Below are positions 1 through 64,000 of a stretch of 64,000 bases of DNA, one piece after another. The notes below the pieces were generated by a model. The model saw only the letters and a list, made by a program, of their open reading frames with translations, was not told where the DNA came from and searched no databases. Source of the DNA: Nereocystis luetkeana (lineage: Eukaryota > Sar > Phaeophyceae > Laminariales > Laminariaceae); NCBI GenBank assembly GCA_031213475.1, contig JARUPZ010000013.1:5126739-5190738 (forward strand), given 5' to 3'. Position 1 is the stretch's first letter. Every line of letters begins with the position of its first letter. A program made the position numbers and the translations under genes.

Positions 1-289
1 AACAACAATAACAACAGCGACCACACCACCATCAGCATCAAAATCAACAACAGCCATGACAAGCAACCTGTTATCTGTAGAAACATCGACAGGAGCAGCA
101 CTACCGTAGGCACTCGCTCACCTGGGTGATAGGTGAAGTTCATGAGCGACAGGTGGGGGTGATCGTCGCAAAAGGTGGACAGGAAGCAAAGCCGAGACGC
201 TTGCAGCAGCCTCACCACCTATTTTCACCCCCGCCGTTGAGTGCAAAAAACAAGACCGAGGCAAGGGAGCAAAGCATGGGGATTAAAAA

Positions 290-620
290 AGTTGAAAATA
301 TCGAGCAATAACGAAACAGTGATACCAACAATACGAACCGAGAACATGGACAAACGTACGGAACGAAAAGATCGAATAAATTGATCGAACAATCAACGTG
401 AATCGCAAACAAGACATAATAACAATCAACCAAACACGTGGAACAAGTTGGAACAACAAAATGGAACCACCGTATGGAACACGAACATGGAAAACAAAAA
501 GAAAAATCGTGGGTAAAAGCCGTGGAACAAAAATAATCGAAACAAAAATACGGAACAAGCGCATGGAAACGAACTAAGGAACACAGACATGGAAAACAAC
601 GAAACATGGAACATATGGGA
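290..620. repeat. Degenerate ATGGAACA-type tandem region
   Basis: Repeated short words such as ACATGGAA, GTGGAACAA and CGTATGGAACAC at 10-30-bp spacing. 1-290 and 620-1,010 hold nothing recognisable; 1,013-1,075 has a 13-bp GCCGACACCAAGC tandem. Confidence 0.5.
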
Positions 621-1056
621 TGAAGGAAGGGAGAAAGAAGATCGTCAGGGGTGTAGAGAGGACGTTGGAGTCAGAGGGCAGAGCTAAAAACAGCAACTTC
701 AGTGAAAAATGACACATTTCACGAGCACACGTGCTAGCAAATCACACCTCAGGTTGAAAAAGAATATCTACCATATTGCTCGCTTAATGCAAGCAGCCTT
801 GCCACTGCCATACCTTCGCCAGTCCTACACGGTCCGGGGGACGAAAGACTACTGGAACTTGTGAGAAAATGTTGCGAACTTTTGTTAGTACTTCGATTTG
901 CGCATTTCGTGGTGAACGCCAAAAGGTACAACCATGTCCCTGCCCCCTTTACGACTCCCTCGGGCAAAGTAAGACTACCCCCACCGTCGCGGCCAGGTTA
1001 CAATATAAATGCCGACACCAAGCGCCGACACCAAGCGTCGATACCAAACACCGACA

Positions 1057-1383
1057 TCAAGCACGGTGTATATGTTGCTGCCCCCCGACACTCACGTCTG
1101 CGGGCAGGGGAGGCGTCAGGTCGGCCTCGTCCCACGTACTCATCGATAGTCGCCTACGACTCCCTTCTGGCGCTGACGGTGCCACGGGTGCTGGCGAAAG
1201 CGCCACCGCGGCCGACGCTACGGCAGCCGCCATTGCCGCGGCCGTAGTCGTCTCCGCTGCTGCGTCTGCCGCTGCCGTTATTGGCGCGTTCCCGTTCACC
1301 TCCTCCCAGGCCTCCTCGTCAGGTTTTTCCGCCGACGCCACTACACCCCCCGAATCAGCACGTTCGCGCAGAAACCCGCTAAC
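1057..1383 (-). CDS. Putative Ala-rich acidic exon
   Basis: A minus-strand frame after an acceptor-like cttctcag reads VSGFLRERADSGGVVASAEK, then an alanine-rich stretch and SRRRLSMSTWDEADLTPPL. Its composition is that of a low-complexity cytoplasmic tail. Its position suggests it could continue the gene of the two preceding entries, but no junction can be proven. No family is recognised. Confidence 0.3.
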   Translation of the reverse strand, partial: VSGFLRERADSGGVVASAEKPDEEAWEEVNGNAPITAAADAAAETTTAAAMAAAVASAAVALSPAPVAPSAPEGSRRRLSMSTWDEADLTPPLPADVSVGGQQHIHRA

Positions 1384-1950
1384 CTGAGAAGTGACTGAGA
1401 TAAATGATGCAGAAAAACACGATGAAGGAGGCATGTTTGGTTACTTACCTTGCAACACGGGTGATGAGATAACACACTCATGAGGACTATTTCTTTCCAA
1501 CCATGGAGGGCATTCACACCGAAAGCGGCCTTGGAAAAATCTCATCGACGACCTTCCTTGACCTAGCCGCGTTGCTGGGCGTTGACGCTCTCTCCGGTAT
1601 CGAGGAAACCAGGCTTGAAGTGCGTCCGGGGGGGTGTGCTATATTATCACCCTAGTGGAATGACGTGTTACACGGTAGGGGGAGAATTAGTCTTTCCTCG
1701 GCGGCAAAACCGTGTACGAGCCGTGCTCGCCCGCACTCGAGCACAAGCGCGCGAGCAGTGTCACATCCTTTTAATGTTCAGGGACGTTTCTGCTTTTCCC
1801 AGTTCAGGAAATGCGACCCAGTCTCCTGACCCGCTGCTAAAGCACGATGACGCCCCAAAAAACACTGCAGAAAACGGCATTAACACCAATGAAACAAGCC
1901 GCCTGACTTACAGGGGCAAACAAGATAAACCAAACCGAGATCAAGCAAAC

Positions 1951-2134
1951 CTGGTTCTCCTTTCCCTCGCCCCCACGTCCACAGAACGGCTACCCCGACA
2001 ACTGCAGCGCTGAACCCGGCCGCCAGCCCAGCCACCGCCGCGGCCAAGATGACGACACTGGGACCAATTGAAGGATGTGCTACTGCCGCCGCTGCTGCCG
2101 CTGCCGCGGCTCCTGAGCCCGATCTGCACGCCAT
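1951..2134 (-). CDS. Putative membrane-spanning Ala-rich exon
   Basis: A minus-strand frame reads HPSIGPSVVILAAAVAGLAA, then GFSAAVVGVAVLWTWGRGK: a hydrophobic segment long enough for one membrane helix, followed by basic residues, the pattern of a single-pass receptor stop-transfer sequence. It could belong with the kelch-like exon at 2,537. The frame is blocked upstream by a stop near 2,160 inside a CAG-rich stretch, so an intron or frameshift must intervene. A possible donor lies at 1,950 (CCAG|gtttgc). GC-rich triplet repeats can give hydrophobic frames by chance, so this stays tentative. Confidence 0.3.
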
Positions 2135-2536
2135 TTGCTGCTGCTGTTGCTGCTGCTGTCACTGCTGCTAGTGCTGCTGTCTTTGTCGCTGCCGTTGGTG
2201 CTGTTGCCGATGATGCTGCTCCCGCCCACGCTGAAGCCGCCGATCCCTCTACCCACCTCACCACAGAGGTATCTTGGGGATAAAAACAGGAGGGAGAGAG
2301 AGAGGGAGGAAGGGAGGGAGGAGGGAGGAAGGAAATCAGGAAGGGAGGGGAGCGGGCAGGGAAGGGAAGGGAACGAGGGGAAAAGAGGGGCGAGGAGGGG
2401 GAAGGAGGGGAAATGAAACAAGGAAAGACGGAGACCCGTTGGGACGCCTTAGTGTCGTGAGCACGTGCGCAGAATGTCGCCCCGCAGCCCCTATCGTAAG
2501 GGCGAGCTGTTACTACTTCAAAATGTCCAGATCTAC

Positions 2537-2633
2537 TTCCAAGCAGCTCGTTCGCCAAAGCGTGGCTGCGGGTAGTCGTAAAGGGGCTGCCAGGTAAAGG
2601 TGACGGGGTCGAAGGCATCAAAAGGTGCACATC
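2537..2633 (-). CDS. Putative exon with a kelch-like motif
   Basis: Read on the minus strand, a frame gives APFDAFDPVTFTWQPL followed by YPQPRFGERAAW, which resembles one kelch beta-propeller blade (FDP-x-T-x-x-W-x-x-L ... P-x-x-R-x-G-x-x-A). It is bounded by gggcag (acceptor-like) and gtagat (donor-like), giving a 97-nt exon. Kelch blades come in sets of four to seven; I could not find others, so the gene is partial, decayed, or its remaining exons are unrecognised. The upstream side is a long pyrimidine stretch, typical of a 3' splice site here. Confidence 0.4.
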
Positions 2634-2639
2634 CTGCCC

Positions 2640-5215
2640 GCATGCGCTTGGATTTAGTTGCTGGGAGGGGTTCGGGGGCGGTAGAGGGAAAGGGAAAGGG
2701 AGGTAGGGAGAAAAAAATCCGCTTCAACGGCGTCTGTCGTCGGGGGATCACCTGCGTCGGCTATTGGTGTCATCGTCAAGCTGCCGGCATTCTCGACTGT
2801 TTTCGTTCGTCGCTTCAACATGTATCATAGGCGGTACTATAAATACGCGCCACTATTTCGTGACAAAAAAATAACAGATCCTGGGTCTTAAAGCATAGCT
2901 CCGCTCCGCCCTCCACGCGAGGGTGCACATCTTGGCGTTCGCATGCAAAGCTAGAGCCTTCAGCTCGACATAAAAACAACAACAGGCAGAAGCAGGCGAC
3001 ATCAAGTAGTTCATTTCTGACCGGTCCTGTTATGGGCTACGTTGGCCTGCCTCGCCGATTACAACAACGATGCCGCCACCGTGCGACTGACTGGCTGAAT
3101 ACAAAAAACTCAACAATATACCAAGCAGTAAAATATACTACACAACAAAACAGAACGAAACCAGAAAATGGCAAGAAAAAGCCAAAGCAAAACAAACAAA
3201 ACAAACGAACCACCGAACGCACGAACAAACAAACGAACACTACCAAACGAACAAGCTAACAATCAAGCAAACACACACATACAGACAGACAAGGGCGGAA
3301 ATTGAAGGGGGCGACGGTCTACCGCGCCCCCATCTCCATGAAATACATACAGCAGTTGTAGACTATATACGAGCTGTGAATGTCGCTGCCAAGGCTACTG
3401 CTATTAGGGTCGATGCGGGGTTGGGGGGGAGGGGAGATCCGACAGCCAGCCGAGACAAAGGCGTGTCGGTCGACGCCATATTCAAAGGGCAGATCGCGAT
3501 GGCGTAGCTTGGACTGGCAAGCACAGTCAGTCCCCGTGATGCATGTAACCAATCCAACCACCGTGAACCCAAAACACCATTTTAAGCACTGGTGTTTCTC
3601 CTGTGAAGCGCGGTTGCCGTTCTAGAGGGCGTAAAACAGCAGCTCAGGTATTTCCATTTTCTGAAAAGTATATCAGCGCGCCCTCTTTTTTTTTTGCGGA
3701 TATCTCGGCGCATCATTCCAAACAGTACGCGAAACCACTCCAGAACTACGAGCACTATTCCAGGTTGTGCTCAATGTATTGCTCTTACGTGGGGCAGGGC
3801 GAGTCTCGCACGAATTTCGGATAAATAATGGTTTTCATATTATTCGTGCGATAATTCGAGGCAATAGATATGTATATACACCTCAATTTCTGAACTGTTT
3901 TCGCGTACTGTGATGAGCCGCCAGCATGCTCTTCAGGTGATCTGCCATCACCCATTTGTACGGGACTATACGTTAAAGCTGTTCCAAGATGCAAGGGGAG
4001 AACGAAGGTTAGGCACAAGGACCTGTGACCTCGGCTCGACCAGAAGATGGCCGTTAAGCGCAAAGCAGCTGCTGTGGCTTTATTTAGCTGGAGCACCAGA
4101 AAGAGTAAGCAATCACACAACAGCATGAACAACAGCAACAAACGTATACATAGGACCTCTGCTGTGCGTACGACTCCCCCTATATTACGGATTGGTCGGC
4201 GCAAAAGCTCTGTCAAGGATGCGGGTCTTAGAGTTCGAGGCTGGCCTTTCGGCCGCCCGGAGGTTTTCCGGGAAAAACGCCATCAAAACACACGACGGAT
4301 CCGCGTAACTGCTCCTGCCGCCCTCGAGCCCCCCAAAAGGTTCGGGCGAGGGTCAGGGTTGGGGTTGAGGTGAAGGATAGGGTTGGGGTTAGGGTTAGGG
4401 TTCGGTCTGGGGTCGGGTTGGTCTGAGCCGACGTGCAAGGCTGAAATCGACAATACACGTCCTGCACCTTTACGTTCGTGTGCCGACCAGTTCTGCGCGA
4501 AGCGAAAATCTTGCGAGCTCGACCAATGCAACTGATTTTTTATCTCTGCTGTAAGCACAACGAAAAGTATATACCAGGAAATATTCTTGCAGTGTGCATG
4601 GGACTTTAGTTATGGCACAGGCTGGTGATCACTGTTCAACGGTTGAGTGGCTTTATGCCATCAACATAAAATCGCGATATCTGCATGTTGGTGCGCGTAA
4701 ACCAAAACGTGTTTTTGTTTCGGGTAGGTGCTCAACCCTGCAAACTGCGTGATACGCCCGTCGTATTGCACGCGCTGGTAAATTACATTCTCAAGAAAGA
4801 CACAGGCAACTGACAAGTCTTTATCGGACAAATCACATTTAGATGACACGATAAAATCGTGAAATGATCGCGACATCTATCGGGGGCGAAAAAAAAGCGA
4901 ACAACATACTGCAGATGACAAATGGGTTTCAGCCAAAAATCATGTGTGATTCCTGGTCCTCTACGGGCCAAAATCAGATACCCACCAAACACAAGTAAAA
5001 AAAACACGTCAGGAGCCCAGCCATTGGCCAGCCTCAAATCGTACCTGCTTTAGGCTTGAAACAGGCCAGTTACACCTGCACTTGTCTATTTTGTCTATTA
5101 ATAAGCTTTCAACTGTTTCTAACTGATTTTCAGCCAATCGGAGAGGCTATCTGTACACTGTTTCTTCTCTGCGGACGCGGTTTCCGGTCGCTCGGTTGCA
5201 ACTCTTATGCATTCC
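2640..5215. other. No gene recognised
   Basis: CAAA/CGAA-rich stretch at 3,105-3,260, a fragment of the 23.8-kb element near 4,020, and the telomere-like run. 4,655-4,890 resembles 7,250-7,520 (ACGATAAAATCGTGA...TCGCGACAT), a further diverged dispersed repeat. Confidence 0.5.
4340..4430. repeat. Telomere-like GGGTTA run
   Basis: GGGTTGGGGTTAGGGTTAGG with degenerate flanks. Shorter similar runs are at 8,130-8,215 and 46,999-47,045. Internal and degenerate, so not a chromosome end. Confidence 0.6.
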
Positions 5216-5218
5216 AAA

Positions 5219-5430
5219 AGCTGAAAAGAAACAGCTGTGAGATCGAGGGTTTTCGATCGAAACACATTTTTGCAAGCTGTGTGTGATACTTAGATCGTGC
5301 GGTTTATAGTGGTCTCGTGCAGGAAGTACCGCCTGTATGCGAGGAAAACAAGCTCTGAAGCTGCAGAGTTCAGGGAGTTGATATGTTTATATTTGGGGGC
5401 AAACAAAAAAAAATTCGAGGGTGCACGTAG
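5219..5430 (+). repeat. About 210-bp direct repeat, copy 1
   Basis: ACAGCTGTGAGATCGAGGGT...GAAGCTGCAGAGTTCA...GGTGCACG recurs in the same order at 5,905-6,110, diverged by perhaps a fifth. A third, reversed fragment is near 40,160-40,235. Confidence 0.75.
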
Positions 5431-5896
5431 CTTGTTACGTTTCCCTAAAATCTTCCAATCGCCCCCTTAGACACCCTTAAATATAAAGTCATAATTGCAA
5501 CGTGTTCATGTACCTCAGCGAGTCAACCGGTCCTAACTTCATTGGAACTATTTTTCACTCATCCCATTATTAATAGATATTTTTATGCTAAAGTGATACT
5601 TGTAAAATCTTCCGGTTCTCCCACTGAATACCGCAAGGTAAAACATACGGTATGAAACATCCAAATCACCAAAAATCAAACGGTCTTCTTAAGTACCATT
5701 ATCGACAGATATTCCTGATGATTCCGACAATTGCGAAGGGTATAGTGAAGTCACGCCCGGATGGGTCAAAACGCCGAGGATTTTGACGTGTTCGAACGGG
5801 CCTCCTACCGTAAGCCGTTATCCACCATCTAAATTGATTGGGTCAATTAGGCTACCACGTTGGCCGTCTCTGAGCGCTTCATATATATATACAAAT

Positions 5897-6112
5897 AAAA
5901 AACGACAGCTGTGAGATCGAGGATTTTCGTCGAAACTCATCTTAGCAAGCTACGTGTGATACTTCGATCGCGCGTACAGTACGGGTTTTATGTGGTCTGA
6001 TAGAGGAAGTACGCTCCTTATGTGAGGAAGTCAATCTCTGAAGCTGCAGAATTCAAGGAGTGAGTGTGTCTATAATTGAGAAATAAAAAATACAGAAATT
6101 GGGGTTGCACGT
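5897..6112 (+). repeat. About 210-bp direct repeat, copy 2
   Basis: Partner of the repeat at 5,219. About 470 bp of unremarkable AT-rich DNA separates the two. Confidence 0.75.
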
Positions 6113-7021
6113 TCGAGTAACCCGCCACGAGTCGGCAATTGTTTCCGGTGTGTATTCCATTCCTAGTATTACTGTTATATACATACCTGGTACGAAGTAT
6201 GTATATGAATGGATACCATCACCATCACTGCTTCTACTGAGAAGCAGTAAATAAGAGGGACATGTGTCAAAAAATTACAGAGAATAAAAGTATCCGGGGC
6301 ATGCGAGAACCATCTTCCACTGACGAGGCAGGTGGAGACATGTAATTATTATCAAGCAATTTGCGAATTTGAATTAATGTGCATTAACTTTTCTGCAAAA
6401 AGCGAACACGACATGTATAAACCATGTACGTACCGGGTATGTAATAAGCATAGGCATACCAGGTACATGTGTACGATTATTTCAGTCTTTCTTGGTTGGG
6501 GTGCACGATGTGCTTCAGTTGTTATGATGAGCCCTCCGTTGTTGCTTTCTATTGCAGCACCGTGGGCACAGACGACAGGTCGCCTGCCCCCCCCCGCGTC
6601 CAGGTGGTCTCAGGTTCAGTACGTACGGCAACATAACTTCGTACCCAGCAGGCGGTTACGCGAGGATGGTCGAACGGCTTCAAAGTTGGCAACTGGGGCT
6701 GTGCGCCAGATTAAATACTCTTGGCGCGCCCGCCGTGGCGAAACGAACGAAGCCTGGTGACCTTCTGCAGGTCCAACTAGAGCCCGTGGTACCTATATAC
6801 CTTAAATAGTACGAAACAGGTCAGGTTGTGGAGGTCACACGCTCAATATTCAGGCCGAAAAAAGAAAAAAAGTTTTGTGATTTCGCATGGTCAAAAACAC
6901 CGCGAGTGGCGTATGTTTTTACTTGGTTCCAGCACCAAGTGTTTTCGGCTCAAAATGGACAGATGTACCTGTTTTTGACTTCTGTCCATCACAAAATATA
7001 CAGGGAAAGATATCAAGGGCT

Positions 7022-7115
7022 TAACCCTTTTAGGACACCAGCCCCGTTTTGGGGACAAGTCGCTTGGAATTAGACTGGTTTGTCCCCAAATCGGGACTGC
7101 GGTACTAAAGGGGTC
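7022..7115. mobile_element. Family B hairpin element, copy 1
   Basis: About 94-bp palindrome: AACCCTTTTAGGACACCAGC, then CCCGTTTTGGGGACAAG, a short centre, and the complement. No coding capacity. Confidence 0.8.
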
Positions 7116-9572
7116 AAGCTTGTTTGAAATAATCGATTTTGTCAAGAGGGGAATACGATATCGGCCGAACGTGTTGTGCATGCTATAGGAGTACACGTAT
7201 TGTTCTCGAGGAGGATACGGGCCGGACGTCGGTGTTTAACAAGCAAGTCGTTTTGAGACAACGCGATGAAAAATCGTGATATACTAATCGCGACACCTGC
7301 TGTTGACGTCAATAGCAAGCACTTTTCGGCGGCAAACGACGACCTTGTAAGCTGCGTGATGCGTCGGTGGCACGCTGTACCAGAAACAGCATACTTTTAC
7401 AGGGCTGACTACAGGCAGGCGATCGATGTTTTACCGGCAAGTCGTTTTTAGATACAACGACAAAATCGTGACGTACTCACGACATATACTAGAGACGGAA
7501 GTCAGAACGGATTTTCGCGTAAATGTATGATAAACTTTGCCAAAAATGCGCGATGTGTCGGATACACGTGTTGTACATACGAGTACTGGTCTTAAGGGGG
7601 GTGTAGTTATGCAGGATGAAGATCGGTATTTTCCCGGCAGGTCGACTTATGAAATCACGATAAAACCGCGACGAAAAACACGCTACCTGCTGGTGACTCG
7701 ATGCTACCTGGTCGGTACTACAGTGCTACCAGGGGGTCAACAAGACGCATACGGCGTGCAATCCGCCAAAGATGCAAGTTCGCACACTTCAGAAGAGATT
7801 GGATTGAAATATTTTCTGCACAGCAGTACCGGGTGGCATGCACGATGTACTTTACCCAGGCAGAAGACACGTAACATTATGAAGGGAAATGGCGTTCCTG
7901 GCCAGCTCTTTGATTGTCCCACGCTCCGTCGAGCCTATGGTTGGGTCGCGCATTCCGTCCAAGCCATGGTTTGTTCCCACGTTTTGTCTACCTTATGGCT
8001 GAATGAACGGGTCTAGGCATGCACCTGTCTTTCGTCAGTAGACCTCAACACTTGTTCGGCAGTATGATTGACGCACACTCTACGTACGAGACGAAGAGAG
8101 CTAGTCCCTGAACATGGGGTGATAGGGTCAAGGGTTGGGGTTAGGCCTTCAAGAGGACTACGAGTAGCCCGAAACAATGGTTGATGGGACTGGGGCTAGG
8201 GTTAGGGGTTAGCTAAATTCGTATCGTGTACAGTAGTGTCTGTCAATCTTCTTTTTTCTCGAATGCGTGGCAAGCTACCCTCATATTTTCCGGCTCAGGT
8301 TGGCGACCAAACCACCTGGCAGAAATGTCGTAGAAAGTATCAGACAAACAAAAATAAAAAACGAGGGATAGTAAGTGAAAGGGAAGTGTTCACTTGATTT
8401 GCTCGATTTGCTTGGGCTTCCTCCCTTCTGCATACTGCTGTTGCACTCAGGTAAATACTCCCAATTAACACGATGGCATGGTATGGTTGGGACAAGCGCT
8501 ACACATTTGTCAGGTGGCAAACGGAATAAGTACTACCAGAATGCTCCGTAGCTGTTTTTACGAGTCAACGACGATGTATTTATGCTGCACTTGATCGGAA
8601 GGCAAAAAATGGTCAAAAAATAATACTACTGATATTAACAGTAGAATCATCGGAACCAAACCTGGCATAATATCACGCAAGGACCTTTCTTGAGGACCAG
8701 GAGAGCGACGACCGACACAAATATAGTTGCGGCCGCGTTGCCACTCTACAAAGTGCATCAGCACCTAGCAGGATGACTTTTGAGGCCCAGGCACACAACG
8801 ACCAACACCATGACAATTACAGCGGTGTTTTTTATCTACAAATTGCACGAGCACCCAGCGGCATCAGTAGTAGCGTGCTGCGCGCAGCGTAGTTCGATAC
8901 CAAGCTTATCGTCCCTCAATAAAAACCCGGAACAATGCTGTAATCATCACTTTTGTCGTCACGTATGCCCATTATAGTCACACAAAGGTTGTAAATATGC
9001 GCAGTCAATATAAAAAACCGATACAACGCGATTTTCAGGGCTTGTCGCTGGTGTGCCCCACGGCCCCATGCATTTAATTTCGGACCACCACTATTGCCAT
9101 TCCTCCAAGCAGTGGCCGACGCTAAACTTTCCATTGCTTGTCGCTAATTTTTCCCTCTCAAGTTTCCAACGCCTTGGCGAACAAAATCCCAAAGGGACCT
9201 CGACTAGGGCATCACGCTATCACACGGGTGATAAGTCAACACATCTCCTCGGACGAATCTAAAAGACGTTTCTTTGGAACAACAGGTAGAGTGTAAACGC
9301 CGAGGGATGCGTCTACGGAAATATCTCGATCCGACGAGCTATTTCCGAGGTCAACGCCAACATTTTCGATGTGTGTGCCCCCCCCCCTACATTGGGGAGA
9401 AAATCGGCCCTGAAATCGTCCCGCCGACTGTTTTATCTTGCGTTTTACAGGGTACGTAAGGCAGTCAGGGTACCCTACCACCCATTCGGCACTATGGTCG
9501 AGATTCACCACGTGTATGAGACGAAACATTTATGTATAGGCATCAAACTGGCGTTTTTCCCCCGGAGTACCT

Positions 9573-9667
9573 CAACCACTTTAGAACCGCAGTCCCGTTT
9601 TGGGGACAAACCACTCAAATTCTAAGTAAGTTGTCCCCAAAACGGGACTGCGGTCCTAAAAGGGTTG
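9573..9667. mobile_element. Family B hairpin element, copy 2
   Basis: Long palindrome with arms TTTAGAACCGCAGTCCCGTT and TTGGGGACAAACCACT; the right arm ends CCTAAAAGGGTTGA. Confidence 0.85.
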
Positions 9668-12159
9668 ACGTTTCTCCTCCGGCACGCAGGAGGCCCTCGT
9701 GTACACGCGGCTCAAGCTTGGACCCCGGCCGAGGTCCACGGCGCGGGCTCTGGGTGTTCAAAGTCGCGAAAAACAGCAAGAACTACGGGATCTGTTTCCG
9801 CCGAGCCAGAGCCTGCCGGACAACGCAAACCCCACAATCTGATATTTTGAGATATTAGCTCTGATGCTGTATCTCGCCGTTCTTCCAGCTCTCAAGTACA
9901 ACACCAGTCCCACCTCAGGCTCTTCCCTTCATGAGGGCGACGGGCCGTACTTCTTGCGTGTGTGCGTGTGTACGCGATCATTCCTGTCTTCCCGGAAAAT
10001 CGAAACGAACACATACCGGTACTTTTTACAAGCATGCTAATTGCGGGGGCAAGACGGTATTCAACAACAACACTTCCTCGGGAATAAAAAGGAAAAGCGC
10101 AGCCACGGGATACGCACATCCTACAACGATAGCACCGGTACAACATCGGCACAGCAGCAGCAGCAGTCCAATAGCAGTGGCACACCGGCTGCCGCGCTTC
10201 ATGCTCTGACCTTGGTGACAGTCACGGTGCTGTCGTGGTTGTGTGTGTGTGCAGTGTTCACCACCAGGATAAGACCGCAAACTCGTCACCACAGCAGCAG
10301 TACATTTTCACGTCCAGTTTATTTAGATCAACCACCCATCATCGAACCTATCCTGTCCTATACATATATAGGAACGGCCCCCTTTTCAACTTGGGACACC
10401 ATCGGGATTTCAAGTCAGCCACATCCCGAAGGGGAGCCTTGTAACTGCGTACCAGGTGTTGAATAACTCCACAACTCTAATCCAATCAACCAGTGCACGG
10501 AGTTAATCATAAACTTCGTCGTGTACACAGCGTGAACACAATCAACCAATGTATGGGGTTGGTTCGTCTCGTCGTCTCGCACCCAGCAGTGCGCGTTGTA
10601 ACCATAGCGTCGAAGAAGTGTTCAACTCTTACGCAACACAGAAAAACAAAGGGGTTAAGATCGCCCGATGGTTTCAAGTTTTGCACCGCCCATGGCCGGA
10701 TGGCGAACACACGGGACAACACCAGCCATATCATCGGGTAAAAACGGGCGATGGTCGTCTTCTCACAATTGGTCATTCCCTTGAAATCCGGCCTGTGGTC
10801 ACAAAACCGGCTGTAACTAAAATGCGTATCAACGGGAGAAAACAAACAAGTACCTGGAACAATCAAGTGCGCAAGGCAGTACCAGTACGTGAGGGAAACG
10901 GTACTGATAAGCTGTGATATACCATCCCATATCACTTGCAACTCAATAACACCAGGAACATATCCATGGTAGTATATGTACTCCCGAAGAAAAAAGGAAA
11001 AGGAACAGGAAAAAATAAAACACGAAGAGCCTGAAAATAAAACAGAAAGAAAGAAAGGACAAAGAAAAAAAAGACAAAGAAAAAAGAGACAAAAAAAGAA
11101 AGAAAAAGGAAGCAAACATGCGCTTTAGGCGCAGGCCGAGTCCCGAGGACAAGGTTGCTGTTTGCTGGTACAACCCGTCCCTATGATATGTCCAGCTAAT
11201 GATGGACCAAGATAAGGGCGTCACACGAAGACCAGACGGCAGGCAAGAAGACAAGAAGAGGTGGACACAAAGAGCTGAAAATTACGACCTGGTAACTGGC
11301 ACCCTACAATACCCCTCCGTTGTCGCATTGTACCTGGCACTCCCAGGCGCGTCCTCGGTGCTCAGTCACGAAACAAGCGATAAGGAGACGGCCGAGGACC
11401 CTTTACGGTGATGGTGGTAGCCTTGGTGGCGGTGGTGGAGGTGGAGGTGGTGACGATTTGGTAGTGGTCGTGATGGTTGGTGGTGGATATTGTGTTGTGT
11501 GGGGGGTGTGTGGGAAAGTCGGAAAGTCGAGTTCCTACGATATACTTCCGACGGCCGTGGAAGATTCGCGACGGGCAGGAATAAAAATATGTCCGATGGC
11601 CGCGGAAGATTCGCGAGGGGCAGAAATAAAAGTCGGAGTGTCGGTTGGTGTTCCCGTTAGATAGTTACTGGCTTGGCGGCACGCTTCGTGTCCTACTCGT
11701 GTAACCCATACATGTGTTGCTAGTCAATAGAAAGACGCAAAAGCCAGCCCCTCCTATTCCATATTAAAACGCTTCTGGGCTCGACTGCTGTAATTAGTGA
11801 TGCGTCCGCGTACAAGCCGCCGTGCACTGTGTATATGCGTCAGCCTCAACTATACATTCTGCACCAGCAGCAGCAGCGGCTCCATGTTGGCTACTGACTG
11901 CTAAACATGTACCGGCATTGAATGAATCATGCTGCTATTAATAGTAAAATGTTATCAACATATTGCTATACCTGATATGATATTTGAACCGCTTTTGTTC
12001 TGTTTTCGTGTGTACTGTCGTTTTCTTAGTCCACTTGATTTAGAGTTCGATACGTTTTTGCAGTAAAACAGCAGTGACAGGAATATATACTACGACACGA
12101 AAAAAATATATCTACAATAAGACTACGAACGATGTGACAAATCATTGGATTGTAGTTAC

Positions 12160-13330
12160 TAGAGACTGGTATCACCTAAAACTCGGGGGGGGGTATATGA
12201 TATCTACATATACCCCCCGAAAAAACAAGACTAAGTCATAAAAAATTATATTTCTTAGTCACGTCCATATCACGGGTATTTTTCGATATATCGCTATGAG
12301 ATGTGATACGTATATGCAGGGTATATGACATATCATGTGATATATCGTGTGATATATCATATCTATATTGTGATATATCATATCACAATAATGTTATACA
12401 TCATATACCTTGTATATTGTGATATATCACTTAATATCTGCCATATATATCGTGCTTTCTTGAGCTATTACCACCTATATGTACGCCACCGCCGCTTCAC
12501 ATCGGTACTTGCTCGTGATTGGGGCCTGACATGTGCCACACTGATGGCAGAGCACTTGCTCGGTACTTGGCGATCTGTGTCCGCTACGTACGACCCGAAA
12601 TACAAAATGCATGGATTATGATTCAACCACCCCTTCTCCGCGAGGTTATATTCCTTGTAGGATGTGTGCTGTAATGCAGACACATGTTAGTTTGTGTATT
12701 GCGATGACCACAACATTGTGTACACTCACTGCCGGTAGTATTTGTACCAGGTACAAGGTAGGCACATATATATATCGATGTCGAAGGCGACTGCTTGCTG
12801 TAGCTGTGGCTCGCTTGTGGCCGCAGGCGATGGCGCGTTCGACTCGCTCATCGCGGATCAAAACCGCAAGACAGGAAGACGGCAGCGGACACAGACCCCT
12901 GCTGCGTCCCCCTTGTGTGTGCGTCACGCTTCGTATTCGTACTCGTACATACCAGTACGTACCAGGTATATACTGCACGTATGTTCCGCCCAAAATGTAC
13001 ACCCGAAAGATTCAAGACATATCGTCAAGACAGCAAAAGTCGACATATTATATGCCACATATCGGATAGCTAGATCACGTATTTCACCTCATATAGGCCG
13101 ATATATCATCTTACATCACCTTATATAGGCATATATATCGCTTCATAGCGGACGTTTATATCATACACCTGGTACCAAATATCATAACACCTTTTAGTCA
13201 TATCGTGCTGAAAACCCCTTTATATAGCGATGTAATACGATACCAGGTATGATATATTTCGCATGTTCCGGCGAAAAAAAATATGAATAAGTACTATGGA
13301 AATATCATATCGTATAGGTTTAATGTGAAG
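12160..13330. repeat. AT-rich region of GATATATC dyads
   Basis: Begins with a GGGGGGGTATATGATATCTA hairpin (12,185-12,222), then many TGATATATCA palindromes (12,290-12,440) and ACCTCATATAGGCCGATATATC-type tandem units (13,085-13,150). 12,480-13,020 is less biased. No gene seen. Confidence 0.65.
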
Positions 13331-13899
13331 ACAACAACAACAACCTAGACGGTGTATATAGGGTAGCCCTATACTGATACCAGGTTCTAGTAGTTACCCT
13401 TTATACGTGGATGATACGGTTGGAATAAGCAGTGCACATTGTCAGATGAGTACATGGAATAATTGTGATGATAAAGTAATAATGTGGGGGAAAGGCTATA
13501 CGACACACGCCAGCCTTGCTATTCAACCCTTGTGAGGCTTTGGAGCAAATATGTCGGAGACATGTCAAGCAAGGCAAAACGTACGTTGTCATAGGTAGAG
13601 GGCCGAGTGTTCCACGCTGACACCTACTACTTTGGTGTCAGTCAAGACATGTCAAGGCAATGTTGCTGTCTGTCTTAACGCGAAAGTGCTGTCTCCTGAC
13701 ATATTTGCTTCAGAGGGAAAAACTGTCGAAGCAAATAGGCGATTCGGGCACCGGACACAAAATAAATCCCAGCCTACTGAGGAGGTGGAAGAACAAAAGT
13801 TAGAGCCCCGGCACAACACTCCACACGTGATGGATGTTGCTAACGCCAAAATCTCGCGCCAAAATCATCACATTTCGACCAGCAGCAGCACAGCATGGG

Positions 13900-14075
13900 G
13901 GGGGGTCGACAGCAGCAGCAGGAGCAGCAGGAGCAGTACCAGCAGGGGCGACAGCAGCAGCAGCAGCAGCAGCAGCCGCAGCCGCAGCTGCGAGACCAAC
14001 CACAGCAAATTAATACCTGGTACCAGTAACAGCGAGTACTACAGCAGCAGCAGCAGCAGCGCCACAGCAGCGGCA
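13900..14075. repeat. CAG trinucleotide arrays
   Basis: Clusters of (CAG)n at 13,905-13,985 and 14,042-14,072. Smaller tracts are at 14,456-14,480, 15,149-15,172 and (CTG) 15,800-15,825. Confidence 0.9.
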
Positions 14076-14191
14076 CGGGGTAGCAATCGAAGGAGACGCT
14101 CTTATATGAACAGATATTTTCCCGCCACAACAGCTACCATTTTAGCAGTAGGAACACCACCACCAGCAAGAGGAGGACCTACCGCCCTCTG

Positions 14192-14224
14192 ACACGGGTG
14201 ATAAGATAACACACCCCCTCGAAC
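14192..14224 (+). repeat. ACACGGGTGATAAGATAACAC motif, best copy
   Basis: CACGGGTGATAAGATAACAC then ACCCCCTCG. Related copies: 1,455-1,488, 9,220-9,252, 28,518-28,545, 28,560-28,590 (plus) and 1,628-1,660, 28,752-28,790 (minus orientation). Confidence 0.6.
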
Positions 14225-17200
14225 AACACACCCGGCTGCTTCCCTCGACAACGGGAAGAGTGGAGACACCGAGCGATGGATCAATGGACAGATCTCGACT
14301 ACGTCGATAATTTCCAAAGCCACCATCGTCGATAGGCGTGTACCTGGTACCTCACAATTGTGCTGGACAGACTCGGCTCCGAAATTCACCGCAGGGTGCA
14401 TGCCGTCCTGCGTGGTATACGGTACAGCAGCATCAGCAGCAGCTGGTATAAAGTCCACAGCAGCAGCAGCAGCAGCAGTTTTTCCGAACGTGATAGTGCG
14501 GTGTTCGTCACCATGGACGACATTGTACCCTCGTTTGCAGGAAAAATGGGGAATACGCAGATAGCAGTCAACACTATCCTGGCATGGGGCTTCAACCCGT
14601 GAGCAAAAAGGCGTTTAGCACACCAAAAACAGGCGTTTACGGCCCTTTGAAACATCCGCAATACAGTGGGGATAGCTCGATCAGCACTGATAACTCCAGC
14701 GCCAGGTCGCCGAGTTCGGAAAATTCGGATCCCACCAAGTCGGCGGTCATCCCATGACCACGCCTCGTGTTTTGAAGTCTCCCCCCTCCTTGACTCTTTT
14801 TGTTTCCTGCGGCACGCGCCGAGCTTGCCCAAACTAGTGGGTGCGTGTACGTGTGCTCGCTCCTCGTGTGCTTGTTTCCCGTTTACGACTAAGACATAAA
14901 ATATTTAATTATTTCGTACTGGAAATAGAGGTAATTATTTATTTTCCGTCTTCGGGCACACAAAATAGAGCTTTCGCATGAAAAAATGTATCACACGTAC
15001 TATATTCTAAACCTTTTGAAGTAACCCGAACCCTATAACCCAATCAGACGCCATCAACCTTTGGTTGGGCATTAGTGCGGTTGTCTCGTACACAGTGAGT
15101 GTCAATTCTTATCCCGAATAAGTGGTGACTTCAAGTGCATATGCCAGCCCAGCAGCAGCAGCAGCAGCAGCCACGCGCACAACTTCAGTACGCGACAGTA
15201 CGGACGGAATGAATAAGGAGTTGATAACGTTTGGCTCGATTTTAGTACAAAACACAAAAACATTCGATACCCTCTTCATAGTGAAAGCTGTATACGTAAA
15301 ACACACCCTTCTTGGCGTAAGAACAAGAAAAACAATAGGAATGAGAAGCTCAGCCTGGCCCAGAACAATATTTTCTCAATCCTCTTGGGACTTCAGAGGG
15401 CAAAATTGACGATGCAAAGTGACTTTCACAGCAAAGGGCCACCACGTGATTAGGCGACAAAAAAAAATGCTGTGGGGGTTTCAATGAAAGGAGGCGTACA
15501 GTACGGGGGGCGAAAAATATCCCACCCGTACTGCTGGGCGCTCACGCTGCTGGTAGACGATTGACAAGCTAAAGCTTTCATTATTTTAGTCATTAATTTC
15601 AGAGACCCAAAGAGGTTAGTATTTGGTGTCACGTACTGTACACGTACTGTAAGGACAGGTAGAACCCGCCCTCTCCTTATTGGGGACGTCAAAGAACCAA
15701 ACAACAGCCTCTCTCTCCCGCTATGCTGGGGTCTGTTTGAACGGACAGAAAAAAAACGCCATCAATCGCAGCGAAACGTGACATGAAAAACGTGACCCTG
15801 CTGCTGCTGCTGCTGCTGCTGCTGCCGTCGCGAACGATCGTGCCAAAATACGAGACACATAGTCAATGGAGGAGCTGATGTGCAGTATCAACCGTTTCGT
15901 CGAAGCTGGTCCAAATCGCACATATATACGTACCTGAGATTATCTTGAGCCGCGAGCTTTTTTGGTGATGGAAACCGAAAATCGCCGCACGTGTAAGGTA
16001 CTATCAATATGTACTCCTGCCGTAGTAGTACTCTGTATGGACGTGTAGTCGAAAAATTGCAGCACTCAGGTATATCAAGAGTATACATTGTACGTAGCAG
16101 CAGATAACAGCAAAATGCGAAACGAAAAACACGAATGATTGCTGCTGCTGTTGGCCCTGCGCGGCAGATGCTCTCTTGAAGACCATGATACCAGGGAAAA
16201 CGAACGCGGCATGTAACGCTCAAATTAAGTTGATACCGCCGGAAATATCATCAAGCACGTGATAAAAGGCCGCCACAAATCTGCAGCAGGGGCGCCCGTG
16301 AAAAAGAGAAAAACGCCACACCACACCCCCAGAGGTCGGAATGGAGAACCGTTGCAATCGTTGTTATCGCATGATGGATCAAGAAAAAGGAACAAAAAAT
16401 ATCATAGTTTCATTTTTTCCCACTTGGTTCTAGTAACCCCCTCCCCCCCCCCCCCCTGTCTAGCGAAAAAACATTACCTGGTATGTGACGGTTCCCATAT
16501 TTTTTTCCGGGCGCCCGTGACTACAGCCAGAAACTAGACAAAAACCACAAACGACCAGAGAAAACGACACGAGTCTTGCAGAGTCGTAGGGTTACATATT
16601 CATGGAGGGAAATTATTGCTGAATTCCCAGATATATATCTCGGGTACCTCATCGCGGGGGGGCGATTGACTACTCTCCCTCCGCTCTTTACTGCCTGACG
16701 TTTGCGGGATGGTGTTACCCTAATACGGTGCTTCAGTAACACTCTTGGGCCCTTCAGATAGAAACATATTATTCGACGGTAAACAGCGACTACTGCACTT
16801 CAGCAACGGCGACTTACTGCGTGATCGGGGCGGGGGTTGATGATAAGTTCGTGTCCGAGTTGCAACGCAACGAGCGGCGCACGGCACCGGGCGCGGCATG
16901 ATTCTGTACCCGTGCGTCTGGGCGCTCACGATGTCCCTCGATGGTAGATAACATCAAACCTGTCCATTGTTTCGGTCGCTACCTCGGGTTCCCAGAGGGG
17001 CTAACTAACCCTCTATGCATGGGACTCAAGAGAAGAAAAGTGCGCAAAAAACAAAATCAGTAAAGCTCACCACCTTTGCACCAGGTATACAAACATGGTT
17101 GGCACACACTGTGCGCCCAAGACGAAGGGAAGAGATGGTGCTAGCCATAGCCATAGTCATGGTTGGAAATGATCTAATTTGGCTTCGTCGGGCGTACGTG

Positions 17201-17880
17201 TATTCGTCTCGTACACAGCAGTGACCCATCAACCACCTTATCGAATACCTTGCTGGTAGAGTGGTAAGCCACATCACAAAAACAAACGGTGATTCCAGCA
17301 GTGCCAGCCACGCCAAGCGAGCCCGTGCTGCTGCCGAGGAGGGGCGTTTGCCCGTAAGGAGATGAGTGTTTGTGACACGCGAGGAGCGTGGCATTTACGA
17401 GGTGTACATACTGTTGAACGCTCATTTTTCTGTTTCGAGGGCACATGTTACGGGGGGACCATAGTAAATAGGACCAAATATTGTTAGGAAAAATAGGCAA
17501 ATATACAGGTCTTCGTGTTTACCGTAGGTCTTATTTACTATAGTCCGCCGAAATACTAATCAGAACCGAAGAGGCTGTGTGAACATAGGGGGGTACCTGT
17601 TAGTTGGGTCAATCATGGGTTCTGAAAAATACATGGTATGGCCTATACACCGTAACAGAGAGTTGATATGACTGTTTCCCCAGCAGGCTCGAAACGAGAG
17701 GGACATTGTTTAGGCCCGACTGTGCGGGTTAAGAAGCGAGGGCGGGCCAAGGGGGCACACGGAAGAAAGAGCGAATCCGAGATACGATCTCGATCCCGCT
17801 CCCATCGTCCGTCTCCCCGTCTGTGCTTGTTGACACACATATATGTGAACACGCCACGTTATGAGGCCTGACGCAGAGAC
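14225..17880. other. No gene recognised
   Basis: Short CAG tracts, a 15-C run at 16,442-16,456, and family A copy 1. No convincing coding sequence. Confidence 0.5.
17451..17550. mobile_element. Family A MITE-like element, copy 1
   Basis: About 100 bp with terminal inverted repeats of the form GGGGGACCATAGTAAATAGG, after a TA. The TIR is imperfect on the right (GTCCGCCG). TA flanks fit Tc1/mariner (Stowaway-like) MITEs. Confidence 0.75.
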
Positions 17881-19680
17881 GTCGCCACGTGCGAACATAG
17901 TGTTAGCACTGGAGGAGTAGTCGAGTTAACGCAGCAACACGGTGTTAACAGGAAACTCACGAATGTGCACCCGCCTTAGCGTTATGGTTCTGCTTGATCT
18001 CGTCCAGCCCTGGCACAGTAGCATTGCGTTTCGCCGTGAACGGTGCTTGTACTAACACTGTAACACGATGTTAGGACTTGACCATACACGTACGTCATCA
18101 CCCTAACATGCCCAGATCGATATCCGCAGATTTACTAACATGATAGCATAATGTTACTGGCCATGCAGCGATAGACGTAACACTCCAACACTGCGTTCTC
18201 CTTAACAGGAGCGCCACACGTAGCACCCTAACATCACGTCACCATGTGCTGGTCAGCACTCACATATAATACTATGTTACAAATAGCACACTACCATAAC
18301 ATGACGTAGTGGCCAGAACTACTAATAAAACGTTATTCGGACCCCCCGTCTGATTGCTTTAGGGTCGGACAATGTAACATTCAACATACGTTACAGTCTT
18401 AGCCGGCCGATACGTAACATGATATCAAGTGTTAGCCAAAATGCGGAGGTCTTTCTAACATTATGTTACAGTGTTACTGGCAGTAAAGACCTGATGTTAA
18501 CATTTCGCTACTGTGTTACCATAATAATCAATTCGGGCCTAACAATATGATGATGACTTTCCGTTAAGACCGAAGTCGTTCTGACGTTGAGTTGCGACGT
18601 TACCCTTTGGGTCTTCCCGATATCTAACATGTGCTATCTCTGTTAGTAGCGTCGCGAAGTAACGTGATGTAGCCGTGTTATCCTATTTCGCCGAGATCCC
18701 AGTAGGGGACGCCCACAAACTATCCCCGGGGGGAGGATAGCATATCATTCCCGGTAAAAAAACGTCTCCACAAACTTGAAACCCTATAACAGGGGAGTTC
18801 AGGGGGAGTCCCCGAAAAAAAACCGCCAAAAAAAACATGAAACCCCGTCGGTACGTTATCCATCCATAACACCAGTACGTGATCCATCTATAGCGTAATC
18901 TGCATATTCGCACATACCTGGTACGAATTAACACAGCAGTACCAGGTAACATATCGTAGATGTTAGATTGGGGAAGTACGCTGTCTGCTACCAGGTAGCT
19001 TGTATTATTATATAAGTTGCATAGGAGATACCTGGTACCAGGTAGTACATTAAAATAATGCTAGTGCTTCGTCGTTATCTGTTTGTGAAGTATGATATGA
19101 TAGCAAGACTTCCGTTAACACCCGAACATACCGTTGCTCGACCCGGACTGCTGCTGCGGCTGATACGGTAACACAATGCTAACGTTCTATTGGCCATATA
19201 CCTACGTCATCCCTCTAACGTGTGTTACGATAGTCAATAGGACTTCCACGAACACACTAACATAGTGTTATGTAAGCGTCCAATTGGCCATGTGCGCTAT
19301 CCGTCTACAGTAGATAGTGTTGAGATAGCACGTAATGATTTCGCTGGTACGCTAACGTTACATTAGTCGCTACGGGCTGATGTCGCTAACATGATAACAC
19401 AACGTTAATGTTTGATTGAACATGTACGCTGTCCCTTCAACGTGTGTTAGACAACCACCAGGATTTCCGCTAACACACTAGCATAGTGTTAGTCGTCGTG
19501 GGCTGCATACACTTACACCGTTACACATATACTGCGGCCAGTACGGGATCAAGGTAACACTTTAACATAATGTTAACCAATCGCCCGCTAATATCATAAC
19601 ACACCAACGTTATGTTATACGCGTAACAGAGCCCAGAAAGTGGTTAACGTAGTGACGTTATGTTACGATTTGTTTCGCTG
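17880..19680. repeat. Diverged array of TAACA/TGTTA dyads
   Basis: About 1.8 kb filled with TAACA-(N)-TGTTA half-sites, often as full dyads such as CTAACATAGTGTTA, TAACACAACGTTA and CTAACATTATGTTAC. Blocks with TTGGCCATG...TACGTCATCCCTCTAAC recur (about 18,080, 19,180, 19,280, 19,410), indicating a much diverged tandem satellite with units of roughly 100 bp. It is interrupted at 18,680-19,060. No gene. Confidence 0.7.
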
Positions 19681-19854
19681 ACGCCTAACATTAACTTAAA
19701 CATCGAGTGTTGCGTTATCCGAGGTGTGAACTGCCCAGAAAATACATATATAATGTGCGCAAAAATTGAAGTACACCACCGGAAATCCGAGTCCCTGCAT
19801 AACAATCAACAAGGATGCCAGTCTGTCGCTGGCGCAAAGTTAAACTTGCTGTTA

Positions 19855-20165
19855 CACTGTTGGTGTTAGATATCGAACGAAATTGATGCGGACCCGATCA
19901 ACAAAAAGCAATACCGACACGATTCCGATATTTGATACATTGAAAGCTTTCGTTCAGTATCTGCCACGTGGTATCTGCATAAAAACACGAAGACGCCAGA
20001 GGGTATAAAGGGCAAAGCACGTCCGATTTCATATATCGAAAGTTCGATAGTTCGATATTTCAACATTCCAATATATCAAAACTTCGATAATTCGATATTT
20101 CGATTATCGAAAGTTCGATATTTCGACATATCGAAAGTTCGACAATTCAATAATTCAGTGTATCG
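19855..20165. repeat. TTCGATA short satellite and flanking dispersed repeat
   Basis: 20,035-20,165 is built from TATCGAAAGTTCGATAATTC-like units, most self-complementary. 19,860-20,030 resembles R1 intron 11 at 51,215-51,500 (GATATCGAACGA..., AAAGGGCAAAGCACGTCCGA against GAAGGGCAAACCACGTTCGA). Confidence 0.7.
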
Positions 20166-20816
20166 AAACTTTTTGTACGACATTTGACTCTACATCGCAC
20201 GACAACAACACCATCACTATCAACATCAACGTCAGCCACAACAACACCACGAGAAAGAAACAAGAGAAAAACCAAGACTTAAAACCAAGACTTACAGAAG
20301 ACACGAATGCAGCCAGAGGAGAGATGGAGAAGCGGCCAAACTGCACGTAGTACTCCTGGTGGGGACGCCAGATGGGAAAGTGTTCCCTAGACGATGAAGG
20401 ATGTTTACCTGCCGGTGCGGTTCGTTCAGCTCCTGACCAAGAAATGTGCTTTCCTGAGATTATCACGGCGTTGCCTTGGGGCCAGGCGAGGACCGATGGA
20501 ACCGGGCGGGGGAGGCCACAGATATACCTGGTACCAGGAATGTATTAGTGACCACGGGCTGTTTCAAATCACAGACTCAGGAAAAATAGTTGCCATTACG
20601 TGAGTACATCACCCTCCTCATCATCGTGATTTCCATGGTAGACCCCCCGTGAAGTGTTCATGTTGCGTCCACAACACCGACAGCGGTATCGCCTATTGTA
20701 CCCATATTCCATATGCTTGATGATATAAAGACTGGCCTTCATCGTCATCATGTATACGGTTGCCGTTTCCCCCGATATAATATCCATGCGGCAGTAGAGC
20801 CGGTAGCAGCAGTTCG

Positions 20817-20864
<48 letters not shown>

Positions 20865-20990
20865 ATAGTAGTAGTAGTAGTAGTCGTCGTAGTAGTAGTC
20901 GTAGTAGTAGTATTTAATATTAATAGTAGTAGTAGTAGTAGTAGCAGTAGTAGTAGTAGTAGTAGTGGTGGCAGTAGGAGTAGTAGCGGA
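20817..20990. repeat. TAG/GTA trinucleotide microsatellite
   Basis: Long (TAG)n broken by a few substitutions; it yields poly-Tyr or poly-Thr frames that are not coding. Confidence 0.95.
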
Positions 20991-21125
20991 AGCAGTAGTA
21001 GTATCAGCTGCTAATCCCATATTCCGTGCACTGCAACAGTATTTTTCTGTAGTTACACACATACATGAAGAATACCCCGCATAACGATAATGTGTCGTAG
21101 GGTCTACCCTTACCCCCCCCATACA

Positions 21126-21227
21126 GTCCCGGCATTGTAGGGATGCGAGGGTCTATGGTCATACGACTACGGCCATGCATGATATCGAGTACATATCTCC
21201 TATCGAGTATACCCCCCCCATACAGCT
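21126..21227 (+). repeat. Family D dispersed repeat, copy 1
   Basis: Core GGATGCGAGGGTCTATGGTC followed by ATACGACTACGGCCATGCAT, ending in a poly-C run. Seven copies occur in the window in both orientations. Confidence 0.75.
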
Positions 21228-21959
21228 TCGTGTAGTATTACAGCAGTGACGAGTGTCCACACCGCGTCCACAATGCCTACAGCACTTACCACCTAGTACA
21301 CCTACAACATATATCTGGTACCTGGTGTACTTCAACATGTACAAGACTGTCAGTCTTTACCGACTGAAGTCTGAAGTCGACATCAAACGGGTATGACATT
21401 TCAGACATGATGATGCAGCTAGTTAAGATGAGGAATTAACAAATAATGGAATAACCCGTATATACACATGCGTAAGACGTAAGCGCCTATTTAGCACTCC
21501 ATAACACTGCTTGTTTATGGTATCAGTGGACGAAATATTTACACTACAGGGTACTGCTGGCCTACGTTCTGCCTGTAACAACTATGTCATCCTCGGGGGT
21601 CCCGTAAGGTGTTTAGAGCATGGCGTCTGGTAGAAGATCGCCGACAACCCTATTCGATCCTATGGCGGATTGCACAATGAACAAACTTTGGCACATATAG
21701 TCATCCCCAGTAGTAGATCCGATCGCCGGATACTCAAAAGCACTTGTGCACCGCCCCCTCGCAATGCCTCCCAAGGTGTAACCAGTACAACGAAACCGGA
21801 CTTATAGATTATACTGCACGTCAGAGATCTTTTCGCGGGGGTTACAGGGCTTGTCGGGCTAGGGTTGGTGTTCGGAAGTTACGCCTAAATATGTGCTGCA
21901 GCCTCCCGCCCCCCCCACCGAAAACAAAAACTGGTGGCTTCAGAACAAGTGTACAACAG

Positions 21960-22265
21960 TAAGGAATGACCATTTCGATGAAAGTCGCTGAGCAGTGAGA
22001 ACGCTGAATCCTGTCCACGGGCAAAAATGAAACTAAGTACGGGGGGGGGGGGGGGGGGTCCTTATGTCATGCATGGCCGTAGTCGTATGACCATAGACCC
22101 TCGCATCCCTACAATGCCGGGACGGAGCACGTCGGGTAGTCGCCGACCAGGCAGACATTGCTCGTACCAAGCGCGGGGGCACCTATGACCTCGGCCTGTC
22201 CACTCATGACCACGGTCCGTCCAGAAGGCTGCTGAGGGTAACCTCCTCCCTTACGAGTTGATCGC
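21960..22265. repeat. Interrupted relative of the 23.8-kb element
   Basis: TTCGATGAAAGTCGCTGAGC and TGACCTCGGCCTGTCCACTC correspond to the right arm of the 23.8-24.4-kb inverted repeat; a poly-G run and family D copy 2 separate them. Another fragment is at 4,020-4,060 (TGTGACCTCGGCTCGACCAG). Confidence 0.6.
22065..22176 (-). repeat. Family D dispersed repeat, copy 2
   Basis: Minus orientation, preceded by an 18-G run. It interrupts an older repeat (flanks at about 21,965-22,040 and 22,180-22,260), which suggests insertion. Confidence 0.75.
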
Positions 22266-23589
22266 GAGAGTGTTCGTGATGAATAAAAAAACAAGAACAA
22301 AACAAAAACTTGGGAAGCATTCGGGGTGTGCAGAGTCCTACTCATTGTACGAAGTATTTGCATAAATCGTATATAGATATTCTACTCACATGTACCCGGC
22401 GTGCAAATGGGCTTTGGCACATCGATGACCGAAGTCGCCTGGGGGGGGGGGAAATGCAAGGCTGAACGAAAAGAAAATCTCGATCTGTTTTTTCATGGCA
22501 GCCTCTCAACCCCTTTTTCAAGAACTGCACTCGAGTTTTGGCGACGATGTACCTGGTGCTAGAATATGACTGGTAAGGCAGTCGTAGAACGTAGCTATGG
22601 GCGTTGAGGGCACATACAACGAACAAGTGAAAAGTCAATGTCCTGGTAGCCCGTAAACCCTCTACTTTTAAGGTGGTATGGTTTTCGTCTTTTTCATCCC
22701 ATGGGTTTTCCTCGCTCTTCTTTTTCCTTCTCCTTCCCAAGTCGTACTTTAGTTCGGGGGTCACATAGCAGGCTCTCTATCTCCCCCCCCCCACCTCACG
22801 ACGGTACGCGCCTTGCATTTTTATCGCGGGAAGGGTTCAGCACTGTATCCCCTCGCCGTTCCGCGTCGAGTTGTGCTTACCTATGCCTAAGAATTAATAG
22901 GCGCTCTCCGCAGCTGTTGATGTCTTCCGAGAAGGCAAAAACTCCACACGGACAATCGATCCCTCGACGTCACTAGTTCTGGAAGCGGCACCCCTTTTGC
23001 CCCTTCGTTTATAAGGTACCACGAGCGAGGCAGGAGCTAAACGAAAAACTAGTGCCCCGCATGTGTGTGTGAGTCATCAAAATCCAGCAAACCCAGAAAC
23101 GACCTGCGTTTTACCTAAGAGTCGTACGTAGTCGGGTCCGTCCTACTGTTAACATCCTTCACGAAAACGAATTAGCAGTCGGGTCAATCCTATGCTGCTG
23201 CCTCGTCGTATCATACTATCGAGGGCAGGAGATATACCACTATGCCTGTACCTGGTATTAGCTATTACTGTGTCAGGCACCTGATACCACTGTACGTACA
23301 CGCGTACTGTACGTGTTATACTTGTATGCGCCTGGTACGCCATTAAAAAAAAAGGCGGGACAAATCAGTACGAGTAACAACAATTGATTGAAGTACTACC
23401 GCTGTCCGCATACGATCGAATACCTTTGATTTTTGGGGATTTTAGAGCCGATCGTGATTTCGCCTGACACACCAGGCCGGGTTTCCGCCACGTCACCCGC
23501 GTAAAAGTACATGTGATACTGCTGTACTATCTACTGCTGAGCTTACGCCTGATTCTAGCGAACTATCCAAACGTCACACTTTGGACAGA

Positions 23590-23735
23590 CCACGATCTGT
23601 CTGCAGATAGATCATCTACAGATTTATCATCTAGATCCCAACCTGCCGTTCTGGGGGGCTGTGCGGGATCTACCTTTTAGGGCAGGTCCAATTCAGGAAA
23701 CATGTGCTCAAGTAGATCACGCAGGTGATATGGCC
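23590..23735. repeat. CAGATC family dispersed repeat
   Basis: The matching partner of the repeat at 57,740-58,025; it lies just before the 23.8-kb inverted repeat. Confidence 0.7.
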
Positions 23736-23829
23736 GCCACCCGCAAACGCAAGCTAAATCATACATATCAGGGCATCTGCTTTTTTTTCTCCTGTTTTTT
23801 TAATCATCGCTTTTACTTTCCTGTCAAGC

Positions 23830-24420
23830 TCGTGGAGGTTTTACCCTCAGCGATCTTCTGGACAAGCCGTGGTCACGTCCCTTCCCCCCGGTGCGTGTGT
23901 TATTTTTTTGTCGCGCACAGGGTTCAGCATCCCCACCGATCGTCGATTTTCATCGAAATGTCGCTAAGTCACGCTCTCGCACTTTCCGCTAATCAATTAT
24001 TTTACGCAAGAAAAAGCCTCCACGAGTATGCACTCGGTGAGACTCGAACCCATGAAATTGATCTTGATAGACACGCGGACCTCCTACCAAGCCACCGGCG
24101 ACGTATGTAACTTATTTTAGCCCAAGGGAGGACAAGTACACTTCATTTTGGTTCGATTTCGAGCTTCAGATTTGTATTTTTTTATCCCAAAAAAGAAAGC
24201 ATACGCTCTTGCAAAAAAAATAATTACGTAGAAGAAAGCACGAGAGCGTGAGTTAGCTTCATTCGATGAAAATCGACGAGCGGTGGGGAATGCCGAACCC
24301 TATGCACGGAAAAAAATAAAGGCGCGTACCGGGGAGGAGAAGGGACGACATCTACCTGTGACCACGGCTTGTTCAGAAGATCGCGGAGGGCAAAACCACC
24401 TACGAGTTTGACCTATGCCA
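23830..24420. repeat. Large inverted repeat with a tRNA-like centre
   Basis: The left arm (23,845-24,020) and right arm (24,190-24,400) are complementary: GATCTTCTGGACAAGCCGTG pairs with CACGGCTTGTTCAGAAGATC, and TCGATTTTCATCGAA with TTCGATGAAAATCGA. The spacer contains a minus-strand B-box-like GGTTCGAGTCTCA (24,038-24,050). Confidence 0.8.
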
Positions 24421-25289
24421 ATGGAAACGCGAAGTCAAAAGGTTTTCTTTCGAAAATATTGCTTTCGAAGAACAGCCGGAAATATCCTCGTACCGCCGCT
24501 GTGGGAAAAGAGAGGATGTGTGTTTTTTATTTTTGTTATCTTTTTTTTTCTAACGGCTGCAGGCGGCGCAATGTCTTTTTCTCGTTGCAAATTGTCAACA
24601 CGCTGATAAAACTAAGCTCGTGCGACGATCGACGCTCGATCTCAACACAGACTCTGCCCACGGCCAACCCTCTTGGTGACGGGCAAGGCCAACGAGTACA
24701 GATGACGGCCTAGAATATCAGGTGGATCCATAGTCTAGGGGGCGAGTAGAGCTTGCCGGAGGCGTCCTACGGTATCCTCCCAAACCTGAAGAAAAACTAG
24801 TTTTTGCCATTCGAGACGGATGGAGATTTTTCGTCTTCTCTTTTCTGCACACCAGCGGTCAATTGTTTTTCCATCATACGCCTGGCCAACTCCCGCCACA
24901 GAACACCGGCCATTGTGTGAAGACGGTGACCCTAGGGTGGGTCGGAGCCCCTAACGAGCGCACTCCATTCAGAATTTCATGACGCAGTCGTTGGTTTTGT
25001 CGATCGACGTCTGTCGAGGACTCGGAACCTCGCCGCTTCGAACCAAACATCCGCCTGGGTTTTTCTCAAGCCGATCTTGGTCCAACATCGGCCCCAGATT
25101 TTTTTTTTTTCGGGTTTTTCCAAAGGTTTGGACTTTCCGTTTTAAGAAATGTGCCGATAGCAAGCTGTACCTGAATATTTCTGACGGGTATCTTTGGAAT
25201 TCAAACTTTTAAAGCGAAAATTGCGTTTCCATTGGCATAGGTCTTAGGCTGGAAAATAAAAGTGATGATTAACAAAAAAAAAACTTACG

Positions 25290-25640
25290 AGTATGTACTC
25301 GTAGTCCGAATATGCAAAAGCTGACCGGAACTTTTCGATTTGAGAATACGATGACCCTCGTCAGATATTGGCCCAAAATCTGACGATCTGCTGGGCCATC
25401 AGATTTTCAGTTCGACAAATGGCATGGTTCCTAAATTCAAGATATCATCCACGACAGCAAGCAGCAGCAGAACGGTCGATAAATTGGATGGTGACGCGGC
25501 TGGATAGCGACGTTGCGTCGCGCCCGACGCGTAGTCGACGGCCGGTGCGTCTCTGCGTGACCAGACTACAGTCGGCTGGCGTGGGCTCGGACTCACCAGA
25601 TATCAAGAGAAGCGCACTCGGCGCGCACCAACCTCTACGT
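25290..25640. repeat. About 350-bp dispersed repeat, copy 1
   Basis: Matches 45,975-46,310: AGTCCGAATATGCAAAA, AGCAGCAGAACGGTCGAT, GACGTTGCGTCGCGCCCGAC and CAGACTACAGTCGGCTGGCG are shared with small changes. A fragment of its left side is also at 24,150-24,200. Confidence 0.8.
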
Positions 25641-28105
25641 GAAGACTGCTGATTCGATTCGCCAAGTTCATTTCTGAAAATGCGATGGGTGCAGTGTGCA
25701 GTGTTGGCAACAGCAGTTACTGCTGTAAAGTACAGGGCATACCTGGTAAGATATACGCATATGTATGTACGGCGGTGTAGCTAACTACCGTGTCAGGCAT
25801 AATATGTCAGAGGGGTTATGTGTCAGGACCAGAAACTTCAACTTTTTCAACCCGGCAGGACCATTACATTACGTATATAATGCGCGGTAGATACGAGTAC
25901 TATTAATACTGCTGTACAAGTGCGAACAAGTACTGTCTGTAGTATAAAATACCTACAGCAATGAAATGAACGACCTTGAAAAATAATGACGGGATCGGAC
26001 GAGCTTTTTATTTTTTTTTGCCAACTGTTGTTACACAACAAGACGGAACATCGGTCTCAGACTCTCTCTCTCTGTACACCATGTGGCAGTGGGTTGCGCC
26101 AAACGTCTACTCACGCTCGCTCGATCGATTGCAGTCTACAAGGTTCATCCAAGGAAGGTAGAGGCAGGCAGGCGTGTGATGGGAAGGCGATGAAAAACGG
26201 GGATCGTCGCGCCTCTTGCTCTGAGTTTCCATCAAAATTCAAAAATGTGGAAGAAAAAAAAAACAGGTCAGATTCGTTGTACTATCAATAGTGTAGTTGC
26301 ATCATCCTGTTGCCAACATTGCAGCGAGCGCCTGCTGCAAAGACACGTCCACCAGGATCTTGTGTACCCACACGGTAGATTCTGATCTATTGTGCAATTG
26401 AGCAGCGCAACGCCTTTTTCTCACCTTCGGTGGTCTGTGGTTGCTGGTGGCGAAGTGGCACCATTTCACCATTTCGTGGCCCGTCACATTTTTATTCAAT
26501 CTTTCACTTGATTCAAAAGTTGGAGTTCCATAAAATTGTGAGAACATTTTGTAGAGGGGACAAAATCAACATTTGGTCGATTTTGAATTTCTGTTGGTTT
26601 TCTGGGCTCTCGGGTGCCTCGACAGCACTCGGACACCTCGAAGACCATACTCGAAAAGAGCTTGTGTTGCCTACATTTCCCTGACACACCCACGTCACGC
26701 CAGCAAGCAACCAAGTCCCACACAGAAGCAGAGGTAAGATCGTAAATAGAAACCCACGGACCGCACCCGCTCACAACAGCGACTATCTTTTGTCCTGAAA
26801 AACGCGTAGACGTGAGACTGAAGAGAACTGGCGCAAGCCACAAGCCTACCAGCTACAGGGCAATGGACAATGGGCAGCTCTCTTTCTGAAACATGCTTGC
26901 CGTGCACAGCTGCAGCTGGGGCCGATGCTCCACCCTGGTCTCGTAAAGTCCTGCGTGCGGTTCGGCCGACACCACTGGTCGCTGTGCCTTTTCTGTCGCT
27001 CTCGTTCCCCTCCTCTACGTCTGGTGCAATGATCCTGTTCGTGTGTCGCGTTCTCGTGCATCTGCTCTGTTTTGGCGCCAAGACTTCACGTCGATTGTTC
27101 GATGGTGTAAGCGATGATCCTCGGCCACGGCCGTACGTGTGACATCAGGTAGCAGGTAGCAGATGACACGTGGTGAAGGTGATTGTCGCATTGTGCGCCT
27201 TTTGCGGAGCGGGTTTTATTGTCGCTCGCGTCTCTATGTATGTACCGGGTACTTCTCCTCACACGCAGGGCCGAGTTCGTACAGCAGTATTTTCACGAGA
27301 GCTCAGCGCGCAATTTTCTGTTGTATAGGTTTTAGTGGGAAACACAGATAGATGGTTGATAATTCAAAAAGCTGCATGTCACTACTATAATACCCGTACT
27401 TCCGGGGTACTCGCAGACCGTACATGCTTCTTCTTCTTTATATCGTGCTGCAGCTACTGCTGTTGCTGTACCCCCCTGTCCTCGGTCCAGCCTGGGGCAG
27501 TACTGGAATCGGGTGCCATGTACTGCTGTGCCGGCCTCTTCTACCGGCTGTCACGCCTTGACATCTTACGTTCGCTGGCAACCTCCTACTGCTGTGGACC
27601 GGAAACTAAACTTGTCCCTTGGCATAGTATCTTGCTTCCAGTACTGGACAACAGGAAAGCTGGTCCGGGCTGGATTTCTTATTTCGTCTGCGATTGCGTT
27701 CCACACTAAACCCAGTACAATTACTACCGAAATGCGCATATTTCCCACAAATATCTATTAATAGCTGCAAATATCAGCCTGCCTTTCTTATTTCTCGTTT
27801 TCTTTATTGGAATAGTTGCAAAGCTGGGTATCAACTATGTAATCAGTCGAACTTTCACAGCTGACGTATTTCATCATTTTATAAAAAAAATAGCTGTCCC
27901 GTACCTGGTACTATTTATACTGTTGCGCGGTACTACGCTCGCGTCGTACGTAGTCATGTCGTTTCGGCTCTTCATACGCAACGTATCCGATTTTTAGTAC
28001 ACTGCTGTACGAGTATGCCCCGCCGAACACCGGTTTTCTCCTCGAGCGCCACCGCACGAATCCTTTGGCGAGGCTTGTTTCCGCGCTTTTGTACTTCGTT
28101 GGTTG
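25640..28105. other. Upstream flank of R1; no gene recognised
   Basis: Mixed-composition DNA with TACCTGGTAC words (25,740; 27,903). Any R1 promoter would lie in its last part, but no element can be named. Confidence 0.5.
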
Positions 28106-28109
28106 ATCG

Positions 28110-28158
28110 CCCCTCCCTCCCTCCCTCCCTCCCTCCCTCCCTCCCTCCCTCCCTCCTT
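28110..28158 (+). promoter_or_regulatory. RNR1: CCCT pyrimidine tract upstream of R1
   Basis: A 49-bp pure (CCCT)n tract 103-151 bp before the start codon. It could be a core-promoter CT element or lie in the 5' untranslated region. No TATA box or transcription start can be assigned. Confidence 0.4.
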
Positions 28159-28260
28159 CTCCCCCTTCCTCACAGCTCCTATACCCACATCAGAGGTAAA
28201 TTACCGCTCTTGTGCAAGTGGATTATAGGGGTGCGTCGTCGTTAGGAGCCGGTAGCAACC

Positions 28261-28386
28261 ATGTTCGTGATGAAGCGAGACGGCCGGAAGGAGCCGGTGG
28301 CATTCGACAAGATCACCGCAAGGATCAGCAACCTCTGCTACGGCCTGAACCCGAAGTACGTCGAGCCTGTCGTCATTGCTCAAAAG
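28261..28386 (+). CDS. RNR1: R1 exon 1 (residues 1-42)
   Basis: Starts [17 protein letters not shown], the opening of the ATP-cone allosteric domain, which senses ATP versus dATP. It ends at CAAAAG followed by a gtgggc donor, phase 0. No in-frame ATG lies just upstream; the preceding sequence is a CCCT pyrimidine tract and probable 5' untranslated region. Confidence 0.93.
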
Positions 28387-31300
28387 GTGGGCGCCGTCGT
28401 TTGCTGTTGCTGTTGCTGTTGCTGTCCCCTGCTCCATCACTCTACCGTATCACTCGGGTCTCGGGTCATACCAGGGTAACTCACTAGGTAACACCCGCCC
28501 TTTTACCGTACGAGTATTCTACCGCACATGTGATGAGATAACACGCCCCTTTATACCGCATCACACGGGTGATAATGTAACACCCCCGGGGTCAATTTCC
28601 CAACCGAGTTTCCCCAAAAACCCAGGGGGGGGGGGGGGGGAAGCGCACACAACGAAACAGGTGGCTTTGAAAAGATCTCTCTACGAGGTGTTTTCCACAG
28701 ACGCACCTTGCTCGGCGTTCGCACCTTTTGCCCATTGTCGGGAGAACGTCACCCGAGGGGGTGTATTATCTTATCACACGGGTGATACAGCATTCCTGTC
28801 GTCCTTCCTCCCACACCCGTTCATCCTCCCCCCATCCATCCTCCTCCTATTCATCCTCCTCTCGTCCCTTTCCTCCGAGCCGTCCAAAGGCTAGGTCATG
28901 TGCGGGGTACCTGTATGTAGTCTGGGGTACCCGCGTACCAAACCGGGTCGTTGTGGTCATATTATAACAGGTGCGTACTCCGGTGGGTACCCGGGTATCC
29001 CCAGAGTATCCCCAGAGTATATACCCGGGTACCTAACCGGGTTGTGGTCGTGCTTCGTATGTAGAGTACTCGGGAATGTACCCCCAGAGTATATACTTTT
29101 CCCCATGTATAGTAGTACTGCTGTGTATATATACTCTGGGGTAGCCGGGTACCGAACCTGGTTGGTTTCGGCCGTATAGGTACCCAGATACCAGACCCAA
29201 ACTTGGTTGTTTTGGTCATACACTGGTCGGTGTACGTACTCGTACCCTCTACGCAAGTATTACCTATTGATACCAGTGCCTACAATATGGTACATATATC
29301 TTACCAGGGTATATGTTAGCAATGACTTTTGTTTTTTTAGGTCGTTTCTACATTTGGACGAGTATCATGTTTTTTTCACCCTTCTTTTTTCGGTCTTGTT
29401 CGATCGATGCAGGTCATCGCGGGCGTGTATCCCGGCGTGACGACGTGCGAGCTGGATGAGCTAGCGGCCCAGACGGCGGCCTACATGGCCACACAGCACC
29501 GTAAGTCACACGAGCGCCCCAACCAACCATCCCATCGAGGAGCGGAGGGGAAGCGGGGGGAGGGGGGGTAAGGTTCCATTGGTGTTCCGCCTCAAATTGT
29601 GAGATGATGTGCCTGGCAGAGGGCGGGGGTCGGGAAGGTTGAGGTCCCAACGGGTTCCCACGTGGAGTTTTGGGATGCTGTAGCAGGAAGATGAGTGGGG
29701 GGGTGCAAGGTCCCAATGGTTGGCCGCCTCGTGTTCTAGGATACTGTAACAGGGAGAGGAGTGGGGGGGGTGCAAGGTTCCAATGGTTTTCCGACTCGAG
29801 TTTTGGGATGCTGTAGCAGGCAGATGAGTGGGGGGTGCAAGGTTCCAATGGTTGCCCGCCTCGAGTTTCGGGCTGTAGCGAGAGGGAATATCAACATCGA
29901 CATTATGTTGCCGTCCTTCTGTTAAGCCTCGCGCCGGGCTCTTTTTTCGTTTTTTTCTGCGAACCGAGCGAGCCTCGCTGGTGAGCTCGTGGCTTCATCC
30001 CACCCGCGTCGACAAGCAACTAACCGCCCCGTTAGATCTACGATACGTGCATCCTCTTTTTTTGGGGGGGGGGGGAACTACCTGAGATCGTTGTGGTACA
30101 TTTTTTTTGGCAGTGGGAAATTGAGTTCAACTATTATGCTCATACAGCTGCAGGAAACACCGCTTTGGCCTCCTGAGCGTGGATGCAGTTCCATACCAGG
30201 TAGGGATTACGGCGATCCCTTCGGTGACCTCACCCACGTGTTTTGATGGCTCACTGCTTGGAATTTCGGTATCCCTTTGTGCCGCAGTGAAAGGATCTGC
30301 GCCACCCCCTCCTGGAGCGTCATCCCCCACCCCGCTCTTTACCTTGTTCTGCTCATACCACATAAAACTCCAACTTGGCCCCCTCTCCCCCCCCCCCCAT
30401 CCGCTCTGCCTACTTATCCCCGTCCCCCCCTGCCCCTCATTTTACCCGCCAACCCAGCTCCTCCCATCCCCCCCCCCACCCCCCAATCCTCCCCTACAAT
30501 GGCCCCCATCCTCCCCTTCAGCCTCCCGTCTTCCCCTGCTGCTGCCCCGCCAAACTAGCAGCCGGCGATTGCAGTCGATATGACTCTCCTAGCCGCCCGT
30601 ATTTACACGGCGATGCGTCGAGCCTTCAGAAGAGCACCCCCCCCCCCCCCCCCCCATGGTCATACGACTACGGCCATGCACGAGATCGAGTACATTTCTC
30701 CTATCGAGTACCCCCCCCCTCCCCCCCCCATGTTGCCCCAGCTGTCAAATGCAACTCCCGGCAAAAGCAGCCGGCATGCCTCTTCTAGCCGACCGTATCT
30801 CTATGTCCACCCTTCACGAGAGAAGCCCCCGGATAAGATTAGTAAAAAGTTTCTACTGTAATACATTGAAACAACATGATGAGCGCCCAATCGTTGGAGG
30901 TGTCTCTGTTAGGAGTAGGAACGGTGCTCCGTCTCGAAAGGGATGCGTGGTCAATGGTCAAATGACTAAGGCAAGCAACAAATGAGTACGCCCCCCCCCC
31001 CCCCTCCCCCCCCCCCGCCTCTCCCCCCCTCGCCTCGCCTCCCTTCCGTGCTGCCGCCGCCTCCGATCCAACTACCGGCGAGAGCAGCTGACATGTCTCT
31101 CCTAGCCGCCCGCATCTCTGTATCCAACCTTCACAAGAGCACGCCGCCAACGTTCAGCAAGACGATCGAGAAGCTTCATGGGTACATCATGCCCCAGACG
31201 GGCGAGAAGTCTCCGCTTATCTCGGACGAGGTTTACGGCATCGTCATGGAGGTCGGTTGGGGGAAGGGGGGGGAGGGGGGGGGGGGGGGAGGGGGCGGCG

Positions 31301-34300
31301 GGAGGGAGGAAGTTGAAGGGTTGGAGGGAGGGGAAGGAAGTGGGAGGGAAGGCGGGGGTAGGGAAGTGGGGAGGGGGAAGGGGGGTGGGGGGAGGGGGGG
31401 GGTGGGGAGGGAGCGGGGGGGGGGACGGGACACCCTCGTCCGCGCCGCTGTCATCCATGACTCATCATGTGTTGTTGTGTTGGTGTCGGTGGTGGTGGTG
31501 GTTGGTGATGGGTAGGTGGGACATTGGCTTGGGCCTTGCGTATCGCGTGGGATCTAGCAGGAGGAAGGGACGGAGAGGAGATGTGCATGGCTGTCTGATC
31601 GTTTGGTGTTTTTATGTCGTCATTTGGATGTTTTTCATTCGTACCTACTGTAGTTTGCAGAGCGAGAAGCAGTCTTCGGCGTCGGCGCGTTTTGATCCTG
31701 TCGACGTCTTATGCTTGAATATTTGTTTCCGATTATATTTGTTTTACTTGTTTACATCTGTGCCTCGTTTGCTGTATGTTTTCAGAACAAGGAGGTTCTG
31801 GATGCCGCTATCAGAGAGGAACGGGACTTCGAGTACGACTACTTCGGGTTCAAGACCCTGGAAAAATCGTACCTTCTCAGGTAAGCACATACCTGGTATG
31901 CTATTTTGAACGATGTAGTATTACTGGGGACCATATTTGAATAGGACCTACGGTACATACAAAAACCGATATATTTCGCTTTTTTTACTAACAATATTTG
32001 GTTTTATTTACTATGGCCCCCCGTAATATTCAAGCATTTTTTTAGGCAAAGATGGCAGTTCAACAAAATTGATCTGTACGTGCGAGGCTAATATGCTACC
32101 AGGTATTTAAGAAGAAAGGCCCTCGACCTTTTTTGGTTGAAGCAAAGATGCAAGTATGATCTTCAAGCAAACATGCCGCGAACCCTGTTGGGCATTTCCT
32201 TCAAACCAATATGTTAGTCAAGCAATGATGCTATTGAGGCAAGGATGCTATTTACCCCTTTTAGAACTGCGGTCCCGTTCTTGGGGGCAAAGCACACACA
32301 CATATTATAAGAAGTTTGCCCCCCAAACGGGACTGCAGTCCTAAAAGGATCAAGCAAATAACCTGATACGTACGTTTTTTTCCCACATGGGATCCAGATA
32401 TAGCGACTGAATGCTGTTGTTGTTTTCTTGTTCTACCCAGCGGATTGGTAAAAATAAATGTTAAGCTCACCACACTTTCAAGTTCCATTTTCGTGTCGTG
32501 GGTCAATTTGACCCACAGCTCCCGTTGCAACATCAGCGCAGCCTGAAACCATGAAGGACTCCTCCGTCGCATTAACTGCCCGGTCTGAGTGAACCCCGCT
32601 CTCACAGTTGTTGTTAGTGTGGTTCCCTTTTTTTCCCACCCCTCTCTCTCTCCTTGCTATTTGTTGACGTTGTTCCATTTGCGTCTTCTTCTGTGATGTC
32701 CTTTGTTGCCGCGGCAGGACCGACGGTGTCGTGGTGGAACGTATCCAGCACATGCTCATGCGTGTAGCGGTGGGCATCCACAAGGTACGCGTGTCTGCGG
32801 CTGGCTCTTTTTCCCACTACTCGCGCCCCTCGTGCCCCATATGGCCGGGAGGGGGGGAGGGCCACAGGAACCCACTTGCGCACCCACCCACCCACCCACC
32901 CACCCACCCACCCACCCACCCGCCCACCCCGCGGCTGTCTTGTGGAAGTAGGCACCCGATAGCCGTAAGACAGAGGGGGGGAGGGGAGAGGCAGATGGGG
33001 GGGGGGCAGGGGTAGGGAGAAAGAGAGCACAAGAAATCGGAAGGAGGGAGAGGCAGAGAGAGGGCAGGGAGACTGGGTGATGGGGAGAGTGGCGGACGGG
33101 CGGGCAGGCGGAGAGACAGAGACAACTAGACAGACAAATCAGACTGACAGGCAGACAGACAAAACGACTGGCAGGTAGACAGAGAGAGAGACGCACAGGT
33201 AGACTAGGCGGTCATGCGGATAGACAGACAGGCAGGAAGAGAGGCAGATAGGCGGGAATACAGGGTAACAGGCGGGAAAACTGGTGGGCAGAGACAGACT
33301 CACGGACAGGACCCTAACCAGGCATGTACAAGTAAATAATCCCTGTGACGGAGAGGGTTTGTGATAGTGCGACAGATCAGACAGACGATCAGACTAACGG
33401 TCGGGCAGACCGAAACACAGTCAGGTGAACAGGAAGACTGAGCAGGCAGGCAGACAGGCGTACAGGCATACAGACGGACAGACATGCCGGCAAGCAGAGA
33501 CAGACAGACCGACAGATCGACATAGTATTTGACGGAGATAGTCCGTAAAGTTCTCCAAGTCTGTTCCCCTCTAGGATTTGTGTTCGGTATGCCTTGCTCT
33601 GATCTACCCCCCCCCCCCCTACTCTTTCGGTGCAAGCAATGTCTACCTGGTCGGTGGAAACCCGACATGCTCCGTCCCGGCATTGTAGGGATGCGAGGGT
33701 CTATCGTCATACGACTGCGGCCATGCATGAAATCGAGTACGTCTCTCCTATCGCGTACACCCCCCCCCCCTACTCATTTTGTTCCGCCATGCTTTGTTCT
33801 CTCCTCTTTACGTTCTCATGTTGTTCTGCTCTGCTTTCGTTTTGCCCTGCGTTATCCTCTCCTGTGTTTTTATTGTTGTCATCCTGTGCTGCTCTCTTTT
33901 GTTTCTTGTTCTGCTTCCCTTCGTACTCTCTCCCAATCCTTTCTTTTTTTTTCTCGTCGCGTTCCGTTCGGTTCTGTTCTGTTGCTTTCTGCTATATTCT
34001 GCTACGGTCCTCTATAATTTCAGAGGGACATCGAGAGCGCGGTGGAGTCGTACGACCTCATGTCGCAGCGCCTCTTCACCCACGCCTCGCCGACGCTGTT
34101 CAACGCTGGCACGCCCCGGCCGCAGCTGTCGAGCTGCTTCTTGCTGAGCGTGAAGGAAGACAGCATCGAAGGCATCTACGACACCCTCAAGCAGGTCACG
34201 ACTCCGACCTAATAGCACCGTACCGAACCGACCGAACCGACCGATATCCCCTTCTGCCCCAACGTCCTCCTTTCCTCACTCCTCGCCCAGACCCCCTCAA

Positions 34301-37300
34301 AACCCAGTCCCTACATGGCAGTAGTACGCTTGTGACTAGGACCCCCCCCCCGCGCCTTGCATGATGTGGGCGTGAACAAAAACCTTGTGGAGACATGGGC
34401 AATGTGGCACACCATTAGGCGTACCGACCTGACAGGTTGCCCACACCCTGTGGGGTGTGCTACTTTATTCGCGTCTCCGCCAGAATTTTTTAATGCCCAC
34501 ATTTTTGCAAGGCGGGGGGGGGGTGTCCCGACCACCTGTGTAGGGACACCTGGTAGTTGTTTCGTTGGTGTTTTCTGTTTTTCCACCAGTTCGTTTATGT
34601 ATTTATTTATTTTTTTCGTGTTTTTGTTCATGGCGTACGCAAATGATATCTGCGGAACACGCATTTGCACATATTTTTTCGGGCGTTTGGGCGTGACATG
34701 TTGACGCTTAAGGCATTCACGGCGTGTGAGCCGTTCATATTCGACTTACTGACACAACGTTTAGGGTGCAGCTCACCCTTCATGCAAGTCGCCGAAAACC
34801 TCACGGTGCTTCGAGGTTGGCGCTAGCGATGTCTGCCTGGTCAGTGGAAACCCGACGTGCTCCGCCCCGATACTGGAGCGGTGCGAGGGTCTATGCTCAC
34901 ACGACTACGGCCATATATGATTATGGCGTACATCCCCCCCCCCGCCCCAACGCCTCTATCTCATCCGCCTCCCTCCCTCCTTCCCCGTTTTTCTTGTTGT
35001 TACTACTCTCACTTTTTGTGTTTACAGTGCGCGAGCATCTCGAAGCTCGCGGGGGGCATCGGCGTCTCCATCCACAGCATCCGAGCCACCGACTCGTACG
35101 TGGCGGGATCCAACGGCTCCGCCAACGGTCTCGTGCCGATGCTGAGGGTATTCAACGACACCGCCCGCTACGTGGACCAGGTGCGGGCGGGCTACGTAAC
35201 GGCCCCATAGCCCTACTGCTCTGTGTGTGCCGACTGAAGCTACTTCGGTGTGTACCGGCCAAAGGCTGCCCATCTGACCGAGAGTATAAGCCTCGTTTGG
35301 ACTATATATGTCAATATCAAACGAACCTTACGTTCCCGATCAGGGCGGTATCATACTACTGTAAGGTGTTGTCGACAATCCAATGTGGTTGAGGTGTAAC
35401 CGTATTTGAAACGGAACGACACACGAGGAGGTGGTGGTTGCTTCGGTGACTCAGAAGTTGCTCGGTTTTGCTGTTACGGGGGACCGTAGAAAATAGAACC
35501 AAATATTGATAGTAAAAATGGCGAAATATATAGGTATTTGTGTGCATCGTAGGTCCTATTTAATATGGTCCCCCGTAATGGTCAACCGACGGATCTACCT
35601 AACCAACAACAATACTTGGGGGTTGAAAATGTAACTGTCGCTTTGGTCATTGTTTTTCCACAGCAAGTAGTTTTTCGTGGGCTGGGATTGCTGTTACACG
35701 GGAAACAGGTTGCAAGAAACCCATCCCAACCAAGGTCTTCGCGAGCACCCGATCGGCAGACAGGCAGTGCGGTTCCCCTGTGTTCAGCCGCCTCCTCTCG
35801 TCGGCTGGAAACCCCCGTTAAATCCTTTCGAGGTGCTTCCACTTTTTGGGGGTGAAAATCACTGGAAATCGAGTGTAATCACATTTGCAGCGGTACTTAC
35901 AATACCAGGTAGGGTCTATGTTATGTGCTGTGGATGGTCTAGATCCTATCCTATCGTTATCATATGTTCGGAGTGCTCGCGTAGTCGGTACAGGGATTCG
36001 TGTGTAACGGTATTTGGGAGTTCCACACAGAAAATAGGCGTGTTTCTGTGTGGAGCATTCAACGGGTTTGGGGAATGTTTTGTCCGCCACTTCCTTCCGC
36101 CTCTTATGACTTACTTTTTTTTTCTTGTGTTCTTCGTGGGTACTATATATATATACCCTGCGGAGCTTCCACGTCATGAGTGCCCCCCCCCCGTCTGTGA
36201 ACCGATTCAGGCTCCGCCCATCGTATCAGTGAGCGCTTCGGACATGATCTGTCGTGCAGGATCTGTATCTATGGTACAGATCCAACCAAGGATACACGCC
36301 CTACAGATCGTGCAGATTGCACGGCTCCCACGCGGCAACATGACCTAGATTATACAGATCATACAGATCATACAGATCATACAGATCATACAGATCAGGG
36401 ATCTGTCCATCTGCCCCGAAATATCCAGAGTACTCAGTGGAAAATTGGCGACCTTTTCCGAGATGTGATTCACTCGTCCCTCCCTTTTCTGCTTTCCCTT
36501 CTAATTATAGAGTGGTGGTCGCGTTCGTTCCGTGAATTTCCTTGGTTCTCCCGATGATGCTTGATTTTTTGTCCGCCGCTTTTCGTTCTGGTGTTGTTTT
36601 GTTTTGTTTTGTTTCCCGTGATTGCTTTGCGTTTCCGGTCGTCGTTGACAGGGCGGGGGCAAGCGCAAGGGCTCCTTCGCCATGTACCTCGAGCCGTGGC
36701 ACGCCGACATCTTCGCCTTCCTCGACCTGAGGTATACACTACACTACACTACACTACACTACACTACACTACACTGCACTACACTACACTACACTACACT
36801 ACGGCATGCCGCTCTTAAAGCGGGAACATTAGAACCGTTGGGTTTTCATGCCTACGCACACACGCTCCTTGTGTCTCCGTTGAGGGTGGTGGCATTTTCG
36901 TTGAGAGTGGTGGGCCCACGAGCGAAAAATAAACCAGTAATGACGTGAGGCTCACTTTTCGGAGGACGCTGCTAACAAGAACCCTTTGAATGAATACAAA
37001 GCGTGCTCAGCGACGAGCGCGGCTCTTACAGATTTCTCGTGCTACTATTAATATTACACTCTCGCACTTGGAGTATTAGATGATGAGCTGTCGTATGCGC
37101 TATCAATATAATATGCTCGAGGTTGTGGAAGGGTGGTATCACAAGAAGGTTCTAAGCCTTGCACACGTCGGGTTTTTGTTTGCGGGCCCATGCCGTAATA
37201 ATGTATTAGACCAGATGTGGGCACCAGGTTCCATCCCCTCCACGTTTCCGCCTCATTATCACGACAGTCCCAGCGTATGCCAGATTTCGATACCAGGTCC

Positions 37301-40300
37301 CATCCCCCAGATCTTGCCGCTCTTGTTATCACGACAGCTCCAAAATCTGCCGGATGTTAGATAACAGGTCCCATTCCCTGGATATTCCCGCCTCGTCATC
37401 ACGACAGTTCCTAAATCTGCCAGACGTTGATAACAGGTCCCATCCCCTATCGATATTACCGCCTGATTATCACGACAACCCCTGAACCCGTTGGATGGTG
37501 GACACCAGGTCCTATCCCCTACATAGAGCGTACCGCCTGATTATCACTGCGTACAATTCTTGCAAGTTTTGTCACCTCGGCAGGGTCACTCTGGCACATT
37601 TCCGCCTCCCAATCGACCTAAGGTACAGCGCTCTACATGCGATGAAGACTTCGGTAGCTAGTCATTTGGAGGCTTGAGTTTTTTTTTTTTTTTCCCAAGA
37701 AGTTACCGCTACGGGAAGCGCTTGTGCCCAGCGAGGAGTGCCCCTCCCAATCCTGGTACCGCATACTAGCCTTTTCAAGAGCCTTGCGCTCAACGTTTAG
37801 CCGCGGAACGTTACGTGGCCAAAATAGGAGATTATCAACTGCTGTCGCGCGCTGCACCAGATTAAGTGTTTCTGAGGCGTGCCTTAGTGGGAAGTGGCAG
37901 CTGCGATAGTGGTCTTCACACTCCTTGCCCACCTTAAGGTCGGACTTAACACGGGGCTCGTCGCCTCAGGAACTAGCCACGTCGTACCCACAATCGTTGT
38001 TTTTTTTCGCAAACTATTTTTTCGATATATATATATATTCATTGTGCCCATCGGGGTAAGCTCTCAATTTTTTTTTTAAAATCCCGTGCTGGGGGTGGTA
38101 TCTAGAGGCTCCTGGAGGGGGGAAGGGGCCTCAAGAAAACTACTGGTGCGCCCCTTCCGTGGCATGTGTGAGGAGGCGGAGGGGGGTCGGGGGGGGGGGG
38201 GCGGGGGGCGGGGGACGAGGCCTGAAATCTATCCGTTGTGATACGTCTGCGGAACATGTACGCATAGTTTGCGCTGGGCTTGACTTTAGTTGCTGCTTCT
38301 TGTTTTTTTTTTAACTGAGATGCCCGTACCGATACATACGGCATTCTGTACCTGGTACCTTTTAGACGCAGATGGCAACAGCACGACATCGTGTCATACG
38401 TGCCATACAGCGGTAGTGAGACAGCAGTGCATATACGACAACGGCCATGCATTTACCGAGTATACCCTCCCCTCCCTTCCGCCTGGTCGGTGGAAACCCG
38501 ACGTGCTCCGTCCCGGCCGGCGATGTAGGGATGCGAGGGTCTATGGTCATACGACTACGGCAATGCTAGGACATCGAGTACCCCCCCGCCCCCCCCCCCC
38601 CCTTTCCGCCTGCTTGCTCAAGGAAAACCAAAGGCCATTCATGCCAATGAGTACACCCCCCCCCCCCCCCTCCCCGCTTCCGCTTCCCCCCCCCCCCCTC
38701 CCCCGCTTCCGCTTCCGCCTGCCTGTTGATTGAAGGAAAAACCATGGCAACGAGATGGAGCGCGCCCGAGACCTTTTCTATGCGTTGTGGATCCCCGACT
38801 TGTTCATGAAGAGGGTGGAGTCGGGTGAGTGGCGGCCGCTCGCTTTTGTTCTCGGTGGCCCATGAATGTGTGATTGCAATAAAGCGGTGCACCTCGCCAG
38901 ATGGCAAACGCACACTTACGAGGGACCACAGTAAATAGGACCAAGTATTGTTAGTAAAAAAAGCGAAATGTAGAGGTGTTTCGTATGTACCGTAGGTCCT
39001 ATTTAATATGGTCCCCCGTAATTTTAGTAACAGCAACACTCCGAGCGCAAGGCGCTGTTTGTTTCCGTGGGTTTGTGTTGTTTGGGGAGTGCTTGTGAGT
39101 GAATTAGCATCGAAGCTCATGCAAGACATTGTCGGATGACAACAGCAGAAATAATCCTATATTTGTAAACCTTGCGCCGGTACAGCCCGTGCGTCTGCAG
39201 GCTCCGTGACTTGTCAAACAGCGAGTTCGAATGGTTGGTACTAAAAGCTTACATTTCTTTCTGTACGGTTGACGACAGAAATGTTTAGCATTTTGGTAAG
39301 CATTGAAAACGAAAACGTCGGCTGTAAGATCGAAAATTTCTTCGAGTCTGTGCTATCAATGCTGCACTTGAATTATACCTGGTATGCTATGCCGGCTATG
39401 CCGGTACGTACTGCAGTAGTCTGCATATCCCGGGATAATACACCCTGCATACCTGGTACATTTCATGATGTCAGGTACGTATACGAGGATCATATAGCAT
39501 CGAAGCTCATGCAAGACATTGTCGGATGACAACAGTAGAAATAATCCTATATTTGTAAACCTTGCGCCGGTTCAGCCCGTGCGTCTGCAGACTCCGTGAC
39601 TTGTCAAACAGCGAGTTCGAATGGTTGGTACTAAAAGCTTACATTTCTTTCTGTACGGTTGACGACAGAAATGTTTAGCATTTTGGTAAGCATTGAAAAC
39701 GAAAACGTCGGCTGTAAGATCGAAAATTTCTTCGAGTCTGTGCTATCAATGCTGCACTTGAATTATACCTGGTATGCTATGCCGGCTATGCCGGTACGTA
39801 CTGCAGTAGTCTGCATATCCCGGGATAATACACCCTGCATACCTGGTACATTTCATGATGTCAGGTACGTATACGAGGATCATATATACCATACAGCAGC
39901 ACTACGTGGCCTTTCTCGTTTTCTTTTTAATGTGTACCTGGTACAAGTATTGTAGTCGTCCGGGTGGGAAGGCGTCAGCTGTGGGTTTCTTTTTTGCGAT
40001 AAAAGCTGCTGCTGTGGAGAACGTTTTACGATACGAGTACTATTAATACCAAGCAAATAACGAGCACTGGGGCGAAAATAGCCGAACGTTTTTTTTTTTT
40101 TTTGTCTACGTATCTTTTTTCGGAAAATGCTTTTGAGTCATCAACGTTGAAGCTCCTGCTGTAGATTCGAAGTATCACACATACCTTGCAAAGCTGAATT
40201 TCGGCCTAATCTTCGATTTCACAGCTGTTGTTTTTGATTAATGTCATAATTTTGTCGGATGGAAAACACCGCAAGGGCCGTTGCGGAAGGAGTTTCCCCC

Positions 40301-43300
40301 CCTGAATTTTCCAGATTTTTGTGACGTTTTTTTCGCGCATTTTTTTTTCATCTTGCAGATTTATCCCTGTTTTTTTTTTCTCCAAAAAATTGCGAGTTTC
40401 AACTCTCCTGATAGTTCGCCTTTTGTTGAATTTCACAAATTTTGGCAGAACCCCCCCGTGTACCTTTTGATTCAATATTCCAATTTTTCCAAATTCTGGA
40501 AATTCTGATAATAGTAGTAATACCATACCAGGTATACGTAAACCACCGCCGTACTATTCGTACAAATAGTGCCCCTGGTACGTACTTCGAAGTATGATAT
40601 GTACAGCAGTTGTTGTAGTGCCTGGGCACCTGGTTCAGCAGTGCGTGTCCGCACCGAAGAAACATTATGTTGATAAAAATAGGCCCATATCGGAACGAGC
40701 AGTAAGAAAATTGGGTAAAAAAACGCAGCTAGACAGCGGGGCCAACTCTAAATCGAAAATTGGGTAAAAAAACGCAGCTAGACAGCGGGGCCAACTCTAA
40801 ATCCGTATGCAATAGAGCTAGATCGAGGTCAAAAGAAAAAGGCATCCAGCCTGGACACCGAATTAACGTTTCTTAACCCCTTTAGAACCGTAGTCCCGTT
40901 TTTGGGACCAACCACTCAAAGTCCAAGTACTTGTCCCCAATCGTCCCCACAACGGGAATGCAGTATTAGTAAAAGGGTTAACACGAGGTCTTTCCACGTG
41001 TTTTTCGTGTCTACAGGTATTCATATACCGGTACCAGATGTGCAGGTACACGGAGTATCGTGGCACAAACAAACGATGATGCTTGTGTACGGGTAGGAGA
41101 AAAAAAAGGCTAACCCAATGCGAGCACGACTCGCATCGTGAGTGAAGTTTATGTTATAGTCAACTATGGCGAGGACATCCTTTCTTGGTAACAGGCACCA
41201 GGTACCAGGTACTGGTATGTTTTGTACGGCGACGTAAGTCCATACGGCATTTTCGGTTGACTTTGGAGGCGTTCTACGATAGAGATTTCACCCTATTTTT
41301 TCTGAGGCCCCTCACTTAAGGGGCTCCACACCTCACCGGAAAACTGACTTTAGCAAAAATGAATTTACATGCCGATGAATAATCCCATGGGCCAAACATA
41401 CAAAAACGCCATTTTTCGAAGCAAGATTTGGTATTCCGGCGATTTTGGAACTCCGCCATTCAGAAAAAAGTAGCGGAAATGTGCTGCCTCTACACATCGT
41501 AGAACACGTTTGAGGTGTTGACTGTGATTGTCGGTGGTCTGGCCGCGAGATATGCGTCGGATGGGGCGGGTCGGGGTGGAGTGGGGGTGGGTTGTTGGGC
41601 CAAGCAGGCGTTCTCTCGGGGGTGGGGTGGGTCAGACAGCAGTAGTGGGCTACCTCTGTCGTGGCCGCTATAGTAGTTAGTGCCTGTGGAGTCGCTCGGC
41701 ACCGATGGGATGAACTATTACGGAGGACCATAGTAAATAGGACTGAAATATTGGTATGAAAATAGGGAAATATATGAGGTTTTTTGTGTACCGTAGGTCC
41801 TATTTACTACGGCCCCCGTAAAGAGTGTTGTGTTACCAGGGCCCATAGTTAATAGGACCTACGGTACACACAAAAACCTACCAGGTATACAAGTACCTAT
41901 TTTTACTGACAATATTTGGTCCTATTTACTATGGTCCCCCGTGACAGCTGTAGTGCCGGGATTGTTAGCTGGCGCATATCGTACCGGCAGCATAGAGGAC
42001 ACCACTACTACTGCTGTAGTGGCGAGATGCAGTCCACGGCATGCAGCACCTCGCTCTGGTTTCAAGCGCTTGGTAACAGTGGAAGGCGAGAAAGAAGGGG
42101 GGGCGGGGGGGGGTGTGTGGGTGGGACCATACTCTCGTGTTGCTTGCGTTAGCCATTTGACCGGGGGAGCCGCAGTCCCGTTTTGGGGACAAACCAGTCG
42201 ATTCTAATCAACTTGTCCCCAATATGGGACTGCGGTCCTAAAAAGGGTTGAGGTGAAAATGAAGAATCTACTACAGCAGTTGTATGTCTATGTTGGATGC
42301 GGAGGAAGCTATTATACGCACGTAGTGTGTCTTGAATTTGGGTTTTTGGTCGTGTTGTGGTGTGTCGTGTTGTGCTGTGTTGTGTTGTGTTGTGTCGTGT
42401 TGTGTTGTGCTGTGTCGTTATGTGGCGTTGTTTCGTTGGCCGTTGCTGCTGCTGCTAATGATGCTGATGCTGCTGCCAATAAAAAAAAATACGCGAAAAA
42501 CTTCAGAGGATTCAGCTGGAATTTGAAACCAGGGCTTCACGTTGCGTTGTGTCGTAATGTTGTTGTGCCTGCTGTATACTCGTTCAGCAGCGCTCGCTTT
42601 GTCTGTTGCTGCTCTGTGCACGGCGGCAATTTGTGATGAGGTGGTTGCTGTCGATTTTGAAAAAAAAACGGCAAAAGGTCGGCTTCAGCTGGGATTTGAA
42701 CCCAGGACCTCCTCAACCCAAATGAGGAATGCTAACCACTACACCACAGAAGCTGATCAGGCGCCCTGCACGTCATTTTTTTACATAATCCGCCCGGCCC
42801 GTGACAAAAACCCCAAAATATTCATGCATGCCACCTGCTACCCATCGGGTACTTGGTACATGCCAGGTGTGTGTGTTCTTCACACTAAACCGTTTTTTCT
42901 GTTCGTGGATATCCAGCACATCCAGTGTCCGTGCTGGTTCTTCGTCACCGAGCTCTGTAGTTTCAAAAACCACGGCACAACTCAGTACCAATGTAATGCA
43001 GTGAGCAGACTAGACGTTGCAATGCCCATGCTCATCGTACTGCTATTATAACTGCTGTATATACTGGCATACTTTCGGTGTACCCGGGGTGATGGATGGT
43101 TAAATTTAGTCGGTAGGATAGAAGACCAATATTTGCTTCGATCGAAGCCTGATCAGCTTCTGTGGTGTAGTGGTTAGCATTCCTCATTTGGGTTGAGGAG
43201 GTCCTGGGTTCAAATCCCAGCTGAAGCCGATTTTTTGTCTTTTTTTTTTTCTTCAAAATCGAGAGCAACCGCACCAGAAACTGCCGCAGTATCAAAAGCG

Positions 43301-43522
43301 GCAGCAGACAATGCGAGCGAGTTAGTACTCCTATTAATAGATGAGTACATCAAACGTATACCTGGTATAGCATATCGTAGCACAACGCAACACTTTAAAA
43401 CATGAGGCCCTGGTTTGAAATTCCGGCTCAAGCCGTTTTTGGTCACGTATTGCCTGCTTTTCGAATTTGGCAGCAGCACAGCAGCAGCAGCAACACAGCA
43501 GCAGCAACACAGCAGCAGCAGC

Positions 43523-43554
<32 letters not shown>

Positions 43555-46500
43555 CAGCAACGACCAAACAAAGCGATGAGAACAAAACACAACACAACAC
43601 AACGCAATCCAACGCAATCCAACGCAATCCAACGCAATCCAACGCAACCCAACCCGTGTCCACATACACCTATTGCCAATATTGTGTGATGATAGATGCC
43701 ATAATATGTACTATAGACACGGGCTGGGTTGGGTGTTGCGTTGCCGTTATACGTCGTGTTGTGTTTTGCTGTGCTGCCATCGCTTTGGTCGTGTCGCTGC
43801 TGCCATATTGTTTTGAGAAAATTATGAATCACGTCCTCTGTAGTTCGACTGATTAAATAGTGGATACTCAACTATGCGTATATCCCATTTTTTCTTCACT
43901 TTTACAAGTTGGTTTACGACAGCTCGTCTAGTTGACACCGTTTCTCTTGCGGACTGTGTTGTTTGTTCTTCACAGTAAACCGTTCTTTCTACCCGTCGAC
44001 ATCCAGCATAGCCAGTGTCCGTGCCGATTCTTCTTACCAATCCTAGAAGAGATACAAGTTCCGTGGCCACAAAACTACGCCACAGAGACACTACTGTACG
44101 TTACCACGTATGCAGTCAGCACAGTGGCCAATGCAATGCCATGTCATGATACTGGATACGACAGGCACGATATACACATTCTATGAAACAGAGAAGCGAA
44201 AGGAAACAGAGAAAAAACAGAAACAGAGAAGACAACTCGGAGCAGAAAAAGAGATAAGAAAAAATGGAAGACAAATACTGCTGTCGTAGACTGGTATGGC
44301 ATTATTTCGTACTTGATTGTTCTCTTGTTCGTATCGAGGTGCATTTTTTTTGCCACAGCCTGTTCGTGTGACCATGGCTGGGTGTCAGGGAAATGAGCGT
44401 GTTGTGAGAACATCATCATCTCAACAAAAACCTGTCTACGCGTATAATACGAGTATGCTACTCGCACCACGAACTCCTGCGGCTGCCTAGCGTGTCCTTT
44501 TTTTTGTTGTGCTTCGGTTTCCCTGTTATTTCCCTTTGCACGACACTTTTTTTTGTTCTTCTCTATACTCTTTTGATCGTTTTTTCCCGTCTCCTCTCGT
44601 TCATATAATGTGTATGTCTCGCCTGTCGTATCCAGTACGACGACATGACCTTGCACTGGATTGTCTACCGCTGTGCTTACTGCGTAGCAACGTGGTATCT
44701 GTGCTGTGGCGTAGTTTTGAGACCACAGACCTTATGTCTCTCTGGCATTGAAGAATCGGCACTGACGCTGGTTGTGCTGGATGTCGACGGGAAGAAAGAA
44801 CGGTTTTAATGTGAAGAACACACACACATGTGTTACACCTTGCCTTGCGTCATGTTTACAAGTTTACTGCATGATACTCGTGCAGCAGCATGTACTCGGA
44901 TTTCCTTCTGCTCTTCATGGTTTGTACAGCATAGTGTGTATGTATGCGGGTTGTGCTTGTCGTACACGGTCAGGCATTGCGTTGTCCAATCAGCTTGGGA
45001 TTGCTGCATTGCGACGTAATACCGCTGTCTGGTACTTTGTTGCCACAGAGGTTGTATCTCTCTATTGACAAGATGGAAGAATCGGCACGGACACTTGGTG
45101 TGCTGTGTGTCCACCAGTAGAATTCACGTTAAAACCCGTTTGAGGACGGTCACGTTTTGGGGACAAACGACTCAGAATTCGAGTGCTTCGTCCCCAAAAC
45201 GGGACTGCTGTCCTAAATGGGTTGAGGCCTATATAGAGGGGTTAGTGACTATAGTTAACGCTTTTAGGACTGCAGCCCCGTTTTAGGGACGAACTACTTG
45301 GAATTTGGCTGATTTGTCCCCAAAACGAGACTGCAGCGTGAAGAGGGACGACCAACCCATTCGGGACCCCTTTTGATGGCGACAGACACCACGATAACTT
45401 TGGTGTTCTCGCGGTGCGAGTGCCCAGCAGGTACAGGTATTGATAAATCATGCTGCCGCCGTGCCGTACGGCTCCCTTTGCATCAACCATCGTAACTCTG
45501 GACACCAATCTCTATCTTTCCTCAATCACGCGATGGCCAGTGCTGTGAATGTCATATGTTTTCTTCTGCTTTCAACTCGCCGGCCTCCTACCCAGGTAGG
45601 TACCAAACCCCTGCTCGTCTACTACTGTACACCCATGAGTAGAGCTCCATACTTCTCAGAGATGGTCTCATCCACACCCACAAGTAGAGCTCCGTACGTC
45701 AAATATATGGTTTTCTTTTTCCTTTCTATCTCAGCCCTTCCGTGCCTCTGTCTTCTCCGAGTTCAACCAACTGAACCCGTCAACTCTATGACCCTCTTTT
45801 CCTTCCCCTGTTTTTAACGATTCAATGTATGCTGGTACTTCTCAACAACCCCCCAGATTTCTTCCGTTCAATCTTCCATCGGCAGGGTGTTTCCTATGCG
45901 GTTCCTATGCGGTTTGATTTCGAGCTTCAGATTTGTATTTTTCGATCCCGAAAGATGAAAGCAAATATCTGCTTGTGTAGTCCGAATGTGCAAAATCCGA
46001 ACCGGATTTTTTCCGATTTTGAGAATTCGATGGGCCAAGTCGAAAGATTTTGGCCCAAAATCCATGACTTCGGCCATTAGTTTTTGAAATCGAGATATGG
46101 TATGATCTCTATTTTTTCAAGACGCTAGCAGCAAGCATCATCAGGAGCAGCAGAACGATCGATGAGTTGGATGGTGACACAGCCACAGAGGCTGTACAGC
46201 GACGTTGCTTCGCGCCCGACGCACAGTCTGCGAGCGCGTCTCTCCGTGGCCAGACTACAGTCGGCTGGCGCGAGATCTGGCCTAGAGATCAAGAAAAGCG
46301 CACCCGTAAACTCCTACAGCAGCAGCAGCAGCAGTCAGTGACACAGTGTGGAATAGTTAAAAAATACCAAGACAGGCTGACTCTGCGAAGCGCACTCGGC
46401 CCGTCTCTTCGCCGCCTGACCGGAAGCAGTCAGCGTGGGCTCGAACGCTTGGGTCCCGCGGGCAGCACCCGGCGCGTTTCTTCGCGGCGCCAGAACACAA

Positions 46501-49500
46501 CAACAGCAGTTGATCCCGGCGTTTCCTGGAGTCCCTGCACGCACGATAGATCCGATTTTTTCGCATTGCAAGACTGTTTCGATTTGCGAGCTTCACAGCT
46601 GAAAATGCGATCGGGTCAAAATCTGAAGCTCAAAAATCTGAACAGCATACTCGTAGAAAACAAACCGAAGTTCCAAGAGCCACGAGTCTTAAGGTGAAGA
46701 ACACACGCGCACATTCTGCAGCAGTTCCTGGTGCAGTTGCTGTCAGTCAATTCTGCAGTCGATTTTGGAAAAAAAGGTAGAACAAATCGGCTTCAGCTGG
46801 GATTTGAACCCAGGACCTCCTCAACCCAAATGAGGAATGCTAACCACTACACCACAGAAGCTGATCAGGCGTCCTGCCCATCATTTTTTATATCTCACAA
46901 GGCTCGGCTTGGCTCGGCCCGGATCCACCGCCCGAGCCCAGCCCTGACGCCTTTCGACATACCTGGTACGTACGTACGCACGTAAATACGTGCTTACGTA
47001 CTTAGGGTTAGGGTACGTACTTACGTACGTACTCAGGGTTAGGGTACGCACTATTGTTTCTCCGAGGCTCCGAGGCGAAGACAAGGAGGGTGTGCTAAAA
47101 TAAAGTAAACAGCAGACTGCTTTTACGTACTCGTATTACGGGGGACCACATCAAATAGGACCTACGGTACACACAAACAACCTACTGGTACAGGTTTCGC
47201 TGTTTCTACTATTAATAACAATATTGGGTCTCTATTTACTACGGTCCCCCGTAATAGTAGGTATTTGTTCTTTCAACCTTCTCTGTGACGTAGGTTGTTG
47301 TGACCATATGTATTTTTTTCGCTCTCCCGCGGACGAAGTGGGCAGCACGGGCATCGGGCGTGCTGGGTGTCGATGAGTAGAAACAACGGTTTCATGCGAG
47401 GGGCAAACACACCGCACACCCACATGTGTACGTTCACCGTAGTGTCCTTGGTCAACGCTCAATGGGGCGAGCGTTTCCCCCCCCCCCCCATGAAACGTTG
47501 TCCCCGAGGGAACAGAAAGAGGTAATGCGGGCTTCGTAAAAAAATCAAAGCCCCCGGGGAGAGAACGCCCCCTTAAGAACCGCAGTCCCGTTTCGGGGAC
47601 AAGCTACTTGAAATTTGAGTAGTTTTTCCCCTAAACGGGATTGCGGTTCTAAGAGGGTCGAGATATTTCTTGAAAAAACGTGTTGTCGACACATCCGACA
47701 CAGGCTCGTGCGTAGCTCGCTTCCCCCGCCGCCGCCTACCTCGCGCTCGATAACCAGCGAATGTCGGGGTCTCCACGGCATCTACTAGCAGGCACATGAG
47801 AAGCAAAGGCCGGTGAACACTCGGGGGTGCTTGTACCCTTGGTGGGTGAGGTAGTCGTGACGGGGAGCATGGGGGGGTTTTGCCCCGCTGACACCCAGCG
47901 AATAGGCCCACAGACTCGAGAGTACCCCAAGCCCCTGTTTGGCCCTCGGCGGCTCGTCGGACCCAAGGGCGTCCGCGCTGTCCCCCGGGGGAGGGCGATA
48001 TATGCTGATACTATATTTTTCCCCGGGGATACAATAGTCGATGGTTAAGAGGGGGGGGTGTACTCGGTAGGAGAGATGTACTCGGTCTCATGCATGGCCG
48101 TAGTCGTATGACCATAGACCCTCGCATCCCTACAATGCCGGGACGGAGCATGTCGGGTTTTCACCGACCGACCAAGCAGACATTGCTTGCACCAAGCGCG
48201 AAACGCCGTGAGGAGGGGGGGGGGGGGGGGCTTCAGTCACTTCAGAAACTCTTTTCCCCGTGGTTAACACAACATTTCAATCACTTTATTGGCCATTTTT
48301 TTGGGGGGGGGGGTGGGCAACACGAGGACGGGCCCGTGGACAGAGGATAGTACGATGGTAGTTCCACTATTCATCAATCCGAGCACACGGGAAAATATAT
48401 GGCAGTAGTCTACAGCAGTGCCCAGGTGGTACAGCCATGTACCCGGCTGGTAGGAACAAATCGGTGTGTCGTTATGCTAATAGGACCATTTCCGAGGTGT
48501 GGTTAGTTGGAGCATACTAAAATCAAGTACTCTGTACACTATCATGTGCTTGGTAGTTTTTTTTGTTTTTGTTTTTCCTTCATCCTTGGTGCAGAAACTG
48601 CGCCCCCTCTACTCGTACGTGCGATACGTACAGTAGTATTGGTGAGTGCCCCAAAATTCGAGACACAGCACTTTTACCCCTTGACAAGAGAGCAACTTTG
48701 CCTTGACACGCCTTGACTGACACCAGACTACTAGATTTTAGTGTTGGATACTCTGCCCTGCGTACGCCCTTGACAGCGCACATGTTGTGTGGTGAGTATG
48801 GTGTCTTGTTCTCTTCGTGCCGAGTTTTTCCCTCTGCAGGAGGACAAAACGATATATTCTTAGCAGTACCAGGTGTGTATATGTGTTTCCAAGATATTTC
48901 TGATATGGTATAGATAGACATTTCAAAAGATGTGTCTGACATGGTACCAGCATACAGCAGTACGAACATGCTTGAGCCTCTTTTCTTTGTTTTCAGCATT
49001 TTGAGCGTTTTTTTCAATTGTTTTTTTTCTTTCCTCTTGCATTACTATTATTCTTTTTTCGCAGACGGGGACTGGAGCCTGTTTTGCCCCAACGAGGCAC
49101 CGGGGCTGCCCGACGTTTTCGGAGACGAGTTCGAAGCCCTCTACGCTTCGCACGAGGCCAAAGGCCTCGCCCGGCGAACCATCAAGGCGCGCCTGCTGTG
49201 GGTCGCCATCATGGATGCGCAGGTACACAGCCAGTACGCGACGTGTGATGAGAGAGTTTGGGAGTTAAGAGTTTGAGGTTGAGCTTTTTTGAATGATTCA
49301 AGAGTTGACCGGTAAACTTTTTGTTGCTCAGCGAAGAACGCCCCTCTAAATCCCCTATATAGCAGCCTTCAAGAGCTTACGCCCAACGTTGACATGTCGA
49401 TAAGCCGCGAGCCCTGTGTGGCCAAGATAGGAGAAATTCTTAACGGTTTTCGCGAGCTGTATGCGGAGCAGAGCACTCAATAATGTCTCCCAGTTCGCTC

Positions 49501-52500
49501 TCAAATGTAAGGACCGTTGGAATACTCGAATGCAATACTTTGGAAGTTATATATTCGGGGACAAGGTGCGTATATCGGCCAGACCACCGGCGCCCGCTTA
49601 ATCCTTTTAGGAGTGCAGTCCCGTTTTCGGGGGCAAACCAGTCAAATTCCAAGTAATTTGTCCCCAGAACGGGACTGCGGTCCTAAAAGCGTCAACCTTT
49701 TTAGGACTGCAGTCCCGTTTTGGGGACAAATTCCTCAGAAAATTGAGTGGTTTGTCCCTAAAAATGGGACCTTGTCCTAAGAATGGGACTCTAGTTCCAG
49801 ATAGGGTTGACGATCCGTAAAACGTTCAGGACAGGTGGTGTACTCCTGATCTGTGTCATCGGACGCGTGTTCGCCGGTTACGCGGTCTGCATGTTTCTGG
49901 CCCGTGTTTCTAGCGCGTGTCTGCTGGGCTGTATCTTTTGCAATACACGTGCCTGCACCACATCTCTCATATATCAGCCAGGGCGGGGAAAATGAAAAAA
50001 TATAACGGCGAAAACGGAGCAACAGTCGCGACCCTGTCGGAATTGAAAACGAACTGCGTACCGGGTCGGGATTTTCGTCTGGGGTGGAATAAAAGCATGT
50101 TCGATGAATACAAGCGGTTTTCAACGTATACCCGCCCCCTGCCTTGGTTGGACTCGAGAAATAAAGTCGGGTGTCGTCTTGTTTCGTTTTTTTTTTTCCT
50201 GTTCATACTGTTTTCACGGCGGGTGTTTTCTTCTCGTATCTGCTTTGTTTTCTGCGTTCTCCGTCATTGTCTGGGCCTCCAAAAGGGTAGATGGGTGCCA
50301 TTTTTTCTTCAAGTATTCTCGTGTTCGGTCTGGTTCTCTTAAGCCACTATTTAATATATATATATATATTATATTTTATGTTTGTACATATGTTAAGAAG
50401 TTACGAGACCGGACGGCCGCGTGGACCCGCTGCTAAAGTTTAGGGCCTGTCTGGTATTCATACTTCTAAAAAGTTTTGTTACCGGTGTATTTGTCTTCTG
50501 ACAAATGGGTAACGCTTGACCCAATCACACCATCCACATGTGTAACCGAATCCAGAATCTAGCGACTTCAGGCAATACCTGGTATATATTTATTCTGCTG
50601 CTTTTGCTGTCTTGAAACGTCACCGTCCCGTAGGCTGCCTCTTTGGTACGGGATGGACGGTTCGCACGCGTGGGGTTACGTACAGTACGCTCTTCTCTGT
50701 CTCGCAAAGTAGGGAGAGTCTGTCCAATGTGACGTTTGATTGCACATATCTCTGTCCCCCGCCCTCCCCCCCCCCCTCCCCCCCCCGCCGCTCTCCGCCT
50801 ATATCACCCCTCGCATGGTCTCCCTCTCCCCCCCCCTGGTTTCCCCTTGCCCGCATCTCACTCCCTCTCCCTCCCCCTCTCCCCTTCCCTCCCTCCCTCT
50901 CCCCCCCCTTTGCCCATCTGAAGGTGGAAACGGGGACGCCGTACATGCTTTTCAAGGACGCGTGCAACAGCAAGAGCAACCAGAAGAACCTGGGGACGAT
51001 CAAATCGTCCAACCTCTGCACCGAAATCATCGAATACACCGACCCCGACGAGGTATGAAACCGTTATGATAACGATATGGTACAGCAGCAGCAGATAATT
51101 GTTGGATACCGAACAAGAAGCGAGTTCGATTGTACGATGTGCACCGGTACACATAGAAGATAATCGTACAGATTCCATATTTGATGCATTAGAAGCATAC
51201 GATACAGCAGGCAGTGTTGATATCGAACGACAACCAACTTCGATATGTACGGCACCGATGAAAAATAAAAATGGGTAGGATTTAGATATTTGGTACATGA
51301 AGCAAATAATACGGGCAGCGGTAGCGTTGGATATCGGACGAAAATCGAGTTCGACACGATGACGATACCGATAAATTAAATAATTATATTTAGGGAACGA
51401 TTTCGATGTGTGGTAATCGTCTGTCGAAGCGGTCTTTTTGCATGTGTCTCTAACACTCGGGTTTGCCAAGGGATGAAGGGCAAACCACGTTCGATGTACA
51501 GTAGGACGGCTTTATACGCAGGTTTGTTTCGTGCAACATGTCGGTTCGAAATTTCTTGTGGCTCCCTGATTCTTATGCTGCTGCTGCCGCGGTGCGCGCG
51601 GACTGCCGCATGCCTGTCTTGAAGGTGGCGGTGTGCAACCTGGCCTCGATCAGCCTTCCTGCGTTCGTCACCGCTGACGCCGGAGGCAAGCCGACCTTCG
51701 ACTTCCAACGCCTCTACGAGGTAAACCAGGGCTTTGAGCGGTGCCGCCGGCCTTAACGTGCCCAAATTCTTGCCTCCCAATTTCTCAAGTGTGTGCAGGC
51801 TTACTTCCTAATTGGTACCGTATTCCGTAGGGAATTTTAGCGGTGCCGGCCTTCGACCGCAGAGGATCTACGAAACAAACCAGATTCTTGAGTGTTACTG
51901 GGCCCTTCATTTCGAAGTTTTCTTCCCCCAAATTGTTGAGTGGTGCCGGCTTTCTGCTCCAGACTCCTCTATCGCGAGGTGTAAGCCAGATTCTTAAGTG
52001 CTGCCGGCCTTGACATCGAAATCGCTAGCTCCCAAACTAGTATGTGGTGCGGTTGGCCTCCTACTTCCAACGCCTCTACGGCTCCCTCCCTCCCTACCTC
52101 CCTCCCTCCCTCCTTCCCCCTCCCCCCCCCCCCCTCCCCCCCTCTCCCTCCCTCCCTCCGTTCCTCCGTCCCTCAGGTGACCCAAGTGGTGACGCGAAAT
52201 CTCAACCGCGTGATCAACGTTAACTTCTACCCGGTGGTGGAGGCGGAGCGGAGCAACATGCGCCACCGACCCGTCGGGCTCGGGGTGCAGGGTCTCGCAG
52301 ATGCCTTCATCATGGTGAGCTTCGACCACCCGTCTGTAACCCCTTTCAAGGCATGTGCCTTATAGCCCCTGAAGGGCGTACCTTGCAGCCCCCTCAGGGT
52401 GTGCCTCAACCACTTGAGGGCGTACCTTATCTACTTTAGGGCATGCCTTAGCCACCTTTTCCCTTTGGGGCAGATGGCTTAATCACTTATCCCTACTCTG

Positions 52501-55500
52501 GAGAAGATGCCTCCGTCATGGTAAGCTTTTCGACCATCCACTCATAACCAGGGCTGTTCACGGACTTGATCCAATCTCGCGGGTCAGGTCGGGTCGGACC
52601 GGTCCGTGATAATTTGAAAACATTCCGACCCGACCCGACCCGGCCCGGCCCGGCCCGGCCCGGCCCGGCCCGGCCCGGCCCGACCCGACCCGACCTGTGA
52701 TATTTCGAAAACAGCCTCACCCGACCCGCGGTTGGAGTCATGACCTGCTTATAACCCCCCTCCGGAGCATGCCTTAATCCGCTTAGGGCAGAGGCCTTAT
52801 CCCCTTCAAAACATGCCGTAAACCCCTTCAGTGCGTGCCGTAGGATTCCCTTTAGGTAGAACTGCACCGGACGTGTTTTTGAGACAAACTACTGGTAAGG
52901 AATGCGGGACATTTTTTTGTTATGTGGTAAAAAGGTTTTGTCGTCGGACGGACAGCTCAGAGGGGTCATCCCTGCAGTTCATGATCTACATCCCTCATGG
53001 TCAGACATATTGCTGATCTGTATGATCTGTGTGATCTATAGCTCATGTTGCCAGGTGGGAACCCTACAACGTGGTATATTCCAGCAGGATCTGTACTGTT
53101 GCAGATCCTGCACGGCCTCTCACATCGGCGTCTTATGATCTAGGACATGCTTCATGGGCTGGATATGAACTGTTACAGATCCTGCACGTGTCTCTCATAT
53201 CCGCGGCTTATGATCTGGACATGGTTCATGGGTTGGATCTGCACTATTACAGTTCCTGCACGGCCTCTCATATCGGCGGCTTATGATTTTAGACGATCTA
53301 CTGTATATCGTGATCTGTCCGGCTTCTGAACTAGTTGAGTGCTTTTTTGTTTGCAATGTTCTCAAAAGGGTTTGTGTCACCCTGGCCGATAATATAAACA
53401 CCATTCATAGGAGTATACCTGGTATAGATGTTACTGCCGAATCGGTGCTTACAAATCCGGGACACGGCGCAACTGATGCCTTTCCTTTCCCCCTCTTTCG
53501 CCCCTCCCACGTTCTCTACTACTTCCTTCCTTTTGACCATTTGTAGTTTCTTGTTTGCGTGATGCGTGTGTGTGTGTTTTTCTGAGATGCGCGTGCCACC
53601 CGTCGCCCACCCGCGCTCTCCTTACGCATTACTTCCGTTTGATCTTTTGTTTGTGTGTTCGTTTCGCGATCCTGTTTTTTTATTTTTATTTATTTTTTTC
53701 AAGATGCGTCTCCCGTTCGAGTCCGAGGGAGCCGCCAAGCTTAACAGAGATATCTTCGAGACCATCTACTTCGGTGCCGTCGAGGCCTCCGTCAAGGTCA
53801 GGGGGCGGTGGTGACGTCAGGCGTGGTGGTATTGATGGTGGTGTTGATTTTGATTGTGTTGGTGGTGGTGATGGTGGGTGCCGGGGGTGAATTTGGGTGA
53901 CGTGGGTGGTGGCGGTGGTGGTGGTGGTGGTGGTGGTGGTGGTGGTGGTGGTGGTGGTGGTGGTGGTGGTGGTGGTGGTAGTGGTGGTGGTAGTAGTGGT
54001 GGTGGTGATGGTGTTGGTGGTGGTGATAGTCGATGTCGGAGGTGATGTGGGGGATGTGGGTGTTGGTGATGGTGGTATTGGTGGTGGTGATGGTCGGTGT
54101 CAGGGGTGATGTGGGTGTTGGTTATGTTGGTGGTGTTGGTGGTGGTTGTATTGGTGGTGTTGGTTGTGTGGGTGGTGTTGGTGTTGGTGTTGGTGTTGGT
54201 GTTGGGTGTTGGTGGTGTTGGTGTTGGTTTAGGTGTTGGTGTTGGTGATAGGTGTCAGGAGTGGTGGGTGTGTTGGCGGCGGTGTGGGTTTGGGGGTTAC
54301 CATCAGTGATGGTTGTTGTCGCTGTAGCTGTTGGTGATGCTAGTGCTGGTGCTGCTGCTGCTGTTGCTGCTGCTCCCCTTCTATTGCCGTTATTACTACT
54401 GCCACTGCTACCACTGCTTCTGCTGCTGCTGCTGCTGCTGCTGCGGTTGCTGCTGCTGCTGCTACTACTACGTCTACCGTACCTACTCCAACCCCTGCTG
54501 CTGCAGTATTGCTTTTGCTGCCCCGCACATCGAAAGCCTTCTGCAGACGCCCTACCCCCCCCTCTCCGCTACCGCCGATTACTCAACTCACGACGTCGCC
54601 GCCCCCACCCCCATACCCTTGCGCTATTCCTCACGTCGTTTTTTCAGCTGGCGGAACAGCTGGGCCCGTACGAGACTTACGAGGGATCCCCCGCGTCTGA
54701 AGGACTCCTGCAGTACGACATGTGGGGTGTGACTCCGTCAGATAGATGGGACTGGGCTGGACTCAAGGTTGGTCACCCGCTGCTGAGTATGTGTTTGTGT
54801 GTTTTTGTCAGCAAGAGTTTTTTTTTTTTTCCCGGGCTTGTGCGTGACTGGGTAGGTTTTCCCTAAGTTTTTGACCTTTTTTATTTTTCTTGTTGGTGAT
54901 GGCTGTGTCGCATCGGCGGGCGACGTTGTTGTCGTACTGTTCTGGCAGCGCGTGTTGTGGTGTGTGTGTTGACGTTTTATTTTTGTAAGTGCATTTTTTT
55001 TTTCGCTTTTTAAACAATCGCATGTACTTTGCAGCTCTTTGGGAAGACCGAGGCTACAGGCCTCTTCCCCTTTTCTCCCTGCGTGCCTTCCTTTTTGTCT
55101 CGCAAAGGGCTCAACGTTCCCACTTTTGTCGGCCCAATAATCTTGCTAACTCACTCACGCTCTTGCGCTATTTATGGAGGACCATAGTAAATGAGACCTA
55201 CGGTACACACGAAAACCTATATGTTTCCCTATTTTTACTAACAATACTTGGTCCTATTTACTATGGTCCCCCGTCATAGTTTTCGACCTCATGTGTACGT
55301 GCGGATGACACGTTGGCATGTTTGCGCAGGCGAAGCTGGCGCAGCACGGCATGCGCAACTCGCTGCTCCTGGCCCCCATGCCCACGGCCTCGACCGCTCA
55401 GATTTTGGGGAACAACGAGAGCGTCGAGCCTTTCACTAGGTACGAACAGAGAGAGGGGAGGGTGGAAGGGAGAGGGGGAGAGAGGGAAATATGGAGGGAG

Positions 55501-58500
55501 GGAGGGAGGGAGGGAGGGAGCGAGGGAGCGAGGGAGTAAAACGTGTACGGGGGGGCAGGGAGGGACGAATGGGTTGAGGGAATGGGGAGGGGGAGAAGGA
55601 GTGGAAGAGAGATGGAGGGAGAAAATTAGGGAGGGAGGGAGAAGAATGTGACCGGTAGAGAGGGGGGGGGAGAAGGGGGGCCGGAAGGGGAGGAAGATAC
55701 ATTACCAAAGAACAGAGGTGAAGAGATAAGTAGGGAAATGAGTAGTTTGGGGTGTCCATTCGGTAGACACTTCTTGGAAATGTATTACCGGCGACGCGGG
55801 AGCGAAAAGACGGGGGGGGAATATGCTAAAGCCGGTGGGCGTAGGGCAGTGAGATCTAGCTCTAGGATGCAGGGTGTTGCGCGTGAAGTGACCGATCCCA
55901 TTTTTAAATCCATCTCCCGCTAGTGTTGCGTGTAGCGATAGGGTTCAAGTTCGGAACCGAAACTCCGATCTCCCTCCCCCCCTCCTCTTGCTCCATCCTA
56001 TCATATCCCCTCCGCACCCCCGCCAGCAACAATGCTGGAGTCATTCATGCCCCAATGCAATCTGCTATTTAACCCCACCCCCCCCGCACTCCTTGTCCTC
56101 TCTCTCCCCACCTTCCTCCTCTCCCCTCATCTCCCCCCCCCCTCTCTTCCGTTCCCCCCTCCTTCCTACCCCTTCTCGTCTTTCTCCTCTTCCCCCCCCC
56201 TCCCCCTTTTCTCTCTCATCCCCCCCCTCGTCCTCCTCCGCATCCCCCCCCAACCTTTTCCTTCCCCCTCTCCCCCCACCCCCTTCCCCCTGTTTGCCCC
56301 GCCCTCCCCCCGCCTCATGTCTCGTCCTCTATGTCTCTCCCCCTGCCAGCAACATGTACAACCGGAGGGTGCTGGCGGGAGAGTTTGCCGTTGTGAACAA
56401 GCACCTCTTACGAGACCTCACGCAGAGGGGCCTCTGGACTGCTGGAGTCCGAAACCAGATCATCGCCGACCAGGGTTCGGTGCAGAACGTTGACATCCCG
56501 CAGGATCTCAAGGTAAACCGTTCCGCGCGGTCCCGTGCTCTCTATCTCTCTCTTTCTCTTTGTTCGTGTTTCGCCGTGTTCTCTAGTTTGTGTCGAGTCA
56601 TGCTGTGTTCTATCCCTATCCACAATTTGTAGATTCGCTAGTAACTGTAGTGCCGACAAATGTGACGGAGGGAAAAACGCCTGCGGTAACTGAAACTCGA
56701 GAAGGGGAAAGTATCCGGCCCTGCAAGATTCACTGGCCCGATACCGTCGCGGCCAACTCATCATGATGTGCGTTGCGATACAACGGCCCCACTGCACCTG
56801 GCACGGATACCTTTCAGATGTATACCTGTTGACGCGCCCCACGTGCATGCCCCCCGGCCCTCGCCGTTCCCCTTCAGGATCTGTACAAGACGGTGTGGGA
56901 AATCAAGCAGAAGGTGGTCATCGATATGGCAGCGGAGCGGGGGGCGTTTATCTGCCAGTCTCAGTCTATGAACGTGCACATGGCCGATCCCACTCAGGTA
57001 AGGCGTGGGGGTGAGGTGTGAATGTTGAGGGGTGAGGCTGTAGGAGTACTTTGGGCGGCGATGATGGTGATGGTCATGGTGTTGGTGTTGGTGTTGGTGT
57101 TGGTGTTGGTTTTGTTTGGTGCCGTTGTAGTGATGGTGATGGTGATGGTGTTGGTGTTGGTGTTGGTTTGGTGTTGGTTTTGGTGTTGGTGTTGATGTGG
57201 GTGTTAGTGTTGGTGTAGGTGTTGGTGTCGGTGTTGGTGTTGGTATAGTGCTGGTGTTGGTGTTGGTGTTGGTGTTGGCGTTGGTGTTGGTGTTGTTGTC
57301 GTTGTCGTTGTTGGTGTTGGTTTTGTTGGTGTGGTGTGGTGTTGGTGTTGATGCTAGTATTGGTGTTGGTATTAGTATTGGTGTTGGTGAAGGTGTAGTC
57401 GTAGGTGTTGGTGTTGGTTTAGTTGTTGGTGTAGGTGTTGGTGTAGGTATCGGTGTTGGTGTTGGTGCCTGTGTTGATGTATGGTGTTGGTGTTGATGTT
57501 GATGTTGTCGTCGTTGTTGTTGACACTGTCTTTGTTGTTGTTGATGATGTTCCATGTGTGTGTTTTCGTTTTTTTTTTTCGTGTTTCGCCACACAGGGCA
57601 AGCTTACCTCGATGCACTTCTACGCGTGGAAGAAGGGCCTGAAGACGGGCATGTACTACCTCCGCACCAAGCCGAGGGCGCACGCCATCCAGTTCACCGT
57701 TGACCAGGAGGTTAGTTTCGACTATTACACACCTCGGATAGGGAGATCATGATCTAGACAATCTAGACCCTAACCCGCCTTTGTGATATTTTGTGCCGGA
57801 TGTGCATATCACAGATCCTAGCCTGCCGTTGTGAGATGATGTGCAGGGTGTGCATCTATTGTACAGGTCCAACTCAAGAAACACGTTCTACAGTAGATTG
57901 CGCAGGTTGCCTGGTTATCACTCGGAAACATGAGCTGTAGATCATACAAATTATAAATATGGCTTGCTCTACACGATTTACCGTAGATCATGAAGTCGGA
58001 GATCCTGAAGTGGGAATCGATGCTGTGTCCTACAGTAGGTGCGGACTAGAACCGCCTGGAGGGGGGTCAATTATGTGTTCGACTCGTTCAGCATTGCCGT
58101 GGACCCGCTGCTACTTGGGTGTAGTGGTAAAATGATTAGTAGTCGGCCCACTAAACAACGAAAGGAGCTGTTCGACGTGGGCTGGATCAACAAATTACTG
58201 TCGCTGTTTGTACTGCTGCCTGCTCACACTGTCGCTATCTAGGTGGGTAATTAACTACGTGGGGAACCAGAAGGGGGGGGGGGGTGTCGACAAAAAGGGC
58301 GGTTTGCTAGAGCTATATGCGTTGGCTGGAGTTGATTCCACTTGATGGCTACCTGGTAGTTATGAGTTGGGCGTGGCGACGTCTGCCGATTGCTTGACAT
58401 CATTTTTCTCTCTCGTATTTACTAACAAATGATACATTCTGAAAGCGGCAAATGCGCCGGCAAAACACGAACACGCCGCCGAACTCGCTAAGCTGCCGCA

Positions 58501-59622
58501 CGCAACGAACTGCAGTACATACCAGGTACCACTCTTTATCCACAAATAGCAGGACCTTTCTGTATATACAAACAATCCTTACATTTAGTGAAATAGCGGT
58601 GTACCAGATAGACGACGCATAACTATTTGCCAGTTTCTAGTCGATCAACTCACAGCTTTAACCAATGCGGCATGGGCCACACCCGAGGCAACCCGCGCTG
58701 TTCGGGCGGACTGTAGGGTACACAATCTGTCCCCCACCCCCCAATAGACTCACCGCGGTATCCATTTTCAGCTTTTTGGCTGTTTTGAGCCACTTGGGAG
58801 ACGTGAAAGGAGACAAAATGAGCGGGAAAAGGTCGTTTCGTGAAACCGACCATGAAGAGTGTGCAATAGTATGCGTGTCATCGGGCACACACCCTTACCT
58901 CGACAGCCTGGACTGCTTTCCGTGACTGATGTTGTCATCCTCATTTTTTACTCATTCCTCTGGAGTCGGTAAGGGGTTGTACCTTGTGTGCGTGAGAGAG
59001 AGGGAATGGGGTGGGGGTGGGGAGCGGGGGGCGGAGGAGGTGTTGAGCCGCGACTAATATGGCTTACCCGTTCGTAACGAAGTATTTCTGTGGTTTCCCT
59101 GCGCACACGCTGGCTGGGATCACGACCCTAAGAGCTATGCTGAACGTATCCTGTCCCGGATTTGACAACCGCGGTATTTAACGGCCGGGACCGAACTCAA
59201 ACTCCAGAAGGTATGTACGTACGGCACTTGGAGTAGACTGTCGTTTTGGCTGTACCTTCCCCTAGTGAACACCCTGCCTCCTCTGACGTATTTGCGGTAC
59301 TGTGCTTTGACGTACTGTAGTCTTATAGTTTGACCAGTCTTAGCTGCAGGTGACGGGCGAGCTTTGCGCTGGTAGTTTTTCGCCTTTATGACGTGTTTTA
59401 GGTGTTTTTGTGATTCCCTCAACCCCCCAATGTCTCGCAACCCTCACCCTCACCCTCCAACGTCTCGCACCCCCACGCCCCCCCGCGCTCACCCCGTGGT
59501 CGAATCAGTCTCTGGCGTTAGCGGTGAAAGAGCAGGCTCAACTCCGAAGGCAGGGGTCAGAAGAGCCTGCTGCGAAGACGCAAGAAGACGACGAGGAAGA
59601 GTGCCTCACCTGCTCGGCTTGA
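28261..59622 (+). CDS. RNR1: Ribonucleoside-diphosphate reductase large subunit (class I R1), 20 exons
   Basis: R1 reduces ribonucleoside diphosphates to deoxyribonucleotides in the cytosol, working with the radical-bearing small subunit R2 (not in this window). The 20 exons total 2,388 nt and encode 795 residues plus stop, close to the usual eukaryotic length of about 790. All junctions are GT/AG and in phase. Seen in order: N-terminal ATP cone (about 1-90), catalytic barrel with Cys218 and Cys444 as the redox pair, Asn427/Cys429/Glu431 in the radical site, specificity loop 2 GGGKRKG (289-295), the PMPTAS phosphate-binding segment (605-610), the Tyr740-Tyr741 radical-transfer pair, and a C-terminal Cys790-x-x-Cys793 tail. 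The start is the first Met of the cone, in context gcaaccATG. No frameshift or missing residue was found, so the gene looks functional. Numbering matches human R1 closely up to about residue 500. Confidence 0.97.
29413..29500 (+). CDS. RNR1: R1 exon 2 (residues 43-72)
   Basis: Acceptor tgcag, then [20 protein letters not shown]; the donor is gtaagt, splitting codon 72 after its first base. It continues the ATP cone. The following intron begins with a run of about 68-bp tandem repeats. Confidence 0.92.
29570..29880. repeat. RNR1: 68-bp tandem repeat, R1 intron 2
   Basis: Five units marked by AAGGTTCCAATGGTT-like starts at 29,571, 29,640, 29,707, 29,776 and 29,839, each ending GATGAGTGGGGGG or similar. 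Confidence 0.85.
30553..30627 (+). repeat. Decayed copy of R1 exon 3 start (outer)
   Basis: ATGACTCTCCTAGCCGCCCG matches exon 3 (ATGTCTCTCCTAGCCGCCCG) with two changes. Upstream CTAGCAGCCGGCGATTGCAG resembles the real acceptor region. It degenerates into poly-C after GAGCA. Confidence 0.8.
30656..30712 (+). repeat. Family D dispersed repeat, copy 3 (partial)
   Basis: Lies between the two decayed exon 3 copies in R1 intron 2, bounded by poly-C on both sides. Confidence 0.7.
30742..30838 (+). repeat. Decayed copy of R1 exon 3 start (inner)
   Basis: ATGCAACTCCCGGCAAAAGC then AGCCGGCATGCCTCTTCTAG align with the true acceptor and exon 3 start; similarity runs about 90 bp to near 30,838. The frame reads [15 protein letters not shown] against [15 protein letters not shown]. 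Confidence 0.82.
31088..31251 (+). CDS. RNR1: R1 exon 3 (residues 72-126)
   Basis: Completes Pro72 and reads [18 protein letters not shown], the end of the ATP cone and start of the barrel domain. Its acceptor follows an extreme C/CT tract. Its donor runs directly into about 170 nt of G-rich DNA. Two decayed copies of this exon's 5' part lie upstream at about 30,553 and 30,748. The acceptor was fixed by the phase carried over from exon 2. Confidence 0.92.
31252..31430 (+). repeat. RNR1: G-rich tract directly after R1 exon 3
   Basis: About 170 bp of nearly pure G with A/T/C interruptions, starting 10 bp into intron 3; strongly G-quadruplex-prone on the RNA-like strand. Confidence 0.9.
31786..31880 (+). 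CDS. RNR1: R1 exon 4 (residues 127-158)
   Basis: Acceptor ttttcag; reads [20 protein letters not shown] then [11 protein letters not shown], the classic R1 stretch before the barrel. Donor gtaagc splits Arg158 after two bases. A family A element lies 43 bp downstream. Confidence 0.94.
31924..32023. mobile_element. Family A MITE-like element, copy 2
   Basis: In R1 intron 4, 43 bp after exon 4. The left arm is diverged (CTGGGGACCATATTTGAATA), the right arm good (ACTATGGCCCCCCG), with TA on both sides. Confidence 0.75.
32253..32352. mobile_element. Family B hairpin element, copy 3
   Basis: In R1 intron 4. Arms CCCCTTTTAGAACTGCGGTC and its near-complement; centre ACACACACATATTATAAG. Confidence 0.8.
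32718..32784 (+). CDS. RNR1: R1 exon 5 (residues 158-180)
   Basis: Acceptor gcggcag; reads [20 protein letters not shown], the conserved ERxQHMxMRVA segment. Donor gtacgc, phase 0. This is the shortest exon, 67 nt. Confidence 0.94.
32880..32930. repeat. RNR1: CCCA tetranucleotide array, R1 intron 5
   Basis: (CCCA)n of about 45 bp. 33,130-33,530 in the same intron is CAGACAGA/CAGGCAGA-rich. Confidence 0.9.
33630..33768 (+). repeat. Family D dispersed repeat, copy 4
   Basis: Full-length copy in R1 intron 5, including the CTGGTCGGTGGAAACCCGAC extension on the left and poly-C on the right. Confidence 0.75.
34024..34194 (+). CDS. RNR1: R1 exon 6 with catalytic Cys218
   Basis: 57 codons, residues 181-237. 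It carries [17 protein letters not shown], in which Cys218 is the substrate-side redox cysteine. Asp226 and Ser227 follow at the dNTP specificity site. Acceptor atttcag, donor gtcacg, phase 0 at both ends. Confidence 0.95.
34827..34945 (+). repeat. Family D dispersed repeat, copy 5
   Basis: Diverged copy in R1 intron 6 (GTGCGAGGGTCTATGCTCAC), ending in poly-C 83 bp before exon 7. Confidence 0.7.
35028..35180 (+). CDS. RNR1: R1 exon 7 (residues 238-288)
   Basis: 51 codons. [15 protein letters not shown] plus the loop-1 region [13 protein letters not shown] of the specificity site. It ends RYVDQ immediately before loop 2, so intron 7 cuts the allosteric specificity loop from its stem. Acceptor tttacag, donor gtgcgg. 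Confidence 0.95.
35477..35575. mobile_element. Family A MITE-like element, copy 3
   Basis: In R1 intron 7. Flanked TTA...TAA; ends CGGGGGACC and GGTCCCCCG, with paired TATTT/AAATA inner arms. Confidence 0.8.
36250..36420. repeat. CAGATC family repeat and ATACAGATC microsatellite
   Basis: A 9-bp (ATACAGATC)n array at 36,353-36,397 inside a copy of a dispersed CAGATC-rich family, related to 23,590-23,720 and 57,740-58,020. Confidence 0.8.
36652..36731 (+). CDS. RNR1: R1 exon 8 with specificity loop 2
   Basis: Residues 289-315, [27 protein letters not shown] is loop 2, linking effector and substrate sites. The donor gtatac leads straight into an ACACT microsatellite. Codon 315 (Arg) is split after two bases. 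Confidence 0.94.
36732..36801. repeat. RNR1: ACACT pentanucleotide array at the exon 8 donor
   Basis: (ACACT)n begins 3 bp after the donor GT of exon 8 and runs about 65 bp. Confidence 0.95.
37218..37560. repeat. RNR1: 75-bp tandem repeat, R1 intron 8
   Basis: Five diverged units marked by ACCAGGTCCCATCCCC and CCGCCT-ATTATCACGACAG. Confidence 0.85.
37715..37885 (+). repeat. About 170-bp dispersed repeat, copy 1
   Basis: CCAGCGAGGAGTGCCCCTCC, CAAGAGCCTTGCGCTCAACG and TGGCCAAAATAGGAGA recur at 49,325-49,490. Confidence 0.7.
38480..38587 (+). repeat. Family D dispersed repeat, copy 6
   Basis: In R1 intron 8, directly before poly-C and the decayed exon 9 copy. Confidence 0.75.
38602..38652 (+). 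repeat. Decayed copy of R1 exon 9 acceptor
   Basis: TTCCGCCTGCTTGCTCAAGG aligns with TTCCGCCTGCCTGTTGATTG before the true acceptor, and AAAACCA and GCCAATGAG align with the exon start. A poly-C tract follows both copies of the unit. Confidence 0.65.
38736..38824 (+). CDS. RNR1: R1 exon 9 (residues 315-345)
   Basis: [20 protein letters not shown] then DLFMKRVES. Acceptor ttgaag follows two long poly-C tracts and a decayed copy of the same exon start (about 38,602-38,652). Donor gtgagt opens a 10.2-kb intron. Confidence 0.93.
38919..39018. mobile_element. Family A MITE-like element, copy 4
   Basis: In R1 intron 9, 94 bp after exon 9. Ends CGAGGGACC and GGTCCCCCG, TA at each side. Confidence 0.8.
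39105..39884 (+). repeat. 390-bp near-identical tandem duplication
   Basis: GCAAGACATTGTCGGATGAC starts at 39,121 and again at 39,511. The two 390-bp units differ at only a handful of sites, so the duplication is recent. Each holds an open frame starting [20 protein letters not shown]; because 390 is a multiple of three the frame repeats, but nothing suggests it is a gene. Confidence 0.92.
40706..40803. repeat. 49-bp perfect tandem duplication
   Basis: GAAAATTGGGTAAAAAAACG begins at 40,706 and 40,755; the two 49-bp units appear identical. Confidence 0.95.
40874..40981. mobile_element. Family B hairpin element, copy 4
   Basis: In R1 intron 9, with TTAA at both ends, suggesting a TTAA-type target duplication. 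The right arm has a small duplication (TCCCCAATCGTCCCC). Confidence 0.8.
41721..41818. mobile_element. Family A MITE-like element, copy 5
   Basis: Ends CGGAGGACCATAGTAAATAG and its complement, TA flanks. It lies 17 bp from copy 6. Confidence 0.8.
41836..41941. mobile_element. Family A MITE-like element, copy 6
   Basis: Opposite orientation to copy 5. Its inner part carries an extra CCAGGTATAC segment, lengthening it to about 106 bp. Confidence 0.75.
42158..42251. mobile_element. Family B hairpin element, copy 5
   Basis: Right arm complete (GGACTGCGGTCCTAAAAAGG), left outer arm eroded. Confidence 0.75.
42505..42545 (-). repeat. Decayed tRNA-Pro-derived fragment
   Basis: TTCAGCTGGAATTTGAAACC matches the T arm and acceptor of the nearby tRNA-Pro-like copies with several changes. 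It pairs with the plus-strand fragment at 43,402 as part of the inverted repeat. Confidence 0.5.
42681..42753 (-). tRNA. tRNA-Pro(UGG)-like sequence, copy 1
   Basis: 73 nt on the minus strand. It folds with 7-bp acceptor, D arm with A-box, anticodon stem CCTCA/TGAGG, loop TTTGGGT (anticodon TGG, proline), 5-nt variable loop and T arm CTGGG/CCCAG. One acceptor pair is a U-U mismatch (positions 6-67). The same mismatch is in copies 2 and 3, and similarity extends beyond the tRNA on both sides, so this is more likely a tRNA-derived repeat than a single-copy gene. Confidence 0.6.
43156..43228 (+). tRNA. tRNA-Pro(UGG)-like sequence, copy 2
   Basis: Same 73-nt cloverleaf as the minus-strand copy at 42,681, in opposite orientation, with the same U6-U67 mismatch. 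It is followed by a T run, a possible RNA polymerase III terminator, and by AAAATCGA, which the other copies share. It forms one arm of a large inverted repeat with copy 1. Confidence 0.6.
43402..43438 (+). repeat. Decayed tRNA-Pro-derived fragment
   Basis: GAGGCCCTGGTTTGAAATTC followed by CGGCTCAAGCCG is a diverged tRNA 3' half in the plus orientation, followed by a T run as in the intact copies. Confidence 0.5.
43469..43560. repeat. CAG/CAA array
   Basis: (CAG)n with CAA interruptions, followed by CACAA and a repeated GCAATCCAAC stretch to 43,650. It belongs to the right arm of the 42.3-43.6-kb inverted repeat. Confidence 0.9.
43945..44830. repeat. Large inverted repeat, ATCCAGCA family
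   Basis: Left arm 43,945-44,185 and right arm 44,600-44,830 are complementary over more than 200 bp (for example CCCGTCGACATCCAGCA, AAAACTACGCCACAG, CTGGATACGACAGGC). The roughly 415-bp centre has purine- and pyrimidine-rich ends that also pair loosely. Confidence 0.8.
45133..45224. mobile_element. Family B hairpin element, copy 6
   Basis: Arms AAACCCGTTTGAGGACGGTC and GGGACTGCTGTCCTAAATGG; the left arm has a short deletion. Confidence 0.75.
45255..45348. mobile_element. Family B hairpin element, copy 7
   Basis: 30 bp after copy 6. Arms GCTTTTAGGACTGCAGCCCC and CAAAACGAGACTGCAGC; the right end is eroded. Confidence 0.75.
45905..46330. repeat. About 350-bp dispersed repeat, copy 2
   Basis: Partner of the repeat at 25,290. 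A second internal segment (46,380-46,660) repeats the GCGAAGCGCACTCGGC and GCTTCACAGCTGAAAATGCGA portions. Confidence 0.75.
46789..46861 (-). tRNA. tRNA-Pro(UGG)-like sequence, copy 3
   Basis: Identical 73-nt tRNA-like body on the minus strand with TGG anticodon and the shared acceptor mismatch. It again has upstream CCTGATCA (reading with the tRNA) and downstream CGATTT. All three copies lie in R1 intron 9. Confidence 0.6.
47139..47251. mobile_element. Family A MITE-like element, copy 7
   Basis: Flanked TTA...TAA with CGGGGGACC/GGTCCCCCG ends; about 113 bp, with a small inner insertion. Confidence 0.8.
47567..47661. mobile_element. Family B hairpin element, copy 8
   Basis: Arms CCCTTAAGAACCGCAGTCCC and GGGATTGCGGTTCTAAGAGG. 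Confidence 0.8.
48074..48211 (-). repeat. Family D dispersed repeat, copy 7
   Basis: Full-length minus copy in R1 intron 9, ending at a poly-G run (poly-C on its own strand). Confidence 0.75.
49065..49222 (+). CDS. RNR1: R1 exon 10 (residues 345-397)
   Basis: Acceptor ttttcgcag; [20 protein letters not shown], then [18 protein letters not shown]. Phase agrees with exon 9 although the two lie 10.2 kb apart. Donor gtacac. Confidence 0.93.
49325..49490 (+). repeat. About 170-bp dispersed repeat, copy 2
   Basis: CAGCGAAGAACGCCCCTCTA, CAAGAGCTTACGCCCAACG and TGGCCAAGATAGGAGA match the copy at 37,715. Confidence 0.7.
49599..49694. mobile_element. Family B hairpin element, copy 9
   Basis: In R1 intron 10. 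Near-perfect palindrome, immediately abutting copy 10. Confidence 0.85.
49693..49809. mobile_element. Family B hairpin element, copy 10
   Basis: Shares its left edge with copy 9. The right arm contains an internal partial duplication (AATGGGACCTTGTCCTAAG) making it longer. Confidence 0.8.
50924..51052 (+). CDS. RNR1: R1 exon 11 with radical-site Asn427, Cys429, Glu431
   Basis: Residues 398-440, [20 protein letters not shown] then [17 protein letters not shown]. The NLCTE motif carries the thiyl-radical cysteine, Cys429, and its partners. The acceptor ctgaag follows about 155 nt of C-rich tract. Donor gtatga. Confidence 0.95.
51085..51500. repeat. RNR1: GATATCGAACGA tandem/dispersed repeat in R1 intron 11
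   Basis: Three diverged units of about 125 bp (GTTGGATACCGAACAAGAAG, GTTGATATCGAACGACAACC, GTTGGATATCGGACGAAAAT), followed by a segment shared with 19,860-20,030. Confidence 0.65.
51625..51720 (+). CDS. RNR1: R1 exon 12 with redox Cys444
   Basis: Residues 441-472, [20 protein letters not shown], ending FDFQRLYE. Cys444 is the disulfide partner of Cys218. Donor gtaaac. The exon end plus intron start recur as decayed tandem copies downstream (51,735-52,080). Confidence 0.94.
51735..52085 (+). repeat. Decayed tandem copies of R1 exon 12 end
   Basis: The exon end TTCGACTTCCAACGCCTCTA plus donor GAGGTAAACCAG recurs as CCTTCGACCGCAGAGGATCT/ACGAAACAAACCAGA (51,850), CCAGACTCCTCTATCGCGAG/GTGTAAGCCAGA (51,958) and TACTTCCAACGCCTCTACGG (52,060). 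A shared GTGGTGCCGGC lead-in recurs about every 50-100 bp. Confidence 0.75.
52177..52314 (+). CDS. RNR1: R1 exon 13 (residues 473-518)
   Basis: [20 protein letters not shown], then [18 protein letters not shown], the most conserved R1 signature region. The acceptor cctcag lies after a roughly 95-nt CCCT tract; donor gtgagc. A decayed donor copy lies at 52,507. Confidence 0.95.
52340..52860. repeat. RNR1: Short tandem repeats in R1 intron 13
   Basis: Units of about 31 bp containing CCCCTTNAGGGCRTGCCTTA at 52,342-52,480 and 52,745-52,850, on either side of a (CCCGG)n minisatellite at 52,620-52,700. Confidence 0.8.
52507..52549 (+). repeat. Decayed copy of R1 exon 13 donor
   Basis: ATGCCTCCGTCATGGTAAGC matches the exon 13 end ATGCCTTCATCATGGTGAGC, and similarity continues into the intron (TTCGACCATCCACTCATAAC against TTCGACCACCCGTCTGTAAC). 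The GT donor is kept. Confidence 0.82.
53085..53300. repeat. 74-bp tandem repeat with CAGATC motif
   Basis: CAGATCCTGCACGGCCTCTC at 53,102, then 53,176 and 53,250, a strict 74-bp period, in R1 intron 13. Confidence 0.88.
53578..53620 (+). repeat. Possible decayed copy of R1 exon 14 acceptor
   Basis: TTTTTCTGAGATGCGCGTGC compares with TTTTTTCAAGATGCGTCTCC at the true acceptor. It is short and partly low-complexity. Confidence 0.4.
53704..53796 (+). CDS. RNR1: R1 exon 14 (residues 519-549)
   Basis: Acceptor ttcaag; [20 protein letters not shown], then [11 protein letters not shown]. The donor gtcagg opens an intron dominated by a GGT/GTTGGT microsatellite. Confidence 0.93.
53910..54300. repeat. 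RNR1: GGT and GTTGGT microsatellite, R1 intron 14
   Basis: (GGT)n to about 53,990, then (GTTGGT)n variants, then CTG-rich sequence to 54,480. It fills most of intron 14. Confidence 0.95.
54648..54767 (+). CDS. RNR1: R1 exon 15 (residues 550-589)
   Basis: Acceptor ttttttcag; [20 protein letters not shown], then [16 protein letters not shown], the R1 GPYETYxGSP signature. Donor gttggt. Confidence 0.95.
55175..55273. mobile_element. Family A MITE-like element, copy 8
   Basis: In R1 intron 15, 56 bp before exon 16. Ends GGAGGACCATAGTAAA and TTTACTATGGTCCCCCG. Confidence 0.8.
55330..55439 (+). CDS. RNR1: R1 exon 16 with substrate phosphate-binding PMPTAS
   Basis: Residues 590-626, [20 protein letters not shown] then [17 protein letters not shown] (605-610) binds the substrate diphosphate. 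Acceptor gcgcag, donor gtacga, Ser626 split after two bases. Confidence 0.95.
55965..56345 (+). repeat. RNR1: C-rich polypyrimidine tract before R1 exon 17
   Basis: About 380 bp, overwhelmingly C and T, holding one decayed acceptor copy. Similar tracts precede exons 3 (30,985-31,050), 9 (38,580-38,720), 11 (50,756-50,912) and 13 (52,081-52,176). Confidence 0.9.
56015..56055 (+). repeat. Decayed copy of R1 exon 17 acceptor
   Basis: CCGCCAGCAACAATGCTGGA compares with CCTGCCAGCAACATGTACAA at the true site; both follow C-rich tracts. Confidence 0.6.
56350..56512 (+). CDS. RNR1: R1 exon 17 (residues 626-680)
   Basis: [20 protein letters not shown], then the RDLTQRGLW helix. The acceptor ctgccag comes after a roughly 370-nt C-rich pyrimidine tract. 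A decayed copy of this acceptor lies at about 56,020-56,055. Confidence 0.94.
56878..56997 (+). CDS. RNR1: R1 exon 18 (residues 681-720)
   Basis: [20 protein letters not shown], then [15 protein letters not shown]. Acceptor ccttcag, donor gtaagg, phase 0. The usual RGAFIDQSQS has Cys in place of Asp here. Confidence 0.94.
57060..57540. repeat. RNR1: TTGGTG hexanucleotide array, R1 intron 18
   Basis: (TTGGTG)n with substitutions fills the intron between exons 18 and 19. The long minus-strand PTPTPT/HQHQ frames here are artefacts of the repeat. Confidence 0.95.
57597..57710 (+). CDS. RNR1: R1 exon 19 with radical-transfer Tyr740-Tyr741
   Basis: Residues 721-758, [20 protein letters not shown] then YLRTKP. 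The adjacent tyrosines pass the radical between R2 and Cys429. Acceptor cacacag, donor gttagt. Confidence 0.95.
57740..58025. repeat. CAGATC family dispersed repeat
   Basis: Shares CCTGCCGTT, GGTCCAACTCAAGAAACA and GTAGATTGCGCAGGT with 23,640-23,735 (CCTGCCGTT, GGTCCAATTCAGGAAACA, GTAGATCACGCAGGT). In R1 intron 19. Confidence 0.7.
59509..59622 (+). CDS. RNR1: R1 exon 20: C-terminal tail with CxxC redox pair
   Basis: Residues 759-795 and stop. It is charged and flexible, ending [11 protein letters not shown]. Cys790 and Cys793 form the mobile tail dithiol that re-reduces the active site and is recharged by thioredoxin or glutaredoxin in the R1 family. Acceptor aatcag. The stop-codon end is repeated in decayed form downstream. 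Confidence 0.92.
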   Translation, partial: SLALAVKEQAQLRRQGSEEPAAKTQEDDEEECLTCSA

Positions 59623-60035
59623 AATCAACGCTGCTGGTTTCCTATTGATGTTGATGGGGTGCTGGGGGTTGGGGCTGGGGAGATGCCTGACCTACCTGCT
59701 CGGCTTGAATTGACTACACGTGTTTCATACGAGATTGATGGCGCTAGGGCGGGAGCGGGGCTGGAGGGGTGCCCTACCTGCGCTCGGCTAACTGATTACG
59801 CGGGTTCCCCAACGAAGTTGATAGCGCGGGTGAAGGGGTGCTCGGGTTGAGCTGGACGCCGCGGGATTTTCACGAGGTTGACGACGTGAACAGACGGGGA
59901 TATGATAATGACGTCACTTGCTCGCTTGGACTGCACGCTGCGAGTTTCCCACGGGGCTGATGGCAGCGAATGGGTGGCGGCGTCACCCTCGTCTTGTAGT
60001 TGAGTCCTATGAGAAACGCTAGAGCCTAGAACGGA
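59623..60035 (+). repeat. Decayed tandem copies of the R1 stop-codon end
   Basis: TACCTGCTCGGCTTGA at 59,693 repeats the exon 20 end CACCTGCTCGGCTTGA, 86 bp later. Further units start with TACCTGCGCTCGGCTAA (about 59,777), GCTCGGGTTGAGCTGG (about 59,840), CACTTGCTCGCTTGGA (about 59,928) and CACCCTCGTCTTGTAG (about 59,986), each followed by a GTTTCC...GTTGATGGCG-like stretch. Confidence 0.8.
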
Positions 60036-61440
60036 GAAGGGGGGGGGGGGGGGGGCAGACGTATACAACTGTCTTTTGGGGTTAGCCGGGATATTTCGTA
60101 TCCTACTAGTGTGCAAACGGCGTTGATGATGGTGGTGGTGTTGACGAGGCGGATGAAACAGGATGGGATGGGAGGGAAGGAAAGGGGCGGTTCCGTGCTT
60201 CGCGTACGTAGTCGTTGGTTGTTGGTGCCGTCCGATAAGGGTCCAAGCGTTGCCGCCTACGTGCGATGCGCGGGCCGCTTGTGTGCGTTGTCTTGTCCAG
60301 GCGTTGCCTCTTACTATTTGAACATCGCCTATTAGCGCCAAGCTGTCTCAGCGTTGTCTTTTTAGTTTACGCACTGCTGCGTGCAAGCGTCAACCGGCCG
60401 TTTGTAGGGTGTTGCCTTGTAGAATATCGCGCGCTACCTTCTACCATAAGCGTTAACTCGTTGTTCCGGCCGGGATGCGGGTTGGCCCTAAGGCCGGGGT
60501 ATAAGATACGGTTAACCACGACACTGCGGCCTCGGTTGCTGTTGTCTCGTGAAGACACACGTCGTTATTTGTTCTTCATGTACATACATATGTGTTTATT
60601 CTGTTAGCTTGGCTTTTCTAGGCTTGGCTTGGTTTATCTTGGGTTGTCTTAGGTTGTCTTGACTTGTGTTGGCTTGGCTTGGCGAGAACGGTATTACATC
60701 AACGACAGAGCTTGTACCCTATGAAACGATTGAGGCGAGGGCGACAGTGCTAGATAGTGGATAAAATTATCGGGCTACCTGTCGCCGGAATGTCCGGGGA
60801 CGGTCTCTTCACTGGTTTGTTATATCTACGTTTTCCGTGCGACACCGTGGAGCATGAGCTTCAGCACTCACCTCTAATAAACATCCCCTGAAAGAATAAA
60901 CCAAGTGAAACCTTACATAAGGCGGAAGCTCGAACTTCCGGGACTGTCGCCGTTGGCTCGGTGTTCGGAACTACTCGAAGGGGGGGCGGTTCGAACGCGC
61001 GTTAATGCCACAAGACAGGGCACGGTATGCCGGGAGTGTTTCGCGCCAGTTGAAGGTACAGGATATATGGTCCCAGAAAGCACGCCGTGTCAGCAGCTCA
61101 ATGCACAACAAACCGGACGATACACCGACTGTGTCATATCTACGACTCAGCTTGTTTTCCCCTGTTGTACAGCGATGCCATGGCCACGGAGCGTTGCTGC
61201 TGTAACATTCCCCAGTTTTTGCCTGATTTTTTTGTGGCGGATATTATCTAGCGCGTCCGTCGGATGCCGCAAATTTCAGATTGATTCGGTGCTGCTTGCT
61301 GTTGCACTACGAGAAACAGCGATTTCAGGGCGAGGTGTCAATGCCGAGCTGTTCAGTAATTTTATCGGATACCTTGTTCGACTTCGTCTTCTTTACTCCT
61401 ATTCTGCGGGGAAGCAAGTGGTGTTCTCCCTCTCCGTAGG
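60036..61440. other. No gene recognised downstream of R1
   Basis: An 18-G run (60,038-60,055), a TTGGCTTGG/CTTGGTT tandem stretch at 60,605-60,685, then anonymous DNA up to the copia remnant. Confidence 0.5.
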
Positions 61441-63893
61441 TGCGTGACTCACAGCGACCCCGAACGCAAAGTGCAACAGTAATAGCAGGAGCAGAAGGAG
61501 CAACGGCACCAGTCCAACTACGGCAGTGCCACTGTCGCCAGAATCCAGCACCCGTGCGGGCAGACCAACGTATGCTGCAGTCGTGCGAGCAGACCACCTT
61601 CACCAACATACATCAGCGGTGCCAGCACACCAACGTCGTTCAGCAGAAAGCCCAGCACGCCAATTTTCGCCAACGCGAGCTCTGGTCTATCCATAATAAA
61701 TAGCGGCCGACAAAAGCTCCAGCCCACGTCATCGGTCGGCTTCTAGAGATAAGTTTCGTACATCACAGCCACTGTCGCTGCGGACGACACCGCGCCTGCT
61801 AAATATTTCGATGATGCGTCCGGCGAGGCGCGGCAAATCGAAGCGTTCGTCATGCTCGCGAGATACCGCCCGCTGGATGAACCCTCAGCAGCAACGGTAG
61901 AACTGTGAGGTGAAACGCCCGACCTCCCAGCTTCGATGACCGCGATTGGACACGTTAACCACGTCAGGGCGGCCACCGTCGGTAGCGTGTTTTTTTTTAC
62001 TTGTGGGCAGCGGGGCATCCCACTACTTCGACGACTCTATCACGCCCGGACTCTGGGGGCGGCTGTCGAACGGCAAGCAAGCACGAGCTAGCAGGGGACG
62101 CTATCAGAGCTATCAACGGCACCGTCATCGACACGCATGGACAGACACAGAGCGTAAAAGTATCAATCTTGGCAGTAAGAGGACCGGAGAAACACGGTCC
62201 AGTGTGTAGCGCTAGAGGGTATCATCACCGTTCTCGTACTTTAGGAATAGTGCATCGAAACGAGCGGCTTCAACCTCCCGCCCCAACAAGTCACGGGGCA
62301 CGTGCGGTCTCTCCTAGTTGAACTTGAAGTTGGACGCACCTAATGTGCCACTACCGGCCAAGGCGGACGCAGACACGTGGCACCGCCGCATGGGACACAT
62401 CAACGGCAAAAATCGGAGCCTCTTAACGAAACCGACGACAACTGCGTGGGATTCAAAGGAGGAGTGTTACCCTCCAATGTCTGCGCTATCGGGAGGAGCA
62501 TTCGGCAATCACCCGCAGGCCGCAGCACTCGATAGCGAACAACCTTCGAGCTCTTATACGGGGATCTGTTGGGGGCATCACACCGACTGCAATACAGTAG
62601 TAGGCTTCCAGTACGTGGACAATGTCACCGACGACCAGACCAAGTGGGAGGGAACCCTGCTCCTTGAATCAAGTCAGCCGAGTCCCTGCGGCTTGTCACA
62701 CAGGGGGTGAATACACCGCGAGGCTATCCCTATACCGATGCCATGCGCAGCGCGGCAGCGAGCACACCAGAGGATAGTTCTGGAGCTACTAACTTGCACA
62801 CCAGAGGATAGTTCTGGTGCTACTAACTTCAAGTTCTCATGAAGCGATCATCACACTGGAGTAGGTGGGCGCGTCGGAATGTCAGGGCCTCACACTTCGG
62901 CGATAGCTGGTGCCTGCTGGTGGACTGGGGGCGAAGCTGATGTGGGCTGCCACCTACCCTACAAACCTAGAACCGCACTCGATGTATATCATAGCAACTC
63001 CGTACAAGGCACGCTGCGGCAAGGAGGCGGGTTTGTCACGTCGTAGGACCATCGGGGCCAGGTCACTCTTTGGTATCGAGACATACGCCAAGAAGCTCAA
63101 CGGTAAGGCTCGGGAAGGGAGACTGCGCGCTACAGCCAGTACACCTAGGCTTACCGCTTCTATAACCCCACAATGCACAAGATGGTGGAGAGCAGAAGCG
63201 AAGTTTTGGAGTCACCGTCAGAGATGGTTTCACTGCCAGGCGACTGCCACTACGAGTGCGAAGTTCCCGCCTAGGGTAGATTCACGACAATGACGGACGA
63301 CAACCTACTGCGGCACGTTCGTGACCCCACACAACGCTTCAATTTCAGCCATTTCACCACACGAATACACCTAGCCGATCATACAGTCCACCAGCCCGGA
63401 ACTAGTCGAGATCCTGCCAAGGCCTCACCAACTCAGCAACAGTAGCCTGCAGGGACGACAGCTTCTACACGGCGACTAACAGTCGCGGAGCGGACAACCG
63501 CCGCCGAGTGGCAACAGTGCCACAGTGGAGAACAAACACTGAGTGGACAACAACCACCACCACCGTCGCCAGCCGGCGACAAGTTTATGCTTCCGGGGGC
63601 AGGTGGGGCCAAGGAGCACCTCCCGTATTACCTGGGTGGGGGAGGGGCGCCCAAGGGCCAACAAACGACCGCTGAAGTTCTGGAGGTTATCCCTGCGGCG
63701 GCACGCCGAGCAGTTGCCGCCGCGAGGGGTTCAGTTCTCTGGTTACCGAGTGCACGTTACGCGAGCTGCAACAGCTCTAACTTCCAAAGCGGCACCGATT
63801 CACCAGATATGGCTCACAAGCAGAGATTTCTCACCTTCGCAAACAGTACGCCTATGCCACCACCAACACGCAACGCTCAACGCGTTTGAGAGG
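61440..63893 (+). mobile_element. Degenerate Ty1/copia retrotransposon remnant
   Basis: Plus-strand frames carry, in the correct order, an aspartic-protease core (SGASHYFDDSITPGL, about 62,010-62,060), the GAG-pre-integrase motif WHRRMGHINGKN (about 62,378), an integrase-core piece (GFQYVDNVTDDQTKW, about 62,610-62,655), and a downstream integrase segment (ATPYKARCGKEAGLSRRR, about 62,990-63,050, with GKAREGRL after it). Frames shift between segments and contain stops, so it is dead. The order protease-integrase identifies copia rather than gypsy; reverse transcriptase would lie beyond the window. No LTR was seen. The 5' limit is approximate and the gag part is not convincing. Confidence 0.8.
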
Positions 63894-64000
63894 GGGAGAA
63901 GAAAACAAGAATACTTCCACTCGTCTGGACAGGTCAGACCCCCGCTTCACGACCTAGATTTTCGTGGCAGATGTAATCTTGAATTTGTTGGTTCTACAAG

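Follow-up and report, generated by a model that had tools for sequence, protein, structure and literature searches.

Echoes of exon edges in the introns of the Nereocystis luetkeana ribonucleotide reductase R1 gene: probable tandem duplication without preference for exon-intron borders

Do introns grow by a process that preferentially copies the borders between exons and introns? The question is raised by the gene for the large subunit (R1) of ribonucleotide reductase in the brown alga Nereocystis luetkeana, which lies in the 64,000-nucleotide stretch of DNA analysed here (the window; contig JARUPZ010000013.1, below C13). An earlier note had described diverged copies (echoes) of exon edges, complete with splice site or stop codon, beside exons 3, 9, 12, 13, 17 and 20, and possibly 14, and had read them as the traces of an ongoing duplication of borders.

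The R1 gene is intact. In the window, the barrel domain of ribonucleotide reductase (Pfam PF02867) was matched by five open frames; joined into one protein, the exon parts of these frames matched large-subunit chains of the Protein Data Bank (best E 4e-95). The gene comprises 20 exons, read through as a single open frame (795 amino acids and the stop), and all 19 introns have GT-AG borders. The window sits in an assembly of 465 Mb (1987 contigs), in which PF02867 was matched 26 times, on three contigs only (C13, C4 and C20). A scan for viral-contig patterns gave three pattern matches, none of which was confirmed, and a plasmid search returned 551 records; among the 20 matches listed were prokaryotic reductases, the best at 40.4% identity.

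In order to score the edges of R1 (38 splice edges plus the start and the stop, 40 in all), a query of up to 60 bp of exon and 60 bp of flank was aligned with up to 3 kb of the neighbouring intron or flank, with simple sequence masked, 500 dinucleotide shuffles as background and the reverse complement as inverted control. Edges or points with too short a target were excluded, as were points at which masking exceeded 30 bases, and an echo was called strong at z of at least 4. Strong direct copies were present at 5 of the 40 edges, i.e. the start of exon 3 (z 26.8) and the ends of exons 8, 12, 13 and 20 (Table 1), and inverted copies reaching this threshold at none of them. When targets were capped at 1.5 kb and 60 shuffles were used, 7 of the 40 edges passed, 5 of them with a copy straddling the edge. 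The claim that echoes score better than shuffled sequence therefore holds for these five exons; the echo of exon 8 is new, this exon having been absent from the earlier list.

The number of copies was two for exon 3, about four for exon 12 (two of them partial), about four for exon 20, and one each for exons 8 and 13. The copies are spaced about 100 bp apart in the array of intron 12 and about 80-85 bp apart in the array after the stop codon. In the case of exon 3, self-comparison aligned the copies over 69-79 bp, yet they lie 512 and 317 bp away. The possibility of a complete spare exon 3 was rejected: demonstrable copying is limited to the first ~60 bases of the exon, its later part being significant in neither copy (p=0.08 for echo 1, 0.20 for echo 2). 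The exon half of the exon 13 echo does not reach significance by itself (p=0.17); significance needs the splice site and the intron. Inspection by eye showed that AG or GT is retained in five of the six splice-site copies (exon 3 twice, exon 8, unit 3 of exon 12, and exon 13), the exception being unit 2 of exon 12.

Table 1. Positions of the R1 gene, its echoes and related features (window coordinates unless a contig is named)
Feature	Position	Strand	Evidence or remark
R1 gene, start codon to stop codon	28261..59622	+	PF02867 matches, PDB match, splice map, open frame
Exon 3 (true copy)	31088..31251	+	Splice map, open frame
Echo 1 of exon 3 start: end of intron 2 and first ~60 exon bases, AG kept	30503..30643	+	Alignment; self-comparison, 75% over 69
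Echo 2 of exon 3 start, AG kept	30711..30830	+	Alignment, self-comparison, edge scoring
Exon 8 (true copy)	36652..36731	+	Splice map, open frame
Echo of exon 8 end with donor, intron 8	37570..37637	+	z 4.7; exon alone p=0.001
Marginal echo of exon 9 acceptor region	38581..38637	+	p=0.73 masked; p=0.002 unmasked narrow retest
390-bp unit, two copies at 99%, intron 9	39105-39886		Youngest long tandem duplication seen in the window
Weak echo around exon 11 end; stronger repeat there intronic	51236..51310	+	z 3.4; p=0.008; exon end alone 0.62
Exon 12 (true copy)	51625..51720	+	Splice map, open frame
Copies of exon 12 end and donor, filling much of intron 12	51829..52080	+	z 10.7, alignments
Units 1 to 4 of exon 12 end	51829-51853 (partial), 51845-51940, 51945-52050, 52055-52080 (partial)	+	Alignments
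Exon 13 (true copy)	52177..52314	+	Splice map, open frame
Echo of exon 13 end with donor	52503..52549	+	z 6.7
Marginal echo of exon 17 acceptor	55970..56031	+	p=0.058 masked; narrow retests 0.012-0.015; exon bases alone 0.72
Exon 20 with stop codon (true copy)	59509..59622	+	Splice map
Series of copies of exon 20 end and stop-codon region, 3' of gene	59682..59963	+	z 7.8, alignments
Units of exon 20 end	59682-59743, 59763-59849, 59840-59888, 59880-59963	+	Alignments
R1 exon series, paralogue	C4:6206197-6216359	+	Own introns and local repeats
R1 exon series, paralogue	C20:8060058-8073004	-	Own introns and local repeats

The remaining candidates fared less well. Below z 4 were the end of exon 14 (3.7), the end of exon 11 (3.4) and the start of exon 13 (2.5). 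Exons 9, 11, 14 and 17 were retested with unmasked sequence and narrow targets, a setting favourable to the earlier note. For the start of exon 9, the low p value was obtained with the C-rich acceptor region; a shorter query gave p=0.028 and the exon bases alone 0.11. The echoes of exons 9 and 17 are thus marginal and lean on pyrimidine-rich acceptor regions (Table 1). The possible echo of exon 14 was rejected, the match being located in a TGG-type repeat just outside the exon (exon end p=0.91). The list drawn up before us is accordingly retained for exons 3, 12, 13 and 20, left in doubt for exons 9 and 17, and shortened by exon 14.

Repeats of this kind are not peculiar to the edges of R1. 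Comparison of the window with itself yielded 28 direct and 0 inverted pairs less than 600 bp apart, and 38 and 43, respectively, at 2-16 kb. In 16 stretches of 10 kb, placed arbitrarily at round coordinates and not by random draw, 101 direct and 3 inverted pairs started less than 600 bp from each other, and 16 and 17 did so at 5-10 kb. The direct excess is limited to short distances, without such a bias in dispersed elements, which argues for tandem duplication.

Pairs within 1 kb cover 10.1% of R1, 12.9% and 17.3% of the regions of its two paralogues, 6.0% of the first 28 kb of the window, and a mean of about 14.7% of the 16 stretches (range 0-54%); in most samples between roughly one tenth and one sixth of the sequence is covered. 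Direct copies were scored at 44/572 points and inverted ones at 28/572 in the first 28 kb, and in the 16 stretches at 161/1122 and 62/1122 (z of at least 4). The repeat density of R1 is within the range of its uneven genome.

In the 16 stretches the local pairs have a median start-to-start distance of 329 bp and a median aligned length of 150 bp. Their spacing is typically 150-730 bp (10-90 percentile), and they range in identity from below 60% to above 90%, which suggests a mixture of events of many ages. Among 124 local direct pairs, the gap was at most 20% of the period in 32% and more than half the period in 47%. The sample contained 19 exact duplications, with units of 12-49 bp only, too short for their junctions to be read as blunt or microhomologous. 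Long young duplications are rare in it, the exception being the 390-bp pair of intron 9 (Table 1), so an old burst is possible.

Other repeated sequences were observed in the window. The 10-kb intron 9 harbours three tRNA-Pro (TGG) genes in both orientations (42681-42753, minus strand; 43156-43228, plus; 46789-46861, minus), each scoring 58.7 bits (Rfam), two of which are located near other repeated segments. Three types of dispersed element were noted: (i) an element of ~100 bp, the ends of which are inverted copies, in several introns (by eye; 55.17-55.28, 41.72-41.94, 47.14-47.26 and 38.92-39.03 kb, and others), (ii) a fold-back element of ~90 bp (45.13-45.35, 47.57-47.67 and 49.60-49.78 kb, and others), for which self-comparison gave direct pairs between introns 9 and 10, and (iii) a repeat followed by a C-run (33627-33742, 34817-34933 and about 38.43-38.59 kb, and on the reverse strand, with a G-run, near 48.07-48.20 kb), one pair of which is 79% alike over 117 bp by self-comparison, the others having been recognised by eye. 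An open frame at 62318-62710 resembles, by eye, a segment of a Copia-type retrotransposon. Elsewhere in the assembly, near-identical intronless matches to RNA polymerase beta occur on about 95 small contigs, and are probably plastid copies left in the assembly.

We consider it very probable that the echoes are decayed short tandem duplications, generated by a genome-wide process and left to neutral decay, and that the borders were struck by chance. Such duplications would arise anywhere in the genome, by repair of DNA breaks or by replication slippage, the copies being assumed to be adjacent at birth. Those inside exons would mostly be purged, and those within introns or straddling a border would be tolerated, because splicing at the outer, full-exon site still yields normal mRNA. 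A tandem duplication across a border puts the spare copy on the intron side, where it would then decay neutrally, and for this reason the true site keeps the full exon; the rule noted earlier to this effect holds, explained by geometry plus selection. Repeated rounds may have built up the two arrays (intron 12 and 3' of the stop codon).

Since the exon copy is held still by selection, a border-straddling pair should be recognisable for longer than an intronic pair of equal age, and this slower decay would make edges look special in exon-based searches. As predicted for a frozen exon, the exonic halves of the echoes are better preserved (280/359 identical positions) than the intron or flank halves (327/472; 10 alignments, stratified z 2.4).

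Another reading starts from unstable C-rich or G-rich tracts: the pyrimidine tracts of the acceptors are C runs, and duplications would begin at such replication-stalling sequences. The copies of the exon 3 start do adjoin C-runs (by eye), and C-rich tandem repeats precede exons 9, 13 and 17, but the echoes at the ends of exons 12, 13 and 20 have no such runs on both sides (by eye). We regard this reading as unlikely; it would in any case be a variant of the explanation by tandem duplication and not an alternative to it.

The reading from which the question arose, a process preferentially duplicating exon-intron borders (e.g. through breaks at splice-site or R-loop-prone sequence), draws on the strong direct echoes at 5/40 R1 edges, several of them multi-copy, and on the complete lack of inverted ones there (0/40). 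It can be judged against arbitrary points within introns. With the scoring used for the edges (12.5% direct), tests in the intron interior of R1 gave 183/837 (21.9%) direct and 126/837 (15.1%) inverted copies at z of at least 4, or, without the 10-kb intron 9, 80/405 (19.8%) and 31/405 (7.7%). Inverted matches are not rare within introns, and part of the signal there therefore comes from dispersed repeats. After subtraction of the inverted copies, edges and the introns other than intron 9 both stand at about 12%. In an independent scan, a score of 100 was reached by 11.4% of 88 scanning windows with 40-80 exon bases vs 29.7% of 1452 in the intron interior; outside the gene, 12.6% of 1965 reached it.

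Ordinary matches need not cross an edge, and therefore, in a matched test with the same target cap for edges and intron points, a direct copy (z of at least 4) counted only if it reached 10 bases or more into the sequence on each side of the edge or point. In R1, 5/40 edges and 27/206 intron points outside intron 9 were straddled (Fisher p=1.0), and within intron 9 the points gave 24/215; random intron points are therefore as dense in echoes as the borders, contrary to what a border-specific density would require. The points of arbitrarily placed stretches gave 60/568.

The same test was applied to other genes of this genome. The exon series on C4 and C20 are 41-91% identical to the window R1 protein and hence represent diverged paralogues; a further comparison was made with 30 MCM exons in eight stretches. 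Straddling copies were found at 1/28 edges vs 11/84 intron points for C4, at 2/26 vs 25/134 for C20, and at 2/58 vs 48/418 for MCM, and neither the paralogues nor the MCM stretches show an excess at edges. In the pooled sets (R1, the two paralogues and the eight MCM stretches), fewer edges (10/152) than intron points (111/842) were straddled (p=0.02, with overlapping intron points and edges of one gene that are not independent).

Edge scoring without the straddling rule gave 4/30 direct and 2/30 inverted copies for C4, 5/26 and 2/26 for C20, and 4/58 and 4/58 for MCM, the other positions of the MCM stretches giving 92/622 and 39/622. Nine paralogue edges scored, of which five align on the intron side only, three straddle and one lies within the exon. 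The paralogue and MCM edges were taken from protein matches and may be off by some bases. The 30 C4 edges of this scoring became 28 in the matched test, in which rows with too short a target or heavy masking were dropped. The C4 exon list omits a weak protein match at 4478-4567 (43%, E 0.024), perhaps itself an echo, and the C20 exons tested exclude the first ~148 residues, which were unmatched in the fetched stretch. Of 43 MCM matches, 30 were used; the others comprise 12 with identical scores located on three small contigs, and one outside the fetched stretch.

Exon edges are thus not enriched for copies in the sampled genes. The edges of R1 do stand above those of the other genes, not significantly (5/40 vs 5/112, p=0.13), and this, together with the uneven density of repeats, the rarity of long young duplications, the inverted matches within introns and the fact that strict adjacency is not general, counts against the explanation by chance-struck tandem duplication. 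Duplication targeted at borders is nevertheless very unlikely on these figures. What stands of the original proposal is that local duplication is real, has lengthened introns and has left degenerate copies of splice sites; the preference for borders does not.

For a gain of introns, either by tandem duplication of AGGT-bearing exon segments (Rogers model) or by the spread of introner elements, speak the involvement of tandem duplication and the intron at protein position 71.3, which lies where the C4 paralogue match has continuous coding sequence. Against the Rogers model, in none of the 19 R1 introns, in their present decayed state, does the beginning resemble the following exon or the end the preceding exon (p of at most 0.01). 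Against introners, the eight echo units tested have no further match in the window above the level of 20 shuffles per section, the one exception, for the exon 13 unit, being inverted and marginal. We find this origin scarcely credible. Chance resemblance combined with simple-sequence similarity accounts for exon 14 and perhaps for exons 9, 11 and 17, but the shuffles exclude it for exons 3, 8, 12 and 20, and also for exon 13 if its splice site and intron part are counted, so that as an explanation of the echoes it is almost certainly wrong.

Short tandem duplication, the explanation that we favour, has counterparts elsewhere. Small tandem duplications are reportedly also a subject of a 2014 rice study by Vaughn and Bennetzen. 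The closest case is the potato RdRp gene, in which a tandem duplication crossing an intron-exon border gave rise to a new intron and exon, and a second, 83-bp tandem duplication is located inside the first intron (PMC4974935). The starting event resembles that at exon 3 of R1; the potato duplicate became a new intron and exon, whereas the spare copy in R1 was absorbed into the intron and decayed.

In mammalian cells, small tandem duplications are described as products of fill-in and end joining of staggered breaks (PMC8355091). Direct duplication of local sequence is common to these and the R1 echoes and, on the reading favoured here, so would be adjacency of the copies and independence from repeats. 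They differ in that the break-repair duplications are mostly <100 bp and young, whereas here the spacing is typically 150-730 bp, the copies are diverged and the mechanism is inferred. Some novel intron positions in Drosophila have been traced to tandem duplications (PMC2891723). As in R1, a tandem duplication near splice sites alters gene structure; in Drosophila it is a duplicated exonic proto-splice site that makes the new intron, a signature carried by none of the 19 R1 introns.

The arrays of intron 12 and of the region after the stop codon, with about four copies spaced about 80-100 bp, are minisatellite-like. Unlike minisatellites, each array has few copies, which share 60-90% identity, and includes a coding exon as one of them. 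In Ectocarpus, introns account for about 46% of the genome, and the distribution of tandem repeats is fairly even (PMC12477816). The papers listed in searches of the open-licence literature included accounts of intron gain and none on this R1 gene or on duplicated borders driving intron growth.

If this explanation is correct, what looked like the targeting of splice sites becomes a measurable background process of mutation, and searches anchored on exons should be expected to over-report duplication at borders. Neutral decay could be gauged simply, by comparing a spare intronic copy with an exon fixed by selection. If the frequency indicated by the sample is general, tandem duplication would help to explain the long introns of this lineage. 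We tentatively raise the possibility, which we hold to be less than even, that short-range tandem duplication is frequent enough in the lineage to be, alongside transposons, a main builder of these introns; border-straddling duplications, one half of which is frozen by selection, would then be dated fossils of the process and could calibrate it.
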